From the NCBI GenBank assembly GCA_947561715.1, contig OX387203.1, positions 8,556,001-8,620,000 of the forward strand: a DNA stretch of 64,000 nucleotides. The letters are read 5' to 3'. The translations under genes were made by a program, and so were the position numbers. This DNA comes from Ascidia mentula. Its lineage: Eukaryota; Chordata; Ascidiacea; Phlebobranchia; Ascidiidae. This document shows positions 1 through 64,000 of this stretch, one piece after another (the stretch's first letter is position 1; the number at the start of each line of letters is the position of its first letter). The notes beneath the pieces are model-generated. The model was not told the origin of the DNA, did no database searches, and saw nothing but the letters and a program-made list of their open reading frames with translations.

Positions 1-3000
1 CCAAGCAGGTTACAGCGAACGCCCAGGTGCGGTTTGTTATAAGGGTCTTGAAAGGTCAATCATGAGACATGGTGGTGAATAGATATTAAAACACTTATTA
101 TAAGCCGATATGGGACAAAGCACGAGGTTAGCAATGACTGAGTCAACTGTAGGAAATCACCAATAACAAGTTGTACCGGTGGTAAACGTCAGTAATAAAC
201 GTATACGTTTAATTCTGCCAGAAAAAAAAATTAATTAAAATGTACAGGTTATATGTGCACTCTCATTTTATTGCTAGCGGCTATACAGAGGATATCATTA
301 TTTCGTTTCTACGTTTTCAGTTGAACTTTCTCCATCAACACGTACACAAATAGGTTAAAGTCACCCGAAAGCTTACTAATGTCCTAAAGGCAGAAATAAT
401 ACTTTGGTAATGACAGACCAAACAGGCTTAGCATAATGTGCGAGATTTGCATGTCATCCGAGCGAGATAATAACACGATACTCTTACAAAGATTTTTAAG
501 TTTTATCATAAAGTCAGCAGTACAAACTGCTGGAGGACATTTATAATTTTAATGATACGGAACTTAAAGCACAAAACCTAGCCCCTTATTTGTACGTGCA
601 AAATTTCTTTCAAATGAAAAAGAACGCGTTTTCGTATGAATCTGATTGTTAGAAATGAGCCCAGCATCATGAAAAGAGCAGAAGAATTGATGCAAACAAG
701 TCCATCATTTTCGCATTTTTTACACCAGGCCGTGCACAAGCAACAGCAAAATTATGCGGAAGTTTTCTTTAAAAGTGCGAGATTGTTAACAGTGCCAACG
801 CAAATTGGAATGTCAATATTCACATGTCGAACGTCGGTCAAGCACTTGGTGTGTATCGGGTTTCAAACACGTTTCAAAACAACGCAGAGGCACGCTGTCT
901 GGGCGAAGTCCTGCCGTCGTCATAACATAAGCAAAAAGCACGTAACAGCCTAGGGTGACATCAAAGACTTCCCGACTTACAAGCAATTTTAATGTGATAC
1001 AATCTATAAGTCGTGGCATAACGGCATCAGAGGCCCTGCCCTATCAGGGCCAATGGCGCTATTACCGGCTCGATGCATCGTGCTGGCGACTCGGTTTACC
1101 GTTGTTGAAAAGACGACCTCACAAATTGGTGTTGGTAGTATATATGGCCTTGAGTTAGACCAGAGCGGCCGAAGAGATCAGAAAGACCATTTTGGCCGAT
1201 CCTGAAATGCAAGCTCGCTTATTGTATGGGCAGCTGGCCGCGGGGCAAACCCTGGCCAATTTGAGCCCATCCGCTCGACGATATTATCGTATTCGCTTAC
1301 AAGCGATAAAGGGCGCTATTGGAGAGATAAGACACCCACGGTCACCCTCTCAGAATCGAATGACATAATATTATAGAGCTATTACACTCGATGGTCTGGT
1401 AATGCGCGACGGAAAACGATGAACATGGTTCAAGTGTTTCGTGAGGCCGATAGCGGAGTCTCGAGTTACTGCTGCTCGGCGAATTCGTAGACAGAACTGC
1501 GGGGAACTTAACAAGGGAGAAATTGAGTGGTAAAGTTTTTGTGATGGTACACTGGGACTTTTCGACGCCATGTTGTTTGCATTCAATATTTGCTGGAACT
1601 GTAATGCCAGTGTGTAAGTTTTTGAAACACTTACTTTCTGTCCATTGTTCAAAATTCGTTTGCTTGAAACTAAGTTGATTATGCCATAAAGTGCCATGAA
1701 TTAGGCTTTATTTTAAGGTCACCACAAAGGTGAATGCACCAACCGACAAAATTATACAAACCTTTGCGAAAAAAATGAATCAAAAATATTTGCCTCTTGT
1801 TCCAACAAAATACATTGATTCGTGAAACTCAACAAAATTCATGAAACCACAGATGAAACTGAGATCTTGGTGTTGCACAAACTCAACGAAAACGTGAAGA
1901 TTTTTAAGCTGCGTAGGAATTTCGGGCGTAAGTGAATGCCGTCGGTAAACAAAAAACACGCAAACTCATTTTCCGCTTCGCTCACCGTGAACATATGGCA
2001 GCAGTTTCAATAGAAATCGGCGCCTGCTCAGGTCGTCAGGGTCAAAATGTGATGACTTTTGTTCTACAGAGATGTATTAGGGCAAAAGGATTGCGAAGAT
2101 CACGAGATCGTATTTTAGACACAATTTTGTTTGTTTAAGTGTCTGTTGGCTGAAAGTTGGCGTTTAGACAAGGCATGGAATTCCAATTATTGGTATTTAC
2201 AAACAACTCAATGTCTAACATTTCGCTTGAAGGAAAGTAGCTAGATCAAAGGAAATAGCTACCGGAGGTCACAAATTTCAAACTTTCCATTGCGATTGCG
2301 CGAGAGGTCGTCTAGAAATTAGTTGAAACGCAACACCGAGCCGCGTTTGCTGTGGTGAAATTGAAAGCACGAGAGCAATGGGGTCCGTTTTGTAGCCAGG
2401 CCATTGTTCAAGCCCATTTGTTTTTACAGTAAATAACATTTATGTCTTGGGAAACCAACATTTTCACCCTTTACGTTAAGAGAGCCACGATAAATTTTTA
2501 ACACCTACGAGAGACCAAAGCACTCAAGGGTGATAATCTGAAGATCTAGACTTACAACCAAGCATTTGGGCCCCACTTTTTTACGCCACGTTATTGCGCA
2601 ATAGCGCAAGTGTTGTTTGGCAAACACTTATTTCAAAGGCACGTACGTGTTTGAACTTTGGCAAGCACATTACTCAAACCTAATACCCTGTTTTTATAGA
2701 CCACCATTTGCAATGAAAGGCAGATGGTTTGAAAACATAAAAGGAGAAGGTTTTTGAGCGTTAGAATTAAACGTGTATACAAATATGCTATTTGTTAGGT
2801 TTCAACCGCATTTATTGAAACATGCATTTGTAAGGTTAAAATCTCTTGTCTTTTGTGTAAGACAAATATGTTCTGCAAAAATGGTCCGTCGGTGTTTGTA
2901 AAAATAATGTAAAGGGGGTCACACATGTCTCAGTACATTAAGTTTCAATCTAGCAAAAATAAAGGTATTTATTTAATAAAAACCTCAGTGATTTGTATGC

Positions 3001-6000
3001 TAGTATAAATCAATTATGTGAAGATGAATCAAGCATTCAAAGGCGGAACTCGCATGTCAAATATAGCATTGGCGCAGCACTTGGTTCGTTAACGACAACA
3101 CGACAGAATCCATCAATGCAAGCCACCGCGTCAAATCCCTTATTTACAAACATTTGCTAGCAAGGATGTGCACGGACTACCTTCTGTAGACAATTGCAGC
3201 GATAATTATACCCTGTACGCGTCTGCTGGCACTGCAATTACGCCCAGACGGTCGTTGGTAAGTGTATCAATCATTATTAGCCGCACATTTTGTGGTATAG
3301 GGTCGACATATGGTACAACGTCGGTGATGGGTCCGAAGCATTTTTACAGTTTTATGTTCGCTGTGGGGACAACAACGTTGTAAGCGTTTACTGCATGTAC
3401 GTGATGGTTGCAATGGTCGTTTTAAATTACTGCAAGCGAGTGACCTAACAAGATCGTAATTATGGCAATAAGTGACCATAGATGTAAATATTAACCGTCA
3501 ACCTTTAATTATGTGTAGCGAAAAAAAACGTTTGAATTGAAAACATCAAAAACAAAAGCAAATGTTTTGTTAATCATAAGTTTCATTGCAATTGCAGCCA
3601 TACTGGACCAAACCACTTTTTCCTGACAAGTTGGATGAAGATACCGAGCCTTCTGCTCTACCGACTGAGCTACATGAGCTCAGCAGTTGGGTATATTGTG
3701 GTCCAGGCACACTGGTGCATGTAACGCGACCTTCATGTTTATTCATGTATGATCCCCATCATCGCCATCGCAATCATACAACGTAAAAACAGTGCAACTG
3801 CATGTATGCTATTGTGTTTTGTTGTTTACAAACGCAATACAAACAAACCCAGTAAACTGAGCACAAGTCCCCTAAGTTACATTTCCCTCTGTTACGCAAA
3901 GCAAATATAACAACAATAATAAATAAATATTTGTTTACGTAATAAGTGAATAAACGGGTAAATACAACCTGTACAACATCGGGATTCTCACCAAGTTCCA
4001 TTTGAACCACAATTCTGTTATTTTGATCGTCGTCCAATACAACAATATAAAGACGTTTTCGACAGATGCATAGCGCCAACTAGTGCGCAACTGCAATGCA
4101 AACGAATATTTTTTGTGTGAAGAAGTGACATTATTAAATTGATTTAATGTTTAATGGATAGTCAAGCACTTTATCAAAACATTTTTCTTTAACACGTCAA
4201 ATGGCCCTGGGTTAAAGCTTTGATTGAAACCAAGGTGTATAAGACGGGTAAGGATATATCTATCAGCAGAGTTGGATACTCAATCTTAGATGAATTGCAT
4301 CAGTCCAACCAAATAAACTCAATCCTTCAAAAAACAGCAATTAAGGCAAAAGTTCGTTTTACAATACTGTTTAGTATGTATATGTTTAATTCCTGTAACA
4401 ATTAGACAGCCCACTTGCTAAAGAACAAAACTATGCTTTAATTTGGTTGCAAATATCGCTGCTATTACGATAGCTGTTGTAACAAGAACGAACAATTGTT
4501 GGTTGGGTGATTTTTATATTGTGCTCAGTTCCATTATTTCTTGTCACTTAAATCGGAAGAAAATGACATTCCGGAGTTTCTCAAACACAATTTAGAATTC
4601 ACCGCCAACATATATGGGTATAATAAATCAGAAATTGAATAACTCCTGCCAATACTTAAAAACGTAAACATGTTATGCATGAGTAATTAGATACTGAAAT
4701 CCATCATTACACTTACTGTAACAGTTGTTACTCAGTGAAATCAGCACAGCATGGAGACGACATTTTTGTAACCTCGTTGATACAACGCGCCCCACAGACT
4801 GTTCCTCACTACTGTATAGGTTTTGACACAACGTCGATTCTCTGTGGTTACGAACACACACTTGATATACAATTGTCAATACACCACTACTGTTGTCACC
4901 AACAGTGCATCGACATTTTGTGGTCTAGACGACAGAAACCAAGTTCCCTTTTAAATAAAATAACCACACCTTATTAATCAAATAACCCAGCTGTCCACAC
5001 AAATATGTCAATCGGTAAATTTAAGTTGACCTTTCCAAATACAGCACATTACAACAGCATAACTTAACAAAACAATAAAGCGTAGCCATCTTACATTTCC
5101 AAATCACATACATTGTGACGTCATAACCGCCAGGCGTCGCAAAGCAAGTGGCGGGAACGCACATAAAGAACATAAGCTTGCTGCAACAATAAAATGTGAA
5201 ACCCAGCCCAAATATTTATTTTATTATTTTAATCCCAACTTTAATAGCCTGTCCTACACTTTCGCAGGACAGTTCATCAGCCCATCGGTGCTTCTTGACC
5301 TTTTTTGGTTACGTTTTTACAGTAATGTTTGCTTTGCTTTTTACATTGTGCCACATTACTTTCTTAGAGGTAATGTCAAAAATTGTAATAAGGGATAAAT
5401 CTTAGAATAATGACTGCATGACTACCAGTCCGACGATTACCAATATTAGTTTGACACAAAATACATACGAACGATTAAATTTTACATATACCCCTGCCAA
5501 AATATTAATCAAACTGGGGTCAACCATTTACCCGGATAAGAAACACTGCATGATGTTTTGAAAAATGTGTCTTGGAATGGTGTTTTCAGTCCCTATGCTT
5601 AGGGTAAGACACAAAACTTTATTCCCAATTTTGTCATACACTGTTTTCAGACAGGTACCCATGGGACGTCATAATGTACCAAGAAACATACATTATGATG
5701 CTCTATACCCACTAGGGGTGTCAAACTGGCGGCCCACGAACCAAAACAATCACGCTATGCCCTGTTTGTGGCCACCGTTATGTTAGTTTTGCTCTACCAA
5801 GTTACGTTCATTATGAAGTCACAAATTACGTGTAAAGAAAAATATCGAAAGCGTCATTATTTGCAAAAGCGTCTGCCAGGCTTAAAATCTAGGTTGTTAA
5901 ATAATGCCTGCAGCACTAAGTAAGTTTAAAACCCCTACCTTACGCAATGATACTTAAGGCTTTGGTAACTGGTTTAACTGATGCTGCACACAGACGAACA

Positions 6001-6660
6001 AAGACAAACCACAAGCAAATGTGCTTATATTGCAGTTGTTTTGATGCAGGAATGTTAAGCACATTGGCGAGAAACGGATGCAACAGGACGAAACAAATTT
6101 ACTGCGGTAAGTAGGCGAACAACTATATACAGGCCACGGTCGCGTGGGTGTTACAGTTCACTTATTCACATTGGCCAATAGCATATATCATTTGTACAAG
6201 GGGCTGAGTTAGTTTGCTAAATAGCTCTTGTCGACCAGAGTTGGAGTGACGGTAAAGTACCAGTAGGTGGTTACCCCAACGTCATCCACCAATACATAGC
6301 TGTACAGAGCTGGAGGATTTGGTGCTATATAACACTTGTTGCCTGTAATAACGGCCGGTTCAAAAATGCGCTTAAAATAAGGCATTTGCAAAAGGTTCCC
6401 GTGCCTTTGGCCAGTTTTAAGTAAATTGCTACATATGTCATGGTCCAGTTAGTTCTGCGCGTAGTCATTTCCTTGACGTAAATAAAATGCAAGACCAAAC
6501 CGTTTGCGTAAAAGCAGATGTCCCAATGCACAGGTGTAAGCAAGACGGTATACATGTATATATATGAAGGTCGTCAAAACGCGAGCGCGGAATGATTGCG
6601 GCGCAATAACGACGATTTTTCGAGTGATGCCAAACGTGCAGACGTAACAGCAAACCAACT
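1..6660. other. Gene-poor left flank
   Basis: I find no exon chain here with splice sites and recognisable protein similarity. The open frames are short, many lack ATG, and none resembles a family I know. Two local items stand out. One is the GC-richer open frame at 1159-1368, listed separately. The other is a fragment near 5714-5745 that reads like the left end of a hAT-type element (a GGGGTGTCAAACT start followed by a GGCGGCCCACGAACC block), but I could not find a matching right end. The stretch just below 6660 should hold the 3' UTR of the LASP gene. No clear AATAAA was found on the minus strand there. Confidence 0.55.
1159..1368 (+). other. Unassigned open frame, possible exon or decayed mobile element ORF
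   Basis: A frame of about 68 codons without an ATG stays open from a stop at 1156 to a TAA near 1366. It is richer in GC than its surroundings and has protein-like composition (LADPEMQARLLYGQL, then ANLSPSARRYYRIRLQAIK). The last part is a basic, amphipathic stretch that could be a small helical DNA- or protein-binding end such as a BESS-like motif, but this is only a guess. No neighbouring exon with matching splice phase was found. It may be a remnant of a transposon gene or simply chance. Confidence 0.2.
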
Positions 6661-9600
6661 CTACGCTTTTTCCACGTAGTTGCTAGGCAACATGCCATAC
6701 TGGCCGGTGCGCATATTCCGCCCTTCCATCCATCCTTCGTCAATAATACTCGCATCGCCGATTTGGTCGCCTTCTTTAAACGATATTTCGTCGTCGTCAG
6801 CTGCGACGTAGTCGAACATTGCTTTGTAGAACTGCAAAATTCCAAAGTGTTGGCTATTTCACAGAAATCATTTTTGTTAAATCTTTGTTGTCAGCAAAAT
6901 ATGCTGCTCAGTTTGTACAAAACCCAATAGGAATTGGATATTTAAAACAGCCGATAGCGCTATTGGATCCAAAACAGTTATTTTGGCCATAGTGCGCTCC
7001 ACGTGGTTCGTCTGTGTTGATTGGTACATAGTTTGTTACCCAACATATCGACGCTTGACCGAAAGGTACCACAAAGTGGAAATCTGTGTGCCTGCTAGTC
7101 TACCAGCTAGCACAGTGCCACATCAACAGCTGCACTGATGAGACCTTACAGGTCGAAACAATGCGTGTATACACCCTGTCTGCAGCTCTCATTGATTATT
7201 ATGGCTCTTTTGCGCATATAAAACAAATATATTAAACTTGCATTGATAAGCCGCAAAAGAAAAAAAAATGGCCAGTTAATAATCATAGACGCTACATCCG
7301 CAAGTTGTGGCGAAAGAATAAATTATCAAAAATAGCTGAAAAATTGTTATCAAGGGTCTTGTATAATGATAGTCGGAGCAATTACAAGTCGAAGAAATGC
7401 GTTTTGCGCATTTACACAAGATAATAAAACACTAGCAACATGATCAGTCTGTCTGTTGTTTGGAATGTATATTTTGCCCTGTGGGCATCATCAGTTCTTC
7501 CCAACAACAGCCAGACTGGTGTTTTGTGTGCATATTACCATTATGGAATGTATACAGTAACCGCTAGGCCAGTATCTGCAGTCTATAGTTTAGATCTAAT
7601 TTTTTCAATATTTGAACTTTTGAAGTTACACAAGATAATATATTATTCGTTTTTGCAGAATTTTACCGGTCCCGAAGAGGTTGGTGGTTGTTGTTGCTGC
7701 TGCTGCTGCGGTGGAGGCATGGGTGCAGCGGCAACAGGCTGAGGCGGTGGTGGACTGTATTGCTGCTGTTGTGGCGGCGGCGGCTGTCTTGGCTGTGAAA
7801 CAAAGACAAATATGTACAAAATACGTTTAATATAAGAACAAAGGAACTGAAGATGCCCACAGGGCAAAATATATATACCAAACAGCAGCCAGGCTGATAC
7901 TCTTGTTAAAAGCTAGTGCTTTGTGTGTATTAAGAAAGGTATACAGATATCGCTAGGTCAGCATCTGCACTCTGCAGCCTATAGTTTAGACCTCAATTTT
8001 TCAATATTTGAAGTCAGTTAAGAAACAAGTGAAGATTTGTTTTCACTGCTTAAACTTACTGACATCAAAGAAAACAGCAAAAATGTGCAAACCAGCACTA
8101 TCACGCCTGTTTACCTGTTGCTGGTATTGCGGTGGTCGCTGTTGTTGTTGATGTTGTTGCTGTTGTTGTTGATGTTGATGTTGTTGTTGACGATTCACGA
8201 TGTTTTCGGGTGGAGGGCGGCCTTCGTGCCCAACATCATGAGGAGCCGTCTATGTGAAAACAACACAATGATTTCTCCAATTTCTTATTTTGCTTAACAG
8301 TTATATAACAAGCGAAAAATGTTGACAATAGTATTGGTCAGTCTGTTTATTCTCAGAATTATGAGCAAATCCGTAAAAAGTGAGTGGTACCGACGAATTT
8401 GCCCTGTCTTGTCAGGCATCAAAAAAAACTTACAGAGAGTGATGGACGATGAGCGTCAGTGGGATATTTTATTTAAAATTCAAAAGTACAGGAACTGACG
8501 ATGCCTTCAAGGCGAAATTAACATTTCTGTATAATATTAAATAAAAGATCGCACTGACGCTGATCGTCAACCACTCTTTGTGCATTATAGGTCCATAATA
8601 TTGCAGGGTGCTCTGCACTGGAAAAACTAAGACATCAAGACAAGCTAACTCGTCAAAGAATAAGTGACTGTATTAACGTGTGTCATACTACCACTTTCCA
8701 CTCCAATAATTTGCCTCAGGTATAAATATTAAACAATACATGGACTCATTCAAAGAAAATTACCTGATATCCAATATTTGAAGCAAGTTTATACGCTTGG
8801 GATGCTGTAAAACATAGTCCAAAAGTTATAAAAGGGATTTTTTTAAATATTCACACATTGCTATATGTAAACACACTCACCTTGTCGAGTTGATACGCTG
8901 TCAGACACTTGTGTGAATTCCTACAAAAACGGTTATTATATTTATATATCTACTTGAATAGGAAATAAATTAAATGCAGGAAAACTGAATAAGATTCGTA
9001 TCATGTCGGAGTATTCTTTTACTCTCACCCTCAATGCCTTTTCCTTGTCCTGCAAAAAAAACAAATTTTTTAATCGGTCGTCGGCGTTTAAGGTCAATCA
9101 CAAAGAGGTTATTGCTATATATGTACCTTTCGGTATTCCAAATTCGATTGGTTCTTTTGCTGTTTGGCCTGCAAATCAAATAGAGTTGTCATTACGTTAC
9201 GGGTCAATTGTTATGCCGCTAGATGATGCTAGTGAGCGCCGAAATCCGAGGCCATGATGTGGTCCTATTTTAAACACTTTTGGTATGTGTGCGATTTGAC
9301 GAAAAAACCTGTTTCGTAACTGACAAATTTTTCTTGCCTTCTTGCCCGTTTAAAACGCTTGCATTGGTTGCAAAAGTGTAACGGTCAAATTTTCAAATGT
9401 TATAGAATGAAGTTACACTATACGAAACGCAGTTTGCAGTACTTACCAGCCTCGTCGCTTCCGGCGTATCAGCTACCGCCGTAAACTTGGTAACTAAAAA
9501 ACATCAATTTCATCAAAACTATTACCCAATGTAAATAAGCATTTTCCGACGAACCTCAATAGGGAGGTGTATATCATTGCATTTTAAGCGAATTTTCAGT

Positions 9601-12600
9601 CAACAGCAGAATATTTAACAATGCAGTAAAGAAACCATAGCAGTGAGCAGCCATTACCTAAAGAGCCATGACTGGGCATTTGTAAAGCGATAAATAAACC
9701 ATACAATCTTCAACACATTACAAAACAGGTCACGGTTCACTGCCAATGGAATTTACTACGGCAAAGGTGGCATTCCCTGTCAGGGCGACTGACTACGTAA
9801 CTGAGGCGATACGGATTGAAGGAATGCGATGTCTTACCTGGGTAATGCACAACGCAGTACGGTAGCTTGTTATACTGAAACAAGAAGAAAGCATGTTAAC
9901 GTACATTTACCTTGCAAAGTCACATATACAATGATACTTTTGTCTAGAAATATACAGTAAAGCAAATCGAAAACGGAAATCACAAAAAGCTTGGGTGCCA
10001 TGTCAAGGGCAGATCCAACGTTTTTCACATTTCTGCGAATAAATTTCATGCCCATTTACGACATTGTGTCGCCCGTAGCTGTTCAAACTTCAAAACCGCC
10101 AACGATATACTTATATAGCGCTCATAAGAGCCCTTTAGGAAAGGGGTTGATCGTCAAGTGAGGGACATGTTTGGAACGCCTACGACACAAATCTCGCATT
10201 TATAAAACGTGGATATCACATCTCACCCCTTTGTAGTTTTTCATATTCAGCTGTAGGTCGCAACTCCAGCACCGAAAGCAAGCTTTGTGCCATGTTTTGT
10301 CCAAGCAGGATAACTTTTCAACTGCAACATAAACATTTGGTAAGAATTGAGCAATACGCATAACTCCGTATTGACAAAAATTTGCCAACAAACTTTTAGG
10401 CGTAAATCTGTGTTAACCAAGTTTACTGGTCCATGGAACCCTGTAAGGATATTTAAGTTGATTAAGGAACGCACAAAAGGCCAAGGAATCAACGTCAAAC
10501 ACTTTTCGGATATCTTCGCCATGTTTTGAGTAAAACCAGATAGCCCATGTAACCCTTTCTAATTTGTCATGGAACCCTAACACGGGAAACGCCAATCTAA
10601 ACGTTTATCGCGTATTAACATATTAAAAAAGATTATTTTATGTTTCAAAGATTCTAAACGTTATATAGTGAGACGGTAAGTTTAAAACCGTAACACAATT
10701 ACATTGAGTAAGGATCCGTTTTATGCAATTCCTTGGCCAGGGAAACCCATAACAACAAAGTAACAAGTACTTCGGTTGTAGTAGATTTTGCACTTCAATA
10801 GTCCCCCGACACGAAGCAATCAAGTAGGACCAAACACTTCAAACTCAAAACCTCGTTTAAACGGACTTAATGGTTGGAGAGAAACAATGCCACCAACCCT
10901 CACGTATCGAATATCCGGCAAGATTAAAGAGATTAGTGGTTGGAAGTGGGCCGAGAGGACAAACAAGGCCGTCGCCGGTCAAGCAAATACAGTGCAGCAA
11001 ACAAAGACCAGACTCTCTACTACCAGATTGCGTGATAGACCTACTTCACAGCATTACACGAAAAATGCACATTAAAGGCCAATAACAGGGTTAGAAAAGT
11101 CACACCAACAAGCTCCCGTACGTGATGGAAAGAATGTAGAGCTTTCGTATACGAGTAAGTGTATATGACTCGTTTTGGTTGCATTGCAGATTCGTGGAAA
11201 AAAGTGCGCCTGTGACTCCCTGTCGTTCGCTCGGTGCATTTGTTGGATCGCGTAACACAGCGGTTGTGTTCCTGGTAAAGCATAGTTTCCCAAACTTAAT
11301 TCTCCAAATTTACCCCCTGGCAGCCTTGGAAGCTAAATTTATCCAAACGTTTCGATAATTTTGCCAAACAGTTGTAAAAGCAAATAGACATTTTAAACAC
11401 ACACCCGAACGAAATTGTATCAAACTTAAAAACACTGCAGCAACGCCAAGAAATAATGTAAAACCCCGTTTGGAAACCACTGTAGTAAAGAGTTTTATGT
11501 CACTAGACCTGTTTTGGGCTCACATAGTTTAGAAGGATTCCTTTGTGCTTTATTAAGAATTGCAAACGTTTCTTAAATTCAAAGCGGACGTATGTGTTCT
11601 GGATCTATTTAGCTTAGTGTTATTGGATACCCTGTATCTTTCCCAAGGGGAAAATTGCGGCCTTAAAGACAAGTACAGTTGCCAAACAGTAAGTGACTGT
11701 ATTAAAGCCAGTCATGCCGCCAATTTTCCTTTAACTAAAAATACACAATTGTCTTTTGATATGCGCTGTAACAAATTTCCGCCTCGTTACAACAATGGCC
11801 ATGCGAATATATGAAAAATAGTCATTGATGACTGGTTTCAACTTCCTACTATTAAAAATGTAAATGCTTTTCTATACAAGTTGCGTTTTACTGCAAAGCG
11901 AAACTTATCGCACATTGTGTTTCGTGTTTGCGAAAGTTCGTCGCATTATGATGAAACCAACAACTGCAGTTTACAAAGCAACTGATTGACTTTCGTTACT
12001 GGGTGTTGAATTTACGGCACCGGTGCAGTTTGACTTTATTGCATGACAAACAAACCGTGTTAAACATCCTGTGCGAATTGGAGGCAATATTCTATGACGC
12101 AACTTACACAGCTGCGTGAAAGTCTCGGGTCCTTCTTAAAGCTCTGTGTAATAATGGCTATGTTTAAGATTCGGTAAACGGTTTACAATTTGAAAACTAA
12201 ATATTGCGTTTCAGAACATCTTTGAACCCTACTGTTCTTCTATTTTAAGATATTACACACACCGAAGGGGTATTATAGCTTTCCGTAACGAAAAACCCAA
12301 ACTAATAGTTTTTTTTTTGTTTAAATTTGGAGGTAAATTTATAGAAAGATGAAACTATACACAATGTTGCCATTAGTTGCTTTTACCACACGATAATTTT
12401 TTCCATGCGGCTATACAGGAAAACAACTTGCCGAATGCAAACAGAGCAACATGAAATCCATATTGACGGTTTGTCAACACGCAATCAGAAAGTTTGAAAG
12501 AATTTAAACGAGCGTGATGTCCAATGACTAACTGAATGCATATACGACAAACCACATTTTCCTACATATTCTACAGAACGTGTTATGCGTTCAAACAAAC

Positions 12601-12841
12601 GTACAACAAGTAAAGTTGAAAACCATAAACTCCCCACGACAAAATATTGGCTTTAGAGACTGAAAAACGAATACCAGCACATGTATATCGGGACGTGGAA
12701 ACGCAAACACACAAAAATTTTTTTTAGTATACCCCTTCGAATTCTTTTGCGTACGCTTTGCTTTAGTGTAGTTATATGAGATTGAAAACGTTACTTACCG
12801 GGGTACACAGTCTTCTTACACTTAGCACAGGGCGGGTTCAT
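6661..12841 (-). CDS. LASP1: LASP-type LIM, nebulin-repeat and SH3 domain protein
   Basis: Actin-binding adaptor of focal adhesions and the cortical cytoskeleton. Eleven coding exons (minus strand): 12841-12799, 10321-10227, 9874-9838, 9493-9447, 9168-9127, 9049-9029, 8920-8881, 8804-8764, 8249-8115, 7792-7667, 6831-6661. All phases join, giving 265 residues against 261 in human LASP1. The start is MNPPCAKC. The LIM domain has zinc ligands C5, C8, H26, C29, C32, C35, C53 and H56, and the diagnostic NMKNYKG. Two nebulin-like repeats follow (about 59-122, with [13 protein letters not shown]), then a Gln/His/Pro-rich linker (123-209), then a C-terminal SH3 (210-265, with ALYDY-like MFDY, EGWMEGR and PSNYVEKA). 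One exon is only 21 bp. The large intron 1 and the introns around exons 9-11 hold several foldback repeats and one hammerhead ribozyme. Confidence 0.95.
6925..7215 (+). mobile_element. Hammerhead-bearing repeat, copy A (LASP intron)
   Basis: About 290 bp match the reverse complement of 36456-36716 over most of their length. A shared landmark is TTGACCGAAAGGTACCACAA. The right end, CAGCTCTCATTGATTATTATGGCTC, recurs at the hammerhead ends of the 21.6 and 28.1 kb copies and, inverted, at the far end of the 36.5 kb copy, so the family appears to have terminal inverted repeats. No transposase is encoded, so it is a non-autonomous element. The left boundary is approximate. Confidence 0.7.
7129..7186 (+). 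ncRNA. Type I hammerhead ribozyme, intact
   Basis: All parts of the hammerhead are present in order. Stem I 5' strand GCTGCA is at 7129-7134, core CTGATGA at 7135-7141, stem II GACC (7142-7145) pairs with GGTC (7151-7154) around loop TTACA, and core GAA is at 7155-7157. Stem III runs from 7158 to 7179, with ACA pairing TGT and an inner GTGT/ACAC. Cleavage base C is at 7180, and stem I 3' strand TGCAGC at 7181-7186. The core, the G-C pair closing stem II and the GUC triplet all match active hammerheads. Predicted cleavage is after 7180. It lies in the last LASP intron, antisense to the gene. Activity is inferred from structure only. Confidence 0.88.
7462..8015. repeat. Direct repeats with inverted hairpin cores flanking LASP exon 10
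   Basis: A segment at about 7500-7620 recurs directly at about 7880-8015 (shared GTCTATAGTTTAGATCTAA / CCTATAGTTTAGACCTCAA and TTTTTCAATATTTGAA). Each is preceded by the same short hairpin, but in opposite orientation: TTTTGCCCTGTGGGCATCAT at 7469-7488 and ATGCCCACAGGGCAAAA at 7853-7869. The Gln/Pro-rich LASP exon 10 (7667-7792) lies between them. Confidence 0.55.
8432..8584 (+). mobile_element. Foldback element with hammerhead-like tip (LASP intron)
   Basis: Two arms of about 45 bp are inverted copies of each other (GAGCGTCAGTGNGAT... and its complement). At the tip, 8488-8530, ACAGGAA pairs with TTTCTGT and encloses CTGACGA, a GCC/GGC hairpin and GAAA. That is the hammerhead strand order, with the long arms as stem I. 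Stem III and the cleavage triplet are not canonical (CA before stem I instead of UH), so catalysis is doubtful. Confidence 0.6.
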
Positions 12842-13075
12842 CTTTCAATCGCGGCAGCCTGTATACAGCAACAGTACAAACACTAATATTACCACACAGA
12901 CCTGTTGAAACAAGAGCAAACATTCTTGAGCCTGCGCCAAGACATGACCGTGACCATACAAACACCCACAAACCCATATATATATTTACGAACAACCACC
13001 AAACTTCTCATGTATGACTAGACTGTATTGAAGTAGCAAATCACATTGGAATGGGAAGACTGGCGGTAAGCGATA
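12620..13075. repeat. Duplicated block A1 (contains real LASP exon 1)
   Basis: About 450 bp around LASP exon 1 recur at about 16905-17345 with scattered substitutions and small indels. Shared landmarks are TCCCCACGACAAAATAT at the left, the exon itself, ATCTTTCAATCGCG just upstream of the ATG, CACAGACCTGTTGAA, and AAATCACAT...GAATGG at the right end. Both copies are in the same orientation. Confidence 0.8.
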
Positions 13076-13079
13076 TATA

Positions 13080-16000
13080 TGGAATGTTTTAGTGACATAC
13101 CTTGTTACAACTTAGGTGTAGACAACCCATATACCTACTATCCAACTGGTTTTCAACATGAGCTGCTATGCATGCGTCACTGTACTAAATCACAAAGAAA
13201 CAAATTTACATCAAACCCTCAAGCTAGTCGTAAACATTTCTGTAACAAGGAACTAATGTCTTGTTAATTACAGATATTCTAAATTTACTGCTATCATATT
13301 AAACTGCCTGATCAGCTAAAAAACTCAAACGAGGCCCAGGGTCCTGAATGCAGTAATTCAAACCTTGTCAGTGAAAGACAAAACCGACTGATTCAGCGTT
13401 ACGCCAAATGCATTTCCTGCTTCGCTTTTGCAACCACAGCCAAGAAGCACAAAACCACTGAAGGCATCCAGCAAAGCGCCGCTTCAGTCAAACAACGACG
13501 TCATTTTACGTGATGTGCCAATGTAGTGGCTCGATCGAATTTTGCAACCAACAAGATGAGATAACCGCCTATAAAACATTCATTAAGCAATGTTTGTTGA
13601 AAAACATCTACACAGAATGGCAAATAAAATTGTGATAACAACTACCCAGATCCATCTGTGCCAGATCGTTAATCTGTGCCAAAAAAACGTGCCGCTATAG
13701 AGGTTATAATGGCCGATAAAAATACAGACCACAGCTAATTACTGTTTAATATCAGGGTTCACACTAAATGCCCAAAACGGGTATATAATTCTTTGATGTA
13801 CTTGAATACGATTTTAAATTTGCTTTGCAATTAGCTTGTTAATAGCGAAGACAGCAAGTTTCTAGAGACTGGCCAAGCGATGGCAGCATCCGCAAATAAA
13901 GGAAACCATCAAAGTGGTGCCCTTGTAGCCGCCCACGACAGGGTGGTGGGCGTGGTCGAAGTGTAAACAATGGGCACTCAGCGACAAAAATCACTGACTA
14001 AGCGCAGTTTCAGGCTTGCTTGCTCCCACACTTATTGACATTTAGCACCCTATGTAGTAATGAATGACTGTTGTTTGTAACGTTTAAAACAACAATGCAG
14101 CAGAAAAAAGGTGCTATGAATAATTCAATACGCTCTGGTGCTTTCTTGCCAAACTGTCAAGCTCGTGAATACATGTTTAATGCGTAATTTTTTTTTATAA
14201 CGCCAAACGTGATCTTCATTCTTTCGTTGCAGTTTCACATTCAGAAATAGTTGTGCATCATTGCAGTACTTTATAATAAAAATAGCATTGTATCGTTTTG
14301 CGCTGCAAACAGCAGTTTACGTGACTGTACATGCCAATGGTCCAAAAGGAAGTCCGCTTGCAGCTTCCTGTCAAACTTACCTAACGGTCACGCCTGACAC
14401 ATAAATTGCCAAGCTCTCTCTACCATGCGTTGCTAACTGCCTAGTTACACCAGCATGTTGGTGTCCGTGCACCTAATCAAGCTTCAATGTTTAAAGCTGT
14501 TGCCTTCGCAATACGTCCTGCCTTATACACACACCTTTGTGACCTCTAAATAATTCATTACCTTGCGCAGTAAAAACCTATTTAAGTTTGTTGTTTACCA
14601 TCAGTGGACATTCGTGAGAAACCAGCGACAGAAAGAAGCTTGCGGCTGCGAACAAAAAGCAGTAAATCAATTATTTACACTTGCTTCACAACCTAATTAC
14701 GGCAAGGCCGATTACGCGGTTTATTATACGCGTCCTATAAAGCTGCTTTGTACTTCTCTCTGCAAGAAAGGCAGCGGTTTATTGATAAACTAATTGGTGC
14801 TTGCAATTGTGTTTATATCTCTTATGAATAGTACTGCGCCTCCTGCTGATTAAAGTTACAGCTTGATGCTAAATACTAACACAAAACAAGGCCAACCGGG
14901 TCAGCTATTCCACTCACTGCAAAAGCTAAAATTTCGTGCGACTACCATAGTACAGCCTCGCGAAACAAGCATGCCATTAAAAGTTCTACAACAATGGCTG
15001 CCTCGAAACCGCGGCGCAGTTCTCTCTCACCACAGACCCATACAAAACCACAGCGCCAATATAAACAAGTTGGTTTTGAAACCTACGACTACAAGTTAGC
15101 CTCGCCTTTACAAACACCTTGCAATGACTTGTGGCTGCTAAAAGTTGACCACAGCATACTTGTCAAGAATGGTGATATTCACTGAATAACTTGATCCACT
15201 GCTTTAACTCTGCGGCTATGAAAATGTCCTTTTGGGTGTTTACCGAATCGTCACCCTATATGCAATTGACAAAGCTATTAATTGCAACGAATACAGACAA
15301 AATCAGCGACAGGATTGTTTCGCTAGACGCGCAGTTTAAAACGTCACAAGCAATCTCACGGTTCACTGATTTTTGTGCTGGACTTAAACAAGGCTTTTCA
15401 CTAAATGCGGCGTCGCACTTAGCTTCCGGTAAGTCTGGTAGAAAGTCTTTTACAACTATGTTGGGCGTAATATCAAACCGAGGTCGGTGAATTTGTTATA
15501 TTTACAACTAAAGTTTGCTTTTTTTTATAACTAGCAATTTTGCAGCTTGTCTTTCTGTGTACGGAAGTTACTTTTCTAAGATTAGTTGTAATAACTGGCT
15601 TTCCATATGTTGCATTCAATTCTCATTGAACCTGTTGTCGTTCGTGTACTGCTTCACCTTAAGCCTCGCGACAAAATACACGGGTTCAACTAACCACCCT
15701 TCAAATCAGTTACAACCTTACAAGGCGTTCTTTTCAATAAGTCAACATTCTTATCGTGTTCATGCCCAACTCCATAAACTGGCAAAAGTTGATCTACCCG
15801 TAAAACACGCACATAGTGCAGCCTCGCCAAACTCAGCGCGTTACGCCCCGCGGCCAGCATCGCGCGGCGCGTTATCTCAATTCAATTTTTGTTCCAAAAA
15901 AGGGCAAACCGTTCCACCGAATGCTGAACCGCTCAGAAACGCGCGAATACCGCTGCTCAGTGATGCATGTCGTATCACGTGAAGGGCTCTGCAGCGCCAC

Positions 16001-16340
16001 GTTGCGGTTTACTTTAAACGTTTGAGATCTTTTTTGCTTTATTTTCGTTCAATAATTTCGCGTAGCTTTGTTTGTTGTCTAACTTCATAATTTGGATTTT
16101 AAAGAAAAGTTATGACTATTTGAAGCAAAGGGTTTTGAATTATGTTGGTTGAAAATACGACGAAGCCAAAGTGAGTTTGCGTGCCATCAATTTTGTGTTT
16201 AGCACATATTTGCAGCAGCAGTTTGCAGTAGTTTGAAATACATTAAACAGTATTGGAATATAAGCCCGGAAATCACTTGGCGTGCCATTAAGATCACCTG
16301 CGACGGATAGTAAGGATTTGTTTTATCGTATATTTCACTA
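13080..16340. other. Intergenic stretch upstream of LASP
   Basis: No gene recognised. From about 14560 to 16025 several plus-strand frames stay open for 60-155 codons (for example 15515-15982), which is unusual for this AT-rich window. They share no recognisable domain and switch frame repeatedly. A CpG-dense patch lies at about 15825-15880 (GCGCGTTACGCCCCGCGG and so on), the densest in the neighbourhood. This may be a regulatory region, an old element or an unrecognised exon. Confidence 0.4.
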
Positions 16341-16349
16341 CGTTCCTTG

Positions 16350-16760
16350 ACAACATATGTTCTTTATCAAAAGTACATTTTGCATGACAACATTTTTGGT
16401 AAAACTCAATTGACCCCTGCGTGGCGCTCGTAAGCAATTCCTAGCAATGGTCTTTAGTTACAAATAGTTTCTTTTTCAACCGAACAAAAATCAAAGTACG
16501 TCGCTATTAAATAATGGAGATTCGTGCTGTATAAAATAAGATTTTAAAACCATTGGGAGCAGTGAGACAGAAAAAACAAGAGTTTTTCTTGCTTGATTCG
16601 ATTTACCTACGCTCTTACACTGTAGCAGAACTTAACACAAGTAATACACAGAAAATGGAATCGAACAACGTGGCAGCGAAACAGCATATTTCATGAATGA
16701 AATAATATTCAAGCAGAACAGAAGCCTGCTGTCAACAAAAAATCGACTATGTATTACTGA
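16350..16760. repeat. Duplicated block B1 (SINE-free copy)
   Basis: Direct repeat partner of about 18070-18515. Shared words include GTGGCGCTCGTAAGCAATTCC, GGTCTTTAG, ATAATGGAGATTCGTGC and AAGCAGAACAGAAG. This copy keeps the uninterrupted target site ATAATGGAGATT at 16511-16522, which is split by a SINE in the other copy. Confidence 0.75.
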
Positions 16761-16904
16761 AGAGAAATCTGTCATTCACACAGCAGGAATTAACTCTTCT
16801 TGCTAGGAACCAACGGACCAGTCCTAGAGATCAAGGACCTGGAGATATTTTGAGGTAAAATGCAAATACGGTTATAAGGTGGAAAAAACGCTTGTACAAA
16901 ACCC

Positions 16905-17345
16905 GTGTGTACCATTAAGTTCCCCACGACAAAATATAAGCAAATATGCTTTAGTGACTGATAAAAGAAAACCAACACAAGTATATACGGGCATGGAATC
17001 GCAAATGCAAAAAAAAACACACGTGGAAATAATTTTTACACCCTCTCCTATTTTAGTAATAAGAGATTGAAAACGTGTCATACTTACCGGAATCTACGGT
17101 CTTCTTACCTTTTGCTCAGGGAGGTTCATCTTTCAATCGCGACAAGTCTGTATTTGGCAACAATGCAAATACTAATATTGCCTCACAGACCTGTTGAATT
17201 TAAAAGCAAACATTCTCGAGACATGACAGTGTGGCCATACAAGTACCCTATATCGTATAAACGTGTTTACGAATAACAATAAAACTTCACATATGACTGA
17301 ACTGTTTACAATTAGTAAATCACATCAGAATGGCGTAGAGCGATA
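16905..17345. repeat. Duplicated block A2 (contains broken LASP exon 1)
   Basis: Direct repeat of 12620-13075, about 4.3 kb away. The copy has diverged by roughly a fifth by eye, and its exon is frame-shifted, so it is not recent. Confidence 0.8.
17088..17129 (-). pseudogene. Broken duplicate of LASP first coding exon
   Basis: This 42-bp segment matches LASP exon 1 (12799-12841), including the ATG and the GTAAG donor. One base has been lost, so the frame shifts and reaches a stop within 12 codons. The first zinc-ligand cysteine codon is also changed (TGT to GAG). Flanking sequence on both sides matches too (about 12620-13075 against 16905-17345), so this is a duplicated genomic block and not a retrocopy. 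It lies upstream of the real exon on the same strand. It could still act as untranslated leader, but it cannot encode the LIM start. Confidence 0.85.
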
Positions 17346-17533
17346 TAAAGAAAGTTTCAACAATACAAATGTATTTTATTACTAGGACATATTTTGGAAC
17401 GCCGAATGTGATCTTAATTGTTATGTGATTAAAGAATAAAAAACTGGATCAATTGAAAAAACAATGGCCCTTGGCAGGCTGTCGATCGCACACCATATCG
17501 ATATGATTATACGTTAAATTCCACAAAGCGATC

Positions 17534-17905
17534 TGTGGACAGCTCAGATGGTGGATTTTTATTGAGAAAAATAAATTTCGCCTAAAACGGCATCATCAGT
17601 TTCACCAACTGTCAAAAAGAAAAAACAGAAAAAAAAGTACCCAAAAGTTAAAAATAAAATAAAAAAATAAATAAAAAGTATGAAATATTCGGTTTTTAAG
17701 CGATAACTAAGAAATAATAAAAGTATGAATTAACTGCATGGGGTTAAACCCGTCTGTACTCCTGTACTATCAAAACCACTGGCACTGACACCGAGTAAGC
17801 ACACGAACAAACAGAAGTAACTGAATGAAAAAAAAAACTGATGTTGCCGTTTTAGGCGAAGTATATTTTTCTCAATAGAAGTCCATCCGAGCTGTGTCAG
17901 ATATG
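17534..17905. mobile_element. MITE-like foldback element with 60-bp inverted ends
   Basis: The first roughly 60 bp (ACAGCTCAGATGG, TTATTGAGAAAAAT, TTCGCCTAAAACGGCATCAT) and the last roughly 60 bp are inverted copies of each other with few mismatches. The AT-rich interior of about 250 bp holds no ORF. Each end carries the CTGATGATGCC...GGCGAA hairpin also seen at 8.5 kb, 7.5 kb and 57 kb. Confidence 0.75.
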
Positions 17906-18069
17906 GTATCGGATAAAAACTCGTACACCATTAGGCGTGCCAGTAAAAACAACCTGTCGAGCTGACAGTGGCATGAGTGTCACGAGATTGTTACATTAAT
18001 AAGAATACAGTGTTTTGTTTTGTCGCATTTTTTCATACCAGCAGCAAACTTTGTGGACTTAAAAACCTA

Positions 18070-18515
18070 CAAACGAAACTTCCTTTATCAAACTTCCATT
18101 TTGGAAACATTTTTAGTACTAACTTGTCCCCTGGGTGGCGCTTGTAAGCAATTCCCGGACAAGGTCTTTAGATATAATGGAGATTTGGCCGGGAGATTGG
18201 CAGCACTGGTCAAGCGCCCGACCCACATATCAAGATGAAAAAATGATCGGGATTCGTGCCCAGGACATCCTGGGTTCAAGTCGCGGTGTGACAAAAAAAA
18301 TAATGGAGATTCGTGCGGTAAAAATTAAAATTTGTACCCAGTTAAGGCAGAAAATATACGTAACGTCAAAAAAGTTCTCTTGCTTGAACCTATAAATTTA
18401 ACCTCAGCATAATACATGAGTGATATGATAAACAAGCAGAACAGAAGTCTGTTATCATAAAATCTATACTTAACAAGCAGAACAGAAGTCTGTTATCAAA
18501 AAATCTATACTTTAA
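18070..18515. repeat. Duplicated block B2 (SINE-bearing copy)
   Basis: Same block as 16350-16760, interrupted by a 114-bp tRNA-like insertion. Near its right end the unit AACAAGCAGAACAGAAGTCT is present twice in tandem (about 18431 and 18472), where the other copy has it once. Confidence 0.75.
18186..18299 (+). mobile_element. Short tRNA-derived SINE with target-site duplication
   Basis: A 114-bp insertion is flanked by perfect 12-bp direct repeats ATAATGGAGATT (18174-18185 and 18300-18311). The matching empty site survives once at 16511-16522 in the paralogous block. Inside are an A-box-like TGGTCAAGCGC and a good B box, GGTTCAAGTC, spaced as in a tRNA, and the element ends in an A-rich tail. 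This is the structure of a tRNA-derived SINE moved by LINE-type retroposition. A related copy lies at 58325-58435 on the other strand. Confidence 0.85.
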
Positions 18516-21272
18516 AGCAAGTTTAAATTATTGTTGAAAGAACGGTGCCGAGGCAATTGTTTTGTGGTTGTGACGTTATTAATGTTATAAATATTGTAGT
18601 TTTAGGGAATACATTCTCACACTGGGTTCACATAGACCATGGAAGTTTGTATTAATTTTTATCATTCTAAACTTTATCAGCTGTATTATTTGATAGTTTA
18701 ATTCTAAATTGGTGACGCACGCAAGCCCAAAGAAAACGGCAACGAAGCACACACGACACGCCCCCTTGTTTTAACAAGTTATTGTAGCAAAACGCCACAC
18801 AGATATATATAATTAAATCGGTGCGTAACAAAAATGTTTTATTGAAATCGATGCTTTTTCTCTGCCAATTCTGTGGAAGTAGATAGGTTTGCAAAGACAG
18901 AACCATTATAACCATGCACCAAACGTAACGGCCGTTTGGTAACCACAAGATAATGGATGAAAATGTCATTTTCTGGCGCTGTACAGCATAAACATCCAAA
19001 GAATCTCCATTCACTGTCGTATGTAAAAGGCCATTTGGGCATATCCGTTGTAACGATGACAGAAAACAACTCTTTTCCTGTCTCAATGCACCACCAATGT
19101 GTCTAACCTTACAGCTGAAGGATCGGTCGATGTCATAAACGCGATGATTTAGCATGTGTGCCATCAGTGGCTATTTTTACGCTGTTGGTGCTTTATATTT
19201 TACCGAAATTAGAATGATCATTCTTATTTTACCAAAATTTTGGTAATGTTAGGTTGTTTTAATTTAGGTTTGTTTCGTTGCTCCTGTAAATCCATAGTGT
19301 TATAAGAGAACAGAGATAAGGTCGTTACCTAAAATGTATCGTTTTTACGACAGACAGTGATGAAATAGGCGAAACTTATTTTGAGATCTTAAAACACAAG
19401 ACAGTTTGATCAGCAGCGGCTTTGCGGATGCCTAATCCTAATTGATTATTTTTCTCCCACTGGCATTAGGACACAAGTCAATAATCAGTATCTGATCGAG
19501 ACGCCGCTGTGGGCCCTCGTTTCCGAAGCGTAAATCCGCTTTTAGGGCTTATGCGACGCCCACAAATTAATGGGGCTCGGACATGCCAGAGGTGGTCGAA
19601 TGGCGAAAGGTGAATAGAAATCAATGCGCTGCCATATTCCGCGTCTCCTACTAATAAATTATTTACGCTGATAACCCAAGGTTGTCTGCGAGGTTTAAAA
19701 CAAAGCCGTGGCCGCCTTTGAACTGATTCTTTTAACCCACAGGTGTTGGCGCGGTGGCATCGACGTCTTCTCACAAAATTAAGTCAAGCGGGTTGTCGAG
19801 CGACTCAACAGTTATCAATTAACGTTTACATGCGTTCGAGACAGGCCTAAGTGCTTTAAGACGTGCTATTAATGACCAAGCAATTAACGTTTGAAACATA
19901 CAGTGTTGCAGGGATGTAACTGTGGTTGAACTCATTAGGACGTTTCAGGCAAAATTTGTTACAACAATCCAATAATGAGATCAAGTAACTTCATAAGAAG
20001 GAATTATCATAAAGCATAATGACGTTGAACTGTGAGGCTATGAATTTGTTAGACAAAAGTGGTTTCAAAGCAGCGGAGAGACGAACCGCAGTTGTGGTGT
20101 CATGATCGATTCGGATGATGTTTACAGCTTTCACGCGGCCGCTCTTGGTCGGCCTTAAAAGCCTTCAACAAGCCGACGACGATTTTATGACCTCGGGTAC
20201 TCAGACTGGATACCTGCCATACTTTATGCAGTCATGACTTTTGCAGGTTTAAAGGTGTTCTACTGTTACGCAGAAGGGAGATAGACGATAACAAAGTTCG
20301 GTTTTATTTATAATAGTTATTAGTAGTTTTGTCGACTGCATTTATCCTTTGTAATGTTCCGGTTCAGTTGGGCGTGAATATTATGAGTCTCACGGATCGC
20401 TTCATTTCATGAGTTTGTTCTCGTAACCACTCGCAGGGCAAGGATGAGGTGGTATTTTCCTTCTCCGTGGTTCAGTGCGAAGCAGAAAGAGCAGAACAGA
20501 AATGATTTATTGCAACAAGGTTGAGCGTCATTGGCGTCTTCTTGTGAAAGCGTGAATTGACCACGTATTGTATTGTATCTGAAGTACAAATTATACGACG
20601 TGCTTATGTATGGGATGCGATGTGCAACAGTAGCAACGATAATTTGTTTAGATTTTTGTATTTTAAAAAATTAGTCGCTTATCATCAAAATTCAATCACA
20701 AGCATAGATGTTGCAAATTCCTGTATATTCGGGATTTAGTCACCATAACGAGTTGCGGTGCTTAAAAATCTCGTGACATAAAGCTGTTACTGAAACTACT
20801 AATATGTGGATCCAGTTAAAACTTTTAAAGTCATTATTTAGTAACATACTTCTATATTTTGTGCATTATGTAGATCAGCGTAGACCAACTGCAGGCCCGC
20901 GGGCCAATTTTGGTCCGCGATCTAATTTTCGTTGGCCACTAATTGTAACCTATCTGGGAAACAACTTTGTACGCCTGGCTTTGCATTGTCAAAACTAAAG
21001 TTCCCGTGGACACTACCGCTTACGTTAAAGAAGCAGCTTGACAATAAATGTCTCAGAACGCTATATAATGTAGACAGTAAGTACACGGGATTTATGAAAT
21101 AGTGATCAAGCCATTTTTCAGCCTAATAAGGTCACATTATGAAGCGTTGATTTAAAAATTACGTGATAACTTTATATTTTTTTAGCAGAGCAGCAACATA
21201 TACACGTGTAGGCCCCAAGGTTGTTCTTGAGTGACTGCATAATAGGCTCGTTAACGACGGTGGGCATTTACG

Positions 21273-24200
21273 ATGGCCACAAACAGCGTAATTACGAGTT
21301 CCCAGGTTGTACAAACAACCCTTGCACCAAACACTACAACTGAGGGATCGGTCGAGTTCATGAAGTACATCATCCTGCCCCTGTTCGGTGTGATATGCAT
21401 CGTCGGGCTGATGGGCAACGCTATGATCATGTATATCATGCAAGTCAAGGTGACACCTTTTGGCATACACTAATTCCATAGAAATACGTTTTGAATTTAC
21501 TTGTATCCAAACATGTATTCATCTTAACATGGGTCTAGGCCCTATTTATTATCACGAAACACAATTTTGATGATGCGAAACAAATTGACTTTTAAAAGCA
21601 AGTCAGCCATAACGAATCAATGAGGTGCAGAGAGTGCGCACTGTTTTGACCTGTTAGGTCTCATCACTGCAGCATTGTCTCTTGCAACTCTGCATTTCAC
21701 GCTGCCATTGTTGCCCCCGAGATGTCGCAAAGAATATTTTTTTTCAATAGATTTGCGGAACTAAAGACTTTGAGTCTTTATGTTCTTCAATAGTGGCTAC
21801 GTCATTTTTCTGCAATATTGTGAAAAACCATTGAAATAGCGATATATATCTGTTTTATTGTCATATCGTCGATACGAATTTGTCATGCCGTCGATACGAT
21901 GTTCAAATCGAATGCCTAGACATGTGATTGTCACGTTGGTTTACGTATCCGATACCGGTTTAAATCAAATGTGCAGGATTCAGAACCAAAATGTTTCCTG
22001 AATATGCCATGAGCAATGAATATGAAAATGACTTTCAAAACAAACCACTGCCATTGATTTTTATGACACTGACAGAGCGACCTTGTTAGTGAAACTATAT
22101 TTCCACTGTATGGCATATATAAATTTCGATGCAAAATTAGATTTTTCTCTTAAATAACATGACCTGGCGGAAAAATTTCATAGCCATCAAGGATTGGAAC
22201 TGCTGGTAATTTGTTCTATGAAGATGAATAGCTGACGTCAAATCTGACATAAAGCGCATCGACCTTAAGCAATTTTCGCCCGCCTAATGGCAAGGCTTTT
22301 CATAATAGCTTGTTTCATAATCTGAAATTCATTAGCAAACAACATCAGTAGGATTAATGCGGATTAATGCATTTCGTGCCCGTCGATGCAATTTCCAACC
22401 TGGTTGATAACTTACCCTTGTCTTAGATCCCCCAGAAGAGCATTACCGACATTTACGTCACAAACCTGGCTGTAGCCGATTTCATTTTTCTGTCTATGCT
22501 GCCATTCTGGACTGTAGACATGGGAATGGATGGACGGTAAGACCCACAACCTTTAAATCTCGATATTTAAACCAAATCACTATCGAATTTATTGCGAAGT
22601 CTGTGTGTTAAAAGCAGATGAAAGGGTACAAAGAGACATACATTTGGGCCCATTTGGCTAATGGGTGTGTGTGGAATAATCGATAACGTTGTAGTTGACA
22701 CAGATTACTCAGTTAACAAGTTCTGACAAAAATGTCTGTTTTGTTGTTTGGGCACTTTTATATCTTGCAACAACAAAGAGAAAAACAAATTGTAACGATT
22801 GGAAATGTACATCATGTTCTTCTGCGGCTTTTTCAATTGTTCGTCTAACCTGTATTGCTGCCATTGTTTGTAGGGGTGCGTGTTGAATCATTGGGCTTTC
22901 AAAAATCTAGTTCTATCCATTAAAGAAATATACAATCACCAAAGGAGGTTCGAGAATTGGATGGTGAATTTAAAAGGGGGGCCATTTCAAAAGTTTAAGA
23001 ATCGTTTTGCCTTGATATACATTTATTGACTAACATTACAGATGGATATTTGGCCGCGTGCTTTGCAAGCTTACTAGTGGGAGTACACACTTTCACATGT
23101 ACGCCAGCGTCTTCTTCCTCACCGCTATGTCAGTTGATCGTCTCTTCGCTGTTGTTTTCTATAGACACAGTCAAAAACTAAGGTATGTGGTGGCCATATT
23201 AGCTGAGATCAATTACCGCAACGTACCAACTAGTTGACATAAATATATGATGTGCAAAATAGTGTATTTCGTAAACCAATACTACATTGCATTCAAGTGC
23301 AACTGAACGCATTCATTAGAATCAGTATATATATATTTTCCGTTTACACCATAGGACTACACCGTATATTAACCGTATTTCCAAAACAAGCAGCACAAAA
23401 TTAAAAGGAGCCATTTACTGTCTGTTGAATATTTAATGCAAAAACCTTTAGCTTCTGCACACACACACAGGCATTGTGCCAACTTAAAACTTAATTTCCT
23501 TTTCTGGTCAAAGTCATGAATATTAATACAATGCTCTGTCAACGTTGTTCGACAGTCGTCACTCATGTAATTCGGTTAGTGCAGAGTTGCATGCACCCGA
23601 CAGGATAACGCCTAATTTTGATCGATGTCGGCACTATTTTACTTCCGTTACATGTTGTTATTTGGTCATTCACGTAATGTTAAGTTGTTAAAATTGTTGG
23701 TGCGATAATTCATAATTTTAATCGTGTTTCGTTGAATTTCCAGTGTTCTGTACCTTGATACCACCGATAAAAACTGCTTATAACTGCCCAACATCGATGA
23801 AATGCATTTCTGGCATTTTTTCATTTTAATTTAGAAAAATTGCGCAACGACTTAATATGAGATAAAAGATATAGTTTACCAAAGCAGTCAAGCTGCATTG
23901 TTTTGGCTTTCGTATGTTATAGCTTGCAATAATCCATACAGCTCTTGCAACGACGTTTTACATAATGAAAAATATATTCGAAGCCATAAACTGTATATGT
24001 AAAGTCCACGCAACATGAATCTGAAAGAGCAATACGGTGGATTCTATTTTAGCGAGGGCTTGTCTGAGATTTACATGCGAAAATCCCTTCAAAATGGCCA
24101 CTTCATGCAGCTTCACGTTTAAACAGGATTATCATTTACACAGTGCTTATTGCCCTTTAGGTCAAGACGAGGAGCTCTGATTGGCTCCATCATCGTGTGG

Positions 24201-27200
24201 GTTTTCTCTGTGGTGATAAGCTCCGTTCCATTCCATTTTCGCGACCTCCTCTACAACAACCAAACAGGTGAGACACAAAACGTCACCTAAACGGAGCGAA
24301 TTTTTACAAACAGCAATGATTTTAGAAGTAATAAGCTGAATTTTAGTGATTTTAGAGCCTCGAAGCGTGCAGCATTGACTTTTATTGAAATAACCAGTTC
24401 GTACAGTCATACGGTCCGGCCCATGGCCCGATTTGACTAATCTAAAAAAGCGCAACCAAAGAATGGCCTTTAGCATAGTAACCCGAGAACACAGTTAATG
24501 GTTTAGTAATATAGTAAATTTGCGTGCAAAACAACGATTTGATTTGATTTGATTAATAACGATTTTGTATTGTATGATCACAATAAGTTTCTCATGGCTT
24601 CACTTATAATAGAAACTTGTTTATATATCGGATTTTGTTTGACATTTTTTTTCTGTTTTGTCTAGTTTTTGCAGGTAGGAGCAATATATTCACTGATTCG
24701 TTTTGTCCTTTTGTCACGTGAATGTGAATTTATTTTACGTTGCTCTAATCCCTAATCCCCCACTCAAGTTTGAGTTCTGTTTTCGACTGGCAGCTAATCC
24801 GACAAAAACCTCTGAGTTTTAAACCCAATATACAAAGATCTTAATCCTGTCTTCAGTGTCGTACAGCTCGAAACGGTGAAAATAATGTTTAATTATTGAT
24901 GGGTGCGTTCTCAAAAAGGAATTGAGCTTACTTTCTGGGGAAATGTCAAACATGTAAGGGGATAACTTCAACCTATCTTTGACCGAATGACACTAGTTAA
25001 ATGACAAATTTCTATCCATGACAAAAAGCTTTCGAGTGCGGTAACGAATATCCCTTTATCAAATGTCAAGAATGAATGAAGTTTCTGAAACTAACGATCT
25101 CAAACTATAACTTCGCAGAGGACCAAACGAAAACTTACAAACCAACTCGAGGATCGTTCTATGAGGCCTAAGAAAAATAATAGATAATAAGAAAGATGTT
25201 GTGACGAATATTCAGCAAATAAGTCTGTTAGAAGTTAAAAACATTGTACTTATTGAGGTTATCAAAGACTTATTTTCCTTTATGAACAAAAGAGACATTA
25301 TTTAATGTTTTAAAAAGCTTTACCTGCCGCACAAACAAACCTGGCGGAACGTGTGTTTGGGCAACCTGGTATCCGTCGTCTTGAATGATTTCAAGCCTAA
25401 ATGCATTCGCCACCATCAATCTAATTATCAACAAGTTCTTTTATGTGAAGATAAATGCCAATGCAGGCCTATCATAAACTAATTTTAGCAACAACAGCGC
25501 TCAGACCTTATGGGAATTCATGCAATTACTGCGCTTGAAAATTTGAGATTAAGATTCCAATTGTCGCATAGGAGAAAATGGATATTATACAAAGCTTTTC
25601 TGATGTTTAGAAGTTGTTTTTTTTTACATATATTCCTACACATGACAGAAAAATTACAACATGCGACTTGATTACGTCGATATGCTTGCCATTCCGATTT
25701 GAAATAACGTTATGTTTTGTGGTCACAAAATCGATTGAGGATTTTCGGCGAGCTGTATATGATCTTTTGCAAGAAAGATCAGCAAAAACTAGTTTTAAAA
25801 CCCTGCTACAAAAACACTCATTTGTATAAATTTGTACGATGTAAATCATGCCCCAGATTCGCGTTCTTTATCTAAGAAATAGTAGTGTCTTTATTTATGC
25901 ACAAATAAATTGATAAATTGGAAATAAACTCCTTGAAAACTAACGAAGTTCTCAGTACAAAAACGAAGAAATTTATGATACAATAAAAAATACAATGAAT
26001 AATACAAAATTATGATAAAACTAAATACATGACAAACTAATTTTTTTACAATTGCAAGTAACAATTCAATGTCCAAGTGTGATTTCGTATTCGCTGAAAA
26101 GGAAACACTCGATCGAGAATTTGTGAATTTAGTACCTTGCTTCATAATCCTTAAGGACCTTACCTTAATCAAGATCTCTGTTGAGGCTCTTGATTGACAA
26201 TCGTTAAAAATCAATCACGCAAAGGTTAACAAATGGGATCAACCAAGCTATTGATCAACGAATTGCTTCTTTTAAAACCCTAAACGATCGTCAAAGCCGC
26301 GCAGAGCCAAGGTTTTGCTTCAATACATAAATACATAGTAACGCATATGGACATAAGCCAGGCAGCAAAGGCCTATATTGTAGCATCGTGCGACATAAAA
26401 AATGGTGTTTTGTAGTGTTTTTTGTAACATTTTGTTTATCTTACATTGAAATCTGATCTGCATTGTAAAAAAGTTTCATACATACAACAGCTTTTTGTTC
26501 TTGTCGTAATAATTACCAACAACTTGAGATTTTTATTTACTGTGTATCACGCACGCGTTGAACGTTTTTGTTTGTTTCCTGGATTATGTTTGTGAATTTG
26601 TTACTTACTATTCGTCCCATGTCGCATAAATACAGTGTTTTAACTGTTGTTACAGGTGTAAGCCGATGCGTATGGATGTTCAGCGAAAAGATACCCTCTC
26701 ACCGTCTATGGTTTTTTGTACATTTTTTAACAAGGTAAAGCGGCATGATGGGTATAAGATTTGTTTCTCCATATGTTGGGTCATTACAAGGTCTTATATA
26801 TTTATGTTAAGGTCAGTGATTGGATTCGCCCTTCCCTTTGTGGTGATAGCTGCATGTTATTCGGCCATTGTCATCTTCCTGAAAACACGTAAAACCAGTG
26901 GGAGGCTCACCAGCAAGAGACAGGTCTCATTTAGTTCAACCTCTTTAGGCATTTTGTTTGAAGGCGTAGTGGGAAAATTGTACCTTAATGCTTTCAAAGT
27001 CGTTTGTATAAATTTTTGGATAAAAGTATTTTTCTCCGTCGATACGACATGTGCTTTAGAATAAATATAGCCACAGCTTATGATTTTTCCAAGGCTTAGT
27101 AAATGTGTTATGTACCAAAATATCTTATTATATGAACAATAAATATATTATACATGCACTTCTTTTTTATCAACGTTAACGAAGGCAAGATGCAGTATAC

Positions 27201-29309
27201 GCGTGTAATTTAAAATATTTTAATTTTGTTTGCATGACCGTTGATTATAATTATCAAGTGTCGCATTTGGATTAGTTGTTAACGTTTCATGTTTGACACT
27301 TATTTTGCGTTGATTTCTGCTGCAGGATCGGGCAACGACCATGGTCATGGTTGTCATTTTGGTTTTTCTCGTCTGCTGGCTCCCAAACCAAGTTTCAAAC
27401 GTTATCTACGCATTGCAGGGGCTTGGTGTCATAGGTAAAAATATTATTTTTATTTCCACGTACTTTTGCATATTTTATAGCTTTCTAAATTAATCCTTAA
27501 ATTTCTGTGACAAAAAGAATCTAATAACTCTTTATATTTTTTATGTGAATATTTGCTCTTTTAATAACTATTTTTGTAATATATTTACAGAAATAATTTT
27601 TGCATACAGAAGCACCCAAAACACCATCCATCGTTCATTACTTCGTGCACATGTTTAGCACTTGTTTGGCGTGGGGGCACAGCTGCGTCAATCCCATCCT
27701 ATATGCGTTCATGCGTGAAGACCTCAAACTAAAGGTATCATTGTAGTTTCATCACTTTAAACCGTAATTATTTATCAACTGTAGATGCTGGCCTTAACAT
27801 TCCAGGAAAGCGGACGCTTGAAATACATAAGTCGCTGTACTGAAAGTAGTGTTGAATTTATGGGACTTAACACTGAACTTAGTGATGGATTTTTTAGCAT
27901 TTAACAAAAAAGTTATTCTAGAATACCGTAGCTGTGTCTAATCCAATACCTGCAAATTATGTTTTAAACATTTTTACAACATTTAACTGTATATTGACCT
28001 TTACTTAACTTTAATTTTCCTTAACTTTACATCTCCTGGCAAGCGTGCCAATGTTGACACGCGGGGGATGATTCACAACTCGCCAAGTGATATTCGAGTT
28101 TATTTTCCAATATTGTTTTCATGTATGCTCAAAAGAGCCATAATAATCATTGAGAGCTGCAGACAGATGTACACACTGTTAGGTCTCGTTAGTGCAGCTG
28201 GTAACTGTGGCGCTGCTAGCCCAACAGCTCTCATTAATTTCTAGTATTTAAAACTATTACATTGTTTTGCACACAAAAGTTTGGCAACGTAACGTCATTA
28301 AACATGCGCATAGGTCTTTGTGAATATAGAAGAATTTGTTAATATAATTGCTTGGATATAAACTACTTACCTTTATCCCCATCTTAAGCTCTTTATCTCC
28401 GTGTTCATAAGAACGTGGAGTCAAATCGATTCAACTAATTATGATTCCTATGCAAACGTAACAAAACATGCGTCAAGTTTTACGCAATTGCGGATCGATC
28501 GTCCCGCGGATTCAGTTGATAATCCGGCCCCTAGGGAGCTTTGGAAGGAATACTTTGGACGGGCAATCTCTCTGAACTGATAAGTAATAAACAACGCGTA
28601 ATTAGGAATCCTGGGAAAACCACACAGAAGGTAAAGGGGGTGTTAGTGACGTTGGCTTTTGACCATTGGAATCAGAAAAATCGATTTTTTTTCTCAAATT
28701 TCTGGTCATAGTGTAAAGAATTGGCAACGGTTGTCAATGCCCCATTACAACAATTTGGAATGTCACCGAAATATAAATTGAACTTAAATTGTGCGTGTTA
28801 TTAATTCTCCATAATTCCAAAGAATATCAGAAATACCTCCCGCTTTCACTTCCGCTTTCACTCCCTCTTGCATGGGCATATTATTTTTATTTCTCAATTC
28901 TCAATGGCCCAACTATGAAACAAAATCTATAAAGGCGACAACAGCCTAAATTTAAGCACCTATTTTGTTTTACAGTTACTCGACCAGGAAAAATGAAATA
29001 TATTTATCGAAAGCGATCGTGCGTTTTCCAAAAACACTTCAAATTTTTACATTTATGTTCCCGCTAATGATATGATACTGAGTTTCTTCAAATAATAAAA
29101 TTCCAACATTTTAACTTGCAATTAAAAACTTTTGTTTTTGACTTCAGATGACAGAAGTTATTCATTCTTCGATGAAGCACTGCTGCGGTTCAAACATTTC
29201 GGATCGTCTTCTGACGTCAAGAAAGACGCAGACACCCCAAAGGCCGCCGTCTTCTCGCGAAGAGACCTGTCTGGTAAAAACGTCCAATGATTTTGTTCAA
29301 TGCCCTTAA
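21273..29309 (+). CDS. Peptide GPCR, relaxin-3 receptor (RXFP3/4)-like
   Basis: Class A seven-transmembrane receptor. Nine exons with consistent phases: 21273-21449 (N-terminus, TM1), 22427-22536 (TM2), 23042-23182 (TM3), 24161-24267 (TM4), 26656-26734 (ECL2), 26812-26923 (TM5), 27326-27434 (TM6), 27610-27734 (TM7), 29148-29309 (tail to an in-frame TAA), giving 373 residues. Motifs: NLAVAD and LPFWTVD in TM2, C in GRVLCKL, MYASVFFLTAMSVDR in TM3 (DRL replaces DRY), CWLPNQ in TM6, SCVNPILYAF in TM7, and a CC pair in the tail. The TM2-TM3 stretch closely follows vertebrate RXFP3 (LPFWAVE, MYASVFFLTAMSV), which is the basis for the name. Other peptide receptors are possible. An alternative, longer tail is listed separately. 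Confidence 0.85.
21624..21673 (-). ncRNA. Decayed hammerhead copy, core mutated
   Basis: Stem II (GACC/GGTC) is kept. The first core base is G instead of C, the GAA of the second core strand has become AAA, and the cleavage triplet is lost. The flank CACCTCATTGATTCGTTATGG matches the family's terminal sequence. It lies in intron 1 of the plus-strand peptide GPCR, antisense. Predicted inactive. Confidence 0.65.
28156..28198 (-). ncRNA. Decayed hammerhead copy, stem II lost
   Basis: Stem I (GCTGCA with TGCAGC) and a well-paired stem III (ACAG...CTGT plus C) are preserved. The core has changed to CTAACGA, and the second half of stem II together with core GAA is deleted. It should be inactive. 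The flanks keep the family ends (CAGCTCTCATTAAT and TCATTGAGAGCTG), defining an element of about 100-130 bp. It lies in an intron of the plus-strand peptide GPCR, antisense to it. Confidence 0.7.
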
Positions 29310-29366
29310 AATTTTGTATCTTCGCCCGTATAGAGGCGATACATCTTTCATCCAAATGGTTTAAAC

Positions 29367-29566
29367 CAGGGGTTCGTAAGCTGTTCTCTAAGGGGTTGTT
29401 ATAGGATGCTGAATCTTGGGGGTTGGTTATACAAATGCCGTGTTACATTTGTATCCATTAGGAAAGTTAAAAATATTGTTGTAATGGGAATAAACCACAA
29501 GGGGTGCGAGAACTGTAAGGTGATTTCAAAAATGGTTTCGACAAGTAAAAAGGTTGGAAATCACTG
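29367..29566. mobile_element. hAT-like MITE in GPCR intron
   Basis: Starts CAGGGGTTCGTAAG and ends AAAGGTTGGAAATCACTG, forming short imperfect inverted ends of the hAT type. Flanks GTTTAAAC and ATTAAAAC look like an 8-bp target duplication with two mismatches. No coding capacity. Confidence 0.5.
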
Positions 29567-29882
29567 ATTAAAACAGAGTAAGTTAAGGTGTCCGCTTTCT
29601 TAGTGGTAAGCCTGAACATTAAAGGATATGACTTGAAATAGAAAGTCAGACGCGCAAACAATTGCATCATGAGTGCAAATAAAGCCACCACGATCGACTG
29701 GTTCCTTAGTTTTGTCAGAATCTATTCCTCTACTGAGCATTGTCATTACTACTAGCGACGCCAATTTATTCCGATAGTCAATAATTTGACACTTTCAAAA
29801 GTCTGCCATAATCGATTTTGACAATAACATATATTAGTGGTGGAAAACTAGATGTTTGTGGTTCAAAATCGTGTATTTTCAG

Positions 29883-30265
29883 TGCTGGAAGAGAAGGAAG
29901 AACATATACGAAGAAATGGCCTTGAAAGAGGTGAAGGATGGGGAGGAAGTTTGCAATTCGAGCAAAAGTAACGCACCCGGGTATGTCCACGGCTTGTATC
30001 GTATAATTTTGCATTACGGTATGGATTGCTTCGTGGCATTTCTGTCCTTCAAGGTTTTTTTCAAAGACCTTACCCTATGAAACTAGATTGACAAAAATAT
30101 ATGTGCATTCACTGAAATCCTCTACATTTTATCAGGGTCAGCAACAGCCAACAATCAACTACACGCAACACTATTGAAACAAGCCTGCTTGTGGATGGTA
30201 AGCGAAAACGTAACTCTCTCTGTCCAAACAATGTGCTAACAGTTTATGTACCAAAATTTAAGTAA
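29883..30265 (+). CDS. Possible alternative C-terminal tail exons of the peptide GPCR
   Basis: The last exon at 29148 contains a good donor after CTG (29273, then GTAAAA). Using it, the frame continues in phase through 29883-29980 (CWKRRKNIYEE, SSKSNAPG; acceptor TTTTCAG, donor GTATGT) and 30136-30265 (acceptor TTATCAG; Ser/Thr-rich TTRNTIETSLLVD, then KRKRNS) to a TAA. The receptor would then have 437 residues. An AATAAA lies 53 bp after this stop, which supports this end. Either both isoforms exist or the 29309 stop is read only when the intron is retained. Confidence 0.55.
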
Positions 30266-30317
30266 GTTATTTCTTTTTTTAAAAAAAACAACACTGTTTT
30301 CATAACAAATGATACAA

Positions 30318-30323
30318 AATAAA
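30318..30323 (+). terminator. Polyadenylation signal AATAAA
   Basis: Canonical hexamer 53 bp downstream of the stop at 30265, on the GPCR strand. It is the nearest such signal to the proposed extended tail. Confidence 0.45.
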
Positions 30324-32105
30324 TGATCGCTTAATTTTAGCTATTAATTTTTTAATTCAGGTAAGTCCTACACAACTTCAATAGTCCGATGACCAACTAC
30401 AAGTTTCAACATCATGCAAAATAGTCCGTTCGAGGAATTGTAAATTACTTGTTTTTGTCCTACACCTAGCCTACGAGTTATTATTCTTCCATGCGCTTCA
30501 GTAGTGTTTGCAGAATTTGCCGCAAATCTTGTGTTATTTATTGTTATAGATAGTTATTTTGCACCGAAAATGTAAAAAAAAATTATGTTACGTTGGTAGA
30601 ACTAGAGATGTAGTCGTTCCAAGTTACATAACATGTGTACAAGACGGATGTCAGTGTTAGGGTTCGGCAACCCATCCTAGCCGCGGTTCAAACCAAACGT
30701 TACAATGCATCTTTGGGCCGTAGTATTTTTCCACGGACAATAACATTCTCTTTACTGTTGATTATTGTTGGTAAATGTTGCGAATTATACGGGCATTTTG
30801 TTTAGATTATCGTCTTAATAGTGGCACTCTTTGAGTCACATAGTTAGTGCTGTTTGTTCAGAGGTTGCCTACCGGATGGTTTTGCAGGACGGTCCGGATG
30901 CGGCCCCGCGGGCCTCAAGTTGTCGGCCCTGGCCTATACGATAACGATATTGAAATATTTTTTGGATGTCACGCACATCTGCTACAAGATCGGTTTACAA
31001 TTAAACAACTTCTTCCTAATTTTTGCTTTTCCTGGAGAATCTTTGTTATATTGTAATGTTTCTCGGCTTTGCTATACATTGTCATGTGTTTTATTTTTGA
31101 AATAAGATATTCGATGACCATTTTATCCGTGTCCGTGCTGTTTGCTTTTCTTCTTCATTTATGTCGTAGTTCATCAAGAAAAATAAAATGTTTTGATCTC
31201 ATTTTTAATTGTTTGTTAGATCGAAAGCCTGGTGTAGTGTAGTTTTCATCAAGTGTGTGGCGTGTATCTGTGGGATTAGCAATCGCTACAGATATATCTT
31301 AAGATATATAAGATTTTTTGTGGGGAAATTGCTACGTCGCGTTTCTTGCCCAACATAAACCAGATTCACTACAATTGTTTTAAATTTGTCATATTTTGAA
31401 CAAAACAGGTGCAGAAACAGAACAAAATCCAACTTTTCTTACTATGTTTGCACTTGACTACATGCGCCGCTTTTTCGTGGGTTGAAACAAGCGGAGTTGT
31501 TCGGTTTGAGAGAGGGAGTTTAAGATGTAATGAACAAATTTTTTCTGGCCCTTGCCTGGAATGCGGTCTCACAGCAATTAATATCAAAATAACTGGGATA
31601 CAAAGTTAAGTAGTAGGCATTTAATTCTGGTTCCCTGATAACTTTCGGAAGACAAATGTGGGTGTCAATAATATTTAAATGAAACACAGCAAACTGAGAC
31701 TTTTGGTTTGAACTATGTTGCCTTGGTTTAGTCTGAATGTATGCTTGCCGAGAAACATGTGTCTTTCTGATATACCAATAATCAATGCATTTCGATCGAG
31801 AGCCATGTATATGTGGGAACAAAGAAAATGCAACAAGGTTACGCTCGGGCGCCACTTAGCGGAATAGCTTAGCATTGAAAACGCCATACGGATGCAGTGG
31901 ACACAAAATAAAACAAATTGTTTGCGTTTTGACGTTTACAACATATTACCTTTTCACAACACATTAATATACTCCACATAGGGTAATAGTATAATATAAC
32001 CTTTTGTTTCTTATACACTTCTCTGTAGCACATGCATTGAGTTTTCCGCTCAGCTTCAAACAAGGTTATTCAGCAAACATCTACGACGTTGATTGGTCCG
32101 TTTCG
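30324..32105. other. Convergent intergenic region between two GPCR genes
   Basis: Presumably holds the 3' UTRs of the plus-strand peptide GPCR and the minus-strand serotonin-type receptor. A GC-rich patch at about 30870-30935 (GCGGCCCCGCGGGCCTCAAG) resembles the ends of hAT-type elements. A near-perfect palindrome ATATATCTTAAGATATAT lies near 31290. No gene is seen. Confidence 0.5.
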
Positions 32106-35100
32106 TCACGTGACGCACGTTATCCAAAAACGGAAATCGCGCAATAAGAGTTTAAAAGCTTTGTTGAAATCGTCGTTGGAATAAGCGTAAATAAACGGGT
32201 TTAGCGCCGAGTTGGCATAACCAAGCCAGTTTATAAAAACCTCAGCGGGTGGAGGCAAGAAGCATTCGTCGCAAAATGGAAATATAAGTTCTTTCAGAAA
32301 GAAGGGGAGCCAGCAGGCCACGAAGGCACCAATTACCATTCCGATGGTCTTGATGATCTGTAAGAATAGTTATTATAATTTACAGTTTTTTGTTATGACA
32401 ACAAAGGGCTCTCGTGCATTGATGCATTTTTATACTGGCATACAATGGAATTCAATATGTTTAATATAATAGCCTATATATATATATATAAATATATATT
32501 TTTAATTTATTTTTTTTAACTTAATTTATAGGGTAAGTTTTGCATAGTTAACGTAAGGGGTGTTCAACATATTTTGTTTCGGCATAAGGATTGTTAACTA
32601 CAGACAGTTATATAAAATGTCAGCTTTATTTGATTTATTACCTTTCTTTCGCGCCGTAGCCTTAAACGAGCTTTAGTTCTCTGCATAGATGACAAGCTTG
32701 CGCTTCTGAAACTTGTCCCAGGGTAACCGATGGTCAGTCGCTTTCTTGTGCACTGAATGCTATTCGTGCGCGATCTGCGCATTGTGCTCTGTGTTATCAG
32801 CACTTTATTTTCCTCCATTCTGTCGCCTTGTTTGAATGCATTACCCTGCTTTGTCTGGCACTGAGGAATTGCAGGCGATTGGTTGACGACGGGATATTCA
32901 TTACTGTGACTGCTGCAGAACGAGCATTGAACATCAGGAATTCTGTGCAAAGGTGGTGTTGGTGTATTTCCTTCTGTGACGTCATCTCTGTTGCGTTCCT
33001 TATTCCTAATAAGGGCCAGGAAAGCCGTAAGTTTTCGTCCAGCTACGTGGAGTATCGATGGCCTGAAACGGTTTAGACGGGTGATGAACTACAGAAAAAA
33101 TTAGGTTTTTGTATAATTCTAGAGACGGGTGATGAACTACAGGATGTTTTGGTGAAAAAATACTACAATTTTAAACCAAAATGTAGTGGCACACGTTAAA
33201 GTTATATCACCAGCCACGATTGGTTTGGCATTAACATATGAGACTATAAAATAAGGTTTTCTGCTTGTTTAAAGTCCATTCAACAACAAAATGCATTTTT
33301 GTCCACTAGATGCAGTGACATATACAACTTAACTATGCTGGTGGTACAGAAAAACCTTGGTTTGTTGCCTAAATTCACGAAAACGTTAGGAGACGGGTAA
33401 ACGAAATCAAATCACAAAAAAGTGTTGCCAGACGGGTTTTCAGAAAAACACACCTGACTCTAGCTGTGCTGTAATTATTGTTGTTTTTGTTGCTTTCCAT
33501 GGGTCCAGGGTGGTTTTCGCTGTTGGCAAAACAACGTGACATTTAATAATACTTTCCGAGGTAAACCACGTGTAAGACAAAGATTGCTTGGCATGAGCGC
33601 CATGACACAAAAGTAGACATTCGTCGACTGTGACGTCACAATCGTTGGATTTCAAAGAACGCAACGGAAGCAACAAAGGCGCGTTCAAATGTAAGTCGAC
33701 AGGTGGAAGCGATTAAGTTGAGTATGGATCAGCTGCGGGTTTAAAGGAATTGAGAAATAGATTATGGACTTGGAAAACAAGTTTGGTGTATTTTGATCGA
33801 GTTGAATTCTTGACATTTGCACAGTAGCTCGCACATGGCCTTTTGCATTATTCTGCCCACACCAGAAGTTGCCAAATGTAAGGATGGTATGCATAGAAGG
33901 GTTCATTACTTTTGTTATGGATGATTTCGTCACCGCTTAATGAAACTTGGGAACCATTGGCTTACACCAACAAGACTATGCGAAGAAGTACTCAGCAAGA
34001 CAATTACAAAAGTCATTTCATCACATACCTTGTGGACAGCTGGCTCACAGATTCTCTCAAGTGTTGTGCCATAGAAAGGACGCCCTTCTCCAGGGGGGAT
34101 TTGTGAGCACGTCGCCAAGCAATACGAAAAACCCGCCAATAGATGAAAACAATGATGGACAGTGGTGCGTAGAATGCTACAGTGGTAGCTACAATTCTGT
34201 AGATCTGCAGGAGAAAATCTGTGCTAATATGACAACACATCTGTACTTTAAAAAACTACATAACACATAAAATGAAGCAACAACCTTTACGCAGCTTTCT
34301 TCGAACATAAAAACCATTGACAAGTTTTAATTCCAGACAACCACACATTTCTTCCTAATCCACACCCATACCTTGTTTGTATACACGACGCATAGCAGTC
34401 GTTCGTTGGAAGCTGGTTCAGCTGAGTTTGTTACATCTTGGGTGGTAGCGATTATCTGATAGGTTGAGCCGTTGCCAGGAGTGACTGATGTGGTTGATGA
34501 CAACTGCAAACATGGCCACACACGTATGTTCATACTTATCGTTGGGTAAGTGATATTAAATGACCTACAGCTAATATGTCCCAAACACTGAAGATAGGCC
34601 ATAAAGGGAAGCTGGTGGAGGCAATAATATATGCATAAACATCTTTGATAACAATAACATAATGGTTCTGATTCCTATATTGTTTGGGCATGGAGATTTT
34701 CTTTAATTACTTCTAGTCTTATCAGAAATTTATATAATAGTGCTGATACGGTAGAGATTCGATCAATTTGTTAAATTCGCGTTTCAACCGCAAAACAACA
34801 AAATTGTGTGCTCGAAAAGACAACATGACGGTTACAGACGTGACACAAACTCACGTGATCATTCGCTTGACTGCTCTCGCTGACGTCATAAATGTTGTCG
34901 GGCACTACGAAGTGTGGAACAACAGACAGAAGTGCAGCAGCCGACCATATGATGACAATGTAGGGCAGCACCTTTGTAAACGTTGTTTTTGCTTGAAAAC
35001 GCAACTTCGTGATAACTGCATACCTTCAAATACACACAAGGTACATTGTAGAAGATGAAAACAACCTAAATTTTGTGCAGCTTCGCTGTCAAAGGGATTC

Positions 35101-38100
35101 TATTGCTTTATCTTTACCAACTACTAGAGAAAAAATTGCTTCTTATGTTATTTGCTGGAGAATATGGAACAGCATATGACACAAACCATGATGGCTTTTC
35201 TCCCATCAAGAAAATTACCACCAGGCTATAGTCATTTGACAATTTGACATGCGTTTTCCTGCAAAACACATTCATCTCGTTGTCAATCATTTTAAGTTGT
35301 TCGACCAGGCTTATCCCTTATCGCTTTTACCAAAGGTCATCTGTAATTTGACGCTTGGCGCTGAAAATGAGAAGATGCATGCGACAGATGGTATTTGAAC
35401 CTAGATCGAAACCGCCCCATTCGAGCTCACACGTTTAGCGGTTGCTGAGCCAGTGATCCGGTTTGGTTTTATTGAATAACGTTGCGGTATGTTCAATTGT
35501 GTAACGTGGCGACGATTAAGCAAGGTGTGCAAAGAGCGTTCACGGTTGTTAAGCCTCTTTGGTCAAATATACACGCAGAACCCATCCTAACCGATGCCAT
35601 ATTGCCCAAAAAATGCACTATCTCAGCAAAAGCTTCTAGTCTGTTAACAACGAAATGCTTTATTGAATGTTCCTGATATTACTGACCGTCTAAAATGGCA
35701 AGCTTCTCCTTTTTCTATCGAATTTTCGATGTTCGTCGAACACTTACATTCGTACATTTCACCCCATATTTTTTGCATTTAGTTTTGAATACAGACACCG
35801 AATGCAAGATTCACAGCGAATCCTAAATGAAATGCACTCATACCAAATTTATGGATCGGCGCTTGGATGCGTGCATTGCCGTTAGTATCTGTCTACGAAA
35901 ATGCAATTACATTTAAACAAACACTAGGGAATTTAGACCTGGAATAACCATAATATAATGCAATTTTGTCGCCATACTGCGCCAATACAAACAATGGAAT
36001 AATTTTCTTTGACCAATATGAAAATCCATGTCAATATATATTTGGTTCCGGTCAAATAATGGCCACACGTATTCGGTTAAGCCAAGCCCAAACCTTTTAT
36101 CGCTTTTTTTATCTACTGTTTTCCACTTTATGTGAGGAGGTTTTCGGTCCGAATAAGATACAACTGTTCGGCAGAACTTAAACCAATGATTCTTTCATGG
36201 CTGATGGTGCACTTGCACACGTGATTCCAGCGATACTTATAGTGCTGAGCGTTTTTTTTTTAGACAACCTCGCTTGCGTAATTTGTTTTTATTAGTAAAA
36301 CAGCTAACAGGTAACGCAGTTGGAAATATCATTGGTATATAAATATAAATAAATATAAAAGCCTTCAGATAAGCTTACGACGTATCAACAACAATAAAAC
36401 GACGCACTGGTGCATCATTACACAGCCTTTTCCAACCCTGACTTAAGCGTGTGTGCATGTGAGCTGCAGACAGGTGTACACACTGTTTCGACCTGTAAGG
36501 TCTCATCAGTGCAGCTGTTTACTCTGGCACTGCGCTAGCTTTTACACTAACAGACACACAGATTTCCACTTTGTGGTACCTTTCGGTCAATGTCGATCCG
36601 TTGGATACCAAAAATAAGGACCAAAACCTAGAGACGAACCACCGTGGAGCGGCCAAACTACTGCTTGGTATGCAATAGTGCTGCCGGCCCTGTTTCCAAC
36701 TCTCAATGAATATATATATGGCTCTTTTTGCACATATGAGTACATGTAATTATCAAGCTAAATTCTCTTTGTTGGGCACTCTTTTGTAAAAGACTGACTT
36801 TTGTATTACAAAAAGTACACTAGCTTTCGCGAGTTGTCGAGATGCTTTCTTCGACTGCCTTGCGCTTGTTGTTTTTTTGTATTGCATTGTGTTTATTTAC
36901 ACCTGAGGAAGCGAGAGGAACTCGCGAAAGCTAGTATGCTTTTTGTAATAAAAAAGTCAGTCTTTCACAAAAGAGTGCCTAACAAAGAGAATTTAGCTCG
37001 TATACATATAAAGACTGACACGGCACGTCTAATAATATGATGTATTATCAAGAATATCTTGGTTACCTGTCATAAGCGATGGCGCAGAGATGCAATATGG
37101 AAGCTGTGCAACAAGCCACGTCGAAAAAGAGGAATATTTGACACGTGATATTGGATGGCAACCACCAGGTGCGCCCGAACTGGGGGCCGAATTCGTACAA
37201 CGTCATCAATGCCGAGTAAGGCGCCACCAACAGGCAGACGAGTAGGTCGGCTCCAGCTAAAGATCTGCACATTGACGTAAGTTTTTGAGGTGATGATAAT
37301 TTTTGGGGTATTAAATGTAGAATACGAGCTACTAATTACGGAATTGAGATAATATGAAAGTGCGATTTGTACCGTTTTTATTTGCGCGTATTATTTAAAT
37401 GACAGAACAATATACTGTAAGTGTAAAAGAACCATGTTCTGTTGAAGAAACATATACTTTAAAAAGGCTGAATTTTCGAAAACAACGATTGATGGAGTTT
37501 TATGCTTTTTTATGCGTCTTTGTCGGCAAAACAACACGCTTGTCAAACTACACAGGTAAAAAATATGTTGGTGTTATTAAAAACGGGAACATTTGCCTAT
37601 AAATCATGACGGTATACTTTCTAACTAAGAAATTTCAGCCCTTTGCACATGGTCGCGACATTGCTGTTTTAAACAACGAATATTTAACCAACAAATAACA
37701 GTGTGTTTTCCAAACATTCATTTGAGCAACCGAGCATAAAAGAACGGCAAAAATTATTCTTTGTGGAATTTTCTTTTTTGTTGAGGCTAAAAGCGGAAAA
37801 GAGTGCATTCCACATAACAAATTGTATTATGTACGGGACAAAACTGGCGCCACGGCCGTCAAGTGATCAACGTGCGTTTGTTTGGTGTAAACCGATAGGG
37901 TATACAGCCGGAGCTTCACGGCCTCTTGACTTGTGCAAATATAACTCGAATTTGATATCATAAATTGCGATGTGTATTCGATAGAACGGCCCCTTGCGCA
38001 AATATACAGACAAAACAACAGGTTGTCAGTGTATGGGACAAATTCAGCACAATATACGCAGAAAGTGGGAGAATTGTTAAACGTGGATGTAATCTGTTAA

Positions 38101-39884
38101 AACAAATATAAAGCGTGCATGACCGTTAGCAATTTCGCCGCGAAGCACAATTTACGTATTTCTGACCTTTCAGTTTATGCATGCACAACCAATGTAAAAA
38201 CAATAGGTTTCTGATCCCAAAATAATGTAATTACCCCGTTGTGCATTATTTATCCCAAATAATGCACAACGAGGTAATTACAGCAAGGCACGGCACGGTG
38301 CGACATGAGAAAAGTTTGGGAAGAACTATGGCATGAATGTTTAACGCTCACAAACGTCGGACTTGCGTTAAATTGTGGGTCAAAAAGTCAATGGGATAAT
38401 TTTTCACACCCACCCATGTGTTATAGGCATGTACAGCTGCTGTGACGATAAGCTTATTAATGTTTACCCGGGTGAATTTATTTACGGCTTCATTTTACGA
38501 CTGTTTAAAGCTGTCTACGTCACCACATTACTTTAATTGGAATTCCAGGAGGTAGTGCTTGCTTTAAGATGCCATATTTCATACAATCCAGATACCATTT
38601 TGCATCCTCCAAGTAGAGCAGTGCTTCCCAACCTGCGGTACGCGTACCACTTTTGGTACGCGACGGCATTCAGGTGGTACGCGAGCACCTTTTCGTAATT
38701 TGCGAATTAAGGAAATCGTAAGTGAGTGTTTGTTACTTCATCCCCTATGTTACTTTGTAACACTTAACTAGGTGGTACGCGTCGAAATCGTTTTACCTCC
38801 AAGTGGTACGCAAGCACAAAAAAGGTTGGGAATCACTGAAGTAGAGCATCATCATTGCATATATTTATACATTTGTCATTACGCTCACACTCAATTTGAA
38901 GATTTTTTTGGAACGAAACCGGTGATATGGTTCGTTTCTGCAGATGAACATACAGCACAACGAAGACCAACGGGCTGTGACCTACAATTGGAGCTTCAAA
39001 ACTTTACAATTGTTACGTCACAATGGTCCCCATGAGGTCGGAGCCTGGAGTTAGTCAGCGCAGAAATTCTATGAACAAATGTCCCGTTTTCGCATGAATA
39101 ATTTAGACTATTTTTGACTCGTTTGTGCGAAAGACGTCAATAAAAGATCCATAAGTCGGCCGCATTTCAAAAGGAACAACTACTGTCAGATTGCGTACAA
39201 TTTATGTAAAGCACGAAAACGGAATGCGGGCGCACGACATCCTAGCGTAGTGCTTACTTTGGAAAGCCTGTGAGCGACAGGCCTATTTCAGAGTCCATAC
39301 AAGCATTTTGGACCGTAGCTAATATGTTTACGCTTGGGCTCAAGTCGCACGTTTTTTATTACTCGCTGAAGTGGTCGTGTTTTTGCAAGCTCTTCACTTT
39401 GTATTCCTTGTATTTACATTTCTATACGACTATGTATAGGCTTTGTTGACTGAAATTGAAAATGTAGTAAACGTATGTATGACAAACATCATATAATGTA
39501 ATTGCCTGTAGCTCATTCATGGGGAATTTGTGATTACCTTCGTATGTAATACAGTGTGACAAACATCGCTAGTGTTAAACTACTTTTGAGGATGTTTTTG
39601 ACATCAAGCATCTTCTAACACCACACTGTCCATGTTGGTAATGTTTTACGAAAATCTTCAAAACGGACAGTGCGGTTTAGTAAATAACCTTACCCTATTA
39701 GGTAATTGCCACGCGTATGGAATTTCCTCTGTCTTGCGATGGCTGCTATCACCAGAGAATTGCCGAACAAACCCGCTAGAATAATAGCCCCAAACACAAT
39801 CCCAACGATCAGCCGTGATGCAAGGGCCCAACTCCCGTCAACGTGGGTAATCTCTCCCGGTCTTGCTGCGGTTGTGTAATCCAT
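32106..39884 (-). CDS. Serotonin 5-HT1-like G protein-coupled receptor
   Basis: Eight exons on the minus strand with consistent phases: 39884-39694 (N-terminus, TM1), 37264-37067 (TM2-3), 35023-34855 (TM4), 34503-34372 (ECL2), 34204-34029 (TM5), 33519-33454 and 33062-32642 (third intracellular loop), 32357-32106 (TM6-7). Product 534 residues. TM3 has the amine-binding Asp in FDVACCTASILHLCAIA followed by DRY (split across an intron), TM6 has CWLPFF, TM7 has FINWLGYANSALNPFIY. The TM3 CCTASI and the PFC...NWLGY stretches are typical of 5-HT1 receptors. The third loop is about 200 residues, as expected for Gi-coupled types. ECL2 is long and Ser/Thr-rich. A dopamine or octopamine receptor is less likely. 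Confidence 0.88.
36456..36716 (-). mobile_element. Hammerhead-bearing repeat, copy B (serotonin-receptor intron)
   Basis: Reverse-complement match to 6925-7215, including the block around GACCGAAAGGTACCACAAAG. At its far end (about 36704-36735 +) is CAACTCTCAATGAATATATA followed by TGGCTCTTTTTGC, an inverted copy of the terminal repeat seen in copies A, C and D. It lies in intron 2 of the 5-HT1-like receptor. Confidence 0.7.
36463..36515 (-). ncRNA. Type I hammerhead ribozyme, intact, sense to host gene
   Basis: On the minus strand: stem I GCTGCA (36515-36510), core CTGATGA, stem II GACC/GGTC with loop TTACA, core GAA, stem III ACAG pairing CTGT around a short GTGTACAC hairpin, cleavage base C (complement of 36469), then TGCAGC (36468-36463). 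Stem III differs in sequence from the copy at 7129-7186 but still pairs, which is what a maintained RNA fold would show. It lies on the same strand as the host receptor gene, in the intron between the TM2-3 exon and the TM4 exon, so it would be part of the pre-mRNA. Confidence 0.88.
36757..36996. mobile_element. Foldback element with hammerhead-like core (receptor intron)
   Basis: The left arm (AGCTAAATTCTCTTTGTTGG, ...TTTCGCGAG) and the right arm (CTCGCGAAAG...AGAATTTAGCT) are inverted copies over about 80 bp. Just inside the right arm is CCTGAGGAAGCGAG, loop AGGAA, CTCGC then GAAAG: CUGANGA, a perfect 5-bp stem II and GAAA. A palindromic AGCT follows where stem III would be. It may be a Penelope-type hammerhead remnant. 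Its activity is unknown. Confidence 0.6.
38226..38282. repeat. 25-bp near-perfect hairpin
   Basis: Arms 38226-38250 and 38258-38282 are complementary with one mismatch, separated by a 7-base loop. It lies in intron 1 of the serotonin-type receptor. It may be a tiny foldback element or a structured RNA. Confidence 0.8.
38619..38838. mobile_element. hAT-type MITE, 220 bp, with perfect 8-bp target duplication
   Basis: Begins CAGTGCTTCCCAACCTGCGG and ends AAAAGGTTGGGAATCACTG, so the terminal inverted repeats (CAGTGNTTCCCAACCT) match over about 16 bp. AAGTAGAG stands immediately on both sides (38611-38618 and 38839-38846), the 8-bp duplication typical of hAT transposons. The interior repeats the word GTGGTACGCG several times and has no ORF. 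Confidence 0.85.
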
Positions 39885-40489
39885 TGCTTGCCTTCGTTAC
39901 TGTTGCCGCCCAAGTTTCTTTCCACTACATGATAGTTTTACTCACCACAATTTACAACAGTTTACGTTATATCGCGGATACTGAATAACAATAATATTAC
40001 TTGATCAAAAAACTGTCTCTAATAGGGTTAAATAACAGTGAGCTTGAACACAAACTGTATTCTGTCATCTGTCAACTCGTTGTGGTCTTTCATAGTATTA
40101 AAGCGGCGCCTGTAAATGACATTTGCCATTGAGAAAGGCGCAGTGATAATTCCTAAACTTAGACCCACATAGCCAACCTAAACAACCTAGTAACTAGAAA
40201 AAAATATTTTCTACCGTCTAAAGGTACAACTAATTTTTGCTCATCCTGCGAACATGACTACTATGCGCCTGATACAACGGGCTTATCATTGATGTGACAG
40301 GTCACAGCGGAAATATGTACAGTACATCCGACAGGGGCGGTATGCTTCGATGCCGTGCTGGTCTTGCGCTCTTGGTGTCTGAGACGTAGTTTTTCTCTCG
40401 TAAAAATCTACCTATATTTGTTTGAGGCTCGGAACGATTCGTGTTTTCCTTGAGTAAACGGCTATGACTGGTTCGGTTAAACTGACGTT

Positions 40490-40690
40490 TCCACATAAAT
40501 TGAACCTTTCTGATTAATAAGAATTGTTCTTCTGACACTTAAGTTGTTTATTGTAACCAACGTTTCGTTCACCATCGGCGAGACTTCCTCATGGTTATGT
40601 CACAACGACAATGCACCAAGTGCATAAAACACCAAAAACGCAACAAAAACATATCTTTAAGAACAATTCCTAGTAATTACTATGCCTGGC
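40490..40690. mobile_element. Foldback element with hammerhead-like core
   Basis: Inverted AATTGTTCTT segments mark the arms (about 40520 and 40665). On the minus strand the centre reads TAACC, ATGAGGA, a stem-loop, CGAAACGTT, GGTTA. TAACC pairs with GGTTA, which gives a hammerhead-like stem I, and ACGT can form the minimal stem III known from Penelope-element hammerheads. The first core base is A instead of C. Confidence 0.5.
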
Positions 40691-41115
40691 AGCAAGAATT
40701 ATTTTGTTTCAATATAAGATAAACATATTATACGCATACACTCATACCTGCTTATTGTATAATAGTCAAGTAGCAAATGTGTTTACATGTATTAAAAACT
40801 CATGCATCCATAAACTGACAAAAATTTTTTACTGCGAATTAGGTAATGCAATTTTAAGGTATGTTTATTATTTTCATCCATTTACTACCACTAGTATTGT
40901 TTCCAGTTATTGTATTGCTTTGTTTTCGGCTTCTACTTTATGTTCAATGTTGGTTGCATGTCAATCTTACTGCAATTAAAAGTGGTTCCAGTTTTCAAAT
41001 TCATCAATTCAAGTATAATTTTTGAGTGGTTTTGCAATATAGCAAAAAAGCTACTGAAGTATTGATAATGCGTAAAGAAGCAGAAACTGCAATATAGCTA
41101 CTTTAGTTGTTAGAC

Positions 41116-41371
41116 CAGCGGTTCCCAACCTTTTTTTCTCATTTCCTACTTAAGAGTTTAAACGGAATATAAATTTTTTAACAACGATTTAACTGTTGCA
41201 TTTTTGCCGCATTGCGTGACCAAATACCAATAAGTGTACGACACACTGTGAATACAGAACATAACATTTCATTTCCAACTGCTTTCGTATATTTCGGTTA
41301 TGACTAATTACCCATCTACAACCCTACAATTTCCCGCTGGTGGCAAATTTTCCATTGGTTAAGAACCACTG
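41116..41371. mobile_element. hAT-type MITE, 256 bp
   Basis: Starts CAGCGGTTCCCAACC and ends GGTTAAGAACCACTG. Flanks TGTTAGAC and TGTTAGGC form an 8-bp target duplication with one mismatch. It shares only its ends with the element at 38619-38838, so it is a related but distinct family member. Confidence 0.75.
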
Positions 41372-41419
41372 TGTTAGGCATTTACGCATTCATTTCTTAC
41401 ATTGACGTTTCTCATTCTG

Positions 41420-41985
41420 TGTGGTAAGAATGAGGATAATACGAAGCAAACATAATGCGACTGAATGTGTGATATGTATCAGGTATGTTTGCTTACAATG
41501 CGGTAAAAATTCCCACAGCAGATTTTCTACATACTGTTCTAGCAATACGCAAAACGAACACAATAGCAATTGTGGTTGTGGGATTATTGCGGGAAGAGCT
41601 GGAAAGGTTTAAAAACAAACGGACAATTAATTAGGTGGGAATTAGATAAGATTTTGCGAATTCGGCATTTTGGTTTTGTACCTGATAATCATTCCAGATA
41701 TGGGTATAACCAGGTTAGCATGGCCCTGGATCAAAAAACACGAAAAATGTTGATGCAATTATATCAACAACTTTGCCCGATGTTGAATGATGTACTTTTG
41801 GAGGTGCGCATTGATAATTTTTGATTTTGACCGACACTGGGAATCTAATAACGTCTATTACTACGCCTTGTCATTATATCACCCGTCTCAGGTGCAGAAA
41901 TTAGATACTGCTATACTAGATAAAATAAGAATTAATCTTAGACATAAGCACGGAAAACCTGGTAATCGTATCTGTAGTTAAAAAA
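41420..41985 (+). pseudogene. Unidentified coding-like remnant
   Basis: Three overlapping plus-strand frames (41421-41612, 41570-41824, 41787-41981) have protein-like composition and seem to continue one another with frame changes: a Cys-rich piece (ECVICIRYVCLQCG), then FGFVPDNHSRYGYNQVSMAL and KMLMQLYQQLCPMLNDVLLE, then YYYALSLYHPSQVQKLDTAI. I do not recognise the family. The segment follows a hAT-type MITE and may be a decayed transposon gene or an old cellular gene. Introns cannot be excluded, but no clean splice pair was found. Confidence 0.3.
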
Positions 41986-42578
41986 AATCACCAATGAAAT
42001 GAATGAGTAAAATTCGGCAATTGGCTTAAACGCAATTTTTTGTATCTCTGTTTTTGACAGAATTCATTTAACTGACATATTAAAAAAATCAATCAATTAG
42101 CTCGTCTATCAACTGTGCGCAAATTGCGTCGTTTGTTTAAATTGTACAGACACTAAAGTAACAAGCGTTACAGTACAAACTTCGCATACTGGCTGCACCG
42201 CTTCACCTTTGCGCATTGCTGAATGATGCCGCAACAAAGTAATGAACCGTGTCTGCAATCATTGAGCTCGACGACGGAGTGGTCGTGACAAATGGACAAC
42301 CAACTCGTTATGTGGTTTTAATTTGTCCCCTGGGGTGTGTTTTAACTTGAAAGCACGTCCTTTGGAAAGGCTTTACGTCAAACAGGCACGGACTTGATTG
42401 GTGGCAATTCTTTGCATATAAACAACCCTATTCATGCGCATGGAAACAATACGTGAATAATTAAATGAATGACATATTTTGAGAAACATCACAATATGAA
42501 AAGAAATGACGTATGATTGGAAACGTACCAAAAAGCTCGCACGTATATATCGATATGTAGTAAAGCGTAATCATAATT

Positions 42579-43997
42579 TTACTGCGATTTAAATGCTAAA
42601 AGTCTTTCTGATTCATCTGAACAGTCATGATCCTGTGTGCTGGTGGTTTGGTTAGCCACGTTCAGTCTCTGGTATACAGGGGATAACAAAAAGCACAGAA
42701 TAAGTCCGAAAAGCATGTTGGCACACTGAAAAGAAAGAACGCCGAGGGGGCCAAATTTATGTAACAAAACTTGCCCAACTTCTCCGAATAAAACACCCAT
42801 TGGCTTTACGATACCAGACAGCCATATGGTTACAACTGTTTCATCTATTGGGTAAGTCTGCTGAGTGAAGACGTCATATAAGGTGATCAACGTAACAGGT
42901 TGAAATAGACCCATGAGCACGTTTCCAATGAATAGAAGTTGATATGCAGTTGTAACCAATCCAAGGAGGATTACAACAGTTGATAGGAAGACCAGGAAGG
43001 TGCCGGCAATCGCAAGGCGGTCGTATCTTTTGTATTTATCTACTAGTTTTCCCGCTATGATCGTTGCGATCGCATTAGCGCCAGCAATGCAGAAAATAGT
43101 CCAAGCACCGTCAGTGGAGGCGTTTAAATCCAAGTGTTCCGCTACAGAAATCATTTTAAAGATTTGTGCCATCAACGTATATTCCACAATTGGCGTTTGG
43201 AATACAATACCGAAAATCAAAGTAGCAATTACAAAGCTGCGGTTTGTCAGAAGGTCCTTGGTTTGTGCTAAGAACGAGCTCCAGTTTAATTCGCCGATAG
43301 AATTGCGTTCTTGGTGCTGTTTGTTCCACTGGGCAATTGTGGGCGGCATGGGAGGCACATCGGTTAGAAAAATAAAAAACAGTAATCCAACGACCGCTGT
43401 ACCACCAGCACAAGCCACGTATAATCCAATCAAAGGCGATGTGTTGATTTTCAGCCATTGTTCATGTTCAGCCAATGTTGCATTTACTGGTTGGGGGTTG
43501 ATCGCGTACACGGACACCAACACCCCGAATATGTTACCTATGTTCATCCCGACCCCGTTGACCGCAATGGCCGTGCCAACCTCGTTTTCACAAAACCACA
43601 AAGCAGCAAAAGTTGATGGGGTAGTTAAGATTAACTGCCCAGAGACACCTGAGATGGCTTGCCCGAAGACACTAATGGCAAAGAACGACCTCCTGGCCAT
43701 AGAAATCGCAAAGCACGAAAATGCCATGACGTAAGTGGCTGCACAACTGATACCAATCATACGGAATCCTAGAATCCGTTTAAACGCCAGCCATGAGAGA
43801 GGAATGGTGGTAAATAACGGTGCAACATTGATTGCTATTGTCATCCAATCAACTTGGGCGTAAGAAACTTTAAAATACTCCACGAAAAAGGCACTAATCT
43901 GTCCAAACATCGAAAAAGTTGCCCCAGAAAGTATTTGCAAAAAGGTAAGCATTGCCAGAAAAGCCCATCTTCTCCTGTAGAGTCTTATACGTTCCAT
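42579..43997 (-). CDS. Major facilitator transporter, SLC49 (FLVCR/MFSD7)-like
   Basis: Intronless ORF of 472 residues with about twelve hydrophobic segments. The cytoplasmic start MERIRLYRRRWAFL leads into TM1. The loop after TM1 (VSYAQVDWMTIA) and the TM4-5 stretch (GQLILTTPSTFAALWF, then ENEVGTAIAVNGVGMNIGN) follow the pattern of the FLVCR/SLC49 group, which moves haem, choline or related substrates. The middle loop is polar, a second MFS half follows with KLVDKYKRYDR (an MFS motif-A-like loop), and the tail is acidic. The substrate cannot be told from sequence. The lack of introns beside intron-rich neighbours suggests an ancient retrocopy or an intronless lineage expansion. Confidence 0.85.
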   Translation of the reverse strand: MERIRLYRRRWAFLAMLTFLQILSGATFSMFGQISAFFVEYFKVSYAQVDWMTIAINVAPLFTTIPLSWLAFKRILGFRMIGISCAATYVMAFSCFAISMARRSFFAISVFGQAISGVSGQLILTTPSTFAALWFCENEVGTAIAVNGVGMNIGNIFGVLVSVYAINPQPVNATLAEHEQWLKINTSPLIGLYVACAGGTAVVGLLFFIFLTDVPPMPPTIAQWNKQHQERNSIGELNWSSFLAQTKDLLTNRSFVIATLIFGIVFQTPIVEYTLMAQIFKMISVAEHLDLNASTDGAWTIFCIAGANAIATIIAGKLVDKYKRYDRLAIAGTFLVFLSTVVILLGLVTTAYQLLFIGNVLMGLFQPVTLITLYDVFTQQTYPIDETVVTIWLSGIVKPMGVLFGEVGQVLLHKFGPLGVLSFQCANMLFGLILCFLLSPVYQRLNVANQTTSTQDHDCSDESERLLAFKSQ

Positions 43998-45137
43998 AGT
44001 TGTTTACGTTTAGTTGGTGAACTTGCAGCAAAATAATCACAAAAGTACGTTTCCCGAACTCTCAAAGTTTTTTTCTTGATCTATCCATGCTTAAGCTTGC
44101 ACCGTTTTAAAATAAATCGACTAATTTGCAAAATTTTACAAAATAAATCTTTTTTAAACATCATCGAAATATTTTTTTCAATGGAAACACCGTTGTGCCA
44201 CCAAAGCTATACACCAAACATTCCATCCAAATTTTTGCTATAACTGACTGCATGCTGTATATACTTCAACTGGATGTTGTATTGCACAACATTGCGTTCA
44301 AGAATCACGTTTTCGTACAGCGTTGACGGTCCATTGCTGACAATTTGGCGCTAGTCATAACAGTTTAAACTAGTAACCATTAGTTACACATCCTACTAGT
44401 TTTTCCGGAATAGGGAAATGCCTATTAATCACCCATAAACAAAAATTAAAACTGACACATCAGCAATAAGCGTGCAGGGAATTAATATGAGACAAAGTCA
44501 TTAGGCGCCTATTTAAAGGTGACCTTTAGCCACTGGATCGCGCCTTTATAGTCTAGTAAAATCAATCAAAACGAAAACGGAAACTCGCTGCACAGAACTT
44601 ATCCCCTTGCCCATAGCCACATGCATTGGCGTTCTACAACTGTCTGATACTTAGGGTACAATGAAGAGATAACTCCTTAAGCCGAACTTCAAGTTTAAGC
44701 AGGGTTTCTGCATTCCATACTACGTGTTAGACGACAATCATTCGTAAACTATTACGACTGCACGACAATCATTTTTAAACAATTGGATGAATACGTGTTA
44801 TTCAATATGTGAAAAATAAATTTATACTTGGGAAAGAAATAAATGTTTTGGTCATCGTAACACAAATTTTGTCTTGTTTGTTTGAACCATATGGTTTGAA
44901 CAAATTTACAAATTCGTACCTCTTTGGGAATCGTTATTGCGTGTTTAAATAAGCGCATTGACAAAGTGCAAAAGCGGTTCTTTTATTTTGTACACTTGAT
45001 CGTTCTCTTCTATTGGTTACACGTTTGTTGATAACAAATTTAACATATTAGGTGCACATTGAGTTGATATATTGGGGTGAAACGAATTGAAGCTCTCCTC
45101 AGTTGACGATATAACCAACGACAAACACCAACGGGAA
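43998..45137. other. Divergent intergenic region, transporter and hnRNP genes
   Basis: The minus-strand transporter and the plus-strand hnRNP gene start at either end, so promoters of both should lie here. An in-frame TGA at 45078-45080 precedes the chosen hnRNP start. No TATA box or other site can be assigned with confidence. Confidence 0.5.
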
Positions 45138-48100
45138 ATGTCTCAGCAGAGATTTTCTGAGGATGATGTAGACCGTTGTGTCGTAAGACTTCGAGGTTTG
45201 CCTTGGTCGGCAAGTGATAAAGAAATTGTGGAATTTCTTGATTGTCCGGTAATAGACGGCGAGCTCGGTATTAGAAGGTGAGCATTATCCTGGCTGGGTT
45301 TTGTTTTGTATCATTTGTCTGTCATTGACCTAATTTTTTTATGATGCCGTCATCCATATAAGTTTTCTTTTTCAAAAATTTTGTAGCCTATAGTATAAGA
45401 AGCTAACTTTGTTAACTTTCTTTAGGACTATTGTCGTGAATATGTGTTGATTTTTTTTCTGTAAAGTTCTTTTCCACTAAAGTTTTAATGAACTTTTATG
45501 TTAAAAATCAATTCGATAATATCCACACCTCAGATTGAGAAAAATGTCGTGCTTGGAGGTTTTATCACTTTTGTAAAAATTTACCAATAATCCGCAGAAT
45601 ATAAATTAGCGAATACATTAACATACGAAAAACATTGCATTGTCCGCTTTAACAATTGCAAAAAGATCTGTGCAAATAAGAAACTTTCCGAACTGGCCCA
45701 CACCTTAAAATTTAAATTTTGCAACTATATTCCCAAAATTATTGGGTCGAATTTATAGGGATTTCATCCATCCATATATATGGTGTTTTATATCCAAAGA
45801 ACATTTACAAAAGATGGTGGACCAAGTGGAGAAGTGTATGTTGAGCTGCAGTCAAGTGCCCATCTAAACAGTGCTTTAAGAAAGGATCACACTTACATGG
45901 GAAAAAGATATATTGAAGGTACCCGACCTAAGAAATCAACTAACACAGTAACAAAGGGTTTCGGTTAGTGTGGGACTGGAATTAAGTTTATTTTGACCTG
46001 TGACATAATATAGAATCAAGATTGGAAAAAATGACGTGCATGAGGATAAAGCATGAAAATTTATTGAAACATCTTCTGGTCCCAGTAGCACAAACTACTA
46101 TGAATAATCCTGAGTCGTATGTCTGTTTAAAGTGTTCCCAGTAGCATTGCTTATATATATACTTTATGTCTGTTTTGTAACTTAAACGTTGTTACTTACT
46201 TCGCCTACCTGGCTGGCACATATTTGAATACATTACAATGTACATACATCTAAGATCATAAAAATAACACATTAAAAAAGTGAAACATCAAAACTTAATT
46301 AAAAGCCAGTTGTTAACATTTAACATTTTGTCTGACGAAGATGTTTTTGCAATATTTAGCATTTTTTGCACTTGTGTAGTGTTTATTTTACATTATTTGT
46401 GGGCGGCATCAATGTGTGTGTGATTATTACAATGTGCTTATTGCAGTGTTCGTGTCAAGTGTCAAAGAGATGGAATATGTTCTAAACAAAACTGGAGAAG
46501 GTCATGCAACCAAGCCACAAAGGACTAGCACTGGTGATCACATTATCCGTCTTCGTGGTCTTCCATATCAATGTACTAAGGATGAGATCATGTCCTTTTT
46601 CTCCGGTAATTTTTCGATTTTAATCAGTTAAATACTCTTGGCTTTGATACGGTATGAGCATGAGGTAGTTACACTTTCGAAACATGGAAATATTAGCTAC
46701 TCTAATGGCTAAAACCTTGCAAAATATAGGAATATAGTTATTTCATAAAATGTCTAACGACCAGGGCATGTGTATTTGTTTAGCAGGTTTGGGTTGCAGG
46801 CAGGGCTGGTGGGTTGGTACAACTTAACCTATTGGCCGGGATGTAGACAATTTGTAACTTAACCTTAATGGTAACTGTTCAATTCACCAAAGGGTTGGAT
46901 ATTATTCATAATGGGATCAATTTACCATTGGATGGGCAAGGGAGGTGTACTGGGGAGGCCTACGTTGAGTTTACTTCTCAGATGGGTGCTGACAACGCTC
47001 TGGCAAAGCACAAAGAAAGGATTGGGCACAGGTTGGTGGGTGGATAGGGCATCAACCAGGGTCGCTGGCTGCTATTTCAAAGGGTAGAAAGCTTCGTGGT
47101 TGGTATATACAATTGTGGCTTTTTTATGTAGTTTCGTCTTTGTGTTCATTTCGTGTTGGGTGACAAACAAACTGGCCATAGTTGTTGGTTTAATGGAAAC
47201 CACAAAAAACACCAAACACAGTGTGACTGGGGTCATAATGCTCGGGAGTCCAAAACACCTGTTCCAATATTTTTGGTCCTGTTTAACAGTTAAAAATTTG
47301 TACGCTAGAGGTATAGGAATACTAAGGTGTAAATCACTTTTTTGTGCCCCATATATAGTACGATTACCTTGGTTTATGGCAAATACTTACTGTGATAAAT
47401 ACTGTTATAGGTATATTGAAATATTCAAAAGTACCAGAAAAGAGTTGGATGAGTTTTCATACGGGCAAGGTGGTGGTCGTGTAGGGCGTGGAAGACCAGG
47501 TCCATATGATCGGCCGATGCGTGGAAACCGTATCAGAGGTAGATCGTCAGGATATGGTGGTGGAGGTGGACGAATGATGGGCGACAGTGGATATGGAAGA
47601 GGTTTGTTGCATAACTGTTTTTTTGTTTATGGTGGTGTTTTCGAGAAACTATTAAAAACCTACATAGTTTGCAACAAATAGTTCCTGTTTTCTTGCACAT
47701 TTGCCAGGTATAGAATGTATAGAATTTGTGATCATTTTTAGCCTTGTTCATTAAACTTTTTAATGCAGTTTGTTTTTGACTGACTTTTTAATGAACTCTT
47801 TCTACACGTCTACAATGAAAAACAGTACCCACATACAAATGCAAGCACAATAAACTCAGACTGGTTTCTCTTGAATTTCCTGTTTTCAGGAGGATATGAC
47901 GATGATTATGGCAATGATTATGATGATGGATACGGATGGGAGGGACATGGTGGTGGTGGAGGAGGAGGAGGAGGAGGTGGTGGTTATGGTGGAGGAAGAT
48001 ACGGAAGTGGAAGAGGAGGAAGAAATGAATACAAGGTGGACTTATGATTTTTGCAGCGTGACATGTATTGACTTATATGTAAATATATGTGGTTTTGTCC

Positions 48101-49828
48101 TGCATTTCTTTTGTTTTTTTGGTTTTTAGTAAGTTTTGTCGTATGTAGTGTACATTAAAACTGTATGTGGTGTACATTTGGTAATTAGAAGGTGATTTTT
48201 CACCTTGCAGATTTTTTTGGGAAACATTTAAAATAACATGATAGTAAAGGAATATTACAATTAACAAAAGTCTTGCCACATGGATACCATGTATTCACTA
48301 ATACTGTTTAATTTTTCAGCCACGCGGAGGCAGACGTGCAGAATATTCACACCATAGTTACGCTGATGACAATTACGAGGATGAGTATTATGAAGATGAA
48401 GACGATGGAATGGGCTCGGAGTATGTTGTACATATGAGGGGTCTTCCATTCAGAGCGACTGATTATGACATTAATAATGTAAGAAATTGTACCCTTAAAC
48501 TTAAGTGTTACAAAAAATCATTTCAATATCTGCTTTTTCCATGGGGTGTCCACAGGTTATACTTTGTGTTTTTGGGACTTTTAGGTGGAAATAGAAATGT
48601 GCTCCTAATTAAACTTATTGCTGTACTAATTTTTCTTTTGCTCTGTTGAATAATCTGTCAGTTTTGGCAAGCTAGCAACAGTGCAATATTGTTAAAACAT
48701 CCTTGCTTTCTTTTAAGATCTTAGATTTCAGTAATTCATAAACCTTTAACCAAGGTGTGCAGAACTCGAATGAGGATATATGCCAAATTATCTGGTCATA
48801 GATTTAAAAAAAAAAAATTACTCGTTAAATAATGATTGGGTGCAAGGGACACGATATAAGACCGTTATGAATACTTGCTAAACATGAGTGTAATGTTTTA
48901 CACATGTTTTCCAACCAAGGCATTCCCAGTTTGGCACTCCTTTTTTTCACTGATACAGTATCAAAAATTTATTTGTTGCCTTTTAATCTTTTTTTCACAA
49001 AAAAGTTCATGTTTCAATTGGTAAAGTTACCAAAGGATTTTTATGTGAATTTACAACAAAACCTTTTATTTCCTAGTTTTTTTCGCCGGTTGTTCCAGTG
49101 AGGATTCATCGTGAGCGTGGACCTGACGGTCGAATGAGTGGAGAAGCCAATGTTGAATTTGCTTCCTATCTCGATGCTAAGGCTGCCTTACAGAAGAACA
49201 ATGAGTCCATGCGTAAGCAAAAACCACTAACTTTAATAATTACCTTGGGGAAGTGACACTTGCCCATAGAATTTCTTTGTCTTCCTGATTCAGAGACCTA
49301 ATTTGACTCATCTGATTGTTAGTTAAAAACAATACCAAAATAAACAAGCATATATTGTGGTCTAGCAAATATGTTTTGTTGTCAGTAATTCATCATTACT
49401 ATTGATTATTAATTGCCTGTACAGTAAATGAATTAATGAAATATCCTGCCAAAATTAGTGATAATCTTTGCCAACCAAATTTTCAGCAATAAAATATAGT
49501 TCAAACAAAATCTTTCAAACCTAATCTTTTTCATTAGATAGTAAGTTTAAAGTTTGGTATAGTATGGCACAAAATTAATTAAATACCTTATGAATACTAA
49601 AGCCCAAATAATTTCTTCTTTTTCAACCAGTCCTATATGCTTTTCAGAACATCGCTACATTGAATTGTTTTATCGTGGTGGTGAAAGTCGACAACAATCA
49701 TATATGGGTGGGGGACATAGAGGTGGTGGTCGCGGCCGTGGAAGACGTAAGTTTCCTGAATATATACTTAGTTGCTATGTCTCACCTGACATTTTGCAGG
49801 AGGCGGTGGTGGTGGATATAGATTTTGA
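45138..49828 (+). CDS. hnRNP H/F-type RNA-binding protein with three quasi-RRMs
   Basis: Binds G-rich RNA and regulates splicing. Ten exons with closing phases: 45138-45277, 45800-45918, 46447-46605, 46893-47031, 47411-47601, 47890-48035, 48320-48478, 49077-49212, 49648-49746, 49800-49828. Product 438 residues (human hnRNP H1 has 449). The order is that of hnRNP H: qRRM1 ([23 protein letters not shown]), qRRM2 ([21 protein letters not shown]-like [24 protein letters not shown]), a Gly/Tyr/Arg-rich segment (about 200-300) with a run of 12 Gly, an acidic patch, qRRM3 ([23 protein letters not shown]) and a Gly/Arg-rich end. The ATG at 45138 is chosen because an in-frame stop lies upstream. Confidence 0.93.
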
Positions 49829-49988
49829 GTTGTAGGAACTGTGATATTTCCAAAAACACAAAATTCACAATTTCCGTTTGTGCGCTCACAAAAAAATCTC
49901 AAGTTTTATATCTTCAAGAGCGTGAACTTGTATTTCTGCATGACTGGGATGTTTTTGTGTCACTGTTCATGTTTGTAATGAACATGTA

Positions 49989-49994
49989 AATAAA
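49989..49994 (+). terminator. Polyadenylation signal AATAAA
   Basis: Canonical hexamer 161 bp after the hnRNP stop codon on the same strand, in the sequence CATGTAAATAAAATACAG. It is the likely end of the hnRNP transcript. Confidence 0.6.
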
Positions 49995-50692
49995 ATACAG
50001 CCATTGGGCTGTTGATAAAGGAGTCTTCTCATAACATTCATAGCCTGTTGCTAACAAAAGAAAACTGAAATCAGGGATTCACAAATTGTTCATTACTCTC
50101 TCATTTGTGGTTGCAAACAAAATTTTAGGGGGTTACGAAGCTCAAGAAGGGGCAATTCTGCACACTTGTTGGTTTTCAGGCTGCAAATACAGGGATCACA
50201 TTGAAATATTTGTTAGTAAGGTTCAATGATAGAATTCGATTTGATAAGCCCTAGTGTTTAAAGCATATAAATGGATCTTCAAACTTGTTGAGAAGTGACC
50301 CAGCTTCTTCACATATTGCATAAACCAAACCCACACAATAAAAGAGCATTATGTATTGTACCATGATATGATTGAATGAACACTACTGCAGAACAAACTG
50401 GGCGATGAAATAATAGACAGCTAAAAAGATATGTAATACAAGAAGCACATATTCAGTTATGGGTATAAACAAGTTAAATGAAAACCAACCGGTAAGTTTG
50501 AGTTAACGGAAAACAGATATATAAGACAACAGTTGACAATCCAGGTAACAATTAGCAATTGCATCACGATTAAAACAAAGAAAGTTTAACAAAATTCGAT
50601 TACACTTTGAATCAATTGCTTAAAATTACATAACAGAAGGTAAAATGTTGCAGCACTCTTATGAGACAAAATTGGTGATTGCTCACAAAACT
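49995..50692. other. Convergent intergenic region, hnRNP and nurim
   Basis: No gene or repeat recognised. It should include the 3' UTR of nurim on the minus strand. Confidence 0.5.
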
Positions 50693-52343
50693 TCAAAAAT
50701 TTGCCCCTTTGTTGCCCATCTGCTGAAGTGAATACTGCTTACGTTCATGCATTTTCTTCAGGTAATCATAATCTTCCATAGTAAGTCTTGATGAGTGAAG
50801 CAAGTACAATGTAAATGCTGCAAACGCAAAAGGTTGTGTCTAGGTTTATAGGCATATAATGATAGTGCAAGGCCATCTACATGTGACCTCGCCAATAAGT
50901 ATCATTATGAAATTATTAAATCATCGTCAATGCAATGAATTGTTTCATAAAATTTTAACCACAAAACAACTTAATGTGTAAACTTGGTTAAAAGAACAGA
51001 TCAAACAGCAAACCCAAGTGCTGGCACTTTTTAGGCAAATATTAACTTACTTGACGCCAAAAGAAAACGGTCAATTGTCATACAAGGCACCACCCAAAGA
51101 ACCAACAAAAAGCCTGAGATCACTGGGTGTCTCATATTGCTGAAAAAATGCTTTGCACACTCGGACTTGTCAGGCATGGGATTTGTGGGACAAGACTGTA
51201 TATTCCATATCTGATACAAAAACAGGGTCATTTCATATTCCTTAGATAACCCCTATCCATCCTTTTCAAATTTTTGTGGGTTATTGCTGTTACAGAAATG
51301 GAACATTTAAGTACTGATGATGAACACTGTATGAGTTCGAAATGTCTACCAGCATTATGATGAACAATATACATGACAATTCTAATGTACTAATTTTTTT
51401 TAAGCACAAAATGTTTGATAACTTACTTGCTTGCAACCGATCAACTCAGAAAAGTCAAGAACAAATATGCCCAGAATGGTCATAAGCCATCCGACCAGGT
51501 GGATAACTTGGCAAGTGCCAACAAACATATCATGTTCTTTCTTGTCCCAAACTAGGGGTAGTTGGGTTGGAGTGATCACAGTCCAATTGTTTATGATTTC
51601 CTTCATACAAGTATATACCCATGTTGGTTTTATTGTTGCTATTCATGTTATACTGGATCATGTACAATGGTTCACACATTTTAATTGTTTTTAATACCAT
51701 GACCAGTTTTTGTTTAGTTCAATGGAAATTAGTTTAATTACTTTTGAATTTGGTCAGCAAATAGGAAGCACAGGCAAATGAAACATGTAAGCAAAGCGGA
51801 GCAAATAAATAATATGCAAGATCATCTACAATAGTCACACCAAGCTGCACTGATCTGTTTGCAACTCAAACGATTGGAAATTACATAGCCTACCAGTAAC
51901 CATTTATATATTCATATAAATTGGAGAATTGATTGAAGCTGGATGTTCTCTCAGTAAAATTTTAGAGGTATTAACTCAACTTACCTGCAGTGTTGCGCTG
52001 GTAACACAAATGTAGAGGGTTCGGTACAGTGGACCAAGATTTAAGTTTGCAACCAACTTTTTTATCCCTTCCTTGGATAAAATTGTATGCGAAAACATAA
52101 ATATAAAAACATAGAAGATGTTCCACATAAGGGCAAGTTTTGAATCATCTAAACATAAGAAAATTGTGTTTTGTGGGTCAATATCCGCACAGGTTTTATC
52201 AACATACATTTGTCTATTTGATTTCCATTCAGGTATCCATTGTTATTTATAGAGAGAAAAAGAATCAGATTAAAAACTGAGTTGATCAGATAACAGTATG
52301 AACATGCATTGACAACAAGGAATCCAAAAGTTTTCAGATACAT
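50693..52343 (-). CDS. NRM: Nurim, inner nuclear membrane protein
   Basis: Multi-pass protein of the inner nuclear envelope, related to isoprenylcysteine methyltransferases but of unclear enzymatic role. Five exons on the minus strand: 52343-52208, 52148-51985, 51600-51427, 51210-51051, 50817-50693. Product 252 residues (human 262). Recognised by LALMWNIFYVFIFMFSHTIL in the second exon, LVWDKKEH, VIHLVGWLMTILGIFVLDFSELIGCKQ, the family signature NMRHPVISGFLLVLWVVP, and LTMEDYDYLKKMHERK near the end. Intron 1 is only 59 bp. The UTP23 gene lies 580 bp upstream in the same orientation. Confidence 0.92.
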
Positions 52344-52922
52344 TTTTTATGTCATTTTAAACCTATGTCCACAATACCTGAAATACAAGGAAAAAACTCT
52401 AGATCAATTTTTTTATGTTGCACAGTGGCCTCAATTTACACAACATTTTTTCCATATAAACACACTTGGGCAATTGTATTATGGATGCATCGAATCAACA
52501 AACAAATTTCCACAAAAGTACAGTAAAACAGAAAAAAAGTGATCATGAAAAAGTCCAATCTCCCCACAGAAAACACCCTCTTTATCGTAAGGTCTTCATC
52601 TTTTACATCTTGTTACATGTGTTGCATCAAGCAAATCACATCATCACAACTGATAACAAAAACAATAACAATAAATACAAGATTTTGTTGCGCTTGTTAA
52701 TTTTTTTTTTATGCTGCATTTTAATGCTGATGCTGCCATGCATAAATAAATCAACTCAAAAATTTTTGCTGGCATAATCTTCCTGCAGTTCAATATCTAA
52801 CCATGTTATGCTCTTTATCATTTTGGGAAAAAATCTTATACCAGAAGAGCTTTTTGAGTTAATTCTCCACGTATATTAAAAATTTACATAGGCATGTTTA
52901 TCTTCCTACAAAATCATACCAA
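52344..52922. other. Short spacer between UTP23 and nurim
   Basis: 579 bp between the UTP23 stop and the nurim start. Nothing is recognisable except AT-rich stretches. It must hold the UTP23 3' UTR and the nurim promoter, or a trans-splice site if the two are cotranscribed. Confidence 0.5.
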
Positions 52923-54437
52923 TTATTTAAGTTTCTTTTTCTTTTTACAAGACAACGGATTTGGACCCTTTGACCTTTTTCGTTTTCCAACCCTTTTGGT
53001 TTTTTGCTGCACAACAATTTTTGCCTCCTCTTTCATAGCTGACAGCACTGCCAGTTGATCTTTGGACATTTTTAGTTTTCCCTTTTATCAATAATAAATA
53101 TTAGGCCATAAAAACTATGTTTATATCAAGTAATTATTACTTACTTGGTTAAGGCCTCTCATAAAATTATTTGTAGCCTTAGAGGGTTTGTCCAGAAGAA
53201 TGCTCATTTGGTAAATGTACAGTATTGGCATGCCGGGTACAGATCTGGCATACTTTGTTAAATTGGAATCCTAAATGATAAAGAAATGACTTAACCAGAC
53301 AAAACATATTGTGGCCAAGGTGTACTGGAGCAAAACTTTGCATTTTCATTCTTATCTCCACCGTAATCAAACAACACTAAGAAAATGCATGATCTTGTCC
53401 TCTAATTGGCAATCTTAGCGATCATATATTGGCATAAAAGTCCATTGCATAGTAGATATACTAAATTCTCCCGCGTTATTTGTATTTATTTACAACTATT
53501 ACAACAAGTTCAAACCTGTGTTGCAATGAAGTATTTTGATTCATTGCTTTCTCCAATCATGGACTTCAAGCACTCATAAGCTGGCATTGGTGTTTTATGC
53601 GTGCAATATTTTTTCGGGAAGCTTTGAGCAATTGCTTTGGCACCATGCATTTGTGAACCAAGCAAGTCTAGTTCAGCTAATACACACCTTGAAGCAAACC
53701 AGGGTAATACGTTGGTAACATTCCGGATTAGAAATATTGTAATTTGTATATAGGACTTTTATTCAGCGAAAGTAAATTGCACGGACAATGTGCAGACTTT
53801 TAGACCATTTTTTAGATGGTAATGCACAAACGAATTGTTTTTGCACAGATTATCAGTAAATTTTAGCAACATTTTTTTCAAACTGGTAACACTTAGAACA
53901 AAAAACGTATATACTATTTGAACCAAATTTTAAACACCATTACTATTGTGATAAAAACTATGGATTAAATATAAAAAACTTGTGTATAGTTCTAGAAAAA
54001 TATTTTAATTGGTTTGCAGGCTAACTGCCTTGCGGCACTTAAAGCAGTTATTACATCATGAAGTACTTTTGTGCACTTTGACATGTTTTATGTCAATTCA
54101 ACAAAATGTGACCCTTTGGTATCACTGTCACAAGTACATATGTAAACACAAAAATATCATAGTTTTGGTATAGCCTAACATACTTGGTAGTGAAGCATTG
54201 CACTGGGGAACCCAGGTACTTGGACAGTTGATCATGAATGAATACTTTATTTTTATGAGCAGCTTGAGCGAATGTTCCATCAATTAAGACTTGGTAAGGC
54301 TCGTGGATTCTAATAATCAATAAATTTTATTAAATTACATTTAACTGGGTGTTTCATATCAATCATGGTACTTACTTGAATGTGTTCTTGAACATGGACA
54401 AAATGTGCTTGGCTTGCTTTTGCCGTTTGATCTTCAT
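52923..54437 (-). CDS. UTP23: UTP23, small-subunit processome PIN-domain protein
   Basis: Nucleolar factor needed for early cleavages of pre-rRNA and release of snoRNA. Five exons on the minus strand: 54437-54376, 54309-54184, 53687-53516, 53270-53145, 53081-52923. Product 214 residues (human 249). The start MKIKRQKQAKH is diagnostic. It is followed by EPYQVLIDGTFAQAA, the Cys/His zinc-binding set (CFTTKCVL, KKYCTHK, YECLKS), YFIATQDSNL and a very basic tail with GPNPLSCKKKKK, all family signatures. A PIN-like fold is known for the family. The tail is shorter than in human. Confidence 0.94.
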
Positions 54438-55077
54438 CCTTGTTTTTGACACAAATCCGCCTTTTTACGTTTTATGTTAGTCACTTGCGAACAGAAGAAG
54501 AAAGAATTAGTAGCACCAGTGCCCCACTTCTGACGCAAACAAACCGTTTCCGCTATTTCGTGCAAACTAAAACAATTGGATGCAATAGAGGCAAAACAGG
54601 TCTAGCCAAAATAGAGTTGCTCAGAAATGACATACATGTGAAGTTGTGAACATGTGCGACACAGCAGCAGGACCTGTCAATCATCTTTTCAAACTCTGAA
54701 AAATATACCCTGAGGGGCCGCCCCGCAATAAACCAAAAAAAATACAAAACCCTCTTTCGCCATTTAATAATTATAATTTGATTGCTATGGACTGTGAAAG
54801 AATTGTATGTACAGCCTGTAATATTTCATATAAGGACCTAAATTTCAAACTGAAAAAGTTTTTTTTTGTTGGACTTTCCGAACCCTTGCTCGTTTAGAGG
54901 GCAACATCCTCATATTCTGCGAAATCACAAAAATGGCACCAACTGCCTTTAGGATTGCTTGCTCTGCTATATATCAAACGAAAAGAGGCAGCCTATAATC
55001 ATTGTTATTCAAAGCGAGCAACACAATTGTACAACAACCGCAACAAAAAAGCACGCAATACCATACAAAATTTCCGC
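54438..55077. other. Spacer between neuroligin stop and UTP23 start
   Basis: No gene recognised. It contains the UTP23 promoter region and the neuroligin 3' UTR. A possible ATTAAA on the minus strand lies about 310 bp after the neuroligin stop. Confidence 0.45.
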
Positions 55078-58000
55078 TTAAAGCTTAGTAGTGACAGAAC
55101 GAAGCATCGCACTTGTCGATGGCACAAGGGCACTCGCTCCGGTAGGTGGCGCTGACAAGCCGTCGGAGATGCGTGGACGGGGAAGGCTAGCTGCCCACGC
55201 AGGGTGGTCATACGCTCCATGCGTTAGATTCAGCGCCGATCCAGCGACTCTTGATCCCGCTGATGGACAGAAATTCTGCGCCCCTTTCGAAGATCGTGAT
55301 CTGGGAAATTCTGACTCAGCGTCTTCGTGAACTGGTTGTTGTCGGAGGTCAAACTCTCCACGTTCGTAGCAAACGCCCAAAGCGGAGTGGCAGCGAATCG
55401 GGTCTGGATAACGCTGGAATCTGCTGCTCGATTCCCCACACTGTGGCGCACCTCTTATAGCTTGGTGGTAACTCTGCCTCGATGGAAAAGGTAAGGTCTG
55501 CCGCTCGCCTGCGCCTTCAACTCGATTCCAGTAGCTTGGAGGAGCATCGTTGCAGTCACCACAGTTGTTGATGAACGCCACATCGCTGATCGATCCGACG
55601 CTAGATGCCTCAGTCATAGCTCCGTCGCCTCCCTTGCGTGGACTGATAGACTTGAAATGCAGGCAGCTCTGATGGGAAGATGTTTCAGTGCAGGAATCGC
55701 GGGGCTTTTGCCTTGAGAGAATGTTACTGCCATCGTTCTTGGCGTTGGAAAACGGCACCAACTGTTCCAGCGGTGCCGAAGCGCCGGACACTTTGGCTCC
55801 TGGCGGCAAGGTCGCCATTCCGTTGCTTTTTGGAATGCTGTGAGTTTTTTCGGTGCTCACTTCAGGTTCGGACTGAACGCACGATTCCAACGTGGTGTTC
55901 GCGCTGGCCAAGGACTTTGCGTTGCGAAAATTTGAGCCTTCGTGTTGTCTGTATGCTTTCAGTTCCGATTGTAGCTTCTGTAATAGAAAACAGCAGATTG
56001 TCACGTACAAGGCCGCGGTATTAGAATCAGGCGAAAAATAAGTTTGAAAACAATTCGTTCTTCTTATATATAAGCATATAGAAATGCGTGTCAAATCGTT
56101 TTCTCGTGAGTATTTGTGTCCGAAAGTTAAAACTAATATTTGTCCTTCAGACATAGGGACGATTTTCATACGGTAGATGTATAGGTTCATAGTACATGAC
56201 CGTATTTGTTAAGAGGAACGGTCCCACTGTTAATTATCGATTATATGTATGATATATGTATTAATAAAATAAAGAAGTTTAAACGGTGCGGGAAACCGTT
56301 TTTGTAGGTCATATGAGATTGTATGGAGGGTAAGGCATTTGCGGTAAAACCACTCATTTTGAAACCAAACAATTATGTTCATGAGCTTCCTTTGGACAGT
56401 CGGCCCCCTAGAAATGTATGGGCCCTTGTGCGCCCTTCTCTTGGGGCCAGCTGATCTTTTGAAAATTTATGTTCTAGTCGGTATTGTAATTGTACATTTC
56501 TAATGGTTTCTGTGAGCTGCTTACATATGGCCAATGTTTCGACCTACAAGGTCTCGTCAGTGCAGTTTGGTGGAAACAGGGGCCATCTGTATACAGCTCA
56601 CTGAAATCATATATTATTGGCTCCACTTGCTTATATATAATTCTAATGGTGGTAAACTCTACCTCAATTCGAAACTTGTCGCGTTCCTTGTGGTAGGAAA
56701 CAACAGCGAATGCGATGATGTTTACGAAGAGAAGAACAAACCCCACGGCCAGAGTGATGCTGAGTTGAAGGGAAAGTCCCCCTCCGTCCGTTGAGTTGTC
56801 GTTTCTGTCCGTCATAAATTTAAGAGACTCCATGCTAATTCTACAAGGTTGGAAATTGAATGATTGTGTATAAACTGAAAAAATCAATCTGGCGGACAGC
56901 CCTTTAGGATGTTTAAAATCAGAAAAATATATTTCGCCCTCTAAAGGGCATCATGAGTTTCTGCGGAATGCAAAACTCAGAAGCAACGAAAAAAAGAAAG
57001 TTTAAAATACTGATTTTTCATCTGTTGAATGATTATTTGAAGGAATTGGTAATTTATTCAAATAGAATAAGAATTGATGATGCCCAATAAAGCGAAACGT
57101 GTATTCTGAAAATAGAAGCGTTGAAACAAAGTTATTAGAATATTATTTTAAATATAGTCATTTTTATAATTGACGAAGCCACAGGCCTCAGTTTTGATCC
57201 GACATGGGAGGAATATTTGCAGAAAGTGGTACGGTGACATTCTACATACATATTATCACGAAATACCGATCGGCATCGTCAGTGTCACTTTACCATACTC
57301 AAAACACTATGGTTTCACATACTGTTCAAATTCTTGGTTGATCTCTCATGCGACTTTTCATTAGTGCGACTAAACTTCGCTTACTTGTTTGGTTTAAATG
57401 GAACCACGCGTTTACGAGGAGATGAGGAGTTGCTGAATGACGACACACGTGGTTTGTCGGTATCGTCTGGTGGGTACATGTCACATGCAACGGCCCCGCA
57501 ACTGGTCTGCAAAAGTTGTACGTTCATCCTCTATAGTAGCGTTTCATAACCAACAGGCTTTGCAGGGTTACCATACACCATACATGTTTGCTTATTTTCA
57601 CAAGCATGTGTCTCCGAAAATGCAATTGTGCTTATTTCTGAGAAACGAGCTTATTTTGGACGTGCGTGCTTCAAAAATACAGAGTATTGGTCATGGCGCG
57701 GTGCTGGACGTTTCAAAATTGACCATGTCCATAAACGGTCAACCATTCTGACTAAAAATTAGTAATATTCTCAAAATTGGACGGACTTCGGACACAAATC
57801 CGATATTTCGGCTTTATAAAACAGGGCTCTTTTTTTCAGTCCATTTTTAAGGCAACCCTAAATTTTTTTTTTTATCTATTGGTCACAGAGCTGAAAGAAA
57901 GTATGAACAGCAAAATATATTGAAAAAAGTATACGAGAAGTGCATATTATTGCCAGGTGGTTGTCTGCCTTCAACGAATCAGGTCTTTAGACTACATTAA

Positions 58001-61000
58001 AGGGGTTTTCCACAATAATCTAATGTCTAAACAATATCTATCACAAGAAATCTGAGCAAAAAATGATTTTGTAACGAAAATGCCGTCGCAACTTACTCCT
58101 GTCATCCTGGGCACAAACGACCTCCAGAATGCAACTTTCTGGGCCCGGTAGTGGCTCTCCACTGCCGGAGTGGTTGATATTTTAAGATGCCGACGGTCGC
58201 TTCTGTAGTACCGAGGCCATTCTATCGCCCGGAAGAAATGTTTTCCTATCCCGAGGAGGAATTGTGCTTCTTGTTTTTTCCCCACCATCGGATCCCTGGT
58301 TAAAGAAAACAAAAAAGATATTTTATTTTTTTTACCACACTGGGATTTGAACCCTGGATCTCCTGGTCACGAATCCCGATCAGGTTTTCTTCTTAGCATG
58401 GGTAGGGTGCTTGACCGACGTTGTCAATGTAATGATATTTTTATTTAGTGAGCTACAGATAGGACCACTGTTGCGAACTTACCCGTTAGTTGCAAAATTT
58501 GCCCAGTATGTCATCATGGCAGTGGAAATTATCTCGTCGTTCTTCGTAAAGTTGTAGGGGAAGAGGGAGTAGCCATTTGTAAGCAGTGGTGCGCCGAATA
58601 CGAAGGGAAGCTCTTCGCCATGTCCAGACTTTACCCATGCTCGGTCGATACCGGCGCCTTTTGGAAAGAAAAGCACCAAAACGAATTAAAATCCGGTAAT
58701 TCGCATTGCGCTGCGCACGGGCTTCGAGCAATCGATTGGTCCAACGTTGTACGCGCGCCATAATTTCTTTTTATTAATGCCGCGCCGTCTAGGGGTGTTA
58801 TTGTTTATCGGAAGGCTCTTCTTGGCCCAAAATCGAAATTGACGTCCATCATACTGCATTATTGAAGATTTCGTAGTCAGGCCGTACTCTGCTATATTGG
58901 CCCAACAGTTTTATTGAAAACCAGTCGATTTGCGATTTTGCATATATATTGCCTAGATAATTTTTTTTTTAAATATTGTGGGTTTTTTAAGCCTTGCTAT
59001 CGACTACATCTTTGTGTACCATTAGTATGTTACAAAGACATTTTCAATGAACCACTGACCTATTTGAATATAACTTAATAATCTGTTCTTCTGGCACATA
59101 TAAAAAACGTTGTTGTATAACAATGATGCTGAGTAATGCTCATTACCCTGAGGAAGCCTTGTTGTATAACAGGCGAAACGTCGGAATAAAGTTACGTTTT
59201 TTATATGCCAGAAGAACAAATTATTAAGTTACAATATGCCTGGAAGCAACAGGAACGTTATATTTGAATATGTTAATGTATAAACTATTTGAATGGGTTT
59301 GTATATAATAACTCGTTTTTGAAATTAGAGCCTTTCCATAGTTTCTTTAACCGGACTCATTTTGCCGATTTAACCGCTTTATAAATTGAAGGTCCAGCAC
59401 TTGAAAGGGTCCGGCAGTTTTCCAGAGAAACTAAAAAAGGCCACCAAAGAGATTTTGTTTGACCGGTCCTATATTGCTGTTCTACAAGCCGTGGTATAGT
59501 TACAAAAACAAAAAGTTGTTACCTGGTTGATGGTAAAAAGTATAGAAATATGCTGCGTGTTTGAGGTCGCTCTCAATCTCAGCAACTTGCACTGCTGGTT
59601 CTACCCATTGTCGATCTGTGTAGAGATCCATCAACGATCGTTTGAGAAGATCGGGGTTCCTCCTGTAAATTGTTGTGGGTTGTGTTGTTGTATAGGCGTG
59701 TCAGAAGGGTGAAACAAACTTGGAGCCAAATACTTTAAACAGGAAAGCCAAAGCTATATTATGCTGTCAAACATTGTTGTTTCGAACAATTTGTAATATG
59801 TACCGATGATGAACGCAGCAAGTGCACGAAACGTCTACCAACAATGTTTAACAGCAAAATAGCTTTGGCTTTCCTGTTGTAAACCGACACACTTCCCCCA
59901 AAAAGCTTTGGATGTAAATGTATGTACTATGCGTGGAGCGCTTTTGTAGGTATAATAACCATAGCCCAATTAAATATTACGAGAATAAACGTACGTAAAT
60001 ATCACAATAACAGAATGTATATTAACTGTACTGGAAAGCGGAACCTATTTTGGTAACGTGTACTTGGAGAGCGGAGTTTCTGGCATGCTTTTCAAACATA
60101 CTGTCAACTGAAGTATTCATGCGATTTTGACTTTTTTATCATTTTTGTTGACAAATTAAATAAAAACAACACCAAAGTAGCGAAACCAGTACAATATACT
60201 TACTGGTCGTTCCAGTTTGTGTACATAAACTGCACCACGTCTTCAACCGAACTCAACTGGACGTTTTCCTGGTCGTAAAAAGCGTCTACATACTTCTTCA
60301 CATCAATGGCAAAATCCTTCGGCTGGTATATGGTCTGTGCATTGCGACCGCCTCCAGCAGCCTTTCGTCCGCCAGTGAAGAGCTCTGGAGATACGTTAAG
60401 GCGCTCTTGTACGTAGCCGAACCCTTCTCCTTGTGATACTCCAATCATCACCTGAAAAGGCTTTAAATATAGTACAGCTCTGTGGGGCTGACTGGAAATT
60501 TACAAAAGGCTGTGTAGTATTTGTATGCAGTCTTGGCTGCGAAGCCTGTGAACCTTATGATCATGTATACGATAGCTGAGATCGCCAAATATGAAGGGCC
60601 TGCACAGTGGGGCGATCCTGCGCGCTTGCTATGCAAAAGCATGGTATTACTTGCGTTGTTTGTATTAGGTGTTGACTATAGGGCTTTGCCGAATATTTCA
60701 TGATCAAATGCAAACTGAGCACCCCGAAACCCTTTTTCACGCAGTGCAATATGCATCTCATATGAATAGTAACAGTAAATTCCTATGGGAATTTTGGGCG
60801 TTACTCGAGCGACGAATACAACTTCGGTGGAATAACAGCAACGAATTCTATTTCCATGCGGCTGGGGCCGATCGATTGAAGGTTCTTGGAAAAATGTCAA
60901 AAGACTGACGAAACAATTTCGCGCTTGGTCTGTGAGAACTCTAATTTGCGCCGAGGAAACAAAATTACAGACGGAGCTGATGCAAAAATTCGCTACTTCG

Positions 61001-63944
61001 ATCCTCCGAATTCTCATGTTTTGCTACAAGCAAGTTCGTTATTTTGTTAGTTTGGAAGCATATGGCGACAGTTGGTGCATTATAGTTTGTTTTGCGACAG
61101 ACTAATAATTAAATCTAACATGCGAAAAAATTCAATTCTAGTTCAATGTATAAATCCTAAAATTCTGCCGATAATGATAGTTGCTGAAAGCTTAACCATA
61201 AGTTGTTTTCTTAAATTTGGCAATTCAACATGGTATTTCCTGTCTGTTTTTGCTCAAGAGCCTATAGCGGTTTAAACGGTTGCTAAAATGAAATATATTT
61301 CGTAAATATCCAGAAAAGTTGAAGTGGCATCCTCAGCTATTGTATCTGTTTTGAAACAGGAGGTTTATTGCGGTTAATTAACTAAGTTTGCGCTAAACAA
61401 CAGTTTCAACTTCAATAGTTATTTCGAGTTCTACCATTGGGATTAAAATGCCTTGGAACCTCAGACGTTACATACGTAGTTTAATACGAGAGGTAAAGGC
61501 TTGCAAACTATTCCCACAGTCGAAATGCGTGGAATGGTCACGGTTGTTGAGAAACTTTGAGACACGCCGAGAGCTCAGAGAATCGATAAATGCACTTTGT
61601 CCAGCAGGAAAAGCGTTTGTGGCGCTTCCTAGACGCCAAAGCTAAGGGTTTTATCATCGATCAAAGGGCGTACGGAAATAACAACGGCGACAGGAAACCT
61701 TTACGCGATTTTAAAAGGCTTTTTAAAGGCGTCTGTAATTAACAAGATACTCCAATTTCGAGATGCTATCAGGAGGCGACGAACGCCCATCCTGTCGTTG
61801 TTATCAACAGCAATCAGTGCCCCTGATGTAGGGTTGGCCTGAGTAGCATAGGCAAATACCCTGCATTAAATTCGAGCTTATAAATAAGAAATGATGGCCT
61901 TAAAGGGATCGATGCAGCACTGCTGCCGGATTGTGACTTTCGGAAGGACTGAATGCCGCCATTGATTTGTTTCCACGCAATTAAATTACGCTTTTTCCGA
62001 CTTGGAGTAAAAACGGGATTTTTAATATGGAGATTTCGCCCGATTGGAAACACGAGAAAGTGTTTGTGGCAAGAGTAGTTGTCTCAAATGCCCATGATTT
62101 AGAAACGTAATACATTTTTTACTCCCCTAACTCACGAGCGAAAACGTTTGCAAAATCATCTCTGGTATATATGAAACCTTCTGAAATTTGCACACAAAAA
62201 TAACAGTGCATAAAATGAATGTTTTGTGAATAAAATGAATCTAAATTTGCGTTTGCCAGACATGTGCCAAACAGACCTGACAGCGGATTGCATCATCAAG
62301 GCTTGGTTTAATCAATATAAACGGAGGACAACGCCAAGCTTTCTAAGCATTCGATGATAATTATAACGGTGAAAATGTTTGTATCGTCGTGATGGTGGTA
62401 CACGAATATTAGTTTAATCTCGGTCACAAAAACAACACTCACGCTTTGAGGTGGAAATTAACTAAGGCATAATGCCTTTAACTAAAGTTAATATTTTACA
62501 AATATTATGTACCCTGAGGAAGCTTAGCTGAAAGCAGGTAAAACGCCGGTGAATAAAAGTCACGTTAATTGTGTCAGGAGGACAGATTATTAAAAGTAAA
62601 AAATAAAAATTTAGTATTTTATGATCCTGTAAGTATAAACTTCACAGTCTTTGAACGCGTTTGAAAAATGAATTACATTCATAACCTCGCCGACTATCTT
62701 GTCGTGCATCGAAGTATTTAATACTTACGTCGTAGTTGAGGAGTTCGTGTCTCTTCATTAGCGTAGCTGGGGTTTCGGAAAGAAGCCTGCTTGCGCCGTC
62801 AACCACGGGACCAAAAGCCAAGTCGTATGGTTCGGGTGTTATGGTGACCGAAATCAGTTCACTGAAAAAGTTAAGGGTACCTTTGTCAGGTGTAAAATAC
62901 TTGGAGCGTGTGATCTTAAAAATAAATGAGCCTAAATGAACTTGCTAACGAAAATTTTGCAAAAGTTTCAAACTGTGTTCATCTTTTGAGTAGCTTTGAC
63001 ACACAACTGCTTTCGAGTACTTTTGAGCGTACATAAAGAGTATTCGATGGATACTTTACAGAGCAGCAAATGGTTACGATTCTAACTAACCCCGCAAAAA
63101 CAAAACGCATGTAAAACCAAAATGTAGCATCTGAATTCAAACGATTTCAGCGATGCCTTAAAAGTGAATTTTGCTGATGGTTACAACGTGTGAAACTGAT
63201 CAAGATTTGAACAAAACATGGTTTCTTGCTCCCAGTTGTAACTTTATTGTGTAACCCAGAGGTTCCAAAATCGTGCGTCACACCGTATACTATAGTGCGT
63301 CATTTTAATGTCGTTGAACTAATTATATTTTCGCAACAAACTCTGTGACCTTTTGCACTAATAGAAACGAAATATAATATTACGAATTCGTCTCTAAGAT
63401 ATAGGTCACCACAAAAAAATATCTCCAAAAAAGGTCGTATTTTCGTTGCGTCGCTATATGACATATCGTAAGGATGGAGTGCACTGATTTGTAAAGATTG
63501 ATAAGCACTGGTGTTACAAATTTCATACAGTATGAGTTAACAGTTAACGGAACGGCATGTAACAAACCACACAGTTTTTCACCTAAATCAAGAAGTAAAA
63601 ATGACAAAGATTTGAATGCTGTAAGAAAGAAAATCTCAAAATCAGTAGTAATACCAGTGCGGAATTGAGCTTCTGTTATGTTCAAAAAAGACTTGCCAAA
63701 GCAACATTTGCAAAGTAGCGAACTTCCGTCAGTATACAATTTGTTCTTTTATTGTCTAACACGAAATACAAATATTAAACTCACTTCCAAGTTTTCGTTT
63801 TCAGGCATTGGACGATGGACATTCGTGTAATGTTGCTGCACCCAACTTTCCGCGACAGCGCGTACATATTCTTCCGCGCATTCCGCACAATTGCCCATGG
63901 AGCGAGAGCTGTGCCGCTCTGTAGAATCGCTCTTTTGAAAAATC
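55078..63944 (-). CDS. NLGN: Neuroligin, 3' part (partial at right edge)
   Basis: Postsynaptic adhesion protein with a cholinesterase-like ectodomain that binds neurexin. Nine exons in the window, phases consistent: 63944-63785, 62861-62729, 60451-60204, 59662-59523, 58657-58483, 58295-58097, 57506-57385, 56840-56663, 55977-55078. Motifs: AILQSGTALAPWAI (just after the nucleophile elbow, which lies outside), LAFGPVVDG, LLNYDVMIGVSQGEG, FMYTNWNDQ, DRQWVEPAV, SGHGEELPFVFG, FTKNDEIISTAMMTYWANFA, HYRAQKVAFW, a Ser-rich stalk, one transmembrane helix (SITLAVGFVLLFVNIIAF), then a 300-residue cytoplasmic tail in one exon ending SVTTKL, a class I PDZ-binding motif. The tail is longer than in vertebrate neuroligins. 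The 5' exons lie beyond 64000. Confidence 0.92.
56516..56566 (-). ncRNA. Hammerhead ribozyme, nearly intact, in neuroligin intron
   Basis: On the minus strand: CTGCA of stem I, core CTGACGA (position 7 is free to vary), stem II GACC/GGTC with loop TTGTA, core GAA, stem III ACAT pairing ATGT, cleavage position A (a GUA triplet, allowed by the NUH rule), then AGCAGC. Stem I has one A-A mismatch next to the core, then four pairs. The element is short, about 56495-56635, with inverted ends of the type CAGCTCAC...GAAA. It lies in sense orientation in the intron between the transmembrane exon and the cytoplasmic-tail exon of neuroligin. Confidence 0.75.
56926..57115. mobile_element. Foldback element with paired hairpin cores (neuroligin intron)
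   Basis: The left end (AGAAAAATATATTTCGCCC, GGGCATCATGAGT) and the right end (TTGATGATGCCC, GCGAAACGTGTATTCTG) are imperfect inverted copies. Both carry the GATGATGCC...GCGAAA hairpin shared with the elements at 8.5 and 17.5 kb. No ORF. Confidence 0.55.
58325..58435 (-). mobile_element. tRNA-derived SINE, second copy, in a neuroligin intron
   Basis: Read on the minus strand, this matches the SINE at 18186-18299: GGTCAAGCACCC (A-box region), GATCGGGATTCGTG, CCAGGGTTCAAATCC (B box), then GTGTGGT followed by an A-rich tail. Imperfect short repeats of the form ATAAAAATATC / ATAAAATATC flank it and may be the target duplication. It lies in the intron between the neuroligin exons at 58657-58483 and 58295-58097 and is in the sense orientation. 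Confidence 0.75.
59065..59235. mobile_element. Foldback element with hammerhead-like core (neuroligin intron)
   Basis: Arms ACTTAATAATCTGTTCTTCTGG... and ...CCAGAAGAACAAATTATTAAGT are inverted copies of about 40 bp. Near the right arm is CCCTGAGGAAGCC, a short hairpin, GGCGAAACGTCGG: a CUGANGA core, stem II and GAAA followed by palindromic ACGU and C, the pattern of the minimal hammerheads in Penelope-like elements. Confidence 0.6.
59735..59880. mobile_element. Foldback element with hammerhead-like core
   Basis: Arms AACAGGAAAGCCAAAGCTAT and ATAGCTTTGGCTTTCCTGTT are perfect inverted repeats at the two ends. Before the right arm is GTACCGATGATGAACGC...GTGCACGAAACGTCTACC. GTA and TAC can pair as a short stem I, and ACGU with C fits the minimal stem III and cleavage base. 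The first core strand reads CCGATGA, one base off CTGATGA. Confidence 0.55.
62455..62615. mobile_element. Decayed relative of the hammerhead-like foldback elements
   Basis: Contains TACCCTGAGGAAGC, a weak stem, AGGTAAAACGCCGGTG and the tail GTGTCAGGAGGACAGATTATTAAAAGT. This matches the order and end sequence of the 59.1 kb and 40.5 kb elements (GTGTCAGAAGAACAA...TTATTAA). GAAA has become TAAA, so it would be inactive. It lies in a neuroligin intron. Confidence 0.45.
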
Positions 63945-64000
63945 CTTAAAAATTAAACCCAGTTGCGATTTTTCTTCCGGCGGCGAAATATAAAGTGCTG

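What the first reader, a model, noticed from the sequence alone, without database searches (positions are those of the whole stretch)
6925..56635. Five-copy hammerhead MITE family in 64 kb, in every stage from intact to decayed
Copies at 7.1, 21.6, 28.2, 36.5 and 56.5 kb share the ribozyme and the terminal sequence CAGCTCTCATTGATTATTATGGCTC, which also appears inverted at the far end of the 36.5 kb copy, so the element seems to be a terminal-inverted-repeat transposon carrying a ribozyme. This combination differs from the known carriers (Penelope-like elements, retrozymes, satellites). All five copies are in introns, two sense and three antisense. I cannot say whether the family has been described before.
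Basis: partly seen in the sequence, partly recalled or inferred. Interest (0 to 1): 0.85.

Follow-up and report, generated by a model that had tools for sequence, protein, structure and literature searches.

The report
Sea-squirt hammerhead retrozyme with two-ended insertion
These are not DNA transposons but short non-coding RNA-derived repeats carrying a hammerhead ribozyme, and the way their two ends sit in the genome carries the fingerprint of Penelope-type retrotransposons, which had been suspected of moving them.

Summary
The five related copies exist, but the element is not a terminal-inverted-repeat MITE. It is a 293-bp non-coding unit with a type I hammerhead, found elsewhere in tandem arrays of up to about three units. 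It fits the metazoan non-LTR retrozymes (PMC7229834), in what is almost certainly Ascidia mentula. The genome holds 3,618 hammerhead cores at ≤3 mismatches; the backwards control gives 0. Of 48 independent insertions outside the window, 26 are head-to-head, both outer ends being the RNA's 3' side. Target duplications (mode 12 bp) flank 32 of 48; mismatched-locus controls reach that score in 2.1%. In the 29 insertions with the best duplications, all 48 ends fall at unit positions 3-16 or 29-44, and all 19 two-ended ones have one of each. [quoted passage not shown] PLE mobilisation of retrozymes had rested on shared features and co-occurrence. The enzyme link is inferred, not shown.

The parts
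6949..7221 (+). Retrozyme copy, nearly a full unit: unit 62..293 then 1..41; 96% identical to the L019 unit; long-tail 3' end
7114..7206 (+). Type I hammerhead: stem I AGCUGCA/UGCAGCU extended by AUCAA/UUGAU and GCCA/UGGC, core CUGAUGA, stem II, GAAA, stem III; expected cleavage after GUC (after 7180)
   Evidence: sequence; fold (stems I and II predicted; shuffle z-score only -0.36); conservation
21605..21673 (-). Old retrozyme fragment around the hammerhead, 77%
28124..28220 (-). Old retrozyme fragment without a recognisable core, 75%; a possible inverted arm at 28225-28269 is not significant (score 31, best shuffle 41)
36457..36688 (-). Retrozyme main arm, 81%, hammerhead core intact; outer end at unit 12 (short)
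36689..36751 (+).
36749..36757 (+). Left 9-bp target duplication ATTATCAAG of the neighbouring PLE insertion (its first bases overlap the fuzzy end of the retrozyme alignment)
36759..37042 (+). PLE pLTR insertion with hammerhead-like motif: inverted arm 36759-36835 (-), gap, main arm 36846-37042 (+); outer ends at L080 positions 319 and 358, i.e. about a 39-nt tail on one side
   Evidence: sequence
37044..37052 (+). Right 9-bp target duplication ATTATCAAG of that PLE insertion
56532..56565 (-). Old retrozyme fragment, hammerhead core with 3 mismatches
56569..56637 (+). Probable inverted arm of the 56.5-kb copy (unit 264..40), marginal: score 43, best of 100 shuffles 41

Best explanation
A non-autonomous metazoan retrozyme. 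Its RNA, cut to units by a type I hammerhead and used as a circle or as an uncut multimer, is copied into DNA at staggered nicks about 12 bp apart. Both nicked strands can prime reverse transcription. One cDNA starts near position 11 after the ribozyme cleavage site, the other near position 38. The two 5'-truncated cDNAs are then joined, giving a head-to-head insertion with a tail at one end only. Where only one cDNA succeeds, a direct, 5'-truncated copy results. The enzyme is most likely supplied by PLEs (reverse transcriptase plus GIY-YIG endonuclease), several of which have long open frames here. Shown here: unit, tandem arrays, ends, duplications, the one-of-each pattern, PLE presence. Inferred: self-cleavage, form of the template, PLE enzyme.
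For: Tandem spacing of 286-295 bp between cleavage sites in 13 of 78 loci scanned (some overlap); no open frame over 70 aa. The hammerhead folds as expected (shuffle z-score weak) and 95.9% of paired cells stay standard in 56 distinct copies against 21-39% when partners are slid. 26 of 48 independent insertions are head-to-head; of 22 with both ends classifiable by blast, 20 are short+long (37 of 200,000 permutations reach that). With duplication-defined ends, 48 of 48 ends lie in 3-16 or 29-44 and 19 of 19 two-ended insertions have one of each (29 of the 48 insertions; chance for a balanced pool 1.5e-5). Duplications: score ≥6 in 32 of 48, mode 12 bp (14 of 32), 75% AT against 63% in flanks; mismatched-locus control 2.1%. 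Inner junctions join unrelated unit positions, 15 of 26 with 0-7 nt overlap, 11 of 26 with 3-40 nt unassigned between. 47 of 48 insertions contain a piece copied across the ribozyme cleavage site. Laps and arms within one insertion resemble each other more than the median other insertion in 21 of 22. PLEs: 121 GIY-YIG matches (150 of 382 candidates scored), 19 of them in open frames of 732-892 aa; an RT domain in one 892-aa family member (L082, E 9.7e-11); neighbouring GIY-YIG matches within 6 kb are 17 head-to-head, 0 tail-to-tail, 6 tandem. PLE precedents: head-to-head pLTRs, 31-bp tail on one of the inverted pLTRs, 8-10-bp duplications in Adineta vaga (PMC3846280, passages); two start sites bounding a 30-40-bp tail and extension of both strands by an Anolis PLE protein (PMC11167929, main-text section). 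A PLE next to the 36.5-kb copy shows head-to-head arms, a 39-nt end difference and a 9-bp duplication.
Against: No PLE with the retrozyme's own end sequence was found; the two pLTRs read have no significant blast similarity to it. No RNA or cleavage data. The hammerhead's folding energy is not better than shuffles (z -0.92 and -0.36) and covariation is absent (2 double changes; slid controls 0-3). In vitro the Anolis PLE showed no difference in start site between strands, whereas here the two ends differ. Lap identity does not single out a circular template: several arrays differ by 2-4% between laps, and in only 1 of 22 is within-insertion divergence below that to the closest other copy. The short/long classes were set after seeing the data; of 26 head-to-head insertions 4 had an end outside both classes and 2 broke the pattern (L018 long+long, L070 short+short). 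Those two and most out-of-class ones lack a duplication at the score used, so the 19 of 19 is for the duplication-flanked subset. 16 of 48 insertions have no duplication at score 6.
Confidence: 0.82

Rival explanations
1. A terminal-inverted-repeat DNA transposon or MITE that happens to carry a hammerhead, moved by a transposase in trans.
For: Inverted termini in 26 of 48 insertions and duplications of fairly constant length.
Against: No fixed inverted repeat: none detected in 22 of 48; the shorter arm ranges from 21 to 530 nt; direct copies are 5'-truncated at scattered positions; tandem multimers; the two ends differ by about 27 nt.
Confidence: 0.02
2. The unit is the solo or tandem pLTR of an autonomous PLE in this genome rather than a separate retrozyme.
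For: Same insertion signature as PLEs and a type I hammerhead near the end, as in PLE pLTRs.
Against: 0 of 17 GIY-YIG matches on C1 and the first 10.2 Mb of C2 lie within 5 kb of a listed exact hammerhead core (nearest 32 kb), but only 100 of 3,618 cores were listed and 150 of 382 GIY-YIG candidates scored, so a matching PLE may be missed. The two PLE pLTRs read are unrelated to the unit, and by eye their hammerheads lack a long stem III.
Confidence: 0.1
3. A SINE-like repeat moved by a LINE, with inversions made by twin priming.
For: Reverse transcriptases are abundant (150 of 150 scored RVT_1 candidates match, their type not determined); twin priming is known to invert 5' parts (recalled).
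Against: Twin priming should place the inverted outer end at scattered internal positions (recalled); here both outer ends are at two 3' sites in 19 of 19 duplication-flanked two-ended insertions. No A-run of five or more in the unit.
Confidence: 0.04
4. Head-to-head copies arise by self-priming (snap-back), as proposed for Adineta PLEs, not by priming from both nicks.
For: Proposed for PLE inverted repeats with palindromic junctions (PMC3846280 passage).
Against: Arms meet at unrelated unit positions (for example 113 with 293, 277 with 144) and the two outer ends use different start sites in 19 of 19; snap-back predicts matching positions at the turn.
Confidence: 0.08

Closest known systems
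Metazoan non-LTR retrozymes (Cervera & de la Peña 2020, PMC7229834; abstract, passages, sections 14 and 17 read)
   Same: Type I hammerhead, ~170-400-nt non-coding unit, tandem dimers and multimers, thousands of copies, no LTR, duplications over 4 bp
   Different: That main text mentions target duplications but holds no 'inverted' or 'truncated', and proposes PLE mobilisation from shared features and co-existence; here the insertion ends give structural evidence
Penelope-like elements of Adineta vaga (PMC3846280; passages read)
   Same: Head-to-head inverted ends, a 31-bp tail on one of two inverted ends, 8-10-bp duplications, microhomology, partial tandems
   Different: Those encode RT and GIY-YIG; the retrozyme encodes nothing, its tail is ~27 nt and its duplication ~12 bp
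Anolis Poseidon PLE in vitro system (PMC11167929; main-text section read)
   Same: Two reverse-transcription start sites bounding a 30-40-bp tail; both DNA strands cut and extended; AT-rich target
   Different: There no strand difference in start site was seen; here each duplication-flanked two-ended insertion uses one site at each end
Minimal hammerheads of PLEs (Cervera & de la Peña 2014; Lünse et al. 2017; neither held, known through PMC7761336 passages and recall)
   Same: Type I hammerheads linked to PLE ends; similar motifs are in this genome's PLE pLTRs
   Different: The retrozyme hammerhead keeps a longer stem III and an extended stem I

Membership tests
Metazoan non-LTR retrozyme | Type I hammerhead with intact core | tested here: met
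   Core and stems in 56 distinct copies, 95.9% standard pairs; fold. Against: no Rfam match over the gathering score in the window, and 26.7 bits at best genome-wide, below the cut-off of 34
Metazoan non-LTR retrozyme | Tandem unit of ~170-400 bp | tested here: met
   Cleavage-site spacing 286-295 bp in 13 of 78 loci scanned, some of them overlapping; one stretch of 902 nt
Metazoan non-LTR retrozyme | Low GC; no coding capacity | tested here: met
   GC 47% (under the paper's text value of 50%, not under its figure-legend value of 45%); longest frame 70 aa
Metazoan non-LTR retrozyme | Target duplications, when present, longer than 4 bp | tested here: met
   32 of 48 at score ≥6, mode 12 bp
Metazoan non-LTR retrozyme | Self-cleavage and circular RNA in tissue | not testable with these tools
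   No RNA data or bench work
Penelope-like element | Encodes RT and GIY-YIG endonuclease | tested here: not met
   Retrozyme unit has no frame over 70 aa; the enzymes are in separate PLEs
Penelope-like element | Insertion signature: head-to-head arms, tail at one end, short duplication | tested here: met
   26 of 48 head-to-head; 20 of 22 short+long by blast ends, 19 of 19 by duplication-set ends; duplication mode 12 bp
TIR DNA transposon / MITE | Fixed inverted repeats at both ends of intact copies | tested here: not met
   None detected in 22 of 48; shorter arm 21-530 nt; ends differ

The most novel reading that the evidence does not exclude
Retrozymes are mobilised by PLE machinery through two-ended target-primed reverse transcription with a fixed division of labour: one nick primes at RNA position ~11 and the other at ~38 after the ribozyme cut. 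Because both sites lie 3' of the cut and the copies run back across it, only a circular or uncut RNA can serve, so the ribozyme's circle would be the template. Each retrozyme insertion would thus be a readable record of PLE integration.
Probability: 0.5. Interest if true: 0.72.

Novelty: new member of a known kind. Interest (0 to 1): 0.55.

Why it matters
What moves animal retrozymes has been an open question; PLEs were named as candidates because of shared features and co-existence (PMC7229834 discussion). The insertion ends described here tie retrozymes to PLE-type integration in one genome, and give a countable pattern (one short and one long end per two-ended insertion) that a model of PLE integration must explain. 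The same count can be made in other genomes with retrozymes. Short, numerous retrozyme copies may be better material for this than the long PLEs themselves.

Tried and rejected
MITE with fixed terminal inverted repeats: rejected by variable arms and unequal ends. Rfam scan of the window: nothing over threshold. Rfam Hammerhead_1 in the genome: 32 matches, none over the cut-off; the 14-genome control also rang in 11 below cut-off, so this is weak support only. RVT_1 search to pair RT with GIY-YIG by position: I saw no useful pairing among the 150 scored. Sequence similarity between retrozyme and two PLE pLTRs: none significant. Solved-structure search with a PLE RT fragment: none at 0.001. Covariation: too little variation. 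Circle versus multimer template by lap identity: not resolved. Intron/orientation bias: not resolved. Literature: in the listings and the passages I read I saw no report of head-to-head arms or a PLE tail in retrozymes; only open-licence PMC papers are held, and two key papers are not.

Rows dropped before counts: one search had 68 elements. For some searches I kept one per duplicated locus by the flank comparison (dropped L011, L012, one L013 copy, L015, L017, L041, L042, L047-L050, L052, L064) and dropped one secondary match each in L028 and L053, leaving 53: 5 in the window, 48 outside. One search used the 29 of 48 with duplication score ≥7. A stray 21-nt match in L027 was left out from then on. 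Loci are not a random sample: L009-L028 are the best whole-unit matches, L039-L078 carry exact cores on C1. The mismatched-pair control was made on the 68 before removal of duplicates.
Full report
What the window is. The window is C71:8556001-8620000 of a 195.8-Mb genome in 79 contigs. Its mitochondrial contig is 19,461 bp, and conserved COX1 glycines appear when it is read with the ascidian code. The paper on Ascidia mentula gives 197.0 Mb, nine chromosomes and a 19.46-kb mitochondrion, and the six chromosome lengths I saw agree with contigs here to within 0.01 Mb (PMC11109543, abstract and passages). Total size and scaffold number differ a little (95 scaffolds there). The species is inferred from that match.

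The observation. Five related copies are present. Four keep the 25-nt hammerhead core with ≤3 mismatches, none in 100 shuffles; the 28.2-kb copy does not. The quoted terminal 25-mer is found at two places only, but the 36.5-kb copy does have an inverted terminal piece. The intron and orientation claims are unproven; the hammerhead strand is one plus, four minus.

The unit. Elsewhere the family is tandem: cleavage-site spacing of 286-295 bp in 13 of 78 loci, some overlapping, and one stretch of 902 nt, about three units. I took a real 293-bp unit from L019 and counted from the ribozyme cleavage site. It has 47% GC and no frame over 70 aa. The ribozyme is a type I hammerhead with an extended stem I. 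The predicted fold is the expected one, although the energy is not better than shuffles (z -0.92; window copy -0.36). In 56 distinct copies 95.9% of paired cells are standard, against 21-39% with slid partners; covariation is not informative (2 double changes, slid controls 0-3). Stem II lies within the pattern by which the C1 loci were chosen, so its invariance is partly selection of the sample. The genome has 1,824 forward and 1,794 reverse cores at ≤3 mismatches; the backwards control has 0.

The ends. I removed segmental duplicates by flank comparison, leaving 53 insertions, 48 of them outside the window. Of these 48, 26 are head-to-head: both outer ends are the RNA's 3' side and the arms meet inside at unrelated unit positions, 15 of 26 with 0-7 nt overlap and 11 with 3-40 nt unassigned between. 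Of 22 with both ends classifiable, 20 have one short (1-22) and one long (29-52) end, one (L070) is short+short and one (L018) long+long; four others have an end outside these classes. I set the classes after seeing the distribution. Of 200,000 permutations 37 reach 20.

Duplications. A duplication score of 6 or more (up to one mismatch in these) is found in 32 of 48 insertions, against 2.1% of mismatched-locus pairs; 16 of 48 have none. Lengths: 12 bp in 14, 11 in 7, 10, 13 and 14 in 3 each, 8 and 9 in one each. They are 75% AT, flanks 63%. For the 29 insertions with score ≥7 I let the duplication set the ends. All 48 such ends then lie at 3-16 or 29-44, and all 19 two-ended insertions have one of each, a median of 27 nt apart by my count of the rows. 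For balanced random pairing that has a chance of 1.5e-5. The two pattern-breakers are not in this subset because they lack such a duplication.

How it most likely works. The start sites lie 3' of the ribozyme cut, and 47 of 48 insertions contain a piece copied across the cut site. So the template was circular or uncut there. Both nicks prime; each uses its own start site; the cDNAs are 5'-truncated and joined. One-sided cases give direct copies, whose 3' ends are 12 short, 12 long, 3 other (window copies included, the 36.5-kb one among them although one search shows its second arm). Laps and arms within an insertion are more alike than the median other insertion in 21 of 22, but below the closest other copy in only 1 of 22, so the template's form is not settled.

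The enzyme. GIY-YIG gave 121 matches, 19 of them in open frames of 732-892 aa (150 of 382 candidates scored). One 892-aa family member has an RT domain, and two PLE ends were read. Within 6 kb, neighbouring GIY-YIG matches are 17 head-to-head, 0 tail-to-tail and 6 tandem. In the window itself a PLE pLTR pair stands beside the 36.5-kb retrozyme, head-to-head, with outer ends 39 nt apart in element coordinates, flanked by ATTATCAAG at 36749-36757 and 37044-37052. That 9-mer alone is not rare (expected 0.76 in the window, found 3 times). Published PLE insertions have the same features (PMC3846280 passages), and a purified PLE protein starts at two sites bounding the tail and extends both strands (PMC11167929 main text). 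I did not find the specific partner: 0 of 17 GIY-YIG matches on C1 and part of C2 are within 5 kb of the 100 listed exact cores, and the two PLE ends have no significant similarity to the unit.

Place among known things. As an element it is a new member of the metazoan retrozymes (PMC7229834, abstract, passages and two sections). That paper names PLEs as strong candidates for moving them, from shared type I hammerheads, tandem copies and co-existence; a curation guide repeats that they may rely on PLEs (PMC8969392, passages). A sea-squirt genome paper reports 9 type I hammerhead loci in Didemnum vexillum without more (PMC8704543, passage). In the searches I saw no report of head-to-head arms or a PLE tail in retrozymes; subscription papers are largely missing, so this is weak evidence of novelty.

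Noticed in passing
window 59148 +, 62514 +: Further PLE-type minimal hammerhead strings (CTGAGGAAGC...GAAA), the first close in form to the 801-aa PLE family's pLTR (L081)
   Followed up: partly
window 51314 +, 59803 +, 17599 -, 8495 +: Other hammerhead-like strings; may be further PLE ends or chance
   Followed up: no
L029-L036, L038: Rfam-detected hammerheads are other, probably older, subfamilies of the same retrozyme with different stem-II loops and stem III; L031, L034 and L038 show inverted self-matches
   Followed up: partly
L012 and L013 (C67:5.98-6.01 Mb); C52:5.986-6.004 Mb: Retrozyme insertions carried along in local duplications (flanks 94-98% alike in L012/L013; three copies ~8.8 kb apart on C52)
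   Followed up: no
G000 contigs C15, C21, C49, C51: RVT_1 matches lying in open frames of 3,977 to 19,197 aa on small contigs; unexplained
   Followed up: no
window 42582-44003 -: MFS transporter open frame of 474 aa (Pfam MFS_1)
   Followed up: no
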